Shown here in pieces: positions 1 to 64,000 of a stretch of DNA of 64,000 nt. The position numbers were made by a program, and so were the translations under genes. The notes below the pieces were generated by a model that was not told the origin of the DNA, made no database searches, and saw nothing but the letters and a program-made list of their open reading frames with translations. The DNA is taken from the NCBI GenBank assembly GCA_029964075.1, contig CM057142.1, positions 28,336,392 through 28,400,391 on the forward strand, written 5' to 3'. The DNA is from Patiria pectinifera. Its lineage: Eukaryota > Echinodermata > Asteroidea > Valvatida > Asterinidae. The number at the start of each line of letters is the position of its first letter. Position 1 is the stretch's first letter.

Positions 1-80
1 GATGTCACGCTACATAAACACTGCTCACCGCGCGCCGGCTTATGTCCATTCGCAAAGTAAACAAAGTCGAAGACGGAATC
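1..80. repeat. Dispersed repeat, copy 1
   Basis: The first ~65 bases (TACATAAACACTGCTCACCG and following) match 46505-46565 with a few substitutions. This is a dispersed repeat cut by the window edge. No coding potential is seen. The following stretch to 455 holds nothing I recognise. Confidence 0.6.
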
Positions 81-455
81 TCAAGATAAACACTTTGCTT
101 TAAAATGCATGAAGTACATGCATGGATACGTATGTTTGTATTTACATTTACATGTTTCTTTTGATAATAAAAAACATTCACATTGCCTTAGTCAATCTAG
201 TAGAACATATAAAGATAAAATAGCGCTCACCTAAGAAAGTTGTCAAATTTTCTTGCGGTAGTGTCTTTCATCAGGGCAGGGTAGCAACGCGTGCGTAATG
301 TTGGAATGCTGTAAATTCGTAGGCCTACATGTACCTATTCCTCGGCTACCGAGAGACAACCAACCACCACTTGGCCTTTAGAAGGCAAATTAAAAATACA
401 CGTTCAAGTTCACTTCATTATGTGAATTGTGTTTGCAGTGTACATGCTTTACGTG

Positions 456-690
456 GGTTCGAGTCAACTTAGTCCCAAACCGACTTAGTCCGAGCGGGGA
501 GGAATAAAACGTTTTTATTCAACCATGGTCCGAGTCAACTTGGTCCCAGGTCAATCCGTTCTAGGTCAACTCGGTTCCAGGTCAACTTGGTCCTAAGCGA
601 ACTCTGTCCACTCGGTCAAGGTAACCTCGGTCTCACATCAAATCGTTCTAAGTCAACTCGGTCTCAAGTCAACTCGTTCCCAGTCTCTGT
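456..690. repeat. Degenerate ~17 bp tandem repeat
   Basis: About a dozen diverged copies of a unit like GGTCAACTCGGTCCCA follow one another, for example near 533, 565, 580, 650 and 665. The short ORF at 587-814 lies over it and is a by-product of the repeat. From 700 to 1220 nothing recognisable is seen. Confidence 0.7.
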
Positions 691-1227
691 CAGTGTCAAT
701 GTGCATGTCATGTCAGTTTATGCAATATGGTTCTTCACGCTAATTTGCGACATCTTGCCCGCGGGGCAATTTTACACGTGTTCCTGTATACGCATTGTAA
801 ATAGATTAGAATAATAGAAAACTTTGGCGCGTCCAAGTCACCATGCAGTCATTTAAAAATGCGCCCGCGTCTAGCAACGTATGTACTTTTTGCCCCGCGA
901 ACAAGATGGCGCATATCACCGTGAAACACCTTACCTATGCTGACCTTAAGTTAAACACAAGCATTATCTCTTTGATGAATGCATGTGGTTTATTTGTTAA
1001 GATTTTCTAGGTTATTATTGCAAGTAGGCATAGTACTAGTATGGTAGTACTACTAGTACTTATGTATTCATAGTCACTCGTGTGTTACCCATAGAGGCAT
1101 TGGAGGACAAAGAATAGGACCATTTTCATAATCTTCCAACATTTGGATGGTTGTTTGGTGTTGATTGATACTACAGCTTCAATCATCGTCTAATCTGATT
1201 ATCATCCTTTTCCCAAGATTCATTTAA

Positions 1228-1612
1228 CCTAAAAGGGCCAGGGCGGAATCTGCCCCCCCCCCCACGTGCCCCTCAACTTTTTCCGCGATAGCCTTGATAT
1301 TTTTGTTTTCTCGACCCGAGCTGTTATGACTTTTTTAGCCTCGAGCCTTTCGCATCTTTCGATACCAAAACATAAAAATCGGACCACGCGCCGTGAGAAC
1401 TAAACTTTCCCATTATACGTCGTGAACACAGAGAACAATTACCCATCGTACATATGAATAAGTAATTATCCATGATTATAGTCATGAAACTTCTTGGGTA
1501 TGTTCATGATGAGTTGTTCTATATGCATGTACCGAGTTTCAATGTTTCGTAACTCGATGGCCGAGATCTTGGGGGGGGGGGGAGAATATCCCCTCTCCCG
1601 GCTGAGAGATAT
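1228..1612 (+). mobile_element. TTAA-flanked MITE, copy a (right end lost)
   Basis: It starts directly after TTAA (1224-1227) with a diverged version of the CCCTAAAGGGGCC terminus and has the same interior as the copies at 12552, 57595 and 60960 (CCCGAGCTGTTATGA, then a GGCCGAGATCTT segment next to a G run). The right end stops at GGCTGAGAGAT followed by an A run, so the right inverted terminus is missing. TTAA duplication with CCCTA-type ends is typical of piggyBac-like elements; that class is inferred. Confidence 0.7.
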
Positions 1613-1762
1613 TAAAAAAAAAACCTTCCGTGCGGCCAAAACAACACGTGCTTGATTTTCAAGTTGGCAAATTTTTCGGCAACAATGACGAAGCGCATTA
1701 TTACTCATGTTCATCGCGTGAGTCTCTTTATCGACCAATGGCTTTAGTTGTAACCAAGTCAT

Positions 1763-2030
1763 TTTTTTCAAGGTCAAGTCAAGTCCCACGTCAAACTTTA
1801 GGAAGTCAAGTCAAGTCTCAAGTCACTTTTTTTCAAAGTCAAGTCAAGTCCCACGTCAAACTTTAAGAAGTCAAGTCAAGTCTGAAGTCACTTTTTTTCA
1901 AAGTCAAGTCAAGTCCCACGTCAAATTTTAGCAAGTCAAGTCAAGTCTCCAGTCATTTTTTTTTTTGAAGTCAAGTCAAGTCTCGAGTCAATTTTTCACA
2001 AGTCAAGTCAAGTCCCAAGTCATTTTTTTT
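1763..2030. repeat. CAAGTCAAGTC satellite, array 1
   Basis: A ~65 bp unit built from two ~32 bp half-units (AAGTCAAGTCAAGTCCCACG, then AAGTCAAGTCAAGTCTCAAG, each followed by a T-run) repeats about four times. A further piece of the same family lies at 2656-2815, so the ~620 bases between (2031-2655) may be an insertion. No gene is supported here. Confidence 0.75.
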
Positions 2031-2655
2031 TATATATATTAGATTCAGATAGTGTTAATACTTAAACGGGATCCAGTTTATGTGTTCGACGACGGAACCG
2101 GGGTTGGGAATGTAAGGAGATACAAAACAAATTCTTTTGAAACATCGTGTCTCAAACACTTTATTTGTGTCCAAAGAGTCTAAAAACGTATATTGATATA
2201 ATATTTTTAATTTTGTTCCATCACGTTGAATGTTTGAAGGACGCTCTGACAAAATGTCCGTCCGAACGTTTTCGTTTGATACATGATGTGAATTCTTGTT
2301 GCTTTATGGGGGATTGGGGGTAGCAGCCGTTTACCAGTCGTTTACCAGTAAACCACTCAATGTGTACGTGTAGCCTATGGTCTCTATGGAACAACCGCTA
2401 TATAACAACGGATGGTACTCAGACTACGCATGGCACAAACTTCACCATGCATGATGTTGAGTATGATACGCTGTCCATAACACACGCACGTAGATAGTCA
2501 TGTACATGATGTGTGGCAGGCTCACGATTCCCAGCTATCGCGTGCTGGTTGCTAATTCGATGTGTAGTATCTGCATTCTTTTCAGCCGATTATGCTAGTG
2601 CGCACGTACGACCAGAGGTTTGTGCTTTTGGAACTTTAATAAACGTGTTTAGGTC

Positions 2656-2815
2656 AGCAAGTCAAATTTATTCAAGTGAAGTCAAGTCTTATGTCATATT
2701 TCTTTTCTAGTCAAGTCAATTCTCAAGTTATTTTTCCCAAGTCAAGTCAATCTTCAGTCAAAAAAAAAAGCGACTCGAGTCCGACTTGAGTCCGAGTCAT
2801 AGATTCGAGTCAACA
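2656..2815. repeat. CAAGTCAAGTC satellite, array 2
   Basis: Diverged units of the same family as 1763-2030, ending in GACTCGAGTCCGACTTGAGT-like sequence. The following 2816-3950 is AT-rich sequence with no gene, repeat or signal that I can support. Confidence 0.65.
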
Positions 2816-3953
2816 ACTGTCTTTTGGTAATTAACTGTTCCCTGAGTTCACTGCACCAACTTGGCGTTCGTTCGATACTTTCAGTTTGGAATAGTTGATT
2901 GGCTTGGGGAGAAATCGAAGTTTCCTGATTTTTCTCTGTGCACGTCCGGACAAACACATCTAGCCGTGAGTGAGTCTGTATATCGGTCTGACTGGGCCTG
3001 GGCCAATTACGCACAATGAACCATTTGCCGTATGGCCGTATTCGGAAATACAAGTACTCGTACTCGCAATAATTGAGTCTTCACGTTTTTAGGAAAATGA
3101 AACAACAATTAATTTATGAAGAAACAGGGGGGAGGGAATAGAAAATCATTGGTATCAGCGGCATATATGCCTCCTATTGAAGATATCACAACGAAGAAAC
3201 GCGAAATTGACCAAAATGATGATTCAATTGTTTGGCATGAGACACATTTGTTTTATGAAGAACACAGTTCGGCGTAGACAAGACAAATGGAAAATTCTTT
3301 GACGAAAAAAATGTGCACCCATTACGTTAATTTGCTTGAACTAAAATTGAAATTGTATGATAAAAGGTCGATATTAAACATTGTAAATGCAGTAAATCGA
3401 GTTTGCTGAACGAATTGGAATACATGTATTAGAATCGGTGAATTTGGATGATAAATATTTAAAATAGCCAGGGAAACCTCAACAATTATTAACCGATAGT
3501 TTCAGAAAATGTAAACAAAAATGGGCACATAATACAACGTCAGCGCGGCTGATATATTCCAGCGTAGAGTAAAATTTGGACTCTATGAAATACGGACTCT
3601 CTTTGGTTGTATTGCGCATGACTGAATGAAGTTTAGGCCAAATTAGGACAGTGAGAAAACAGTGTGAGGGTTGGAGTCTATTATAAGGAAAGAAGACTAG
3701 ATTCCATACGAGTCAAACTTTCATATGAAAGCGGCTTTGTGAACACAGTTCGTTTTATTAAGTTGGTCCATGCTCATCTGTGCAAGTAGTCACATACGAT
3801 ATATAGTTATGTATACAGATTGTTTTTTCACTTGGTTTTCTGGTATGTGTTGACATAATTTATTGCTGATGATGCCACTTATAGGTTGAGGGAGGCATGT
3901 GACATGTATCCATTATTATACTAAAAATGAAATCGTCAAAACAGAGAGTTTCA

Positions 3954-4580
3954 TGACAGAAACGGAATTTAAGAGGAAACATCAAACACATCAAAACTTA
4001 TTTCCGTATATTTTACCCACACTTGGTCCTTTGTACAGTTTTGTTTTCTCATAATTGCTCTTACAAAACCAGCCGCAAAGACGTCAGTTTTAACACGAAG
4101 GGAATTTGAGGGGAAACATCAAACGCATTAAACCTTATTTCCGTTTATTTTACCCACACTTGGTCCTCTCCACAGTTTGTCTTTTACTCATAATTATCAA
4201 AACACATTAAAACTTATTTCCGTTTATTTTACCCACACTTGGTCCTTTGTACAGTTTTGTTTTCGCATATTTATTCTTACAAAACCAGCCGCTAAGAGGT
4301 CAGTTATGACAGGTAGGAAATTTAAGGGGAAACATCAAACACATCAAAACTTATTACTGTTTAATTTACCCACACTTGGTCCTTCGTACAATTTTGTTTT
4401 CGCATATTTATTCTTACAAAACCAGCCGCCAAGAGGGCAGTTATGACAGGAACGGAATTTGAGGCGAAACATCAAACACATCACAACTTATTACCGTTTA
4501 TTTTAGCCACACTTGGTCCTTTGTACAGTTTTGTTTTCGCATATTTATTCTTACAAAACCAGCCGCTAAGAGGGCAAAAA
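3954..4580. repeat. ~137 bp tandem repeat, five copies
   Basis: Five copies of a unit containing GGGGAAACATCAAACACATC, TTACCCACACTTGGTCCTTT and CAAAACCAGCCGC start near 3954, 4094 (3' truncated), 4199 (5' truncated), 4312 and 4449. The last two copies happen to stay open in one frame and give two similar short ORFs (4177-4446, 4443-4679). Nothing else suggests they are translated. Confidence 0.85.
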
Positions 4581-4775
4581 AAGTTCAGGTGTAAAGAGAA
4601 GATCGATGATGAGGAGCAAAAGAAAATCCTCGATTTACACCATCAACAAACGTACATGTGCGTGCGTAATGAAATATAACGGTAGAAAAAAATGCTAATT
4701 GGGTAAATTGCACAAACGCGCCATTTCTGATTGGTTAAGTTAATAATACGCTCGATGTGATTGGTAGATTTAATT

Positions 4776-4808
4776 TAAAAAAAAAAAAATATATATATAT
4801 ATATATAC
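4776..4808. repeat. Poly-A / (TA)n microsatellite
   Basis: A 13-base A-run passes directly into about ten TA repeats. From 4809 to 5730 no gene is seen; near 4930-4980 short inverted pieces of GGAGACA and GACATTAGG occur. Confidence 0.9.
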
Positions 4809-5732
4809 ATATGCTTTTGATATGTTTTTATAACTATTATCTTATCGAAATTTTGGCACGAAACGATTTAACTTATACCTGTTAATGGTTCCTGAAGGAG
4901 ATATTTTGTCTTCAGAAGTTATACCTTAGGGAGACACCGGACATTAGGCACCGGACATTGCAATGTCTCCCTAATGTCACAGCTCCTATTTAGAGGCAAA
5001 ATGTTAATGTCGTCAATAGGGTAGATCGTAAATAGGACAAAACATAAATGTACCAAAATTCGTGGGGGTAGGATAAAGTAACATTTGGGTTGGGGGTCAT
5101 TAAGTTGAAAAAAACAGTGGTCCTTGCAGGGTTCGGCAGTTGCAGCGGCTAGACATCTGGTTTTACGAGAACTTTACAATGTCGTTTTAGAAGTCTGCAT
5201 CTAGGGTGATTACCGCTCTTCTTTGGACGCCATGACGCCCGATTTCTGGTACATGTAGTTGCCGACCCGCTTCTCGAAAAAAATTGTCTTCCAGAGAGAT
5301 TTTTTCATGAAATCGAAGGGATGTTTAACATTTCAAATATTTATATATATATAGTGAAAAAGATGAGGGAGACATTAAATAGTATGTGCCTATTTGTACT
5401 TGTATCTTGATACAACTCTTTCGAATTGACAGGTGAGGTTATTATTTCCCTAAATTATGATTAGATAATGTACATTGTGGTTGCGTTGATTGTTAAACAC
5501 AAAAGTTTCAAGTGCTTATGTAAACCCGCCGCGCTGATTTTGTCGTCATCTTTCAACGCTGGCCGCTGGCTTGAGCATCTCAACACGAAGACAATTTAAC
5601 ATGCACTATCCGTCAGTTAGTTCTGCAGACAAAAACCAGGGGAGTTTTGACATGTTTATAGTTGAATTATTAAAAGTTTGAATATGTCATCACAGATTAA
5701 GTAATCTAACTATAATTCCAGGAATATATGTG

Positions 5733-5764
<32 letters not shown>

Positions 5765-5765
5765 C
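5733..5765. repeat. (GTCT)n microsatellite
   Basis: Eight consecutive TGTC/GTCT tetramers lie just before the left edge of the large duplicated block that starts near 5803. Confidence 0.9.
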
Positions 5766-5959
5766 TTCAATTATCTCCAGAACCGGGCGTTTTGAGAAAA
5801 AAACGCATCCCAGTGCCCTACCCAAGTTAAACCCAAGCTTATCCGCTGGCTAGTGTACGATTTATTTCCTCATATAATCCCATATATAACCACACAATGT
5901 AATAGACCGCAGTGTCAATTGTACATCACTGCATCACTGCCGTTGCACGTCACTTGTAT

Positions 5960-6200
5960 ATATCCACCAATCACAGTTTGTCGGTCACAGGTCGGTGACG
6001 ACAAGTCGGTGACCACAAGTGAGTGGTCTGTGACTGACAGGTTGTGCGTGTTAATCACAAATCTCATGTTTTGATGTGTCACCCACCAATAAGAAGCGGC
6101 CATTTCAATGTCGGTGACTAGTTTTTATGGTGACTAGTATATAGTCTCAACGACATTAACATTGCTTTCGTCTCATTAATATGAAGCGAGTCGGTGATGT
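5960..6200 (+). promoter_or_regulatory. CCAAT and repeated GTCGGTGAC motifs upstream of TATA
   Basis: Two CCAAT boxes (CCACCAATCACAG near 5966 and CCACCAATAAGAAGCGGCC near 6083) flank clustered copies of GTCGGTGAC (near 5990, 6004, 6109, plus variants near 5980 and 6188). The same cluster is present upstream of the second TATA copy (50670-50915). Conserved, repeated short motifs 100-330 bases upstream of a TATA box suggest a proximal regulatory region; the binding factor is unknown. Confidence 0.5.
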
Positions 6201-6280
6201 GTGTGATTGACAGCGCACAGGGCCACGCAATCACAATCCAGGTCCGAGTTTTTAGTCACTGCTCAGGAAATCGATGGCAC

Positions 6281-6316
6281 TATTTAAGACATGTGGGGCC
6301 GTCCACCCTTCACATC
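6281..6316 (+). promoter_or_regulatory. TATA-Inr core promoter, copy A
   Basis: TATTTAAG at 6281-6288 is followed 31 bases later by TCACATC (6310-6316), a perfect match to the animal initiator consensus with its A at 6312. The sequence from about 6238 to 6390 is almost identical in the second copy (50958-51111). I infer a transcription start at 6312. Confidence 0.55.
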
Positions 6317-6387
6317 AACCACAGGTCATCAACACCTTCGGACGACAACCAGAGAGAGAACTGACTGCAAGAACAATATTGTGCTCG
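6312..6387 (+). other. Putative 5' UTR exon 1 (copy A)
   Basis: The stretch between the inferred start and a strong donor (GCTCG|GTGAGT, GT at 6388) has no ATG and is nearly unchanged in copy B at 51033-51108, whereas the following intron has drifted. That pattern fits a non-coding first exon. It may belong to the collagen/C1q gene whose coding exon begins at 18881; this link is inferred from order and orientation only. Confidence 0.5.
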
Positions 6388-7861
6388 GTGAGTGTTTGAA
6401 AAAAAAATCATTTTTTTTCTGAAGAATTGTGTTGTCTTTTGCAAAATGTCTTTGAATCAAATTGCGGGATTCAGATTTTGTTGAATGTTGCTGATTCAAT
6501 GATTTTTCAAACAACAAGCGCATTAGTAGGCTTGATAGTTTCCCATCTTTGTGTGATTTTGAAAATGTAGTTGCTTGAGGACTGAAAAATTAACCAAGAT
6601 TTTCATGAGCAAAATGTTCAAATTCAATTGACTCTGATACTGATACACGTTTGCTAACAGCAAAACCAGCGCGCTAGTTCCGATCGAAAAGTTGTGCCTT
6701 TTCCAAACGACCACATTGGAGTGCAAATAAAATAGCTCGATAGTTTACTACATGCGCTAATCAAAGCCCGTCTGAACGAGTTAATTTCAAACACTGTTGT
6801 AAATTATCGAGCTATTATATTTCAGCTCTTAATGTAAGCGGTTAGTGCGGATGCAGACTACGGTTTTGTGAGGTCAAATTTTAAGGCAATAAAAAATGAG
6901 GAATTCATGTCTGGCAATATTTCCGCTACTACTTCCATTGTGCACTCTTAAAAATAAATTGTCCAAATACTGACTGGTTTCTATACTTCTTGAAAAAAAA
7001 ATTATTTGGATTCTTGATGATATTATGGAATTTACAAAATAAAGTCGCATTTATGGATGTTTTTATTTGTGCTCGACTGTAAGGTTGGACTATTGTTTGG
7101 TCCAATCTGACTAAAGTTTTTCCAAGAGTGTAAAATATCAAGTTCCCTGCTGTGAATGAGAACAGTTTAGATTTATTGTTATACCTGCTTATTCAAAATA
7201 TGTAATATTTCAGATGAACTACAAATCGGTGTTTCACCTTTTGGTTTAAAGAAAATATTTAGCGAAAGCCCGACTCTTTATAACCTGGCCAATAACTGTC
7301 TGTATAATTGTTTGCCTTTTTTTCCTATTAACTTTATTATTTAAAGGTTCAAACACGAAATCCGAGTGCGATGTACTCACATTATTTCCGGCAATCACTT
7401 AAACTGATTCAAGATGAAAAGTTATTGGTAACGGAAGAACGTATACAGGGAATACGGACATCTCAAACATGCCGGTCTTATTTGTGTTATTACTAATGTG
7501 GATATACTCAGTGCCTTTAAACTTTGTTGTTAAACTGTGTCATTTCGCTATAGTTCACAGTGCACCATTCCGGTTTCATCAAGGTACTATTAAGCATTGC
7601 AGGATAAAAGTTTCACTGGTCAGAATAGACTAGAGGGCGCAAATACAAGCGCACTGGTTCATGATGATGCACACAATTGTATAAAAGTTCAATAGCTGGA
7701 TGCATTTGTAGAATTCATGGAGATATTTGATATTTGAAAAACGCATTTGAGATAAATAGTCAACCCAAATTGCATTTTCACTGTACAGACACCAGACTCC
7801 ATGTTATCTTGCAGATGATTTTTAATGACTCATATTTTTGTTGGTATTTTTTTTCAACCAG

Positions 7862-7917
7862 GAATCCGCCCAGTGCTGAGGAGTGCTTCCGCGATAGAAT
7901 TCAAGAACTGTGCTTAG
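7862..7917 (+). other. Putative 5' UTR exon 2 (copy A)
   Basis: A 56-base segment is bounded by a pyrimidine-rich acceptor (TTTTTTTTCAACCAG) and a consensus donor (CTTAG|GTGAGT, GT at 7918). It has no ATG. Related 55-57 base cassettes with the same bounding signals occur at 15242, 15766 and 52545, and a decayed one near 13516. The family shares a GAGTG..CTTCCGCGA / GATTCCTTTCGTGACAG core. I read it as a duplicated untranslated exon. Confidence 0.5.
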
Positions 7918-8262
7918 GTGAGTGTCTGTTATGTGACATTTTCTTCATTCCAGCGATAGAATAAAGCAGTGATTTGCTGAGAGACTGTAGCTTTTTTTCT
8001 ATGCATTTAGATGTATACTCGTTTTGGTAAAAATTAAAAACCAGAAAACGTCATTCAACATTGTTTTGCCAATCGTTGCTCAACGTAGCTTTTCGATTGT
8101 TCCCTTTTGGTTCAAAGTGTTTGAAACAACATGTGGATACTTTTCTGAAGATTATTTCTTCAAAAAGTGTAAAACAAGGTGAGCGGTAGTAGGGTGGATA
8201 TTTCCCGTTATTTCTGTGTTTCTGTGTTAACCGCGTCGACGCAGCTTGTGAAATATTATCCT

Positions 8263-8655
8263 GTAAGGTAAGTCTCTTCACTTATCCCTTCTAAAAATAT
8301 CATCCTAGCCATGATGGTAAGTCTCCTCAATTACTCCCTTTAAAATATATCCTCCGAACATTGATGGTTAGTCTCTTCAATTATTCCTTCTAAAATATCA
8401 TCCAAGCCATGATGGTTTTCATTTCAATAGTCCCTTCTTATAAAATATCCTTCTAGCCGTGATGATTAGTCTCCTCAATTATCCCTTTAAAAATATCCTC
8501 CTTGCCATGATGGTAAGTTTCCTCAATTACCCTTTCAAAAAATACCCTCATAGCCATGATAGTTAGACTCCTCAATAATAATCACATCTTGATTAAACAA
8601 ATCCTCATTGTCAGGATGATAAGTCTCCTCAACTGTACCTTCTAAATTGACATCG
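8263..8655. repeat. ~50 bp minisatellite, short allele (about 8 units)
   Basis: Units of ~50 bases containing GATGGTTAGTCTCCTCAATT, a CCCTTCTAAAAATATC block and AGCCAT repeat about eight times. The same minisatellite fills 52936-55425 in the paralogous block. Several units carry GATG|GTAAGT, which resembles a splice donor. Confidence 0.85.
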
Positions 8656-8680
8656 AGGAAATTGCATCAATTTCCGACTA

Positions 8681-10075
8681 GATGTTCGCGTTTGTTGTTA
8701 CAAACGCAGAGTGGTTGGGAAGGATTTTTTTTCAATAAACACTGTAGTGTTAAGTTATGAATAATTGTATGTAAGAGCAAAGGATCACGGAAATACATCC
8801 TTTCCTGTACAATCAATTATTTTGGGGTTCAGCATTCTATGTACATAAATTATTTCTGGCTTGATGACGTCATTTTTCCAAAACGGGAGGTGAATACTGA
8901 TTTAGTTCGAAGTGAATAAATGTTCATTGTGAAGTTAATTGACGTATTTATTCATAACAACTAACTTCCGGTTTGATGACGTCACAGCACATATTTGGAA
9001 GCAAAAAGTGAACATGTAATGGATATCATTACTTTGGCTACGAAGATATAGGACATGGATCGAACGATATGAAGTAAATTTAAAATATGGTCGTTTTCAA
9101 ATTCTCATAGAAGTAACTTCCAGTCTGATGACGTCATGAATTTGAAACCTTGGTAAGTTACTTATGGTTCATCAAAGAAGACCAAGGAGCGATTTGGTAA
9201 AATTTAAAAGGATGTTTTCAAATTAGAAAGAGCAAACACTGTTTTATGTGCCGCTAGGGGTCGCCCTTTCGAAAGATGACGTCATCACAATTTTTTTCGT
9301 CTGGCATTCCTCGCTAAACACAATCATAATGTATATTTGTTTAGTAAAATGCTTCCGCTTTTGAATTACATTTGGTTTTCATAGCACTTCCGGTAATACC
9401 GGAAGTGAAGGTCAAGCGGTTTTGTGTAAGGGGACAAGAAATGTTTCTTACCGCAAAGTCTACAACCTCACGAAAAAAACGATCACGATACTATATTTAG
9501 TTAAAAAGATAAAGCGCAAACTATTTTGTCAGAATTGCCCTAAAATGGCTTGTAATTTGATACCTAATGACGTCATCAAGACGTAACAAAATGTATAACA
9601 TTTTCGTTGCATGGTACAAGTTCACATTAGGTTTCAGGATCATACCGTTAACTGTTTGGAAGAAATTCTGCTTTGTCTTGATTTCAGGCTAAAGTCTTCA
9701 TTTTGAATTGACCTAAATTTGACCTTCCGGTAGACCCGGAAGTAAAGGTCAAACGAGTTCACGTGCACAACAAAATATGTTTATTAATTCATGGTTACAG
9801 AATACATGGGTACAGAATATATCTGATTACAGAATACAAACACTATTGATTATTTTGTTTAAGAGTTATAGATGGAAGTAATTGGTCACTTTTTAAGCTA
9901 AAATCGCTTGTAATTTGACACCGAATGACGTCATCATGACGTCAAAGTAACCTGCACCACTACGGATGAGGGTCGATATATATATTGAAAGTTACAAGTT
10001 CATATCATGGGTCGTTAAGGACAAAAACCGCGGAGAAGTATTGTCCGGAAAAATAAATAAAACAAATTATCAGAA
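8681..10075. repeat. CRE-like repeat unit 1 (~1.4 kb)
   Basis: First of two tandem ~1.4 kb units. It opens with the hairpin GCGTTTGTTGTTACAAACGC and carries repeated TGACGTCA (near 8864, 8978, 9129, 9278, 9569, 9927) and two CTTCCGGT...ACCGGAAGT-type palindromes (near 9386 and 9724). The unit ends with AAGCCGCGGAGAAGTATTG-like sequence. No ORF of note. TGACGTCA is the CREB/ATF site and CCGGAAGT the ETS core; use as such here is unproven. Confidence 0.8.
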
Positions 10076-10080
10076 CTAGA

Positions 10081-11520
10081 GTTTCGCGTTTGTTGAGTTA
10101 CAAACGCAGAGTGGTCGGGCGGACAGCCTTTTCATTATACACTGCCCAGTTCAGTTAGGAATATATGTTTATGTAGAAAAAAGGATCACGAAATTAAATC
10201 CCTTCATGTACAATCAATGTTTCAAAAAGATTTCTTTAACGGTTTGATTAATTTCAGTAAACATTCTATGTGCACAAAAAGTTATTTCTGGTTTGATGAC
10301 GTCATCAGTCAAAAATGGTTATGAATACTGATAAAGTTCGGAGAGGAAAATTTTTCATTGTAAAGTTAAAATAACGAATGAAAATATGGGAAATATAATT
10401 GTTTGTATTAATAACACCTAACTTCCGGTTTGATGACGTATTGATAACACCTAACTTCCGGTTTGATGACGTCACAGCATTAGAGGTCCAAAGGGGAACA
10501 TTGTAATGGATATCATTATTTGGACTTCGAAGATATGACAGGGATCGAATGATAGAATTACATTAAAACTATGATCTTTTTCAAATTCTCCTTAAAGTAA
10601 CTACCGGTCTGATGACGTCATGAATTTGAAACCTTGCCAATTTATCTGTGGTTAATCAGAGAATGTCAAGGGGCGATTTGGTAAAATTTGGACGGATGGT
10701 TTCACAATAAAAGAAGAGAAACTCTATTTTATGTGCCGATATGGGGCGCCTCTCGGAGGATGACGTCATCACACTATTTTTTGTGTCTTGCATTCCTCAC
10801 TAAACACTTTCGTAATATATATGTCTGTAGTAAAATACTTCCGCTTTTGAGTTATATTCAGTTTTTATTGCACTTCCGGTAACACCGGAAGTAAAGGTCA
10901 AGCGATTTTGCGTCCGGGAACACGCAATGTTTCTCACGGCATAATCTACAACCTCACGAAAAAAAACGAACACGATACTCTATTTAGTTCAAAAGATATA
11001 ACACAAACTATTTTGTCAGAATTTGGCCTTAAATCACTTGTAATTTGATACCTGATGACGTCATCATGACGTAACACAATGTATAACATCTTAATAACAT
11101 GGTACAAGTTCACACAAGGTTTTGTGATCATACCGTGAACCGTTCGGAAGAAATGCTGCTTTGTTTTGATTTCAGGCTAAAGTCTTCATTTTGAATTCAC
11201 CTAACTTTGACCTTCCGGTAGACCCGGAAGTAATGGTCAAGCGAGTTCACTTACCCGACAAAAAATGTTAATCAATTCATGGTCTATCCGATTACAGAAT
11301 ACAAACACTAATGATTATTTTGTGCAAGAGTTATATGTGAAAGTAATTGGTCTCTTTTCCAGCTAAAATCGCTTGTAATTTGACACCCGATGACGTCATC
11401 ATGACGTTGGAGTAATATGCACCACTAGGCATGAGGGTCGATATATATTGAATGTTACAAGTTCATATCATGAACCGTTTAGGAGAAAAGCCGCGGAGAA
11501 GTATTGTCCGGAAAGAAAAA
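10081..11520. repeat. CRE-like repeat unit 2 (~1.4 kb)
   Basis: Second tandem copy: the same opening hairpin (near 10085), TGACGTCA near 10294, 10467, 10614, 10761, 11057 and 11390, and the CTTCCGG palindromes near 10874 and 11212. A ~35 bp segment (CACCTAACTTCCGGTTTGAT and neighbours) is itself doubled at 10420-10470. Diverged pieces of the family recur at 33480-33970 and 55560-56140. Confidence 0.8.
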
Positions 11521-12547
11521 CTATCAGAACAATAACAGAGAGTGGTCGGGTTGTCCACTCAAAGAAAGATTAATCGTAACAGAGTGTTTCCCGACCTTTC
11601 ATTAGTTTCAGCGACGTTACTCCATGCATCCGCTGTGCGTGTGTCGTCAGATGGTCACTTCCATTCTACTCTCGGGTGAATAGCATTAGCTCTGCTCCAG
11701 CACGCACACTTAGGCCTAGGCTAAGCCTACTTAAACAGGCCCTATGACTATAACAAAAAAACAAAACAAAAAAAACAAAAAACAAAATTGTCAAATCTTT
11801 TACATTGTGGAGCATGCAAGGTAATTTCAATGAAACCTTATGTGAAAATGAGGTGGCCGTTTAATTTCTTAAAATAAATCCTTCAAAGAAATAAAACAGT
11901 CCCTTATGACCAAATATGGTATGGGATGTCCCCAAAACGCGACCAACGACCCGGTACGGTGAACCTCTTTTGAGAGGACGATGTACTTACATACCATTTG
12001 AATATTGACTTTTTATTCAAATCTTAATCAAATCTTAATCGAATATTCATGAGCCATTCTTTTATATGCCGTGTGAACAAATTGTATAATGAGGTTCAAT
12101 ATGGTCACGACACGGTGCGGAAGATAGTGTTGTGATTTGCTTGGACAAATACCCATAAACATTGCGCGTGTTTTGGTTAAAACATGCACTAACACAAAAG
12201 TTTCACAGTTTGTTACAATTTTCTCACACTATGATCTTGAATAACTGTAGTTTTAGATACCGAGTGAACAAATTGTTTGGAGTACTTGAAATGAGCAGCA
12301 TGCAGTGATTTAAAAAATAACAAAGCATTCTCGGCATCGAATTCTACACGCCTATCTCTGTTCCGTTGTTGGCGGCGCCCTAAATGAGACAAGCAGCTCC
12401 ATATGTTTGTTAAGGATTGCCAGTTTATAACGGGTACCGTTGTACCGTGTACCGTTGAGTGGAACCCTATCTTCTAGCTGGGTTCATTTGTAGAAATCAT
12501 ACATAGAATTGATGTCTGTACAAATTATTCGGTCCTTCCGCTCTGCC
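11521..12547. other. No gene seen
   Basis: AT-rich sequence with short ACAAAA runs (11755-11790) and a small GTACCGTT repeat near 12435-12460. No ORF, splice-bounded exon or RNA gene can be supported. Confidence 0.6.
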
Positions 12548-12551
12548 TTAA

Positions 12552-13010
12552 CCCTAAAGGGGCCGGGGGGGGCGGAATCCGCCGCCCCCTCAACATTTTT
12601 CGTGATTTCGTGAAATTGTTTTCGCGACCCGAGCTGTTATGACTTTTTAGCCTCGAGCTTTGCACATCTTTTGATACCAAAAACATAAAAATCGGACCAC
12701 GGGTTGCCGCGTAGCGAAAAATTTTCCGGCGCTACGCGCCGTGAAAACTGAATTTTCGCATATACGTCGTGTACACAGAGCAGAATTGCCATTCGTACAT
12801 ATGAATAATTAATTAGTCATAATTCCAAAACCCTTTGACCTATAGTCATGAAATTTCTTGGGTATGTTCAGGAAGAGTTGCTCTATGCATGTGCCGAGTT
12901 TCAAAATTTTTCGTCACTCTATGGCCGAGATCTTAGGGGGGGGGCGGAATCCGCCCCCCCCCGGCTGAGAGATGGTCAAAATAACCCGGCCCCTTTAGGG
13001 TTAAAAGTTT
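12552..13010 (+). mobile_element. TTAA-flanked MITE, copy b (complete)
   Basis: A 459-base element lies between TTAA copies (12548-12551 and 13011-13014). Its ends are inverted: CCCTAAAGGGGCCGGG at left and CCCGGCCCCTTTAGGG at right. The interior has a CGTAGCG/CGCTACG hairpin near 12710-12740 and no transposase. Matches 57595-58037 closely. Ends and TTAA duplication fit a piggyBac-like non-autonomous element. Confidence 0.85.
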
Positions 13011-13435
13011 GAAGCACAAGCTCTGGGATGAATTCAGTCATGTTTGCATGTATGGTTCCACTCAGCATGCCTCTGTGATTCTGTTGAATATTTTTGAAAT
13101 AGCGATCACAATGGTATTTCGACTGTTTTAGTTGTTCAGTTTGTACAGATTTTCACAAAAGCTAAATATTTTTCTTGGACACAATCGGTTGACAAACAGA
13201 CGGTGGATGATGTTATTAGCCAAACCGGTGCCCTGATCTTGTCGTTAAGATTTGTTCAAAACTCCTTTGTTTGTAGTTACTTCGTTTGATTTCATAAAAG
13301 TATTAAATCCTTCCAAAAATAAATATTGCTCGTGCTTGAGTCAGGTCAGGGCCGTTCCTTGGTGAACGCATTCCACGCAAAACAATATTTGATCCAAATC
13401 GCAAAGATATTTTACTCTTTTTTACTTGTAAAATT

Positions 13436-13600
13436 CAGCTATGCCTCCCCTTCCAGCCTTCAAGATATCTGTGAGCGGATTTCCAATGACTCATTTTCGT
13501 TTGTATTATTTTCAGCTGGCAATCTGCTCGAATGTTAAGGATTCCTTTCATGATAGAATTCTAGAACGTTACTTCAAGCTTGTTGTCTGCAATTTGACTT
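13436..13600 (+). other. Decayed copy of the exon-cassette module
   Basis: The segment from AATTCAGCTATGCCTCCC through TTATTTTCAGCTGGCAATCT and GATTCCTTTCATGATAGAAT aligns with the exon 2 region of copies A and B and with the cassettes at 15242 and 15766. The acceptor is intact but no consensus donor follows. I take it for a non-functional relic. From 13600 to 14640 nothing else is recognisable. Confidence 0.5.
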
Positions 13601-14644
13601 CTACGTCACTTAATATAGAGCCCAACAAGTTGACAATCAAACTTTCCAAACTTCTGCCAGCTGAAATTTGGCTTTTTGACGATTCAGATTTTTAGTTGGC
13701 CACTTTTAGGGCACTGAAAGAGCGAAAAAGTAAGATCCTCATTTCTGCTAGCGCAATATTACCATTCTTAAAAGTGGGTTGCGCGAAATTGAATTACCCG
13801 CGCTTCGTTCCGTCACTGTACAGTTTGCGCTTAGCAATTACTCCTCGCGTAATCTTTAAATTTGCAACTTTACATACTGCATTATTTTTCATAAACTGTC
13901 GTCAATGTTGGTCGATTTATAGTGTTTGGTAGAAGACGAAGTATCAAAATGTAGCTCACAAAATTCCCTCAAGATCATAACTGACCTCATCATAAGACGA
14001 TCAGATTCAAATGTATCATCCATGAGTGTGGACATTTTTGCGGTGTTTACTTGCTGAATACACGCTTATTGTGACTCCTACGAACTCACACACTTTGAAT
14101 CAATTGACTTTTCTTGAAACTTGAAAGGCATTTCTTGTCAGTGCTAGATTAGACATTTAACGAAATTGTTAACCAGCATTGAGATATTGAATAATTAGTT
14201 TACATATTTGGAATTAGTTGCTGCCAACAATTATTTCTGTAGAGTTTTTGTACATGGACCAAAGAAGCCTCCCACCCACCAAATGTTTTTGGAGACAAAA
14301 AAAGGGTTTTGTTTATGTTAAATTAAACCTGCGGATTCAAAATTTGTTGTGAGCAAAAACGTTGAACATATGGTAAAGCATTGGGAGAGTAATTACTTTC
14401 AAATTTCTCAAGAATCTCTTTTTGTGATCACATTCTTTACTTAAAAAAAAGAGATGAATTAATTCAACAATTAAAGGCTTAAATATTGCCCATGCGTGAA
14501 TCACTTCGCTGCCGTTGGTTAACACAAAAACAATCACTATAGTCAAACAAAAATCAATAATCACATTTCACCCAATATAAAATCTGACACAGGTATGGTT
14601 TGAAACGAGAAAATATGACGATCTTTGACAGTGAACCGTTTTTT

Positions 14645-14975
14645 TTTGTATAGTTATGAGTAATTTTCCAAGAGAGGTCAAATTGACCATGTGATCAAGT
14701 TTTCAATTTTAAGCATTGGGACAAAGGTAGCCTATTGACTCTATGTGAATACATTATTGTCTGGCCTACAAAATAAAGTGTTTAGCGAGTAAACACAATT
14801 CTAAACACTTTCTTGCTAACACCTCATGCTAAAAATATCATGTAAACATGTTTACAAATTGAAAGCAAGAAAGTGTTAAGAATTGTGTTAACTCGCTAAA
14901 CACCTTCCTAACATTGTAAACATGGCCCCTTGGTCAATTTGACTTCTCTTGAAAAATTATAACTCATTAACTATG
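14645..14975. repeat. Nested inverted repeat with 39 bp hairpin
   Basis: The inner arms 14778-14816 and 14865-14903 are 39 bases each with only two mismatches (GTGTTTAGCGAG at the outer end, TTTCTTGC at the inner end), separated by 48 bases that contain the palindrome GTAAACATGTTTAC. Outside them, 14645-14697 is a looser inverted match of 14921-14975 (GGTCAAATTGACC versus TTGGTCAATTTGAC). It ends at the edge of the 524 bp tandem duplication. Confidence 0.8.
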
Positions 14976-15434
14976 TCAACAATTATCAGATTTGGACGTT
15001 TGATGTCTCATTTTAAAGTGGAAAGGCTTATCTTTCAAACTATATCTATATTGTCTATGTTGGTTACACATTCCACGTCTGGCATTTCGTTATATTTTGC
15101 TGGCTTTTTTTGTATATACACTTTATATATGTTCTCTGTTTCATAATTGAAATGCAGCTGATATGACTCACCCACCAGTCTTCAAAATATCGGCGAGCGG
15201 ATTTTCAATGACTCTTATTTGTTGGTATTATTTTCATCCAGCACTCTGCTTGAGTGTCGACGATTCCTTTCGTGACAGTCTAGAAGCTACGTCACGGTAA
15301 GTATTTGTTATCGAAAATTTCTGCAAGGAATGTAACCATGTCAGACGCTAAACTAGACCATTTCTTTAGTAAATGAAGCACTGTGAAACGACGCACTTTT
15401 CTGTTTATTCCAGCGGGGTTGTAATTCCACTCAG
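14911..15434 (+). repeat. 524 bp tandem duplication, copy 1
   Basis: Offset by exactly 524 bases, this segment and 15435-15958 look identical throughout. The pentamer ACATT sits at all three junctions (14911, 15435, 15959), which points to slippage or microhomology-mediated duplication. Each copy contains one exon cassette. Near-perfect identity means a very recent event, an allelic artefact of assembly, or ongoing conversion. Confidence 0.9.
15242..15296 (+). other. Putative 5' UTR exon cassette, tandem copy 1
   Basis: A 55-base ATG-free segment between an acceptor (TTATTTTCATCCAG) and a consensus donor (TCACG|GTAAGT, GT at 15297). It is homologous to the cassettes at 7862 and 52545. Position and strand suit an untranslated exon of the collagen/C1q gene starting at 18881. 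A second acceptor-like site (CTGTTTATTCCAG) follows at 15413. Confidence 0.45.
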
Positions 15435-15958
15435 ACATTGTAAACATGGCCCCTTGGTCAATTTGACTTCTCTTGAAAAATTATAACTCATTAACTATGT
15501 CAACAATTATCAGATTTGGACGTTTGATGTCTCATTTTAAAGTGGAAAGGCTTATCTTTCAAACTATATCTATATTGTCTATGTTGGTTACACATTCCAC
15601 GTCTGGCATTTCGTTATATTTTGCTGGCTTTTTTTGTATATACACTTTATATATGTTCTCTGTTTCATAATTGAAATGCAGCTGATATGACTCACCCACC
15701 AGTCTTCAAAATATCGGCGAGCGGATTTTCAATGACTCTTATTTGTTGGTATTATTTTCATCCAGCACTCTGCTTGAGTGTCGACGATTCCTTTCGTGAC
15801 AGTCTAGAAGCTACGTCACGGTAAGTATTTGTTATCGAAAATTTCTGCAAGGAATGTAACCATGTCAGACGCTAAACTAGACCATTTCTTTAGTAAATGA
15901 AGCACTGTGAAACGACGCACTTTTCTGTTTATTCCAGCGGGGTTGTAATTCCACTCAG
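15435..15958 (+). repeat. 524 bp tandem duplication, copy 2
   Basis: Second copy of 14911-15434; same content, ending at the third ACATT (15959). See the first copy for the junction argument. Confidence 0.9.
15766..15820 (+). other. Putative 5' UTR exon cassette, tandem copy 2
   Basis: Identical to 15242-15296, created by the 524 bp duplication, with the same acceptor and donor (GT at 15821). If the first is an exon, a transcript could include either or both. Confidence 0.45.
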
Positions 15959-16199
15959 ACATTTAAATACAAATCCTAGCGGAGATTTTGAGCTATAGCA
16001 ATAAGAAAACTGACTGCTGTTGGCATCACGTCTGTTTAAAAATAATGTTTAACGGAACATTTTAACCCTGTCACTCGACTAGGGATACAATGGCCTGCCC
16101 CCCACCCACTCCCACCCCAACCTCGAACCCCCCGCTATGAAATGCTTCATGATAGTTTCAGAATCCTGTATCCACAACTAATCATATATATATTGGTAT

Positions 16200-17135
16200 T
16201 TAGTTATTGTCACAAGATCCCCCTCAATCAGGAGGACCCCGGAATGGTACTTTAGATCAAACTCTGATGGTAAAGACTTAACTCAGACAAAATGACAGAA
16301 GGACAGATCTGTTTATAATTTCAAGAGTAATTTAATTCACAATATCACCAATATTAACATACACTTAAATTTCATCCTACAAAAAACTAAATAAATACAT
16401 CATTATTAATACATTACAAAACAATCAACGAAAGTGGGCCCAAATCAAAGGTCCGTGTGAAGTGTTCGGGTTGGTGTGGTTGTGGGTGTGGTGCACCGGT
16501 GCCTGCCCTGGTAGTACCGTCTGTGTCCGTAGAGTCCTCTGCCCTCGTGTGACCTTGCTGACAATCCTGCTGGTATGGTCGACTTGAGCTCGGCCCGCTG
16601 AGGATGTCTATCTCACTGTGCGGAGTTCCCAAAACCAGACGTTACGTCCCAAAAACCCTGGTTTAGAATTAAGTACAAGTTGTCACCATGCTTTTCTCTT
16701 ACACAAGATTATTACATGCAACATCCATAGCAGTTTAAGCTCATTTAACATAGCATAAAATGCAATGTACATTCTATACACAAAACCCAAACAATGTGTT
16801 ATTGCCAAGGCACATTTCCAATGTTTTACAACAGTTATACAAATACAAATTTTCACTGTTTAAATTCAGATTGAAAATTGTAATGCAATAATACTTACAG
16901 GTTATGGCGAATAACCTGGTCTACATTTTATTGACTTTGACGAGGAGACGAGGACGGCCGCAGCCTACCGACTCTGTGGGACTCATTCCCAACAGCGCAA
17001 ATAATTGCAAACTCAGTTCACTAGGAACCTACAACTCCCCAATGTGGGTACACATGAGCATAACATGCCCTGACGTAGTGTCGGTCCTGGTCTCGCCTCC
17101 AAGTGCCTAGCCAACGCCCCAATCTGGATTTTATA
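16200..17135 (-). promoter_or_regulatory. Possible minus-strand transcription unit or LTR-element remnant
   Basis: Read on the minus strand there is GGGTATAAAATCC (TATA at 17135-17128), then a ~200-base candidate exon ending in CCATAACCT|GTAAGT (donor at 16898), a ~240-base intron, and an acceptor TTCTAAACCAG before 16657. A 72-codon ORF without recognisable domain follows (16632-16414). Near 16215 the minus strand reads GAGGGGGATCTTGTGACA, reminiscent of a polypurine tract before an LTR. A retroelement remnant and a small gene both remain possible. Confidence 0.3.
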
Positions 17136-17396
17136 CCCAAGACTGATATGTCTAAAAGTATTTCAAAACCTCAGAACATGTTAAGTTAATCTACTGACAG
17201 GCACGGACTGCTCAGTTAAATCCCACCATTGTTAAATACTTATAGGATTAACAGCTTATACATTGTAATGCCACAGTGTTCCACTGGAGTCAAGTCATGA
17301 TAAGATTACCCCAATTCCAACTTCGTGGACTTTTAATACATCAAAAAATTTAGGTTGGGTCTCTCCCTTAATACAACCAAATAAAAAAGTTTCACA

Positions 17397-17616
<220 letters not shown>

Positions 17617-17679
17617 TATATCAATTAGGTTGGGGTCGCTTTCCCGTAATACAATCACAAAAAGAAAAAGCTATACAGT

Positions 17680-18880
17680 ATAAGTCTGGAAATTAAATAT
17701 TTACAAGACCTTTTAAAATCAACTTGTGACAGTTATTAAAAGATCAAAATAAGCATTATGGTTGGAGTCAAAATCAACTTCTTTGCTTGAATCTTTAAAA
17801 AGCGACTTTAGACACAAATTTGTGGTCACTTGACCAATTACGCTTCATGCTAGGAATCAAATATGGCCGACATTGGCGCAATACGCTGCTTTCTAGTTTC
17901 ACCTTTTTTTTGCACAAAGTCTTTGCTTTGGGATACTTTTTTTTTGACAGTTCCTTTTTTTGACAGCATTTTTGTCAAATTACCGGTTCTTTACTGGTGC
18001 CACGTTTGGGAGAAAGATAAGTTTCCCCAAATATAGCAATGACTTTGAATGCCAATATTTGTTTTGTTTTAATGGATTATGAGGAAAACACTGTTTATAC
18101 ACAATGTGAAGGTATTTGAAAGAAAAATGTAAAAATTATGCCAAATACCGTGTTGACTGATATTGGCAAACATGTAGCAAAGAACCCTCTTGTGGTCATT
18201 GTAGTGCATCCAAATTATTCCTCCTTCCCAAATTTAAGGAAAATGGCTATCGCATAATAATTAGGATGAGGAACACTTAGGCAACCCGGTTCCAAGAAGA
18301 CTCAAAGTGCCCTCGTCCTAATTTCTGACAGAATTCGTCAAGTGATTAATTACATTTTTCTGCGTTCATACTATCATGATCATATTGGGAAAACATTGCA
18401 AATGCCATTCCCCAAGCGGTTTGCGTTCAGATTCAGGCACTCAAATTCATTTTCAGACAGGCAAAGTTTAGTAGCAACACTCTCAATCGAGAATTCAGGT
18501 CATCCGTTTCGGAAAGGCAGACTCGTACGTTGAAATCGTCAAAAAGCAGAATCGTTGAAATCGTAAAAAAGCAGAAAACTGGATAACTAATTCCCGATTT
18601 ACATTTACCTTCATTTTCGTCTAGGGGCAATGAAGTTCATTTAATGAATATTTCAATGAGAAGCCGTTTCAATTTTGTCAGGTTTAAAATATTCGAATAA
18701 TTATCACGCTTATGCATTTTATTTTCAGACGACAGAAACATTTTAATACAACTTACCCTGATGTTCTCCCCGTTTCTCCGAATTCATTCGTTTCCCCCTC
18801 ATATTTTTCTCCAATATTTTCCACCCATATTTCTCCCTTAACCTCATATTTTTTTAGGTTTCCATTGTACTTCTTTACAG
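17680..18880 (+). other. Presumed last intron before the collagen/C1q coding exon
   Basis: No coding exon is seen. The end is pyrimidine-rich (18770-18880) and closes in a consensus acceptor CTTCTTTACAG at 18880. If the cassette at 15766-15820 is spliced to the coding exon, the intron would run from 15821. Confidence 0.4.
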
Positions 18881-19627
18881 ATGAACATCTGCATGGCAAC
18901 TATTCTTTCAATCGCCCTCCTTCTGGGCAACTCTGTCAAGCTCAGAGCATCCGTTACTGGGCCGGATCCCTCGGACGGCAATGGTCCTGCATCTGATCAT
19001 CCGTGTCCAATGTGCTTCCATGGACCGGCTGGAATACATGGAATTCCAGGTCTGCCTGGCTATCCAGGGTGCAGGGGCAATGCAGGGCAAAAAGGTGAGA
19101 TTGGACCTATTGGCCCTATGGGTGAAAAGGGAGCAGTAGGGAACCCTGGGCCTAAAGGCGAGATAGGTCCAACCGTCTCAACTGGTGTCAAAGGTCAAAA
19201 AGGTGAGCCAGGGGAGATACCAGGTGACTCCAACCAGCGGGAAGCATTCACCGTGGTGAGGACGAGCGACTCGGATTCCTATACCGATCACGACACCCGT
19301 TTGCCCTTCCAGGAGACCCAGACGCTTCTGCCGGGTACCAGCTTCGATCTCGAGACCGGCACGTTCACGTGTAGTGTGCCGGGTACCTACGTGTTCGGGT
19401 TTTCTGTGCACAAACCTTCCAGCAGCGGCCTTTGGGTTTATCTCAGAAAGAACGGCGACGTGGTTGTCTCTGGTGCTAGCCACGGTTCAAGTTATTGGGA
19501 ACAGGTATCTGGGAGCGCGGTGCTGGTTCTGCAGCGAGGAGACGCGGTGTACCTAACCATGGGCGGTACGGCGCATAGTACTTCCGGTAACTACACATCA
19601 TTCAGTGGCTTCCTCCTTTACCCCTAA
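18881..19627 (+). CDS. Secreted collagen-like C1q-domain protein
   Basis: A 248-residue protein. Residues 1-24 form a signal peptide (hydrophobic [11 protein letters not shown]). A short linker carries CPMC (42-45), suitable for inter-chain disulfides. Residues 48-115 are Gly-X-Y collagen repeats with Cys64, one interruption at V99 where Gly is expected, and another at 111-115. Residues ~119-248 form a C1q head: the [41 protein letters not shown] and FSGFLLYP blocks are all present. Such proteins trimerise and act as soluble recognition molecules in complement-like immunity or as extracellular-matrix/adhesion proteins. The ATG is the first codon after a strong acceptor (TTCTTTACAG), so upstream exons must be untranslated; the ATG-free cassettes at 6312, 7862, 15242 and 15766 are candidates. 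The coding region is intronless. AATAAA overlaps the stop codon (19626-19631) and recurs at 19725. Ligand unknown. Confidence 0.92.
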
Positions 19628-20936
19628 TAAACAACATAATCCCAACACATAAGATATACAAGCATCGTGTTGCTAATTCTTTTAATGGCTTTCTTTTTTG
19701 CCGAATCAATAACCAATGAAGTAAAATAAATTAGTGCCCATGGCGCAAAACACTATATTATTAAGGCTTTTTATTGCGCATGCGCAGATCTGTGTACAAT
19801 AGATACACATTTTTTGAATGCATACATTTAGCTTGATGCACGAGTATTGAGATAATAATGAAATGTACGCTTTAAGTTTGTTGACAACAAAAATAAGCTG
19901 CACCAGCTGTAGAGTGATGTATTTTCCTGGAAAGGTTTTCTTCAAAGCAAGGTAATTACTTTTTTTTTTTACAAAAACAAAACCACGTTTGCAATAAAGC
20001 AGTGCCATCAGAATGTTTACGAATGAAAATAAATATATTAACGATAACTGCACCTTCCTGGAATAATTTAGGCCAAATTGCCGACCGCCAACTGTTTATT
20101 GCCACATTTAACATAATAAAAAATAGCATAATTGTGTATCTGAAAATAAGCGAGATTTTTGTTTTTGTGTTATTGGGTATTTAATCATTAAATCAGACTA
20201 ATTAAGCAGAATACCTATATAGGTGTCCCAACGAAAACAAATAGAGTTAAAAAAAAAACATACAGACACACAAACAAACTACTTAACTGTTTTTCATCCT
20301 ACATACCTGGATATTTGAGGGCGTGCTGTAAACAAACACATGTTTTTTCTTTGCCTTAAGCCACTGTATGCCCAGCAAGGATGATGCCAATCAAATAAAT
20401 TATCATTTTTTATTTTATGTCACGACAAAAATCACGAAGACATTTCACGAAGTGGATTGAACGAAGTGATTGAATCTGATTTTCTTATTGACTTAAAGCT
20501 TGGAGTTTGGAATAATAATTGTTTGAAATACATGTATTAGCTATGAAAACAGTAGGCGTAAAGCCTCATTCTGAGGATTACGAAAAGCACCACCATTTTG
20601 ATGTATACTTTTTTGCCTGTCTTTATAATGAAACCAAAATGTTTTATTACTTTCAGTTGAGAAAACAATACTTCGACAACTGTTCTCATTTTCAGAAACA
20701 TAAACGTGCGCTAAAATTCCTTTTGATCAGGTGACCACAGTAGCTCAGTCAGACTGGGAAACAAGCACTTGTTAGATTTATTTCTAACCCGCCCCCTTTT
20801 TTTGCACCAGTGGTTAACATCCCCCCCCCCCCACACACACACAAGTTATTTTGTAAAAAGTGTCCTTAGTTTTGTTTAAAGCGGTTGTTGTTTCGCCAGC
20901 GGCTTGATAATAATTTTTAGAATTTCGTGCAAATGT
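19628..20936. other. No gene seen
   Basis: AT-rich sequence. There is a C-run followed by CA repeats at 20821-20842. Near 20714 a GTAGCTCAGTCAG motif resembles a tRNA A box but no B box follows. No coding exon is supported. Confidence 0.6.
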
Positions 20937-22392
20937 CGGCAATTGTCATAGCCTTAAAGAACCTATAAACGGACAGCGCCTATGGAAATCAACGTCAGGG
21001 TACCGTAATTTTGACGGCACCCGACTTGGTATGAAACCATGGGTGGAAGTTTTGAATAAATGTGCATGACTCTGTGGAATAACAACAGAAGGAATGATAC
21101 ATTTCGGTTGAAAACGCATTGATGGTGACTGAAAACCATGTGAAACGTTCACTTCATAATGCTGTACAGCTATGTATTTGTGTGTGTTCCTTCAAAATAA
21201 ATTATTTAGGCCTACAACTGCCGCGAAACGCGGCATGCTGGGTGCTGCGTTGGTCATGCATTTCTGACACATGTCTGAGTCATGTGAGTTGTCATAATTG
21301 TATGTGTTTGTTCAGTACGCGTATACGGTGCGAAGTAAGTTGTCTTTTGACTTTGAGGAAATCGAAATCGGGACTGTTTGTTTCACTTGATATTGACTAC
21401 GGCGGATACGTGTTTGGTTAATCATGTTAGTACTATAAACTGGGCCTAAAAAAACAAGGGAAGTCAATGAAGGGTCGAGTGCTTATAGTACATCCCGTAG
21501 AAAAAATATCGTCAAATGAATCTGCAAATTTCGCTTGAAAATTACAGGATAACTATCAACTATAGATATCTATAGGGCCTACAAGAGAAACAGAATTTAA
21601 TTTCCCTGAACATGCTGGATATTAACCAGGTTCAGGTAGGACTTTCAAGTTGGAAAAACTCCTGATTTCAATTTTTCTCAAACAACTCTTCCTCACACAT
21701 AGCTAATCAGAAAAGCATGTGCTGTGTAATGTGGCTCACCATAAATTTCTTCCTCCATGGGCTCACTATAACCCTAGTACATAGTAGTATCATGGAGAGA
21801 AATAGAGGCCTAGGAAAGAGAGTATTTGAGCCATATGCGTCAGTTTTCGTCGGTTACCTGGTAACAATTCATTACACCAAAACACCTTTTAATCGGTTGC
21901 CAGTGGCAGATCAAGGATTTTTTTATATTTTTTTAAATTTTGTTGGGGGTTGGGCCCGTCAGGAACACGTTATTTTTGTTTTTATTTTTTTTTATTTTTA
22001 CTAAGGGAGCCCAGTCAAAGAAGGGGGGTTTGACCCCCAAACCCTCCCTCTGGATCTGCGCCTGGTTACTACGTATACGGTAAAAAAATAAACTAAAATA
22101 AATCTATTGTGTTCAGTGTTTAAGTTAACCTTGCTCCATTCATAAATACTAAAACATCTTGGAAAGGTATGTACAGATGTAACTTGTTTGAGAATTTAAG
22201 GTCCAAAAATCGTACTGTGACGTTCTGCTTGGAGGACCTCACCAGACAGCCGTGTACCAAGTGCGCTTTATGTATGACATGACGAACAAGTTTGCCCATG
22301 GTTTTAAAAAAAAATCTGGCTGCACTATAATTACTGTCTTGCGCCCCCTGTTGTCCGTCTATAGGTTCTTTATGTCTATGGCAATTGTGCCG
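20937..22392. mobile_element. Region bounded by inverted ends (possible composite element)
   Basis: CGGCAATTGTCATAG...AAAGAACCTATAAACGGACA near 20937-20976 is matched in reverse complement near 22350-22392 (TGTCCGTCTATAGGTTCTTT...CTATGGCAATTGTGCCG), about 36 bases with several mismatches. The 1.4 kb between them contains no transposase. It may be a non-autonomous transposon or two oppositely oriented copies of a repeat. Confidence 0.4.
21901..22065. mobile_element. hAT-like MITE remnant
   Basis: Imperfect inverted ends CAGTGGCAGATCAAGG and (reverse) CAGGCGCAGATCCAGAG enclose ~165 bases of T-rich then GGGTTTGACCCCC-type sequence. The CAGTGGCGGATC terminus is common in hAT elements. No clear 8 bp target duplication was seen. 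Confidence 0.5.
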
Positions 22393-22678
22393 CCCTGAAA
22401 AGCGCCACCTAGTGTCCGATAATACCCGTGATCGTCGAGTGTGATCACCGTACCATAGGAAGATGGTGTCCAGTCCCATCCCGCCTCTTGCGCTTTTTGA
22501 TTCTATGGAGGCCGGATGACCAGTCTAGAAAAAAAAAAACTTGCTTTACCACTGACATTCCATTGATGGTCAGGTGTTGCAATTAAGTCACCTGCTGAAA
22601 TCATGCAATCTCCATAGACATTAAAAGTCATTTTCACAGCTCTCAAATGGCGAGCGTGGAACAAACAACTTGGTTTGA

Positions 22679-22801
22679 CAGTGGCGGATCTAGGTGCCCC
22701 CACCCCCGCCACCCCCAGCCGCAAATAATAAAAACAAAAAATGCAGACCCCTCCTCCAACTTGACATCTTAACCCCCAAGCCAAAGCTAGATCCGCCTCT
22801 G
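22679..22801. mobile_element. hAT-like MITE
   Basis: A ~123-base element with inverted ends CAGTGGCGGATCTAG and (reverse) CAGAGGCGGATCTAGC. The inside is C-rich (CCCCCACCCCCGCC). Target duplication not evident. From 22802 to 23890 there is only TG/CA-rich sequence (23040-23270) and a G-run near 23815. Confidence 0.6.
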
Positions 22802-23893
22802 TTTTGCTGCACGATTTGGATGTCACGCTTTTTTTGTGTGCTAAAGTGAGTAGGTCTGCGTTAATTGTAAAGTTGTGCCGTTAGATTAGCCACTCATTAT
22901 TCTCATGGGAATTGCTATTCTTGAGTTAAGTCGGAATTGCTTTAAGTCGGTATCCCCCAACAAATCATGAAAATCACTTAGTTTACATCTTTCCAGAGAA
23001 GCACAACAAGGTACACTTCAGCATGCGTTGCACTCAGTGCCGTATAACAATGCGCACACATTGTATGTACATTGTTCAACACGCGTATTATACGTACATG
23101 TGTGTGCATGTATTGCAGAGCATGTGCATACATGTGGTGCAAAAGTAAGCAATTGCTACATCACGTAAAAATAGCATGTACATTGTACGTTTTTAACATG
23201 TTGGTCATGAGGACGCGTTATGGTTCGGTGTGTATAGTGTACGTATGCGTATATGCACACAATTGTGTGCTTAAACCATGAAATTGAGTCTATTGAGTAG
23301 TAGTGGCTTTGTGAACTTACATGACAATGGGCTGAGCCTCCTGGGAAAGTTGGAAAAGCAATTCACAGTATCCGTATCTGTCTGTTGGTCTGAAAGGAAA
23401 AACACACACATTTTAGGTGGAAAATGGACTGGTATATTGATGTTTAATGTGTCGAGTTCCACTTGGCAAAGAAAATGAACTGAGAGTTGTTCAATTTGCA
23501 TGGAAAGTGATCAATTCTCATTTTTGAAAAATCACCCACCAGAATGTCAAATGTTGGACACAATTAACAGATGTTGCAAGACTGGACTTGAAATCACAAA
23601 AACCAGTGACTAAGCATAAAGTGGATACTGGGAAAGCTTTAAGTGAATTGTCTCCATGCATGGACAAAAGAGGGCGCTTTATAGCCGAACAAGCAGAAGC
23701 CGGAATGAGGAACACTTCACTGGTTCACTCATGCTGGTTATCGTGTATTTGGTACCAGCATTTTTAAGCCACGATGGCGCCCAAATGACCCTCGTTTATT
23801 GTTTTCTCTGTGGAGGGGGAGGGGGGGTGCTTGAGCGCAAGAAGGAGATTCTACCTTCACGTTGAGCGCAGTGACTTCTTCCTTGCTGATCTT

Positions 23894-24180
23894 TCAAGGA
23901 AACTTCTCCGTGGTCTCCCCTGCTTCCTCATCCAGCATCCAGGGTTTGGACAGCTCCTTGAACCGTCTCAGGCTCTCCTCCTTGGGCTTCTTGTTTAGAT
24001 CCGGGATGACCTCCACGTCCGAACAGTTGATGCGGAACTTGCTGAGTATGTTGGCCATGTTCATCCTCTCCCTGTAAATTTGCTCCTTCTTGCCCGTGGT
24101 GGCAAAGCCGCGTAGCTTGCATTTCTCCAAGTTGGATTCCATGGAGATGAGGTGAGGGATGAGCAGGGTCAGGCCGGGTC
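23894..24180 (-). pseudogene. SLC12-like cation-chloride cotransporter C-terminal exon (fragment)
   Basis: The minus strand encodes about 95 residues resembling the cytosolic C-terminal domain of Na-(K)-Cl cotransporters: GLTLLIPHL, then an EKCKLRGF segment, then an RMNMANILSKFRI segment, VIPDLNKKPKEE and a short acidic tail ending in EKFP and TGA. SLC12 proteins move chloride with sodium and/or potassium across the plasma membrane. The fragment is more GC-rich than its surroundings, as expected of coding DNA. No exon for the membrane segments was found upstream (higher coordinates) nor for the remaining C-terminus downstream, and no good donor follows the stop. Either the gene has very large introns or this is a displaced exon. 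The residues before GLTLL (an HPRP stretch) do not show the family's usual acidic-glycine pattern. Confidence 0.6.
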
Positions 24181-24824
24181 GGGGATGGGGGTAGTCACAA
24201 ACATTGATACAGAGCATTATTTCCCTTTGACACAAAGCATTTGTTTTCTTGATCATGCAGCCATCCAAAATAACCTGAGAGAACTCTGAAAGGCTCGATG
24301 AAATGAATTGGGCACTGAAAAAAATATTAAAATAATAAGGCCAACCAAGAAAAAAAGTGTGGTGTTTTGTATTACATGTACAAATAAAATTGTAAAAAAC
24401 TGCGTGTGTGGGTACGTACAAATCTGTTTTTATGGATTTGACATTTGTATAGCCAAAAAATAGGGTAGGATGATAGTCGTTAAATTTTGCCGTTTTCTCT
24501 ATTTTGCATGCATTTAATATGCGAATCATTCTGCACTACTGACCAACTTGCACAAAAATAAAAATAAATTTAAAATTGCAGCACCTTGTCAGCAAAAAAG
24601 TAGGGTGGGGCAACACCACAACTTTTGTTTACTTTTTGATTTTGCTTTACAAACATAATAGGTTGAACATAATTTTCTAGGTTGGGTGGGGTAATAAGAA
24701 ACAAGACTTGTTTGCCCTTGGCCTAAGACTGACTCCACAGTTTAAGGATTTTATTTCACAAATGATTGTCAACCCATTATTTCGTAGAGACAAATGTTGC
24801 TCCTTTTATTACTTAGAGGCAAGT

Positions 24825-24955
24825 GGGGTTGAGGTGGCTTCCGAAGGATACCAAGCACGACCAGCAGCACGATTTGAAACCTTGACCCTCTGACCATTAG
24901 TCACAAACCCTAACCACTAGGCCACACTCCCCCATAGGACTCAAACCCACACATT
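24825..24955 (-). mobile_element. tRNA-derived SINE
   Basis: The minus strand has a tRNA-type A box TGGCCTAGTGG (24924-24914) and a B box-like GGTTTCAAATC (24881-24871) with tRNA-like spacing. The region then runs into GTGCTGCTGGTCGTGCTTGG. It does not fold as a complete tRNA, so I call it a SINE head driven by an internal Pol III promoter. Confidence 0.6.
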
Positions 24956-25056
24956 TCTACGACTACCGACAAGATTTGGAGTTTGTCACAACCAACAATT
25001 TAGGCATGGCACACCAATCAAATCCCACGTTATGTTGATTGAAGCTGCGTACAAAT

Positions 25057-25549
25057 CATAGAGCCATATTAAATTATTAGAGCGCTAACTCCTCATTCTT
25101 GCGCGCGGAGACGCTTTGAAGCCGCTCTGTGTGCAGACATTTTGAAATCATGCGCGTGTTTGTAGAACACAATCAAAATAGATGGATTGAATTTTAAAAG
25201 TATACTCTAAATGCAACGCGCAAGTAGAATATACGCAAACAACTTAAGCGCGTCATGACGGTTCTAAAAACATCACGGCGAAAAGCATCTGCAGCGGAGG
25301 GACGCGCACACGTTGCGCTGTTTGCGCAGAGCAAAATGAAACGCTCATTTGCTGATCATGCGTTTCGGTTTTGGGCGTATCGGCTTCGATGACGCACCGG
25401 TATGGAATACAAACGCAGATATGCAAATAGCCGTACAAAAGCCTTACAAAATATCGTGTTTTCCATAGGTTTGCATAAACATGGATGCGCCCATCAGGCA
25501 TTACTTTGTATATCGAGTTAGCGCTCTAGTAATTTAATATAGCTCTATG
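25057..25549. mobile_element. MITE with 35 bp inverted ends (CATAGAGC family)
   Basis: CATAGAGCCATATTAAATTA...GAGCGCTAACTC (25057-25091) is matched in reverse at 25515-25549 with few mismatches. The flanks GTACAAAT and GCCCAAAT agree at six of eight positions, compatible with an aged 8 bp duplication as made by hAT elements. The 490-base body is relatively GC-rich and has no transposase. Confidence 0.7.
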
Positions 25550-25784
25550 GCCCAAATAAACCTCTTGTCTACAGCTATTGTCTAGGTCTTCGTACCGAAC
25601 ACTGTCTAGTCTAGTCACAGACTCCCGTGTTTGTCTTTACCCATGATTGATGGTACAACATGACGTTGGTACAACGTTGTCGCTACGTCCGTGCAACGCG
25701 ACAGAAACACGGATATGGCCTGAACTTTGGGGTTCGGTTTTCTCAGAGGGATGTTTCAACGGGCTAAAATGTTGCCTGCATTAC

Positions 25785-27145
25785 TGAGTTTCAAAAGTGG
25801 ACAGAATAGCAGAAAAGCCGATTGAACGTTTTGTTTAAAATGCATTTTTCTGCTTTTCTGCTACCATAAAAGCAGATTGAATGTGTGCTAAAGTGCATTT
25901 CCTACTTTTCTGCTTTTCTGCTACCAGAAAAGTAGATCGAACTTTTTGTCACGGTGGTTCAAAAGTGCCCATACTGCTTTTCTGTTTAACTGAGCAGATT
26001 GAACATTCCTGAGCGCAACTATGTTACTCTAGTAACCACCACAAAATGGACTGTTCCCAGTGACTCCGACTCTGTCATTACATCATCACAGCTGATGCCC
26101 GAATCTCCGTCCATCCACGGACCGTTTTAAGCGCGTAGCCGACCAGGCAATGAGGACTTTCTCAAGCTTCACACTGCTTGACACCCTTGGAGCTCAGGAT
26201 AGGATACTAAACTCTGCAGAAAAAAGTTTGCTCACACAAAGGGGAAAAAGTCACGCCTCCCACCCACGTCGGCCCCCTGCTGGCCCTCTACCCCACACCG
26301 GAAATAAATTATGTTCACCATGGTTAACGGGCGTAACAGAAATTAGACGAAGCCAACTGAAACATCTTCCGGTCAGAACCCTGGCTATACGCCGCTGGTC
26401 GGTACAGGCTTAGAACCTCGATGTTTTGTTTGTTGGTTGGTTTTTTTTTTTAGATTTCTTTTTTACAATAAAAACTGATAAACTAAAATTGAAACAAAAA
26501 TATATTGCATATCCGTGCTTCCATGTTTAAGGGAATTTTACGATTGGCTACTTGTAATTTTTAGATTTAAATAAAATTATTGGGAAATTACTCAGACAGG
26601 GGCGTAAATCCGAGGGGGGGGGAACGGCGGATCCAGGGGGCACAACGGGGGCCAAGCTCCATATGGTGGTCATATGGTCAATCTCCATTGTGAAGCATGA
26701 GAAAGTCATTGCCTGGCTACGCGAGTAAAACGGTCTGTGGATTGGACGGAGATTCGGGCACACACTAGCTGTGATGACTTAGGAGGCGGAGTCTTGGAAT
26801 CGTCCATTTCTTGGTGGTTACTACGGTGGCGTAGTTTGCGTTTGGGAACCAATCTGCTCAGTTTCTGTAGCAGAAAAGCAGATGGCAACTTTTGATCCAC
26901 CGTGACAAAACATTCGAACTGCTTTTCTGGTAGCACAAAAGCAGATGTCCACTTTTGCACCACCTTGCGTATAATCTGCCTTTAGAAATTAGAAAAGCAT
27001 ATGTCCCTTTTTGAACCGCCAGTGAAGAGCAAAAAGTGAAACCTGCTTTTCTGGTAGCAGAAAAGCAGAAAGGTACAGAAATGCATTTTAGCAAAACGTT
27101 CAATCTGTTGTTCTAGCAGATGTCCACTTTTGAACCTCCATAATA
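25785..27145. repeat. Large foldback (inverted duplication) with AAAGCAG hairpin repeats
   Basis: The left arm (about 25785-26180) returns as its reverse complement at about 26685-27145, e.g. CAGATTGAACGTTTTG (25822) versus CAAAACGTTCAATCTG (27093), and GCCCGAATCTCCGTCCA (26097) versus its reverse near 26745. Both arms contain repeated CTGCTTTTCTGCTACCAGAAAAGCAG-like hairpins. The ~500-base spacer includes a G-run and a CAGGGGCGTAAATC element end (26598). No coding exon; it looks like a foldback transposon or an inverted duplication. Confidence 0.75.
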
Positions 27146-27354
27146 AAAAGTCTTAAAACAAGGTAGACATTACTATGTTTTATTGACTTTGGGACAGCGC
27201 CATGTATATTGTCACTAGAAGTAATTGTCATGATTGTTTTTGGCATAGTTCCACGACATACTGTTTTGGCGTAAAGGGTGCAAATGTGACTCGTCACTAT
27301 GTCCAAAGCTATTTTCTACGACTATTGTTTTACGAGTAACGCACGCAGATAAAT

Positions 27355-28461
27355 GATTTTGTCGCCATGCACATATGCATGTACGCGTGCACTGAAAACT
27401 GCAAAATAATAATATAACTTCACCAGCCTTGTAAAAACACTTATAGCTGTCACATCACTTTCACCCACACAACATACGGTCGTAACTTACATGAAGATCA
27501 TTAGTTGGATACCGGTGGCCCAATTAATGAACCGAAGCTGATAGCCTATTATGGTTTTTTTTTTTTTTGTCAGAAGTAAACCGTTAATATGTTTATAGCC
27601 AGTTCATAATGAGATTTGTTTGATGCACGCAGAAATCCTACATTGTAAACCCACTCCACAAAACTACTTATTTTCAAGTAATTGAAGTCGGTAAAGTTGC
27701 TGGCAATACATCCACAAATTATTCATTGTTTCCTGTTTTAAATGTCAAATAACCAAGTCAAATAATAACACAAATAATAGACGAATTTTATTAAACTGAT
27801 GATTTTCTTTCATAAAATATGACCTTCATATATCTTCGGTCTCACCACGAACCGGCGTATCTAGATTTTTGGCCGAATAGAGTTTTTGTCAAAAATTATT
27901 TCATCAAAGTGCTCATTCTCAATAAGTTTTATTCCGATCTGAGTTCTAATTAACTAAGAACGCTAATTAGACTGTGCGGCGTATCTCTAAAGAATAAAAA
28001 ATGCTGCACCACGAAGTGGTATATCGCAATACGCCGCTTTACACGCTAATTCCCATAGTACTATGACGTCACCAAGCAGTTTTGACACGAAATGTGCTAA
28101 ATTTGCGTTTCACAAACCGACGTATCTCCTTATCTGGCACACGGCCACTATTACGCGCGTTGTTTGACATACGATAAACATGATAAAAGTCTGTTTCACG
28201 AAGTGATGAGTATCTTGGGAACTGAATTTTTCAAAAACTAGCAACTCAGATGCACACGGATTGCATAAAATAAAGTTTAATCGTTTTTTTCTCAAAACAC
28301 AATAAATGCGATGCGTCGGCTTGTGGTACAACCAACGAGATATTGTTTATTTTGTTAAGAAGGTACAATGTATTAAGCGTTGCCTAAGAAATAATTTGGG
28401 GGAAAAATCGGGGTGCAGAATATATATATAAATGTATAGTATTACATGCTAAGCTCTATAG
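27355..28461. repeat. Locus-specific repeat, copy 1
   Basis: This ~1.1 kb segment (GGATACCGGTGGCCCAATTA, GAACCGGCGTATCTAGATTT, TTCCGATCTGAGTTCTAATT) recurs at 35494-36112 and 36113-37255, with its first part also at 34199-34395. In copy 36113 it runs directly into the phosphatase-like exon; here a ~1.9 kb interruption (28462-30388) lies between. No ORF of note. Confidence 0.8.
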
Positions 28462-28492
28462 TGATTAAAAAACTTTAGTTCGTTTATTAGTC

Positions 28493-30112
28493 CAAAAAAA
28501 AAATGGTGTGTTTACGGTAACGGTCTGAAAAAAATCCAGGTAGGTAGAGAAATTATTTTATTTTGTATTTTTTTTTTATTATTTCAGTTCTGCGGGCTCA
28601 TTCGTGTTCTTTCGGAAAATATTTGTATAACAACCATTATTCAAGCATGCAAGATGTTCATTCGATACATTTCATTCCAAATTAATTCGTACTGTCCCAA
28701 GGTTCTCCACCGGAGTTTTTTAAACCTCTGGGGGAAGTTTTGCTGTGATTCAACAACCTGCGAAGCCATGGCGTTGGGTTCGGGGCCCGCTTTTTAAGGG
28801 CCCCGACAATTTTTGATAGGCCCTATTTTTGTAATTAAAGAAAAAAAATCAAAATTGTTAACTTAGAAATTAAGGTGAAGAACAAAAATCGTTTTGCTTC
28901 GGATTACATGCCTTTCAAAATAGCGTCAATAGGTCGGAAAAATTATTTCGCCAATTTGTTGGGGGTGCTGACTAATGGAGCATCTTAGAGCAAGGAATCA
29001 TGTTTATTTTGTGCCTGGATTATTTTCATTTGCCTAGAAAATGATCAAGACTGGCCATCAAAAGTGATTAAAACTTGCCTCACCTAATATTTTTTTTGAG
29101 GTGGGCGATTCCACTATATGCTTAACATACATCACGGCCGCTGGCGCCGCCGACATTCAGTCTGGCCGGCCGTACATCGCGCAGTGCACACGGCGCAGTA
29201 TCATTACTGCACTGTGTACGGCCCATCCCACGTGGCCGAAAATCTTGCACTACTGCAGAAACACGCTACGATGTTACGCTACAAGTTCGAGCTTTGCAAT
29301 CTCGTCATTTTAATGGAAAACACATACAGAGAAAATAAAGTTCTGTGGTATTTTTACGATCATACTTCGGTCGACGGCACATCGTCATCGTGGTACGACG
29401 TTTGTATACATGTAGGCAGTAGTCACTTGTTCCGGTCATTCATTATAGTATTGATTCCGTTAGCACGCAAAGAGAACCATGTGTACCATGGGAAGGGAAC
29501 CCAGTGTACCATGCTGGATACCGGATGCGCTGCATGCCCGTCAGCTGGCGGTCAACAGAACCCATCATCGTGTGCATTTTGATCACACATGCATCAGAAA
29601 AACAGGATTTTTGTCAGGATTTTGCATGTCAACATGAAATAATGGCGGATGTAACGATTATATTGTGCATTTTACTGGCGTGAAAAATAATTCCATATGC
29701 GTATCGGGGGCTGAAAAATGTGACCGGCATTTTTGTCGGGCCGATTCGCAGTACGCACGTTTGAACGTAGGGAGAACCATGCCATCCGTCGGCCAGGTGC
29801 ACCAGTTCACCCCGATGCGTTTGTGCAAAAATAATCGTACTTCAAGTAGTTTGAGAATTCAAGTTTTGAGATCGTCGCGGTTTTTGCACGTTCTACACAG
29901 GTATGTTTGGGTCAAATCATGGTCAGTTTCAGGTGTGGAAAATGGTCTATGTTTGTGGCAAATAAGTAAAAGTACTTGAAATGTTTGAAATGTGTTCATT
30001 TACAATGATCAATATCAACCTTCAAAATGGAAATAAAAAGTTTGAGGTCGGCAATTTAGCCGAAAAAATTCCTAGTCGGTCGGGTTACCGTAAACACACC
30101 ATCATTTTGTTT
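28493..30112. mobile_element. Non-autonomous DNA transposon, TTA-flanked (PIF/Harbinger-like)
   Basis: The ends are inverted: ATGGTGTGTTTACGGTAAC at 28504-28522 and GTTACCGTAAACACACCAT at 30083-30101, extended outward by GTCCAAA at left and TTTGGCC at right. TTA lies on both outer sides (28490 and 30113), as for the 3 bp TWA duplications of PIF/Harbinger. Near-identical flanking sequence is uninterrupted in the paralogue at 37255, which supports insertion. The longest ORF (29118-29582, 154 codons) shows no transposase motif. Confidence 0.65.
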
Positions 30113-30388
30113 GGCCTTAGTGTATCTGAATGTGAAACAAATCATTATAAACTACGAAAAAAAAAGTATTCTTTTATACAAGCCTTCATATAACTTTCGT
30201 TTTCTTGTGAAGCTTTGCCAATGTTGTGACCTATTTTTCTTCATGTACATGTACATAAAATCTGTTCAAAATCCACATTTTGTTTACCTAATTAACCTCA
30301 GTGAAAGACAATGCAACTAACATAGCATACGCCAGGAGGAACTGCAAACGGACCGAGTAATTGATGTCCCACTGCCCCCCCCCCCCGG

Positions 30389-30921
30389 TTTTGGAGTTGT
30401 CCCGTCTTGTAGCGCTTCAGCGCACGCATTCTTCTGTAAAGTTGCTAGTCCCAATCCTTGCCTCAATTCCCATCTGAATTCCTCCAGGGTGCAGAACTGA
30501 CTTTCGCAAAAACCTAGCTGAACGGGGCTTTCGTTGAAGAGCATCTGCACACGGTATGTCGCAGCGGAGTCGGTGGTGCAGCCGTATAAGACAAATGCCA
30601 CGTTGGCAGCAAACGGTGACATGCGGGCTGCTCAGAAGGTCCGGTTAATGTTCTCCAGGGAGTTTGATGGTGGGAGCGGCAGGGGGTCATCAAACATGTC
30701 CAGGAGGGCTACTAGAGGAACGATGGTTTCCGAAAGGGCACATGTGAAGTTTCCAAGAGGAGATCTGCAAAAGCAAATAAAAACACAAGGAAGTTTTGAT
30801 GAGTATTGTTCACATTGGGTGTTTTATATCCAACCCTAACCTAATGGGCTTGAAGTGAACAATTTCGACATCCAGTTGTCTGATTTTCATCAAAGACTGT
30901 TCCTCAAATTCAAAAGCCCAC
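30389..30921 (-). pseudogene. Histidine-acid-phosphatase/MINPP-like exon, copy 1 (nonsense)
   Basis: The minus strand contains the C-terminal part of a branch-2 histidine phosphatase-like protein: after a good acceptor (CTTTTGCAG near 30768) come SPLGNFTCALSETIVPLVALL, the ANVAFVLYGC core and VQMLFNESPV, then the FCTLEEFRWELRQGLG tail. Multiple inositol polyphosphate phosphatases hydrolyse phosphates from inositol polyphosphates. Compared with copy 2 (37256-37640) it has TGA where copy 2 has CGA (near 30632), so it is truncated. At the place where the family carries the catalytic HAE the sequence reads ALSE, so the proton-donor motif appears absent in both copies. The family assignment rests on the FVLY...VQ.L.NE.PV pattern and is moderate. 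Confidence 0.5.
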
Positions 30922-31123
30922 CCGCTTCTCTCTCAGCCCTAATACATCTAGGCATGCTATGAATTCTATCACGTGGCTATCAATCTATTGTTCAGATAAT
31001 CACTCATGCAGTGGCTTGAATCTGTGCTGGCGGTGCGTGTACAAACACTGCCTTGTGGGGTACCGGAACAATGGGAGGTGCCCCACAACTAAATGCCCAC
31101 CGACTTGCCGGGGTACCGTTTTG

Positions 31124-31620
31124 GTACCCCACAAGTTTTTCACAAAATATATATATGCATTTTACTCAAAAACTAGGAATTTCCAAGGTGGGTTGATCAG
31201 TCGCAAATGGAAGAGTTTTAGAAAAGGGATATTAAGTCCGCAAACAATACGTCCACGATTGACCGAACGTCCACGATCTCAAGTCGTGTACAAAACCAAT
31301 GAGAGCTGTCGCTAAAAAGTTAGTGTACAAACAAAGGAAAGAGGATTAGGGACAATGGGGCGTCCACGATTGCTGGCATTTACACACGGGTGCGTGTGCG
31401 TGTGGGTGGGTGTGTTCTCGTGTAGTAAAGTTTTCGAGTTTGAAATTGAAATTTCAAAATGCTCTTATTTTAACCAGAATTAATTTCCTGGGCTGAAATT
31501 TGGACTAAATATCCCTTTTCTAAAACTCTTCTATTTGCGACCAATCAACCTACCTTTGAAATTCCTAGTTTTTTGAGTAAAATCCATATATCTATTTCGT
31601 GAAATTCTTGTGGAGACAAG
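31124..31620. repeat. Inverted repeat, ~110 bp arms
   Basis: The left arm 31124-31245 (ACTCAAAAACTAGGAATTTC, GAGTTTTAGAAAAGGGATAT) is matched in reverse complement at 31492-31620, about 85-90% by eye, around a ~250-base centre with CGTGTGCGTGTGGGTGGG. It could be a MITE or foldback. No target duplication identified. Confidence 0.7.
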
Positions 31621-31831
31621 TATTCATCTATAAAAATGTTCTTCTGGAGACGTACACAATCTTTTGTTCCCTATTGTGTGCATGTTTCCGTATGGTAGTA
31701 AATTCCAGCACAAAGAAATGTCTCCACGGGAATACAATTTCCAGAATAATTGTGTGTGTGTGTGTGAGTTTGTGTTACATACCCTATGTGGACTTGTGAA
31801 CAAAAGAGGTCCACATAATGCAGGTTGTGTG

Positions 31832-31867
31832 AACCTTATGTGGACTAAGCCGTGTCCACATAAGGTT
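31832..31867. other. Perfect 14 bp hairpin
   Basis: AACCTTATGTGGAC (31832-31845) and GTCCACATAAGGTT (31854-31867) are perfect reverse complements around an 8-base loop. Two more GTGGAC/GTCCAC half-sites lie 20-50 bases upstream. No T-run follows, and function is unknown. Confidence 0.75.
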
Positions 31868-32065
31868 TTGCCCTTTCTGGAAAACAGGTTTAGAGGCATT
31901 TTTGGGTTAAGTTTATCTGTAGCAGAATGAAGAGAAACACTATAGGGAATCATAGAAAAAAAATTGGGTTAAAAGAGTTTTCACAGTTTGAGTAAAGTTA
32001 TTTTTTGTACCGAGTTTTCTTAACTACACGAAAACAAAGCAATGTCCACACAAGGTATGTAACAC

Positions 32066-32112
32066 ACGTCTGAGTGTGTGTGTGTGTGTGTGTGTGTGGT
32101 GGGGGGGGGGGT
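32066..32112. repeat. (GT)n microsatellite with G-run
   Basis: About twelve GT repeats followed by a 10-12 base G-run; another G-run lies at 32157-32168. From 32200 to 33480 no gene or repeat can be supported. Confidence 0.9.
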
Positions 32113-33479
32113 GACCACAATCCTAAAATTACCTGGGCGTGGATATTCGATAAGTCGGGGGGGGGGGCGTAGACAGCACATTATACTAGGGACGCTCTTC
32201 AGGATATAGATGTACATCAATGTCTATATTTCCTACGACTGCAATATTTTTTATTTGAGCGTGAAAGTCTTTTTGTTGATGACAAAGACTGTTCATTGTG
32301 CACGAACGTGCGCGCACAGTTTTCGTTTTCTTTACTGTCCATATGCCGTAACCCGTCTGAACGCGTTATATTACCCGCCGTGGGTTGTACCACTTGGTAC
32401 TTGTTTGCTAAGTTTTGAATACGTGTACTCTTTAATTAATCTATCGTCATTTGTGAAATTGTGGGTGAGGCTGTTGCACTGCATCAAGTGACATTTTGAG
32501 GCCACATAACAGTGGCTGTGACTTCAAACAGTACATGTAAGCTCACTGCACAGATGTAGCCATAGCTTTCAGCATTCGTGGGCCTAAATTCTGAAAGCCA
32601 CACCAAGACACACATGCCATGTTTTCACAAAAGACCCAGGTGTTGCCTTAAATTAAGTGTTTATGAATTAATGGGTACAGGTTCACACCCCAAGTCAATT
32701 GAAAATATTATAATGTGTGTAGTGTCATTTGTAAAATGCATTTGTAATAGTATCTGTATGCATGTAACATAATTACGCTTCATCACTTTGTGAGCACGTC
32801 ACGTTAAAATCTATGTATTAATAGTTTTCTTTGTCATACTGAAGTGTTTTTTAAGTAGCTTTTGATGCAACTTGAAGTCAAATGTGTTTTTTTAACTTTT
32901 TGTTTTGAGCATTTTGTGGGATTATATTAACAACCAATCAAAATTTACCGAAGGAAAGGCAACTTTTGCCGTCTGTCTTTTTTTCAAGAAAATGAAGCAG
33001 AACCAAATACATATTTTCTCAGTTGTTCATTTGTTCTGGTCCTTTTGGGGTCTTATTTCTTTCTTTCAGATCTTTAATCACGGTAACCCGTTTACATAAC
33101 CCACGGGGCCCTGAGCATGAAGATGTCTTGATGCCATTGTGATTCATGTAATATCTTTTAAAGGATCTGACTCTTCTCATTGTTGTAAGCACATTTGAAA
33201 TTTATAGCATTGTAAAATGTATTAGGTGTAAGCACATTCATGCGTTGCCTAAACACGTTTGAAAATGAACAATACACAGCACAAACGTTGGGTAAAAATT
33301 GGCAAAATTAGAGATCTTTGTCTGTTTGCACCAGAACATGGTGCATTTCCACATTATGCTTTTTTGTATCAATAACACGTCCCTGACTATGCATGGAGAA
33401 CGTTTCAAGCGAATCAGACCTACGGTTCTTTAGATATATGTAAATATATGTATATATTTTTTAATATACACCTTTAGGA

Positions 33480-33970
33480 CTACATCACAAGACCCATGAT
33501 CACCTGCTGCCAGAGTGCGCTCAAATAATGCATGACGTCACTGGTCAGATTTTTGAGAAAGCCCACCCTTTTCACAGAATAACATCGTTGAAAGCAAGTT
33601 CACATTACCAATTGCAAATTACAAGGCACTTCCGGTTTCAACCGAGAAGAAGAGTCACGTGAGTTTGCACGTTATATCAAAAAATGAAGACCATGTATTA
33701 CTCTATCAATTCCCGTAAAAAAAACAAAATCAGATCTCTCACAGTTAATTTTAGATTCATTTTCAAAGATTAAATCTAGAGCTCTTTGGTTGCTTGTAGT
33801 ACGATACTTGATGACGTCAAGAAAGCTCGAGAGTTATGGCAACTGTGCTATTTGCAGCAAAAGTGTGGGTTATATCACTCGCACTTGATTTTCAGCAATG
33901 ATTTAAAGTTAAAAGGTCGTTTTATTTTAACTTCTGGTGACATCATCAGTTTGTTAACACGAAGCTGATT
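33480..33970. repeat. Diverged CRE-like repeat unit
   Basis: A degraded relative of the 8681-11520 units: ATGCATGACGTCACTGG (33530), GGCACTTCCGGTTTCAACC (33625), GATACTTGATGACGTCAAG (33803) and a TTCTGGTGACATCATCAGTT piece appear in the same order. No ORF. Confidence 0.55.
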
Positions 33971-34198
33971 ATATACCTCAATATAAAGCGATTATTAGCC
34001 TTGGGATAAGACTAGCTGTCAGAGTACTAAATTCAACTGTGATCCAACCCAATTGAAGGCATGCGAGCGGTGAACTGAGCCAATTCCTTGCATTGATAAC
34101 TGCAGTTAGAATTCAATTTCATAGGACTTGAACACGAGTAGCTATACATGTGACTTATTGTCACCATACCCGTGACCCGATTCAATAGATTGCGACAT

Positions 34199-34395
34199 TT
34201 AACGAACGCAGATAATTATGCGCGCATTGAAATGATTTTGTCGTCATGCACAACTGTATGTACGCGTGTACTGAAAAATGCAAAAATAATTCAACTTCAT
34301 CAGCCATGTAAACACACTTATAGCTGTCACTTCACTTTCACCCACACAACATACGGTCGGAACTTACATGTCGAACATTAGTTTGATACAGTCAG
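34199..34395. repeat. Locus-specific repeat, partial copy
   Basis: ACGAACGCAGATAA...TTTGTCGTCATGCAC...GTACGCGTGTACTGAAAAATG and TTTCACCCACACAACATACG match the start of the unit at 27340-27510, then similarity ends near the ATTAGTTTGATAC. From 34400 to 35490 nothing is recognised. Confidence 0.65.
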
Positions 34396-35493
34396 TAGCC
34401 GTGTCACGGACACAGCCCTGTTTGACCTCAGTTTCTCGTCCAGAGGTCAAGCACGCATGGCCCAAAAGCGTACGCGAGATTTATTCGAGTCTACAAAAAA
34501 CACAAAAAGTGCCTCAATACATGCACTTTTGGCCAAGATGGCTAAATAAGTGAAAAGTTGAAATCAAGTGCTTTATTTTGATAGCAAAAATAACTGCTTT
34601 TGACAAATATAAAGTGTTGTTATGGCCTGTCAAACAAAATCATATTTTTTTTTAACAAAATCGAGGGCCGATAGTTTTTAGGTGTACATTCGATTCTTAA
34701 AAAAAGGCCGAAACAAATGGCAAGGTTTAGTAGATAGAGGAAAGTATACGCTTCATTTTTGTGTAAAACACGTGCAGGAGACTTCTAATGTTTGGTCCAA
34801 ATCGCTGGTGAAAAATGGTGGTGACTTTTGCGAGATTTCATGATTTGCAAGCACAATGTACGCGTGTAAACGTACGCCGACGTACATGTACGTTGGCCTG
34901 AAAACATTGTGAATAGCACACGCTATTCGCGTGTTGATTGACTTATGAATATTAAGCAGGCCATACTCGAGCGCGAGCTCGACCAATCAGTGGGCGTATG
35001 GGTCACAAGGTCACACCGTGTTTGGGTTCCTGGCTCTATGCTTTACAATGGCGACGATCTTTTCGCTTTGTGAAAAATGGAAGTTGCTGGAAACATTAGG
35101 TGTACATCGAATTCTTAAAATATTAACGACATCACGTTCACGAGATTTTTTTGTAGAAAAAGGTTCACTCTTTCGTTTGATTACCTCAACATTTGGGAGA
35201 CTTTCGTTGTTCTCGAAAAAACCGGAAATATCATGACCTAATTTTTAGTCGATTTGTCCGTAAAATAATATCGTCAAAATGCATCTAAATCCTTTTTTTG
35301 AGAAAAAAAATACTTGCTTGATGTATGAAGTAGGTCTTTAACTACCTAAAACAACTTTGTTTGGATCGGTTGTGGATTGCCATGAAAACTGCGAATTTTC
35401 TGAAGCCCTTTTTACGGCCATCGTTTGCTGGCCTCGCGTTGCTGTTAAGTTGTGTGGACGAGAAAATAGAGCAGCTACGCGTGACACGGCAAC

Positions 35494-36112
35494 TGACTGG
35501 ATACCGGTGGCCCAATTAATGGACCGAAGCTGATTATTTTTTTTGTTTTTGGGGTTTTTTTGGTCACAAGTAAACCGTTAATCTGTTTTAAGCCAGTTCA
35601 TAATGAGATTCGTTAGATGTACGCAGAAATCCTACATTGTAAACCCTCTCCGCAAAGCTAATTATTTTCAAGTAATTAAAGTCGGTAAAGTTGCTGGCAA
35701 TACATCCACAAATGATTCATTGTTTCTTTTTTTTAAATGTCACATTACCAAGTCACAATAATAACACAAAATAGACGTATTTCATTAAACTGATGATTTT
35801 CTTTCATAAAATAGTGACCTTTATATATCGTTGGTCTCACCACGAACCGGCGTATCTAGATTTTTTGCCAAATTGAGTTTTTGTCAAGAATTATTTCACC
35901 AAAGTGCTCATTCTCAATAAGTTTTATTCCGATCTGAGTTCTAATTAACTAAGAGCGCTAATTAGACTGTGCGGCGTATCTCTAAAAAATAAAAAAATGC
36001 TGCACCACGAAGATACGCCGCTTTACACGCTAATTCCCATAGTGCGATGACGTCACCAAGCAACGTCGACACAAAAAGTGCTAATTTAGCGTTTCACGAA
36101 CCGACGTATCTC
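35494..36112. repeat. Locus-specific repeat, copy 2 (partial)
   Basis: Matches 27508-28130 from GGATACCGGTGGCCCAATTA to AACCGACGTATCTC, then passes without a gap into copy 3 at TGAAAACTGCAAAATAATA. This is a direct tandem arrangement. Confidence 0.8.
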
Positions 36113-37255
36113 TGAAAACTGCAAAATAATAATATAACTTCATCAGCCTTGTAAAAACACTTATAGGTGTCACATCACTTTCACCCACACAACATACGGT
36201 CGGAACTCATATGTCGATCATTAGTTGGATACCGGTGGCCCAATTAATGAACCGAAGCTAATAGCCTATTATGGTATTTTTTGTCAGAAGTAAACCGTTA
36301 ATCTGTTTATAGCCAGTTCATAACGAGATTTGTTTGATGCACGCAGAAATCCTACATTGTAAACCCACTCCACAAAACTACTTATTTTCAAGTAATTGAA
36401 GTCGGTAAAGTTGCTGGCAATACATCCACAAATTATTCATTGTTTCCTGTTTTAAATGTCAAATAACCAAGTCAAATAATAACACCAAAATAGACGAATT
36501 TCATTAAACTGATGATTTTCTTTCATAAAATATGAACTTTATATATCTTCGGTTTCACCACGAACCGGCGTATCTAGAATTTTTTGCCGAATAGAGTTTT
36601 TGTCAAAAATTATTTCATTAAAGTGCTCATTCTCAATAAGTTTTATTCCGATCTGAGTTCTATTTAACTAAGAACGCTAAGACTGTGCGGCGTATCTCTA
36701 AAAAAATGAAAAATGCTGCACCAAGAAGATTCGCCGCTTTACACGCTAATTCCCATAGTGCGATGGCGTCACCAAGCAGCGTCGACACAAAAAGTGTTAA
36801 TTTAGCGTTTCACGAACCGACGTATCTCCGTATCTGGCACACGGCCACTATTACGCGCGTTGTATGACATACGATGAACATGATAAAAATCTGTTTCACG
36901 AAGTGATGAGTATCTTGGGAACTGAATTTCTCAAAAACTATGCAACTCAGATGCACACGGATAACATATAATAAAGTTAAATCTATAATTTACTAGCAAA
37001 AAGCAGTTTGAATTATTACACAGGGAGTATATGGAATGAGCCTACAAAATAGTGACCAACTTTAAAACGGTTTTTCTCAACACAAAATAAAATGCGATTC
37101 GTATGGTACAACCGCCGAGATGTTGTTTCTTTTGTTAAGAATGTACAATGTATTGAGTGGTGCCTAATAAATAATCTGGGAAACAAATTGAGGTGAAATA
37201 CGTCTGTAATTAAGTATATATACAAAAATGTATAGCATTACATGCATAGGCTCTA
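36113..37255. repeat. Locus-specific repeat, copy 3
   Basis: Near-complete counterpart of 27396-28461, including ATCTGGCACACGGCCACTAT and TGATGAGTATCTTGGGAACT. It joins directly to the phosphatase-like exon at 37256, unlike copy 1. Confidence 0.8.
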
Positions 37256-37640
37256 TTTTGGAGTTGTCCCGTCTTGTAGCGCTTGAGCGCATGCATTTTT
37301 CAGTGAAGTTGCTAGTCCCAATCCTTGCCTCAAGTCCCACCTGAAATTCCTCCAGGGTGCAGAACTGACTCTCGCAAAAACCGAGCTGAACGGGGCTTTC
37401 GTTGAGGAGCATCTGCATACGGTATGTCACAGCGGAGTCGGTGGTGCAGCTGTATAAGACAAATGCCACGTTGGCAGCAAACGGTGACATGTTGGCTGCT
37501 CGCAAGGTCCGGTTGATGTTCTCCAGGGAGTTTGATGGTGGGAGCGGCAGGGTGTCATCAAACATTTCCAGGAGGGCTACTAGAGGAACGATGGTTTCCG
37601 AAAGGGCACAAGTGAAGTTTCCCAGAGGAGATCTGCACAA
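37256..37640 (-). pseudogene. Histidine-acid-phosphatase/MINPP-like exon, copy 2 (frameshift)
   Basis: The minus strand, after acceptor TTTCCTTGTGCAG (37632), encodes SPLGNFTCALSETIVPLVALL, NSLENINRTLRAAN, ANVAFVLYSC, VTYRMQMLLNESPVQL and FCESQFCTLEEF. The same open stretch in copy 1 carries a stop. After EEF one extra base (GGAATTTCAGG versus GGAATTCAG) moves the tail into another frame relative to copy 1. A donor-like CAG|GTGGGA is created there, so a splice reading cannot be excluded. The usual catalytic HAE is replaced by LSE. No other exons of this gene are in the window. Flanking intron sequence is duplicated too (37640-37795 with 30770-30921). Confidence 0.5.
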
Positions 37641-37799
37641 GGAAATGAAAGCACAAGGAAGTTTTGATGAGGATTGTTCTCATTGGGTGTTTTTTCTCCA
37701 GCCCTAACTGAATGGGCTGGAAGTGAACAATTTCGACATCCAGTTGTCGGATTTTCATCAAAGACTGTTCCTCAAATTCAAAAGCACACCCGGGGCTTT

Positions 37800-38258
37800 G
37801 AGGGAATTGGTTTAAAAAAAATGGGGACAAATATCCCTCGTTCTGTTGATAGAAAGTTAGTTTCCTGAGTGTGAACTTACTGCGTCGGACCATTTACTCT
37901 ATCTTGTAGATATTTCAGATCATCTTTGGCAAGTATACATCTGATCCAGTAAATGATGCTAAATCCTTAGGCTATATGCCAGTAATTACTGAAGTCCGAG
38001 TGGTATTCTGGGGTGTACAGTTCGTGAATTTGAATCAGCTTTACAAAGTGTCTATGGCAATATTTTGAATTCAGGGCACTTAGTCGTTGGACCGGGATCG
38101 GAAGAGGAAATTGAATATAACGTGAAATCGGAGGAATTGAACGAGTTATATCAATTTGGCAAGTAATCAGTGAGGAATGTCAAACATGAAAATTGGCATG
38201 ATGTCGCCATTACTTCAAAGAACGCCTTCTAGCGGTGCGTAAAAGATATATGAAATTG
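37800..38258. other. No gene seen
   Basis: AT-rich sequence between the phosphatase-like fragment and the minisatellite; no splice-bounded ORF, promoter or repeat recognised. Confidence 0.5.
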
Positions 38259-38427
38259 CCGAATGGAATGATGAAATCGCCTGATGAAATAATGAAATCA
38301 CGGAATGGAATGATGAAATTACCGAATGAAATGATGAAATCGCCGAATAGAATGAATGAATCGCCGAATGGAATGATGAAATCGCCGTATGGAATAATGA
38401 AATCACCGAATGGAATGATAAAATCAC
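38259..38427. repeat. 21 bp minisatellite, eight units
   Basis: Eight copies of CCGAATGGAATGATGAAATCG-like units with substitutions. Because 21 is a multiple of three, all unit frames without a stop remain open, giving KSPNGMM repeats on plus and PFGDFII / FHSVISS repeats on minus (38235-38432, 38210-38632). I treat those ORFs as by-products. Confidence 0.9.
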
Positions 38428-38943
38428 TATGAACTCTTTGTACAATGAAAACTAGTGAAATCGAGACGGATCGTCGCTTCGTTGACGTCTTCAGTTTTGA
38501 TGGACTATAACAAAAGTTCAGTAAACTTGCAGCTGCGGTTTTATTTAAATATCTTATTTGAGCTCCATAGTGTGGATGAGATCTAACCTGTTGACAGAAA
38601 AAAAAACATTCAAAAATAACAACATCTAACATCAGTAACGAAAACTAGAAACTTGATATGTCCCTCTATTAGCTTATTCAAGTACATGCATTTTGGATAC
38701 AAGGTCATATGTAAATTTATGTATTTGGAATAATATGTAATAATAATAATGACGCTCCTAGCGCTCCGCTACTACCCTTGCTTTAGCTCGGCTGCCAATG
38801 AAGGAATTTCTTTCTACCAGGTACCCCCTTCCTACCAGGTACCCATACGACCCCATACAGCAATTGTTAGTTATGCGCCATAGTCATGCGCATTTGTCTT
38901 TCCTTTTTAGGTAAATATTATGGGATGGAGGCCTGTGTCGGGG

Positions 38944-38980
38944 TATAAAAGCATAACACATTCTGCCGCTCCCTCACTCT
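38944..38980 (+). promoter_or_regulatory. TATA-Inr core promoter of the F-type lectin gene
   Basis: TATAAAAG at 38944-38951 is followed by TCACTCT (38974-38980), a full match to the initiator consensus with its A at 38976, 32 bases after the TATA start. The 90-base leader to the ATG at 39066 contains no upstream ATG. Confidence 0.7.
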
Positions 38981-39065
38981 TGTGTGTGGTCTCGATAGCG
39001 ATCGATAGGCTGTAGATTGCTTGATAGAAAGTTTTCCCTTCCGAGTTTGTGAAATCAAGAGGAGA

Positions 39066-42000
39066 ATGTTTCGCTGGTTATCTGCTGCTGTCTTGGTGCT
39101 GGGAATCGTGGGGTGCCAGATTGCCGACGCCATGAACGAGGTGAGATGGTTTTCTTCTCTCAACTCAAAAACAAAAGATTAAAAAAAAAACGAACGGTGA
39201 CCATGAAGTTTATTTCGCGTAGTGTAAAGACAAATATCTTACGCTACATTACCAGACCATTTTGGTGACCACAACCTTTCGTAAGGCCAGGGGTTTCACG
39301 ATCCGACAACTCGCAAGTCTCATTAACCAAGGAATACTGGCATTGGGGCCGTATCATAAGTCCGACGCCTCATAGGTCCGTGGCGTCGGCCTTATGAGGC
39401 ATAACATTTATTTATTCCGCCTCATAGGTCCGTCGCCTCATACCTCAGACGCCTCATATGTCCGACAACGGCAAAACGAGGCGTTCAATTTGTCGAACTT
39501 ACAAGGCGTCGGAGCTATGAGGCGTCGGAGCTATGAGGCGTCGGACTTATGAGGCGTTGGACCTATGAGGTGTCGGACTTATTGGCCTTTATTTGGAGCT
39601 ATGAGGCGTCGGACGTATGAGGCGTCGTACCTATATGAGGCGTCGGACTTATGAGCGAACCCCCTGGCATTGATTCATTGCAACGGCTAATTATTTTTTT
39701 CCAACAAAGTAACAAATCGCAATTTGAATTGGTTTATCTAAAATAAAAAACATGAAATTCGACCTAGGTGGTTCCTTCTAGATTGTTGTGGCACCCTGTT
39801 ATTACTAAATATGTTTTTCCTAAACGACTTTCCAGACGCAAAAGTTAAAGTCATTTTTTCCAGATATTTTAACAAAACAAAATTTGAACGGAAAACAGTG
39901 CAATCGACTTGGATTTGGCAAGTGGTGATTTACTTTACATTGAACTTGTTTTTTTGATTCCAGCAAGGCATCAAATTCGGCTTTGAGGATCCGTCAGTAC
40001 CTTGATAACCTTGTTTATTCTTGGCGGGTTCAGCTTCCCTTTTTTTTCGTATCTTTTGCCGGGTCTGCCTGAAACACTGTTATGACAAAAAAATGGCCAA
40101 ACAAAAACATGAAATGAAAATATTTAAAGGCAATAAGAATGACGTACCATTCACGCACAATGTGAACTTGACCTGTTTGCAGGTGTACATATTAAGTATC
40201 CTGCCCTTAGTTTGATGGAGTTTTAAAACTATAGCATTTGTAAAGTCGTACCCAGGACTTTTTTTTCTTAGGGCAGCTAGCACTGCTGACAAATAATTTT
40301 ATGATGGACCATTATGGCAATTTTGAGTAGCCAATGTTGAAATATCAGTTGCCTTTAACACAACAAAACTGTTGGAGAGATTCGTTGCATTTCTTAAATC
40401 AAGAATTGCAAATTATATATCTGTTTTTTTTTGTCTCTGATTTTTTAAAATACATTTTCAGGTTGAAATGGAGTTGCTTGAACATATGCTGGAGAGAGCT
40501 GAAGAAAAAGAGGTGGCAGGTATATAAACACATCCATATTGGGTTTTTTTTAATGATGAAACAAAATATATGAAAAAGAAATTCAAAAAAGACGGCCAGC
40601 GTTCTGATTTTTGGAAACGCGTAAGTAGTGCGCACTCTCCACCTGTGTACCAGAGTGGTGAAGCACCACAACTTTATCACAAAGCTTACGGTCTTTTCTT
40701 TTATTCTAGCCGGTGGAAAGGTTTCCTATATCGGTTCAATCTTGTCTGCCCTTCTGTGATTGTGTTTTCATTGCAGGCGGCCAACCTCTCTCCATCGTGG
40801 ACAAGGTGACATGGCAGAGTTCTACTCATGGTAGTTATCTGTACCCATCGTCAAAGGCCGTAGATGGCAGCTCCTCAGCCATCTTGTATCCCGATGCCAA
40901 ATGTTCTCACACTGGTAAGAGTCTTCCTCTTTTGGGTACCAAACCAAATGAAAAAAAAATAAAAAATACAGAAATGGAGTGTCAAATGGCCTAGTAGAAT
41001 GCGACAGTTTTTTATTTCATATTTATTTCAATCTGCAAGTAAATTATCTACAAATATGACATGTTTATAAAAACAGAGTTAAAACATGTGGAGAAGACAG
41101 GAGCGAGGATGTAAATAATTCTACTATCACCAACATTTACTTCAATAGGCCTGAAATAAATCAATCTTACTGAAACAATGGATACCTTTATGGCACTTTC
41201 AGACGGTTATTTCATTTTGATCATATTGGTATATTTCTAGTTGTTTTCGTGACATATCTGAAGTATTAAACAATCGACACAACATTTGTGTGAATTCGTC
41301 TTTCAGCCTACACCATATTTGACTTATTTTACCAATGTTCTATTTATTTTCTTTCTCTCAGTTAGTAATTCGAAAAATCCATGGTGGATGGTCGATCTGG
41401 GGGAGGAACACTGCATCAGCAAAGTCCGAATTCTGAACCGTGGAGACTGCTGCAGTAAGTCATTAAGATTAGGCCTAAGGAAGAGATCATTTCATGCGAT
41501 AATTATGGGAATAATGTACAGCCATATTACTACCCGACCTAAATTCTCAAAGTTTGGACTGTACACATTTGAGCTTTTGCATAACTATCGACACTGATCC
41601 TCTCTTGCAGTGCACCCCGTGGCCTCAAAATTGTGGCAACTTCTACAATATCATCCATATGCGCATTTTGCGTTTGTTGCGTTCGTAACACAAACAAAAC
41701 ACAATTATTATTTTGGAATTTTAATTTGCAGGCGAACGTTTGGCAGGAGCTAATGTCCGCGCTGGTAACAGCCCCACTGCTACCGACAACCCGACCTGTG
41801 GCTCACATGTCACCGCTGCCCAAGCCGGGCCACTCGGTGGTACCATCGAGATGGATTGTTCTACTCCGCTGAGGGCACGCTACATCAGCGTTGATATCCC
41901 CCGTACGGGCACCTTGCAACTGTGTGAGGTCACTGTGGAGGAAGTCCCCCTGGACCAATGCGCAAGTAAGTTTCTTCAATAGACGATGTGGTATTTTCCA

Positions 42001-43655
42001 GAGTTGCTGGACCAGAAGGACCAGCCAACAGGTTTGCATTTTAACTGACCGAGTCACTTCAGTGAGTGAGTGACTGACTGATTCAGAATCCTCATATCTT
42101 AAAACTAGAAGTATGAGTCCAGCTCGACAATTAGCCTAGTCTTGTAAGCATCATTGTATTTTTTTCATCCTGTTAGCAGGTTCTCATAACTATTTACAGT
42201 ATCGCTTGTTTTGGTTTAATATTTCGGCGAATCGATTGAGTCACTAAAAGATGACGTGTCCCTTTGGAAATGTTGCACCTCTTTTGTTCATGAATGAAAC
42301 TAGAATATCATAGCAATTTCGTAATCTGAGGTTTTAAATCCAACCTGAAACTCCTTTTTTCCCTTAAAAAGCGAAGAAGTTCGGTATCGTTGGTAAACCA
42401 GCCACACAAAGCTCTTCCCACGGCTCAGGACTATATCCAGCGGGCAAAGCTGTTGACGGTAGCTCATCGACCATCTTGTACCCCGACAGTCATTGCTCAC
42501 ACACAAGTAAGACAAATCCTCGTTTGAACATCGACCAATCAGAGAGTTGTGCGTTAGGGCTCATAAATATGTATGAGGTGAAATAATAAACAAACATCGT
42601 GAATGAATGAATCCTCATTTGAAACATCGACCAAAAAGGGAGAAGCGAATCACCAGAGCCACACAAAGTAACAATATAAATTTGACTATTGCAGCCATGA
42701 TGATACCGCAAACCTCACATCTTTAGACTTTCCACCATGCAAACCTGCAATACTTATCTTCTGTAATTTCATTTATTCCGAGAACCCCTCTTATATTAAT
42801 AAACGAGCACAACAACAAAAAACAACAACAACAACAACGTATGTTTCTAGCTGGAAAACAACTTCTTGATTTTCTCTTTTGATAAGATAACGAGCAGAAT
42901 CCCTGGTGGAGAGTCGATCTCGGTAGTCAGCAATGCGTTACCAAGGTTACCATCCTGAACCGCGGAGACTGTTGTAGTAAGTATAACAATATATTCACTG
43001 GACACAAAAGTCGGGACACTGAATTTCAGGGAAATAAGACCCTTGTGTTTCCGGGTATGCATACAAACATGCCTCAGCTTTCCCAGCTACTCACACATAC
43101 CTTACAATCACCAATTGTATTCAATCCACACAAATCATTGTTTTATAAGGAACAAAATAAGACTATAATTCTTTGTAATACGATAAGCAATGACTGTCCA
43201 CATTACATGAAGTCAGTACAATTAATTCAAAGTGTATTTTATTCAGGCTAATAAAGCCCAATAGCAAATACAGTTTAATTAATCATTTGAAATAAGTCCG
43301 TTTCTTGAACACGCTGTAAAAAAAAAAGAGATAAACATGACAAAACAAAACAAAAGAGTAAAACAACTTAAAATAGGAATCCTGTCAATTGGTATCAATC
43401 CGAACTGTTGATTTATTTACAGGTGAACGTCTGGAAAACGCAATCGTTCGTGCTGGATCAAGGGAGACCGTTATTGGGAACCAGGCATGCGGGGCACCAA
43501 TCACCGCCGATCAAGCCCAACCACTGGGCGGTACAATCGTGGTTGAGTGCGGTCGACCGTTGAGGGCGCGCTACGTGAGCGTTGATATTCCGGGCACTGC
43601 GACTCTTCAACTCTGTGAGGTCTACGTTGAAGTACTGTCTTCCGGACAGTGCTAA
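39066..43655 (+). CDS. Secreted tandem F-type lectin (fucolectin), nine exons
   Basis: Exons inferred: 39066-39140, 39964-39996, 40462-40519, 40777-40914, 41362-41454, 41732-41965, 42372-42506, 42887-42976, 43423-43655, giving 362 residues in frame. Exon 1 encodes a signal peptide (WLSAAVLVLGIVGC). Exon 3 is a short acidic helix (MELLEHMLERAEEKE) likely to form a coiled coil. Two F-type lectin domains follow (about 57-210 and 214-362), each on three exons joined by phase-1 introns. Both show AVDGSSS, NPWW.VDLG, NRGDCCSER, PLRARY.SVDI and LQLCEV. R128-x-D130-x4-R135 and R281-x-D283-x4-R288 match the RxDx4R part of the fucose-binding signature; a candidate His lies in CSHT 27-28 residues upstream. 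Such lectins bind fucosylated glycans outside the cell, often as opsonins. Exon 2 has a weak donor (TCA|GTACCT); skipping it keeps the frame (351 residues). Acceptors of exons 7 and 8 are AG after short pyrimidine tracts. Confidence 0.88.
39340..39660. repeat. Bidirectional 16 bp minisatellite in intron 1
   Basis: Copies of GCGTCGGACTTATGAG occur first in reverse (CTCATAGGTCCGTCGC type, 39355-39465) and then forward (39510-39655), so the array is an imperfect palindrome of about 300 bases. It lies inside the first intron of the F-type lectin gene. The rest of intron 1 holds no feature. Confidence 0.85.
42811..42838. repeat. (CAA)n microsatellite
   Basis: ACAACAACAAAAAACAACAA followed by more CAA units, within intron 7 of the F-type lectin gene shortly before exon 8. 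Confidence 0.9.
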
Positions 43656-44262
43656 GAATATTATCACCTTCTTGACCCGAATTCGAATTGACCCGTTTAC
43701 AAATCATGACGTGATTACGAATTATTTGTTTTAGTTGGTGGATGGGTTCGTCCTTGCTAAATTCTTTTTAAAAAAGGTAGGCATTCCAAGGCACTTAATT
43801 TGTTGTTTGCCTGAATGAGAGCCAAGCACTTTACTTTCGCAGCTTATGGTACGATATGTCTGCAACTTTCCACAAGAAAATGAACATCGGACTACTGCTA
43901 ACACGTTTACCAATGACTAGCCATAGGTTGGACGATTGTCTTTTCCCATGGACATTGAATAATTAACTTGTTCAGATGTGAAGATAACTCAAGGAATTAC
44001 CAGTCACATTGTTTTTCTACCCTTACTTGGGTGACTCAATTCTCACAAAATAAGATTTTGTTTGGTTTATTGATGTTTAGCTGTAACGTTAAGAGTTGCA
44101 TATTGCATCGCTAAAAGTTGGTGGTGGTTAATGAATCACATAAGTTTTCTTTTACAGCGTTGTTTGCAACTTTAATTTGCAAGTTTTCAAGCAACTCCAT
44201 TGTATGGCTGTATGACAGCTCTTTTGTTTCTGTTTCATTTTTTGGTGCATACTTTTTTGAGT

Positions 44263-44268
44263 AATAAA
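44263..44268 (+). terminator. Poly(A) signal of the F-type lectin gene
   Basis: AATAAA 608 bases after the TAA stop, followed by GTTTACTTGCATGAC and, after 40 bases, a T-run. It is the first canonical signal downstream, so the 3' UTR would be about 630 bases. From 44290 to 45920 nothing else is recognised. Confidence 0.5.
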
Positions 44269-45929
44269 ATGTTTACTTGCATGACATCCCTTCTCTGATG
44301 TATCGGGTTTTTTTTTTAGAGGTGATGATATAATGGATGGTAACCATGGTACGAATGGCATCATGCCTTAAATAAGACTGTTTGCGCCAACCTAATTTTG
44401 AATATTTTACTTATTGTCATTATTTCAAAAATCACAAGATTCATGAGAAACATGAGATGTATACTTTAATCAGGTGCTCAGGGATGTGGATCGTGTAGTC
44501 TGCGCGCATGCGCTCATACAATCAAGGTGATATTGATGGCTAAGTCAGTGCACATGACTACTGAAGAAAAAAAATGTTTTCTTGTTAAACAATTTGATTC
44601 AAAACATAAGGAGATCAGAATTGTGATTTTCTCAATACGTTTGTGCAAATTATATTCACACAACATGTGACAAATGTTATAAACGAGAAATTGAAAGTAT
44701 TTTGATCTTTCTTAAAAAAAAAAAAGAAATTGTCAAATCCTGTCATTATAGAGAACAGTTTTCATAATATTCATTTATGTTAATATTTCGAACGGAAGGT
44801 GCGTTTTTAAAAAGGAAATCTTATGCCTAAAAAAGCTTAAAGCTTGTTCAAAGCGAATTAAGACGCTAAACTGGCGTAGAGAGATACAAAATCTAGAGGC
44901 ATTGCGACTTTTGCAATTTCTGCCACGTATTTTTGGCCTGAACATTCAATTTAACTTTACCAAGGAAAATTAAGAACAAATGTTGTGTGCTGCGCTGCAT
45001 TTTGGAAACCGTGGCACATGTATTGATATTCTCTCGTTTTAATTTATCGGTCGAAATACAGGTGAAGTTAACGTTGTTTTTCACGTGCGCGTAACTTAAA
45101 CTAAAATAGGTTTATTTCCTTAACAGACTTTCTATTTGTTATCGGTATGTTGATTTTTAACGATGAAGCTACATTTGTCTGTTAATATTTTGCTTATAAA
45201 ACCCTCTTTAAAAAGGACTAAGACTTTTGGTACTTTTTGGGCCACTGATGCTACACGATTCCGCTTTAAGTATTTACGGGCCGCAAATAATTCGATATTT
45301 TTTTTTTTTTTTATAAAATTAACGTGGCCAATTTTCCCGCTCGAAGTGCAAAACCCGTGTATGGCTCGAAAATGAAAACATTACAAAAACATCGTTTGAG
45401 GGTGTTAAATAAAAAGTCACGGAGAGAACAACCCATCAATTAATTTGAAGGGATCATCTGGCACACGAATATAAAGACGATATTGCTCGAGAAGAAATGT
45501 GACTTTTTGCCATCAAGATTGCTTTCATTCGGATGTTTTTTTTTTTTTCACGCATAAAACACTAAAATATTTCTTGTAAGACAAATTTCCATTCAACAAC
45601 AATCAGTAAATCATGTCTAATCACCCGAATCATAGAGTGTTTTCTGTCAATACGATGATATTCAATCCGAATGTATTTTTAGGCTATTGCTCTAACCAAC
45701 GAGCGGTTTGCGAAAGTGAACATTGACTCATTCGGATTGTTGTTCATTGTTAAACACTAAGTTGTTTCGGTCACTTTGGTTTAGTTTTTGGACGAGTTAG
45801 TGTGAAATCATGCTGGCCATCGTGACACATTATGAATAATTACTCGACAAATTCGTTAATACATTCAATATTTGATGGGATATTGCCCGAGCCATTAGAG
45901 TCTACATTTTACTCACTACTAGTTATATG

Positions 45930-45988
45930 TTAAGCATGACTGGCACAACAAGCCTGTTGAATATTGAGTGAATACATATAGATTCTAA
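45930..45988. repeat. Fragment of the ~210 bp satellite
   Basis: GTTAAGCATGACTGGCACAA...GTTGAATATTGAGTGAATAC matches units at 46960 and 47177. The MITE at 45989 has inserted directly behind it. Confidence 0.65.
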
Positions 45989-46354
45989 GGCAAAAAAAAA
46001 AAGTCTCCGGTTTCTGGTATGCGCGCGCGTCGCCGTAGCCATGCGCGTCGGTAAAATGAAAAAGATTTTTTTTCAATAAAAGATGATGTCTCAAAACCGC
46101 CAAACTCACTGGTTTGACTGGAATCCTGCTGCTGCACAATTTTAACGTGTTTTTAGATTGGGTTATGGTTTAGAATAAGCTTTATGTGGCCTCTCTGGAC
46201 TCCCATATATTTGCACTAAGTTTAGTTGGGCACCATTTGCAGTCATCAGCCGACATTTGAAGCAAAAAAATCAGGTAAAAAAAAAAAAGCCGCGTCGCCG
46301 CACCACTTTTTGGGCAAGCTCCATACCAGAAACCGGAGACTTTTTTTTTTGGCC
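45989..46354. mobile_element. TWA-flanked MITE, copy 1 (PIF/Harbinger-like)
   Basis: Inverted ends GGC(C)AAAA...GTCTCCGGTTTCTGGTATG and CATACCAGAAACCGGAGAC...TTTTGGCC, about 33 bases including the A/T runs. The 366-base body (GCGCGCGTCGCCGTAGCCAT and GCCGCGTCGCCGCACCAC near the ends) closely matches 49093-49472. TAA lies left and TTA right, so the 3 bp duplication is imperfect here. No transposase. Confidence 0.8.
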
Positions 46355-46360
46355 TTAGTA

Positions 46361-46705
46361 TGAAATCTTGTCCTATATTTTGCCAAGATACTTGACACAA
46401 GAATCTTGAATATTGACAGCAAATGTGAAAGAATAACATTAATATAAATCATGAAATTGTAGTGTAAGGGTACTCTATCGATTTCTTCCAAAAGAGGGCG
46501 CGCTTACATAAACACTGCTTACCGCACGCCGACTTCTGTTCATTCGCCATGTGAACAAAGTTAGTGTAAAGATGAAAAAAAAAAAACACTTTTGCATAAA
46601 CATTAAATGTCGTCCAATATTTTGCCACTTGACACAGGAATCTCGAATATTGACAGGAACCGTGAAATAATGACATAAATATTGTTTCCAGAAATTGCAT
46701 TGTGA
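46361..46705. repeat. Two ~105 bp direct repeats around a dispersed-repeat copy
   Basis: TGAAATCTTGTCCTATATTTTGCC...GAATATTGACAGCAAATGTG (46361-46465) recurs at 46603-46705. Between them, 46499-46580 is the second copy of the repeat seen at 1-80. Confidence 0.65.
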
Positions 46706-46904
46706 GACTATTATGAACACATTCTCGAAAAAGTTAGTCCGATACTTCTGTCTTTTTCTCTAAGATGAGGGTTGTTTTTTTTAGCCGAAGTCAATTGAGC
46801 GTGATTGGCCGTCTGATAAGATTTGTGCACATAACCACCTGCTTTAGGGGTTTTGTGTAGAATGTTTAGGGTACCAACTTGTACGGTAATTTGTCAGTAA
46901 TGAC

Positions 46905-47440
46905 AATTACACTTATGTCACACGATAACTCAAAAACTTGGATTGAAATTTGCATAGAGGTTGAGCATGACTGGCAACACAAGCATGTTAAATATTGAGT
47001 GAAAACACACAGATTATCGGCCTCAATATAATTTAGTGACACGGGCAAAACCCATCCAAAGTGAATTCAAGGGCTACAGGAAATCGTCCTAACTATTAAC
47101 AGAAAAAAAACCTATATGTCACACGATCACTCCAAAAGTATTTATTTCATTGGATCGAAATGTTGCTTAGATGTTAAGCATGACTGGCACCACAAGCCTA
47201 TTAAATATTGAGAGAAAATATAGAGGTTATCGGCTTCAATGTATTTTTTTTGGTAACAGAGGCAAAACTGCGAAAATGAGGTCACGGTCTCAAGAAAACC
47301 GGCATATAACAATGAAAAAGAAAAACAATCACACCTATGTCACACGATCAATAAAATTATATTTATTGTAGTGGATTGAAATTTTGACAGAAAATATAGA
47401 GATTATCGACATCAATATTGTTTTTGTTTGTACACAAAAC
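46905..47440. repeat. ~210 bp degenerate satellite, 2.5 units
   Basis: Units begin TATGTCACACGATCA (46913, 47116, 47336) and contain GAGCATGACTGGCA, TAAATATTGAG and TTATCGGC. Strongly diverged. From 47440 to 49090 there is no recognised gene; 48597-48662 is a T-rich low-complexity run and 48849-48864 an A-run. Confidence 0.6.
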
Positions 47441-49092
47441 AAATTGTCAATATATTGAGGGATAGGCCAAAACATATTGATTCTTTGTAGCAGCCAAAAG
47501 CAGATATTTATTTGACCAAAACTTTCTGTCCTTGTGGGATACAATTCAAAATATGTGGGATCATCTGACCCAAACGATTGACGTTCACCTTGGTCCATTT
47601 GTTTAAGCTGGCTTACCTGACCCGATTTTGTTTCTCAATTTCAAACTTATTATTTATTTAGCATTTGATACTAACACACGTTCAATCGTCGTACGGCTGG
47701 ATTGAACAATACAATCTCTTGGGAAACAGCAGGAGAGATTACAAGTTTGTGCAATTTCTAATTTCTCTGAGTAACAAAAAAACATTACATACCACATTTT
47801 ACTAAAACATTTGGCTGTCTAAAACCTACTGGCTGTCAGAGTCCCGCAAATTAGGCCGATGCAATCATTAAGGCGGTATGAGGGGAGGAGGCGGGATAAT
47901 AGAGATGGAAGCTTTGGTCAAGTTTCTTACTTGCTGAATAGCTGCTTTTACATCACTGTTGTTACATCGTAACCATGTATAATAATCTGTTTCGTTGTGT
48001 GTTTATTTTTGTTCCTTTGTCCTGTCTGACTGTTTTGTCCAATCTTTGTTCTAAGAATTCCCCAAAACAAGCACATGCTTACCAGGACCTGCCTCCATTT
48101 TCACCATTATTATTCTGTTATTACATACTTACCTTATGTTTTAATATTTTGTTTATTCTGCTTGTTGTGAATCGGTGAAATGAAAATAAATGTCTTTGAA
48201 ATTGAATTGAAGTGCAACAAAATGACGGACGCCAAGCCTTGCTACGTACCAAGGCCCTTGGACAGTCCTCTCCTCTGATTGGTCCAGGTATGAAATCTTT
48301 GACGTGTCAATGATCACTAATAGCCTCATAATTTGCATATCAACCAAATATAACTTTGGTAAGGAATTTGTTATGGTAAGGAATTTGTTTTCTCTCTTTT
48401 TCTTGCGCAATTCTACTAAACGACAAAGCAACGTTTTCTGTTGTCTTAATCTATTCGAATCGACGGATGGACGTTTTGTTCGTTGCGCATTTTTAACGAC
48501 AAAGAACATAATTGCGAACTGCATTCGAAACGACGAAAATAGGTCTTGAGACAACGAAGTATAAATATAAAGCATTTTTATCTTCTAGAGATAAGATCAC
48601 ATATATTTTGTGTATTATTTTTATTTTTTATTATTATATTTTTTTTATTTTTATTTTTTAAATGTAGTAAAAAAACCACCGAAAAAGTCCACAATTCATC
48701 GGAAAATAAATACCAATACCAATACAACTCTAAATGACACTACAAATATGTTCAGTTCTCTTGTCCAACTTGTCTTTCATTTTTAAAAGTGTCTTTGAAC
48801 AGTGGAACACCAAAGGTCGCAGGAAATTTTAAAATGGCGGCCATCTAAAAAAAAAAAAAAAAATCAAAAATAAGAAGCCCCGCTTCCTCCCTTTATTAAA
48901 AAAACCCGGACGAGAAACATGGTTTTTTTTTATTCGGCCTTACTAATATATTTTATTTCAAGTATTACCACTATACGTACGCATGGTAACTATGTAGGCA
49001 TGCATTTTGGAACAGTCAGGTAGCGTCCAGCACAACCCCTCCACCCCAGCTTTTCCAACGTTGGTGGTTCCGCAAATATTAAAGAGGCCTAA

Positions 49093-49472
49093 GGCCAAAA
49101 AAAAAAAGTCTCCGGTTTCTGGTATGCGCGCGCGTCGCCGTAGCCATGCGCGTCGGCAAAATGAAAAAGTTTTTTTTTCAATACAAGATGATGTTTCAAA
49201 ACCGCCAAACTCACTGATTTGACTGGAATTCTGCTGCTGCACAATTTTAACGTGTTTTTAGATGGGGTTATGATCGAGAATAAGATTTATGTGGCCTCTC
49301 TGGACTCCCATATATTTGCACTAAGTTTAGTCGGGCACCATTTGCAGTCATCAGCCGACATTTGAAGCCCAAAAAAAAAAAAAAAACAGGAAAAAAAAAA
49401 AAAAAGCCGCGTCGCCGCACCACTTTTGGGGCAAGCTCCATACCAGAAACCGGAGACTTTTTTTTTTTGGCC
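49093..49472. mobile_element. TWA-flanked MITE, copy 2 (PIF/Harbinger-like)
   Basis: Complete 380-base copy with a perfect TAA duplication (49090-49092 and 49473-49475) and the same GGCCAAAA...GTCTCCGGTTTCTGG ends as copy 1. The A-runs near 49371-49405 are longer than in copy 1. From 49476 to 50507 no gene; a C-rich stretch lies at 50365-50410. Confidence 0.85.
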
Positions 49473-51000
49473 TAACTGTAGCCTTTTTACAGGGTCACCC
49501 TGACTAGCGCCGGTAGTTACCCGAGTGGCGAAACAGCGAGGCGTTTTGAACGGAGACTATAGACCCACGCCGAGAGTGAGCTAAAAGCGAGGTTTTCAAA
49601 ATCCTAGCTTCATTCCAATACCGGCTCCGACTATATTTCCAAACCGCAAGCCCGAAACCGGTATACGGAACGAAGCCGGAGTTTGGGAAAACTTCTATGG
49701 CTCATGACTTCGGTCGTTTTGTAAACATAGGCTTCGTGCCCGGCTTCGGAAAAGGCCATATAGGCAAGTGGCTTTGTCATTTTCTTTTTTTTCCCACTGG
49801 TATGGGGAGGAGAGGGGAAGGCGCATGTGGTCGTTCAACTATCCCACCCATCCCCATCGTCGCTAGTTCAGGCTGAATCGTATGCGTTATGCGGAGGCCA
49901 CAAACTAGCAAATGCAGGAAATCTGGTCGTTTCATACAAGCCTTTTTCGTTGATATGTGGGGATTTATCTATTTTGGAACTGTGTCATTATTTTAAGTAC
50001 TCTCTCAATTCAAAAGAGTGACAATTCACTCCATTCGAATGAAAATTCACTCCTACAGTCGGAAACTAGGGACTAGACTTTTTCGAGTGAAATTTCTTCA
50101 ATCGTTAAGATCCAGTTTTCAGGTCCATTATCACCAGTCATATACATGTACATTCTAACATTTCTGGAAATGATTATTTGAACTGGAATATATATTCAGG
50201 TATCAAAACCTTTTTCCACATTTAGAAGGCCACGTTTATAAACGGGATGGATATGATGCGTGAAGTTCATGGAAGTTCATTTAACTTTATCTTATTTCCT
50301 CAAAGTCCCAATCAAGGAGCAAAGCCTACCATAGGGACATAACTACGGGGACACGGGGCACATATACCCCCACCCCAGAGGAGGCCGGCTCCATCCCCCC
50401 GCCCCGCCCCATTTTGAAAACTTGAATTAAAACATTCACTGTTGTAATACAACGTTTATTTTGTATTAGGTGTGGCCTTTGAAAAAAATAAAAAATAAAA
50501 AAAATAACGCACCCCAGGTTCCCTACCCCAAGTTAAACTCAAGTTTCTCCGCTGGTTTGAGGACGATTTAATTCCTCATACAATCCCGAATACATCCACG
50601 TAATTTAATAGACTGAAGTGCCAACTGTACATTGAATGAATCACGGCCGGTGTATACGTCACTTGTCTATCCACCAATCACAGTTTGTCGGTGACAAGTC
50701 GGTGACCACAAATCGGTGACCACAATCGAGTGGTCTGTGACTGACAGGTAGTGCGTGTCAATCACAAATTTCATGTTTGGATGTGTCACCGACATCCATT
50801 CAATATCCACCAATAAGAAGCGGCCATTTCAATGTCGGTGACTAGTTTTTATGGTGACTTTATAGCCTCAACGGCATTAACATTGCTTTCATATCATTAA
50901 TATGAAGCGAGTCGGTGATGTGTGATTGACAGCGCATAGGGGCCATGCAATCACAAACCAGGTCCGAGTTTGTAGTCACTGCTCAGGAAATCGATGGCAC

Positions 51001-51037
51001 TATTTAAGACATGTGGGGCCTTCTCACCCCTCACATC
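51001..51037 (+). promoter_or_regulatory. TATA-Inr core promoter, copy B
   Basis: TATTTAAG at 51001-51008 and TCACATC at 51031-51037, the same arrangement as copy A. CCAAT and GTCGGTGAC motifs precede it (50670-50915). Confidence 0.5.
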
Positions 51038-51108
51038 AACCACAGGTCATCAACACCTTCGGACGACAACCAGAGAGAGAACTGACTGCAAGAACAAGAT
51101 TTTGCTCG
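51033..51108 (+). other. Putative 5' UTR exon 1 (copy B)
   Basis: ATG-free and almost identical to 6312-6387, ending at the same donor GCTCG|GTGAGT (GT at 51109). The better conservation here than in the adjacent intron argues that the exon was, or is, under constraint. Confidence 0.5.
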
Positions 51109-52544
51109 GTGAGTGTTTGAAACAATCATTTTTCTTCTGAAGAAATTGTTTTTGAATCAAAGCGGGATTCAGATTTTGTTGAATGTTGCTGATTCAATGA
51201 TTCTCCAAACAGCGAGCATAGTGACAGGCTTGATATTTTCCCGTCTTTGTGCGTTTTTGAAATATGGTAGCTTGAGGACTAAAAAAAAAAAACACCCAAG
51301 ATTTTTATGAACAAATTGTTCTATTTCGTTTCACTATGACTCTGATACACGTTTGCTAACAGCAAAACCAGCGCGCTAATTTCCGATCCAGAGGTTGTGC
51401 CTTTTCCCAACGACCACTTTGGAGTTGAAATACATTAGCTCGATAAGTTACATGCATTAATCAAAGCCCGTCTGAGAGATTAATTTCAAATACTTTTGTA
51501 AATTATCGAGCTATTCTATTTCAGCTCTTAATGTAAATAGTTGGTGCGGATGTAGACCACGGTTTTGTTAGGGCAAATTTTAAGGCAACAACAATGAGGA
51601 ATTCCTGTTGGGCATTATTTCCGCTACTACTTCCATTGTGCTCTTTCAAAAATAAATTGTCCAAATACTGACTGGTTTCTATATACTCCTTGAAAAACAA
51701 TCATTTGGATTCTTTTCGATATGGATTATTATCTTTAAAGACATAGTGATGAACTTGTTTTTTATGTTCCACTGTTAAGTTGGACTGTTGTGTAGTCCAA
51801 TCTGACTGAAGATTTTGAAAGAATGTTAACATCAAGTTCCCTGCTGTGATTCAGAACGGTTTAGATTGATTGCTATACCTGCTTTTTCAAAATATTTTAC
51901 GCGCGGGTAATAATTGATTCAGATGAACTACAAAATCAGTGTTTCACGTTTTGGTTTAAAGAAAAAAATGTCGCGAAAGCTTGACTCTTTATAATCTGAT
52001 CAACAATATTTGTATGATAGACGAGCCTCTTATCTTTTGTGTCCTTTTATTCGATTGACTTTATCATGTAAATTTTCGAACATGAAATCCTAGTGCAATG
52101 TACTCACATTATATCCGGATATCACTCAAACTCAATCAGAATGAAAAGTACTGCGGAAGTTGGTCACGGAAGAACGTATACAGGTATCCGTACATCTTTA
52201 AATGCCGGTCTTATTTGTGTTATTATTTATGTGGATATTCTCAGTACCTTTGAACGTTGTTGTTAAACTGTGTCATTTCGCTACAGTTCACAGTGCGCCA
52301 TTCCGGTTTCATCAAGTTACTTTACGCATTGCAGGATAAAAGTGTCACTGGTCAGAATAGACTAGAGAGGGCGCAAATACAAACGCACTGGATCATGATG
52401 ATAAATTACATTTTTACTGTACAAACATTTTTTGGCCGTACTGTACTTGTGGAATTCAGCTATGCCTCCCCACCAGACTCGAAGTAATCTCCTAGAGGAT
52501 TTTTAATGACTCATATTTTTGTTGGTATTTTTTTTTTCAGCCAG

Positions 52545-52601
52545 CAATCCGCGCAAGTGTTGAGGAGTGCTTCCGCGACAGAATTCAAGAACTGTGCTTA
52601 G
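52545..52601 (+). other. Putative 5' UTR exon 2 (copy B)
   Basis: A 57-base cassette after TTTTTTTTTCAGCCAG and before CTTAG|GTGAGT (GT at 52602), homologous to 7862-7917. The whole promoter-exon-exon set is thus preserved in both blocks. Confidence 0.5.
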
Positions 52602-52935
52602 GTGAGTGTCTGTTTTTTGACATTTTCTTCAATCAAGCATCAGAATTGAGCAGTGATTTGGTAGAAGACTATTTTTTTTTATGCATTTAGATGTATACTC
52701 CTTTTGTCAAAATTGAAAAACAAGGAAACGTCATTCAACATTGTTTTGCCAAACGTTGCTCAACGTAACTTTTCGATCTTTACCTTTTGTTCATAGTTTG
52801 TGAATCAACATGTGGTTTAAATTCTGAGGTTTATTGCTAAACAAATGTCAAACAACGTGAGCGGTAGAAGCTGGATATTTCTCCGCTGTTTCTGAGTTAA
52901 TCTCGTCAACGAAGCGCGTGAAATATTTTCCAGTA

Positions 52936-55425
52936 AGATTAGTCTCCTCAATTATCCTTTCTCAAATTATCATCCTGGCCATGATAGTAAGTCTCCTCAA
53001 TTATTCCCTCTAAAAAATATCCTCCTAGCATTGATGGTCAGTCTCCTCAATTACCTCTAGAAAAAATATCATCCTGGCCATGATGGTTAGGCTTCTCAAT
53101 TATCCCTTCTAAAAATATCGTCGTAGCCTTGATGGTTAGTCTTTATCAATGATAACCATCTTTATCAATGATCACATCTAAAACAATATCTTTCAAGCCG
53201 TGATGCTTTGTCTGTTCAATAATCTCTTTTAAAAAAATATCTTTCAAGCCGTGATGGTTTGTATTTAAATAATCCCTTCTAAAAAAAATATCATACTAGC
53301 CGTGATGATCAGTCTCCTCAATTATCCCTTTTAAAAATAATATCCTACTAGCCATGATGGTAAGTCTCTTCAGTTATCCCTTCTCACTAAAAAAAATATC
53401 CTCTTAGCCTTGATGGTTTGTGTGTTCAAAAATCTCTTCTAAAAAAAATGATAGTTAGTCTCTTCAATTATCCCTTCTAAAAAAATATCCTCCTTGCCGT
53501 GATGGTTTGTGTGTTCAATGATCTCTTCTAAAAAAAATATCCTCCTAGCCATGATAGTTTGTCTCCTCAATTATCCCTTCTAAGAAATATCCTCCCAGCC
53601 ATGATGGTAAGTCTCCTCAATAATTACATCTAAAAAACTATATAGCCGTGATGGTTAGTCTCCTCAAGTATCATTTCTAAAGATTATTCTCCTGGCCATG
53701 ATGTTTATTTCAATAAAACATTTCCTTCAAGCCCTGATGATTAGTCTCCTCAATTATCCCTTTAAAAAATATCTTCCAAGCCGTGCTGGGCTTTGTGTGT
53801 TCAATAATCTCTTAAACACAATTCCCTCTTTGCAATGATGGTTAGTCTTCTAAATTATCCATTCTGAAACATATCATGTAAGCCATGATGGTTTCTATTT
53901 TAATAATCCCTCTAAATAAAATATCCTCCTGGCCATGATGGTTAGTCTACTCAATTATCCCTTTTGAAAATATCCTCCTAGACATCATGGTTTTCATTTC
54001 AATAATCCCTTCTAAAAATATCTTCCTAACCGTCGAGGTGATAATTAGTCTCCTCAATTATCCCTTTTAAAAATATAATCCAAGCCATGATGGTTAGTCT
54101 CCTCAATTATCCCTTCTAAAAATATCTTCCAAGCCATGATGGTTTTCATTTCAATAATCCTTTCTAAAATATCATCCAAGCCAGGATGGTTTTCATTTCA
54201 ATAATATCTTCTTAAACATTTCCTCCTGGTCATGATGATTAGTTTCCTCATTTATCCCATTAAAAAATATCCTCCTAGCCATGATGGTTAGTCTCCTCAA
54301 GTATCTCTTCTGAAAAATATCCTCGAAGCCATGATGGTTAGTTTCCTCAAGTATCCCTTCTGAAAACTATCCTCGAAGCCATGATGGTTAGTTTCCTCAA
54401 GTATCCCTTCTGAAAACTATCCTCGAAGCCATGATGGTTAGTCTCCTCAATCATCTCTTCTAAAATATATCATCCAAGCCCTGATGGTTTGTCTATTCAA
54501 TTATCCCTTCTAAAAAAATACCTCTTGCCACTATTAGTGGTCTCCTCAATTATCCCATCTTACAAAATATCTTCCTTGTCATAATTGTTAGTCTTCTCAA
54601 TTATCTCTTCTGAAAAAAATCCTCCTTGACATGATTGTTAGTCTCCTCAATTATCCCTTCTGAAAAAAATATCCTCCTTGTCATGATTGTTAGTCTCCAC
54701 AATTATCCCTTGTTTAAAAATATCCTCCTTGTTATGATTGTTAGTCTCTTCAATTATCCTTTCTGAAAAAAATATCCTCCAAGCCATCATGGTTAGTCTC
54801 CTCAATAATCCCTTCTAAAAAAATATATCCTCCAAGCCATTATGGTTAGTCTCCTAAATTATCCCTTCTAAAAAAATATCCTCTGGGCAATGATGGTTTG
54901 TCTCCACAATTATCTCTTCTAAAAAAATATTCTCCTGGCCATGATGGTTAATCTCCTCAATTATCCCTTCAAAAAATATCATCCCAGCCATGATGGTTAG
55001 TTTCCTCAACTATCCCTTCTAGAAAATATCCTCCTTGCCATGATGGTTAGTCTCCTCAATTAATCCTTCTTAAAAATTATCCTATTAGCCATGATTGTTA
55101 GTCTCATAAATTATCCTTTTCTTAAAAAAAAAATCCTCATAGCCATGATTGTTAGTCTCCTCAATCACCCCTCTAAAAATATCCTCCTTGCCATGATTGT
55201 TAGTCTCCTTAATTATCCTTTCTAAACATTTTCTTCTAGCCATGATGGTTAGTCTTTCAATTATCCTTTCTAAAAAACTTTCTTCTAGCCATGTTGGTTA
55301 GTCGCCTTACTTAATTTTTCTAAAAAAAAATCCTCCTCGCCATGGTCGTTTGATCTCCTTTATAATTCCCTCTAAAAAATATCGTCCTAGCCAAGATTGC
55401 TTTTCCTTTCCATGTGTCCCTCTTA
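52936..55425. repeat. ~50 bp minisatellite, expanded allele (about 48 units)
   Basis: Roughly 2.5 kb of units with AGCCATGATGGTTAGTCTCC, TCAATTATCCCTTCT and A-run TATCCTCC segments. Some stretches show higher-order structure: near 54318-54430 two ~60-base units are nearly identical. Copy A has only about eight units. Not a CRISPR array: there are no unique spacers and the whole unit repeats. Confidence 0.95.
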
Positions 55426-55559
55426 AAAATAAATAAAAAACTAAAAAATAAAAAAAAACTATTTAACTATGGCTAGTACGTCGATATACAAATACAATGA
55501 TCTGCTGTGAACTATGTTACGTCAAGGTCACGACTCCGTGCGATGTCTTCTCAACTAGG

Positions 55560-56140
55560 TGATCTCGTCTCCGACGGCGATTTCACAAAGCTCTGTTGCC
55601 AGATTCGATAGTTACAGTCCACCTGCTGGAAAATCCAATTAATCAAAAACGGGTTATTTTTCAAATAAAAACATCTTGTCATGATGACGTCACAAATATT
55701 ATTTTGTTTTCATATTTTTGGACCAAGGTTCAAGTTCGTACAATGACGTCACCAAAATATCCTTTTTTCGCACTAAGGTTCATGTTCATACCAGTTTTCA
55801 TCGTTTTACACCGAACCGTTTCGAAGGAATTAGGTTTGTTAGTAATTTGCGGGTTTTGTTTTGCATTTTTGCAATTTAAACTTAATTCAACCGGTAACCT
55901 CGGAAGAAAAGGTCAGACCTTCAAATCAAAACTGTTTATCAAGGTATCATCAATCAGATTACAAAATATGAACATGATTTTTCTTTTTGTTCATGAATTT
56001 TGCATCGAAATTGTCAATTGAAATGACGTCATCATGACGTCAGAGTAATATACCTACGCCGGAATCAGGGTAAGTGTTTGTTCAACGTTTCCACTTTATA
56101 CCATGTACCGTTGAGATGAAAAGTCGTACAGAATTATTGC
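55560..56140. repeat. Diverged CRE-like repeat unit in block B
   Basis: GATGACGTCACAAAT (55685), CAATGACGTCACC (55742) and AATGACGTCATCATGACGTC (56022) occur in the order seen in the 10081-11520 unit, ending with a match to its AAGTATTGTCCGGAAA tail. A 141-codon ORF (55596-56021) crosses it without recognisable domain. Confidence 0.6.
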
Positions 56141-57594
56141 CTGGAAAAAAAAAGAAGGAAGAAAAAAAAAGGAAAGAAATGGATACAATAATTCTTGCCA
56201 TTTCAGAACCGTGATCGGGTCGTACACGATCACACAAATAAATCGGGGTTTTGTAGTCCGGAATAAGGAATTCCTGTCTGGCAAAATGTCCGCTACTGCT
56301 TCCATTGTGCACTCTCAAAACTAACTTGTCCAAATAATAACTGTTTTCTTATATTCTTGACAAACTCTAATTCTCGACAAACTCAAACTTAGATTTTTGT
56401 CGCTATGGCTAGCACATACATCCTTGAAAAATTGTATTGTCAAAAACACGGTTGTTCAGGTTCGACTGGTTTTAATCACATTTTGGCTGCATTTCTTTTT
56501 AAGAGTTCAGTTCGCTGCTGTGATTCAGAATACTTAACATTTATCGTAATAAGTACATATTAACGCAAAATAATTCACGCACTAGTAATATTTCTGCATC
56601 CTACCTGGCAACTTAGCTTCCCTTTTTCAGAATCTCCCACCTTATCGCTCCACTGAACCAATCCCCCTGGTGCTGAATCCAAGCCTCCACAACTTATACA
56701 ACTGCACCAGCAAGAGTCCGGCAGTCTTCTGATGACGAACAGAGCACACTTTTCAAAACGTCGAGTTAAAACACCTGGTTCTTGTGAGAACCACACAACT
56801 CATTTTTACTCATATGGTGTTACCGCAAACCTTCCATTCTTTGTTCATGTCCACCATGCAAACCTACATGTCTCATTTCAGAGAAAACGTATGCACAACT
56901 GTTGATTATCGTAACTGGATGCCGTTGCTTACACATGAAAAAGGGTATGCCCGTCGGCACACTATTTTGAAAACACCTTCACGATAAATCAGGCTTAATA
57001 ATTGTACAGGGTATTTAAAATCAGTTCTATCGTCAAGTATAAGCATTGAAAAGTTTCTGTTATATAATAGGTAGATTTGTTTCCGAGCAATTGCAAATAA
57101 TCTTACATAGAATTTTAACTTGTTTTTAGAGAGGTTTCTGAAAAGAAACCCTCTTCTTATCAGTACTTAGTGAAGCCTTCCAAAAGACATGAATGTTGCT
57201 CGTGCGTGAGTCTAGTCAGGACCGTTGATGAACAAAAGTTCAAAAGTTAAACGTAGGCATGCATACCCCTTGCTCTTCAAAACTAGATTTGTTTCTCGAA
57301 ATGTCGATGTGTATATGTGTTTTGTTTTAAGGTAAAAAAAACAACAACTTTAATCCAATTTGGGCGCCTGCAAAAGGAATTTTCATTTTGCGCACAATTG
57401 AACCCGCCCTGCGAGAGCCGAATTATTGTCTGACAGCAAAATGATTAGACTGTTTTTGTGAAGAATTCATCCAGTGACTAAACTTTGGTTAATTTTGTTC
57501 CGATCCATTACTCATTTAAAAGTGAATAACCTTTATATTTCTAGGAAAATTGTGGAAATGAAACTCGGAAATTGTACGGGAACTGCATCTTTAA

Positions 57595-58037
57595 CCCTAA
57601 AGTGGCCGGGGGCGGAATCCGCCCCCCCCCTTCAACATTTTCCGTGATAGCCTCTAAAAAATTTTTTTTCGCGACCCGAGCTGTTATGATTTTTTAGCCT
57701 CGAGCTTTGCGCATCTTTTGATACCAAAAACATAAAAATCGGACCCCGGGTTGCCGCGTAGCGAAAAATTTTGCGGCGCTATGCGCCGTGAAAACTGAAT
57801 TTTTGCATATACGTCGTGTACACAGAGCAGAACTGCCATTCGTACATATGAATAATTAATTAGCCATAATTCCAAAACCCTTTAACCTATAGTCATGAAA
57901 TTTCTTGGGTATGTTTAGAAAGAGTTGCTCTATGCATGTGCCGAGTTTCAAAAATTTTCGTCACTCGATGACCGAGATCTTAGGCGGGCGGAATCACCCG
58001 GCTGAGAGATGGTCAAAATAACCCGGCCCCTTTAGGG
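57595..58037 (+). mobile_element. TTAA-flanked MITE, copy c (complete)
   Basis: A 443-base element between TTAA at 57591-57594 and 58038-58041, with CCCTAAAGTGGCCGGG at left and GGCCCCTTTAGGG at right. The internal GCCGCGTAGCG...GGCGCTATGCGCC hairpin is shared with copy b. Confidence 0.85.
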
Positions 58038-58484
58038 TTAAGGCAATTTCGATAATGCAGACAATCAAACCGAAGCTAGACATGCATTTTTTTGTATATC
58101 AACACAACCAATTTAGATTTTGCGACTTTGTTCTTAGAAAAGCAGATTCCTCGTCAAATGCACCAGGATGCCACGAACTAATGGCGAAACACGCTCAAGT
58201 TTTTGTCTTTTTTGTAAAATTTACCCATGATTAGTTTCGCCGATGATTATTCTCAGACCACACACAAAAACACCTTGAAACAAATGTTTGACTTTTTGGC
58301 ATATTTTTTTCGAGCCGCTATTTTATTTCGTTTTATTCAAATTTTATTAACCCAAACAGTTTAGGCACATAGGCCAGAAAAACAGGGGCACGTACGTTTG
58401 CCCCAAATCCTTGCCATGCTTTGCATCACTGGGCCTAAATCTTGGCATGCTTGCCAATCCTTCACCGCGAATATATCCACCGCT

Positions 58485-58760
58485 AGAAACTACGGTTGGA
58501 TACTAACCCCATCAGGACAAATGGGTGTTAGTCACAGTGTAATTTGTCACGTGACTTGAATTCATAATATGCCTAAATTACTTAAGAATAAACTTGAAAA
58601 ATTGTCTAAATTTCTTAAGAATAAACTTGAAAAAGGCACGCTGATTTTGTCCCACCGTTGAGAAATACGGTTGGAATAAGCCCCACCAGTACTAGAGGGT
58701 GCTATGCGTAGTGTTTCTAAAGATTAAAAACGAACTTGTGAAAATTGGTCAAAATTCAAA
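58485..58760. repeat. Short direct repeats left of the retrotransposon
   Basis: TACGGTTGGATACTAACCCC (58490) and TACGGTTGGAATAAGCCCC (58666) flank two tandem copies of CTTAAGAATAAACTTGAAAA (58580 and 58614). Ngaro-type elements have split direct repeats at their 3' side, so these could be part of the element end, but no partner was found at the right edge. 58042-58480 holds nothing recognised. Confidence 0.4.
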
Positions 58761-58900
58761 ATCTTACTTAAGAACTATTTATTTCTTTAGAATTGAGGCA
58801 CTGTCCGTCGTACCCAGTAACTTCCCGCCAAACGCGCAGCGCGCGCCCCACTGGGACGAGAGGCAGCGCACCCCCCCCCCCCTCCAACAAAACACAATAT

Positions 58901-59427
58901 TTACACAAATGCGGCGTTAATGCAGTCGCGAAGGTTGGCCCGGAATTGTGCATTATCTGTGGCTGAGAGGTGGACACCATCGTAGCGGAACAGCGCGAAA
59001 TCTGACCATGTAAACTGGGGGTGATTGAGTACTGACACGCCGATGCGACGGCCGAATGAGCGTGCCCATTTATTTAGCAGCCGCCGCTTCATTTCGATTT
59101 TTGACGGATTAGTCGCACCAAAGTAACATGCCCGTGGCAAGATATCTGACCATACCAACTGAGTGTTAGGAAAAGAATCACGACATTCTTGCATAAATAA
59201 TGCAACGCGCTGGCGCATGCTGAAAAAATCCGTACAGTCCAAGTCGTTGGTGCCGATATGGATAATTAACAGTGCCGGATGCGGCCACAAAGCCGCAAGT
59301 TCCGTCCCCAGTTTAGCTATATCACCGTATCTCGCTCCACCCATGCCCTTCCAACGTACTTGAGGCTTACATCCTAGCCTGGTCGCCGCCCTCCGGACAA
59401 TGCTGTCTCCGATAATCCATACATCCC
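58901..59427 (-). CDS. SGNH hydrolase domain of the Ngaro-like element
   Basis: Open from a splice-acceptor-like CTTATTTACAG (AG at 59429-59428) to TAA at 58901, about 175 residues. Block I is WIIGDSIVRR (nucleophile Ser), an invariant-Gly region GMGGARYGD follows, block III is HIGTND, and block V is RYDGVHLS (catalytic Asp and His). All four SGNH residues are therefore present and the frame is unbroken, unlike every other gene of this element. SGNH enzymes are esterases/lipases; in retroelements the role is unknown. The first ATG (59344) lies after block I, so translation must come from an upstream exon or as part of a fusion with the recombinase. Confidence 0.75.
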
Positions 59428-59525
59428 CTGTAAATAAGTGTGGGGGGCGGGGCCAAGAAAAAATTAATTAATTAAAGAATTCACTGCCGTATAGAACACT
59501 AGAATTAACTGCCTAATCGGCTCGA

Positions 59526-60285
59526 TTACACGCCGGGCAGCTTGCATTGTATAAGGGGGCGAATATAAAGTTGGGCGGCTTCTGAACGCCAACGACCCAT
59601 TTCTTTTATTTCCTCCAGTGGAATTCCCAATGCTGCCGCAGTTGACGCCGCCCCAATGCGGAAAGAGTGTGCACGAAAAGGGGATTCTTCTAGTCCCAAG
59701 AACAAAAGAACTTTCTTCAAGGTGGCATTGAATTGATACTGAGTAAGGGCCTCACCCCCAAAATGGCAGAAAAAAACGACCGAGCACCTTCGGCCGAATC
59801 TGCGCGAATACGCTCAGCGCTTGGAACGGGCAAATACTTTCATCTGCTGAGCGTACTAATCGAACAACTTGCGGGGGACCCGTTGGATTATTTTTCGCAT
59901 GTCTGAAAGAAATTAAAACTGAAGCATTGGCTTCACCCAAATCTTGGAATTTTACATCAGAAGAGAGGAGTAGTGAATTTTTGATGTGGGTTTTTGAAAT
60001 AGCGGCAAACTCGCCGATGTGCATGAACCCAAAAAACGCACATAGCATAACAGCACGAAAAAGTACAACTTCATAATGGTCGTTGCAGATGTGCGTTAAA
60101 GCTTGTAGCGTGCGGGCCAGCACCGGCACGGTCATTGACCACCGTGTATCGCTCCCTGAGTTGTCCCTACGACAGCCTACCAATAATTTTGTCACCAAGA
60201 AGTCGTGGGTGGGGTCCGGCCAACTTCTAATCTTGTGATGGTAACCCACCCCTGCCATAGTAGTAGCGATAGTTGACGGTGCCAA
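59526..60285 (-). pseudogene. Tyrosine recombinase of the Ngaro-like element (frameshifted)
   Basis: The N-terminal part (60285-59752) includes the LFRAVMLCAFFGFMHIGEF region; the C-terminal part (59720-59526) has HSFRIGAASTAAALG and GRWRSEAAQLYIRP. The H-x-x-R box and the nucleophile Tyr (in QLYIRP) are intact. In box I the usual Arg before I/x-GE is His (MHIGE). A T-run near 59765 shifts the frame between the halves (FFLPFWG-stop versus an expected continuation into GEALTQYQF). The enzyme would integrate a circular cDNA; this copy should be inactive. Confidence 0.8.
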
Positions 60286-60317
60286 ACCCTGTAGGGAAAG
60301 CCACGCGATAAAATGCC

Positions 60318-60956
60318 TTACATCCTCCGGTGAGGCGGGGGAATTTTCAACGAAACAGTTGTGTTTAAATAAACAGAATGCTCGCCAGCCCGTCCGAGGA
60401 GGTTGGGAAACGTCGTCGCGTAAATGTCCGCTTGCGAGGCTAATGTACGAAACCGGTGCATCTGAAAACAGGAAAGGGAATCGGCGATTTCATTGTGCAC
60501 TCCTGGTATGTGAATGGCCTTAAAAGTGATATTAAAACGCAAACACTGACAGACAAACAGCCGAACTAAGTGCATAAAAATATCGCAACTTTATGATTGC
60601 GTATTTATGATATGAACTACTGCAATGTTATCCGAGCGGAAACGCACTTTACGGTTGGCTAACTGGGGGGCCCAACAATACACGGCGATTACTAACGGGC
60701 AAAATTCGCAGTATGCTATGGATGGCGACAGTGCTAAAAACTCGGGAGTCCATCTGCCCTGAAACCACTGACCGTCGAAAAAACCGCCAAACCCGATGCT
60801 GGCGGCGGCGTCGGTGAACAACTCTTATGTATCATTATCGTACCAGCCCTGATCACGAAACGGCGATACCCCATTAAAATGCTCAAGGAATTCTAACCAC
60901 ATTAGCAGGTGCAGTTTCGCGCCCGGCGAAATGCGTGCTTTATGATGTGACTTCTT
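60318..60956 (-). pseudogene. RNase H domain of the Ngaro-like element (two stops)
   Basis: After the MITE the reading frame resumes with SHHKARISPGAKLHLLMWLEFL and FNGVSPFRD, then ELFTDAAASIGFGGFF, AYCEFCPLVIAVYCW, RSDNIAVVHIIN, LVRLFVCQCLRFNI and IHIPGVHNEIADSLS. The RNase H acidic residues (TDA, CEF, SDN, ADS) are all present. Two in-frame TAA codons interrupt it (60825-60827 just before ELFTDAA, and 60591-60593 after INTQS). Confidence 0.8.
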
Positions 60957-60959
60957 TAA

Positions 60960-61327
60960 CCCTAAAGGGGCCGGGTTATTTTGACCATCTCTCAGCCGCC
61001 CCCCCCCCCCAATTCTCGGCCATCGAGTGACGAAATATTTTGAAACTCGGTACATGCATAGAGCAACTCTTCATGAACATACCCAAGAAATTTCATGACC
61101 AAAGGTCAAAGAGTTTTGGAATTATGGCTAATTAATTATTCATATGTATGAATGGCAATTTTGGTTTGTGTACACAACGTATATGGGAAAATTCAGTTTT
61201 TCCGGCGCATAGCGCCGAAAAAAATTTGCTGCGCGACAACCCCTCGTCTGATTTTTATGTTTTGGGTGTCAAAAGATGTGCAAAGCTCGAGGCTAAAAAG
61301 TCATTCCGCCCCCCGGCCTTTTTAGGG
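60960..61327 (-). mobile_element. TTAA-flanked MITE, copy d, inside the retrotransposon
   Basis: A 368-base copy between TTAA at 60956-60959 and 61328-61331, with CCCTAAAGGGGCCGGG and its inverted partner at 61314-61327 and the family interior in reverse orientation relative to copies a-c. It splits the element between the RT thumb region (RRLIDLSHG) and the segment before RNase H, so it inserted after the retrotransposon did. Confidence 0.9.
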
Positions 61328-61331
61328 TTAA

Positions 61332-62290
61332 CCCGTGGGATAAGTCAATTAAACGCCTGGTAAACGCTCGGCCCGGGGCGATAGCACGACATACACAATT
61401 GAGTGAACCAACCATAGACTGAATAATCCTCAATGACAAATGTTTCCGTCCCAAACTTGACTGAATTTTCTCCCGGAGCACAAGTACCTTAATTGTTGTG
61501 AGGCACCCGTATTTCGCGCTTTACTGTATCGATTTCCAAACCGAGATAAGTAATAACTTGACAAGGGCCCTCCGTCTTTTCTTCTGCGAGCGTTACCTGT
61601 AGCTGAGCGCAAACATCCTGAAAGGTACTAAGAAATTCTTCACAGCGCTCCTTTGATGGGCCAATGAACAAAAAATCATCTAGGTAATGTGTTATAGTGT
61701 CTGTTGCTAAAATGCGCTTGATATGAAATTCCAAAAAGGTGCTAAAGGTTTCAAAGAGCGCACAAGAGACCGAGCAGCCCATGGGTAAGCATTTATCATA
61801 GTAAAACTTATTCTGAAACTGAAAACCCAAAAGTTCGTAGTCAGAAGGAGAGACGGGAAGAAGCCGAAAGGCAGATTTGATTTCTGTTTTTGCTAACCAA
61901 GCATGTGGGCCCACTGACATAGCTATTTCTACGGCTGCATCGAACGATGCGTAATGGACTTTACACATGTCTTTATCGATAAAGTCGTTAACTGAATCCC
62001 CCAGGGGATATGACAAATGGTGGATGAGGCGAAAAGAGCCGGGCTGATGCTTAGGGACAAGCCCAATGGGTAAACATTGGAGATTCGGAAAAAGGCGATG
62101 AATGAAAGGTCCCGCAATGCGGCCCAAATCGATTTCGTTTTGCAACTTCTTAAGAATTACATCAGTCCTATCTGTTACAGATTGAAGGCAAGTGGAATCC
62201 CTGCCAACCCTAACACCCTGGTAACCAAGGGGAAAACCCCGTAAAAGCCTTGTTCAAGAAAAGCAGCTGCCGATTTATCTGGATAATATG
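61332..62290 (-). pseudogene. Reverse transcriptase of the Ngaro-like element (frameshifted)
   Basis: From upstream: SYYPDKSAAAFLEQGF, then in another frame FPLGYQGVRVG, KLQNEIDLGRIAGPF, PIGLVPKHQPGSFRLIHHLS, SVNDFID, KTEIKSAFRLLPV, CLPMGCSVSCALFETFSTFL, HYLDDFLFIG, TYLGLEID, and after a second shift near 61505 VLREKIQSSLGRKHLSL and NCVCRAIAPGRAF. The catalytic YLDD is intact but the motif-A Asp is Glu (TEIKSAF). Frameshifts lie near 62225 and 61505. Confidence 0.85.
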
Positions 62291-62559
62291 ACAACCATTT
62301 CCGTAAAACGACCAAATTAATGGGTGTTACTGTTGGAGGCACGAACATTTACGTGTGCGTTCCCTTTATTCCACTGCTGGTTGCCGGTGATCGTGCTCGT
62401 TTTTGGCCCCGCATTGGCCGGACGAAGTGCCTGCTGATGTACGCCCAACGTCGCAGACGGAGTCTTTGTGTAGCGCGTATACGTTGCGCTAGCGGGGGTG
62501 GTCGATTGCTTCGCGGGGGTGCCTTGAGCGGCAGGCCCCACGCCCACTCTTCACGTCGA

Positions 62560-63817
62560 CGCGCTGTGATCAAATTGTGTGCACCGGCTGCAAGTATAAA
62601 CGTACCGGCAGGGATTCCATCGGCAACCTGATAGGGCATTAAACGCAAAGCAGACGTTCTTCGGCAAGTGGTTTCGAGCGGCTACCGCGGTGGTACTTGC
62701 AGCGGGTAGCATGCTGCCGGCCGCAGCGACAGTAACCTACAGCTCCATATCCATCGACGCCCAGGAGCGTGAGGGGTTCGCCTCCATGCGCAAGCGGAAT
62801 TGTTCGTCGTAATTGCGCCAGCCAAGACCGGGGAACTGTACAGCCGCGGTATGAACAATTTCTGCATACTTGCGTAACTCAAGGAAACGCCCCGGATGAC
62901 GCGTAGCATAAATCGCCATAAACACATGAAAAGCGCTTGACCACTTATCGATTGAATCTACTTTACGGGGGTGCGGTGTCGCCAGACGAAAAACCACCTT
63001 GCCTTGCTCGACTGCCATGGTTAATTCAGATCCACTCTCCGTGGAAGTCAGTACCCTAGTTGCATTGTCGCGATATAACGAAGCTAAATCAACGTACTGT
63101 CCGTTCCAAATCTTCTCTTTTGATGGCTGGAGGGATGTGGACATCAATAGGGGCATCGTTCCCAAAAGATTGCAGTGGCGCGGGTCGACCCATCATGCCC
63201 GAATAAGCAGATAGGCCCCCTAATGGAAAACTAGTAGTACCGGCTTGGTCAAGTGGATTTAGGCCTATTGCTAGGTTATTGTTACCGATCGGAGGGACTG
63301 GAATTGCAGGTGCTAGTGAGTTACCGATTACGACATCTCTACCGGTCGTACCGCCAACGTTATTGATTATACCACTACTAGCATCAGCCCTACTGGAATT
63401 GACTGGATTAAAACCTAAGCCCACACTTAAATTACTATTATTGGTAACCAAACAGCTCGGGGGATTAGGTTGCAGTCCGCTTGTAATAGCTCTCGAGCTT
63501 GACTCACCACCCATAGCCACGCTTGCTCCGGTAGAGTTTGGACCTCCGCTGAAACCCGCCGCCGAGACGATCTGGTTGGGCGCTGGGCGTGAGGCGAGCG
63601 CGCGCTGATCCTCCGCTGACTGACCGCTTACTGTTGCGGTGGTGGACGGCGGCGCGTCAACCGGGGCCGTGGCGCCGATCACCGCGGTGCTCTCATCGTT
63701 GGTCGCAGAGTCGACCGTCACTAAAGTGCGGGGACGTCCGGGCCCGCGGCGACGACCACTGACATACGGGGGAGGTGTTCTCCGGGCCTGCTTCTTGTAC
63801 CGTTTAGGGCGTGACAT
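62560..63817 (-). pseudogene. gag-like ORF of the Ngaro-like element (frameshift and stop)
   Basis: Starts probably at MSRPKRYKKQ (63817). A basic N-terminus has an AT-hook-like RRRGPGRPRT, followed by a long Ser/Thr/Asn/Gly/Pro-rich low-complexity stretch to about 63150. A frameshift near 63120 joins to KIWNGQYVDLASLYRDN and the structured domain KWSSAFHVFMAIY, RYPG-like HPGRFLELRKYAEIV, GWRNYDEQFRLRM. A TAG at 62739-62737 (probably a former Trp codon after MDMEL) is followed in the same frame by a zinc-knuckle-like CFAFNALSGCRWNPCRYVYT ending CSRC..FDH. Two lesions make it non-functional. Confidence 0.75.
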
Positions 63818-64000
63818 CTCAGGGAAGACGAAGAACCCAACCAGACGGAATGGGTTAAATTCCAACTTACGCTAGCTGTATCGCACTCAAACAGTCCAGA
63901 GTCGGTCCTGAAATGTCTGTGACTCGTTCAATAATAATGCATTTTATATTGTAGTGATACAATAAAATATTAACCCACCACCCCATCAGCCACCTTTGGT

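Follow-up and report, generated by a model that had tools for sequence, protein, structure and literature searches.

A conserved promoter and leader-exon block predicted to precede tandem C1q-collagen paralogues in Patiria pectinifera

Results

The stretch of DNA analysed here (the window) comprises 64,000 nucleotides of Patiria pectinifera contig CM057142.1 (assembly GCA_029964075.1, forward strand positions 28,336,392 to 28,400,391) and contains two similar blocks, copy A and copy B. Self-BLAST of the window aligned A 5797-7668 with B 50501-52402 (1,949 columns, 82.1% identity) and A 7790-8472 with B 52471-53142 (81.5% identity), and both matches were in the same order and on the same strand, confirming the original prediction of two homologous collinear promoter and exon blocks. 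The upstream region of copy A (5797-6311, plus strand) contains CCAAT boxes at 5967 and 6086 together with a GTCGGTGAC cluster at 5991-6118, and its core promoter (6141-6311, plus strand) contains a TATTTAA at 6281-6287. The upstream region of copy B (50501-51032, plus strand) has CCAAT boxes at 50674 and 50810, a GTCGGTGAC cluster and a TATTTAA promoter. The GTCGGTGAC motif occurred 7 times in the window as compared to 0.2 expected, every time inside block A or B, and GGCACTATTTAAGACATG was present in both blocks at 6276 (A) and 50996 (B). Each promoter is followed on the plus strand by two non-coding exons, exon 1 at 6312-6387 in copy A and 51033-51108 in copy B, and exon 2 at 7862-7917 in copy A and 52545-52601 in copy B. 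The donors after both exons match consensus in both copies (that of exon 1 of copy A lies at 6388), and the start site of copy A exon 1 was placed by its distance from the TATA box. A TATA-like box and a conserved leader exon with a donor were found upstream of a same-strand coding exon, the arrangement sought for a predicted Pol II promoter.

A minisatellite comes after exon 2 in both blocks, with about 6 copies of a ~49-bp unit in copy A (8267-8576, plus strand) and about 49 copies, estimated by length, of a ~50-bp unit in copy B (52939-55397, plus strand). The shared order of elements had been predicted to run to the ends of the blocks; it held through the minisatellite, but the 3' part was weaker and contained only short matches between A and B. 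CRE-like GATGACGTCAT matched 16 times in the window as compared to 0 expected, with 15 matches in copy A (8863-11400) and one in copy B (56023), and self-BLAST identified a 1.4-kb tandem duplication in copy A that is rich in this motif (8677-11520, plus strand). Copy A also contains an exon-2-like unit lacking a donor, apparently a decayed exon 3 (13516-13578, plus strand), and a counterpart of this unit was sought in copy B and not found. A further exon-2-like unit with a GTAAGT donor (15242-15296, plus strand) is the probable exon 3 of gene A and recurs at 15766-15820 within a 99.8% tandem duplication. Exon 3 was not detectable in copy B.

Conservation between the two copies was assessed by ungapped identity. 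Intron 1 was 83.6% identical and the start of intron 2 82.3%, as compared to 94.1% for the core promoter (Fisher vs intron 1 p=1.5e-4), 97.4% for exon 1 (p=3e-4) and 94.6% for exon 2 (p=0.024). The distal upstream region did not differ from intron 1 (83.6%, p=1.0). Exon and intron have therefore not diverged equally, and the expectation that the core promoter and exon 1 were kept while the introns drifted held for A vs B. Conservation of exon 1 and the promoter above the introns was also seen across 17 rows from 15 places, and at the exon-1 donor identity fell from 0.965 in one 25-bp bin to 0.837 in the next. In a third copy, copy C, exon 1 and intron were equally conserved (86.8% vs 85.9% identity to A).

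As predicted, copy A points to a collagen/C1q gene, C1q proteins being complement-like recognition molecules that are secreted. Its coding exon (18881-19627, plus strand) has an acceptor directly before the ATG and encodes 248 aa with a putative signal peptide, collagen and a C1q domain. The C1q domain (PF00386) scored 85.4 bits against a cut-off of 23.7, and the collagen repeat ahead of the head (PF01391) scored 36.1 bits against a cut-off of 27.2. The N-terminus, a candidate signal peptide, is hydrophobic by eye and forms a helix at low confidence in the AlphaFold model. This model (mean pLDDT 56.8) was usable for the C1q strands only, and strand limits rather than coordinates were taken from it. 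The head has clear sequence matches to solved C1q heads (PDB 5hkj and others). An SLC12-exon fragment (23255-24571, minus strand, frame 23897-24535) recurs in other units of the C1q family.

The search for a C1q paralogue to the right of 64000 was positive. At window-equivalent position 65495, 1.5 kb past the window end and 14.5 kb from exon 1 of copy B, a same-strand collagen/C1q frame begins that is open for 273 aa and precedes the following promoter copy (about 80704). The last intron of the predicted gene B contains an insertion (58241-64000 in the window, minus strand, continuing to about equivalent 64493) that carries a reverse transcriptase frame (61492-62253, minus strand). The collagen/C1q frame at 65495 supports the suggestion that copy B would drive a gene beyond the window. 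We predict from sequence that both blocks are 5' ends, promoter and non-coding exons, of neighbouring C1q-collagen paralogues and not orphans.

The original count of two copies was too low, as exon 1 is present in dozens of copies genome-wide and the pair belongs to a family with 62 or more near-identical ones. A 59-mer from exon 1 had 62 genome copies at up to 3 mismatches, 42 of them on contig C1, while the reversed control had 0. Exact copies numbered 17, near-identical exon 1 sequences were found on different contigs, and two C1 copies matched exon 1 of copy B at all 76 bases. All 8 promoters with downstream sequence examined led to a same-strand open C1q frame at 7.7-14.6 kb. Conversely, in C1 below 6 Mb a same-strand exon 1 was located 10-14 kb upstream of 10 of the 23 scored C1q domains (about 5% expected by chance) and exon 1 at up to 3 mismatches was absent within 15 kb of the other 13, and at C1:9.5-11.6 Mb no exon 1 was near any of 65 scored C1q domains. 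Because these 13 and 65 domains have no nearby exon 1, the shared promoter serves a subset of the C1q genes.

Selection was estimated from pairwise dN/dS. Among 18 C1-cluster genes the C1q domain gave 2.05 as compared to 0.52 for the signal and 0.39 for the collagen, from counts that are pairwise rather than tree-based, non-independent and made without recombination screening. These 18 genes thus combine a head dN/dS above 1 with a conserved remainder, as expected of a diversified repertoire. Adding three C14 genes and L044 (22 genes) gave a C1q dN/dS of 1.48 with a bootstrap range of 0.93-1.59, which spans 1. In a second, independent cluster the whole-domain C1q dN/dS was 0.42, and its variable sites coincided in 8 of 13. 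Within the 18 genes, 17 head codons had four or more residues, all within four turns that would form the tip of the C1q head. All 18 heads differed at these codons, which are rich in Tyr, Ser, His, Asp, Thr, Asn, Trp and Arg, and variation at 7 of the 17 is confined to the first two bases. The high dN at the 17 codons is partly by construction because they were chosen for varying.

Discussion

These data suggest that A and B are very probably the front ends of tandem C1q-collagen paralogues that combine a constant promoter with a variable-head recognition repertoire. By sequence, each gene has a conserved TATA-type promoter region, non-coding exons 1 and 2, usually an exon-2-like third, and a single coding exon whose acceptor abuts the ATG or lies slightly upstream of it. 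In gene B a retrotransposon-bearing insertion lies in the last intron, and the coding exon beyond it is intact. The common promoter and leader may put the members that carry them under the same control, and tandem duplication with diversifying selection on the four apical turns may equip the constant stalk of each member with a binding surface of its own. The outcome would be a germline-encoded repertoire of secreted lectins for recognition, probably with an immune role.

It was also proposed that copy B is an orphan promoter, which could have been severed from any coding exon by the retrotransposon-bearing insertion. No coding exon lies between B and the window end and B lacks a detectable exon 3, as this reading would have it, but the same-strand 273-aa C1q frame ahead of the next promoter and the identity of its exon 1 to the two C1 copies make it very unlikely. 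A further reading takes the block for a mobile element, or for an RNA gene of the spliced-leader type, which has spread and lies near C1q genes by accident. The many near-identical copies fit such an origin, as does a leader exon that is short and closes with a donor; however, the copies accompany a C1q coding exon and usually also an SLC12 fragment of the same unit, and an Rfam search of the window returned no family over threshold, so that we regard it as extremely improbable.

The likeness of promoter and exon 1 could instead stem from gene conversion among the copies rather than functional constraint, since recent exchange homogenises tracts and near-identical exon 1 sequences, 17 exact 59-mers among them, occur across contigs. 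The high identity nevertheless stops at the exon-1 donor, and exon 2 forms a second identity peak 1.5 kb further on, across a diverged intron. Identity bounded by splice sites speaks against conversion because conversion tracts should not respect splice sites, and we consider this explanation unlikely. A bolder extension of the tandem-paralogue reading is an antibody-like invertebrate germline repertoire, in which a conserved promoter and leader precede dozens of C1q genes with near-identical frameworks and 17 apical-turn codons that differ in every copy examined, possibly with focused diversification by gene-conversion loop shuffling or by targeted mutation, to which the 7 codons that vary in their first two bases would point, and with selective expression from shared promoters. 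We consider this extension quite unlikely.

With A and B read as front ends of tandem C1q-collagen paralogues, the puzzling promoter pair would be the part in view of a large family of recognition genes, one that keeps its regulation constant as its binding surface diversifies. Two questions then become directly testable: how such an animal assembles and regulates a large germline set of secreted recognition proteins, and whether expression of the copies is joint or one at a time. Our search of the open literature, which covered mainly lancelet, bivalve and general immunity, found no paper on this C1q family or its shared promoter, and the available portions of PMC11312191 and PMC5752451 give no lancelet C1q gene count.

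The collagen-bearing C1q form described here, with the conserved promoter that its members share, represents a variant of known C1q expansions. According to the available part of the oyster account, expansions with positive selection are already known there, and as in Patiria a large family arose by tandem duplication, introns are less conserved than exons, and a few head sites are positively selected while most are under negative selection. The oyster differs in having 4-11 selected sites per cluster and no collagen-bearing (type I) members, whereas in Patiria it is the collagen-bearing form that has expanded. That part of the account includes no promoter comparison, whereas here the promoter and non-coding leader are common to clusters on different contigs. 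The vertebrate complement C1q A, B and C chains (PDB 5hkj and others) likewise have a collagen stalk and then a C1q head, but here the heads vary among dozens of predicted genes, each with one coding exon. The sea urchin SpTransformer (Sp185/333) genes are likewise a multigene, highly variable invertebrate immune family, although they encode a different protein family from C1q.

Promoter blocks A and B each lead to a collagen/C1q gene

Self-comparison of the window aligned A (5797-7668) with B (50501-52402) at 82.1% identity and 7790-8472 with 52471-53142 at 81.5%, both with order and strand alike, bearing out the original prediction of two collinear homologous blocks. The predicted motif cluster was also real, with GTCGGTGAC occurring 7 times in the window against 0.2 expected and all 7 inside the two blocks. 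Identity between A and B, measured over ungapped columns of a global alignment, was 83.6% upstream of the core promoter, 94.1% in the core promoter at 6141-6311 (10 differences/169), 97.4% in exon 1 (2/76), 83.6% in intron 1 (220/1,339), 94.6% in exon 2 (3/56) and 82.3% over the first part of intron 2. Core promoter and exon 1 had been described as almost unchanged with drifted introns, and this held when compared to intron 1 by Fisher tests (core p=1.5e-4, exon 1 p=3e-4, exon 2 p=0.024). An intron 1 element of ~100 bp, possibly an enhancer, was kept between A (6895-6997) and B (51593-51698) and occurred a second time in a later intron of B (56262-56365). A dispersed ~450-bp repeat with TTAACCCTAAAG-like ends was present at 12548-13004, 57591-58041, 60955-61304 and 1269-1621 (copies 73-90% alike); it resembles a short, non-autonomous DNA element, and one copy sits within an insertion bearing reverse transcriptase.

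The suggestion that B drives a gene beyond the window was supported by searching for a C1q paralogue right of 64000. The next 30 kb contained a 273-aa open frame for collagen and C1q on the same strand as B, starting at 65495 in window numbering run on to the right and 68% identical to the C1q protein of gene A (18881-19627, +). The coding exon of B is not visible before the window end because the DNA between 58241 and roughly 64493, which contains a reverse transcriptase frame, is not collinear with a gene unit on contig C1. Promoter copy C followed near 80704, and a C1q exon of its own lay another 7.7 kb on. Gene layout was consistent: exon 1, exon 2, usually an exon-2-like third exon, then a single coding exon with its acceptor at or immediately before the ATG. 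The probable third exon of gene A (15242-15296) has a second copy at 15766-15820, produced by a tandem duplication (99.8% identical), and the exon-2-like unit at 13516-13578, where block A had been predicted to end, has lost its donor. All eight promoters examined downstream (A, B, C, three in C1:4390001-4490000 and two in C1:2080001-2180000) led to an open C1q frame 7.7-14.6 kb away. Taken alone, two promoter copies 45 kb apart amount to an ordinary tandem duplication of a gene; what makes the pair interesting is the C1q gene family behind it.

Other features were present in the window. An SLC12 transporter exon fragment (23255-24571, -; PF03522, E 1.7e-26) recurs downstream of further C1q units. 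The window copy is free of an in-frame stop that is common to most of the others, so the fragment appears to be a pseudo-exon carried along as a passenger when the array was amplified. Two F5/8 type C (galactose-binding) domain frames between the two C1q genes (41262-41594 and 42886-43248, +) are probably exons of a single lectin-like gene. Segments 30389-30924 and 37256-37792 are duplicates (93% identical), and the frame 37167-37679 (-) had a weak His_Phos_2 match below cut-off.

Probable constraint on the promoter and exon 1

We aligned 17 rows representing 15 distinct places, two C1 copies appearing both as a search locus and as a retrieved sequence. Averaged over pairs, identity was at least 0.96 in each of the 25-bp bins between 6216 and 6390, where exon 1 ends, and 0.84 in the next bin. 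Gene conversion between copies could also account for similar promoters, but identity drops sharply at the exon-1 donor and exon 2 forms a separate conservation peak; this pattern favours constraint as the probable cause. Constraint on exon 1 would not extend to every copy, as exon 1 of copy C was no better kept (86.8% versus A) than its intron (85.9%).

Distribution of the promoter and C1q families

The whole assembly was searched (613.5 Mb, 1,020 contigs). A 201-base promoter and exon-1 query returned 236 candidates, and all 40 scored were 97-100% identical. The exon-1 59-mer with up to 3 mismatches occurred 62 times (37 forward, 25 reverse; reversed control 0), 17 of them exact. C1 carried 42 of these, all below 5.74 Mb; C14, the contig of the window (C14:28336392-28400391), had 4, contig C415 had 6 and the other 10 were spread over small contigs. 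The total of 62 does not give the number of genes, because part of the C415 matches are probably allelic to matches on C14. C415 seems to represent the other haplotype: C415:345989 matches C14:28342707 at 95.7% over 3.2 kb, and the distance to the following copy (58 kb) is the same on both. An exon-1 match was absent from C415 at the expected site of B's allele, and the allelic promoter is followed 8.4 kb on by a C1q gene distinct from gene A, suggesting that the haplotypes may differ in gene content.

Searching with PF00386 gave 292 candidates, and the 150 scored were all above cut-off and without stops. Among the 23 scored domains on C1 below 6 Mb, 10 were preceded at 10-14 kb by an exon 1 on the same strand (chance expectation about 5%, binomial p about 1e-7) and 13 had none within 15 kb. 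A dense cluster at C1:9.5-11.6 Mb held 65/150 scored domains, with no 59-mer match (up to 3 mismatches) nearby.

A constant front and a variable C1q head

We compared 22 coding exons, the 8 linked to promoters and 14 out of another 21 scored domains from the first 6 Mb of C1; 7 were left out, 2 of these with short frames. For the 18 genes of the C1 cluster (locus L044 excluded as an outlier) dN/dS reached 2.05 in the C1q domain (codon bootstrap 1.56-3.62, 12/18 genes), against 0.39 in the collagen and 0.52 in the signal/N-terminal part. Adding the three C14 genes and L044 lowered the C1q value to 1.48 (bootstrap 0.93-1.59, 12/22 genes). Of 131 C1q codons 76 were invariant among the 18 genes and 17 had four or more residues (130, 137-139, 177, 179, 183, 185, 199, 201, 206, 228, 232, 234 and 236-238), and all 18 heads were distinct at these 17 sites. 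There dN was 0.61 and dS 0.15 versus 0.036 and 0.035 at the remaining codons, though as the 17 were selected for varying the whole-domain dN/dS is the fairer test. With strand limits taken from a predicted model, all 17 sites mapped to the A-A', C-D, E-F and G-H turns, leaving D-E and F-G free of them; the turn zones were drawn after the sites were seen, so a small p-value for this clustering overstates it. These alternate turns of a jelly roll share the end that faces away from the collagen stalk.

A second set of 14 genes (C1:10.3-10.54 Mb) was older than the first (dS 0.22) and had a whole-domain dN/dS of 0.42, thus positive selection was not shown overall. Its variable sites coincided with those of the first set at 8/13 (p about 1e-5), an overlap free of site-choice bias, and 11/13 lay inside the same four turns.

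Proposed working and relation to known C1q families

Sequence comparison establishes the homologous promoters and leaders, the gene structure, the array and the pattern of variation. Transcription would start at 6312 and 51033, and family members may be under common regulation. The proteins would be secreted and form trimers, with the variable tip of the C1q head predicted to bind ligand.

The nearest published case we found is the Eastern oyster, for which 476 C1q genes are described, with tandem duplication, 4-11 positively selected sites in each cluster and an absence of collagen-bearing members (PMC6835236). On that description the two share C1q expansion by tandem duplication, but while the oyster family lacks collagen-bearing members, here the collagen form itself has expanded, with a common promoter.
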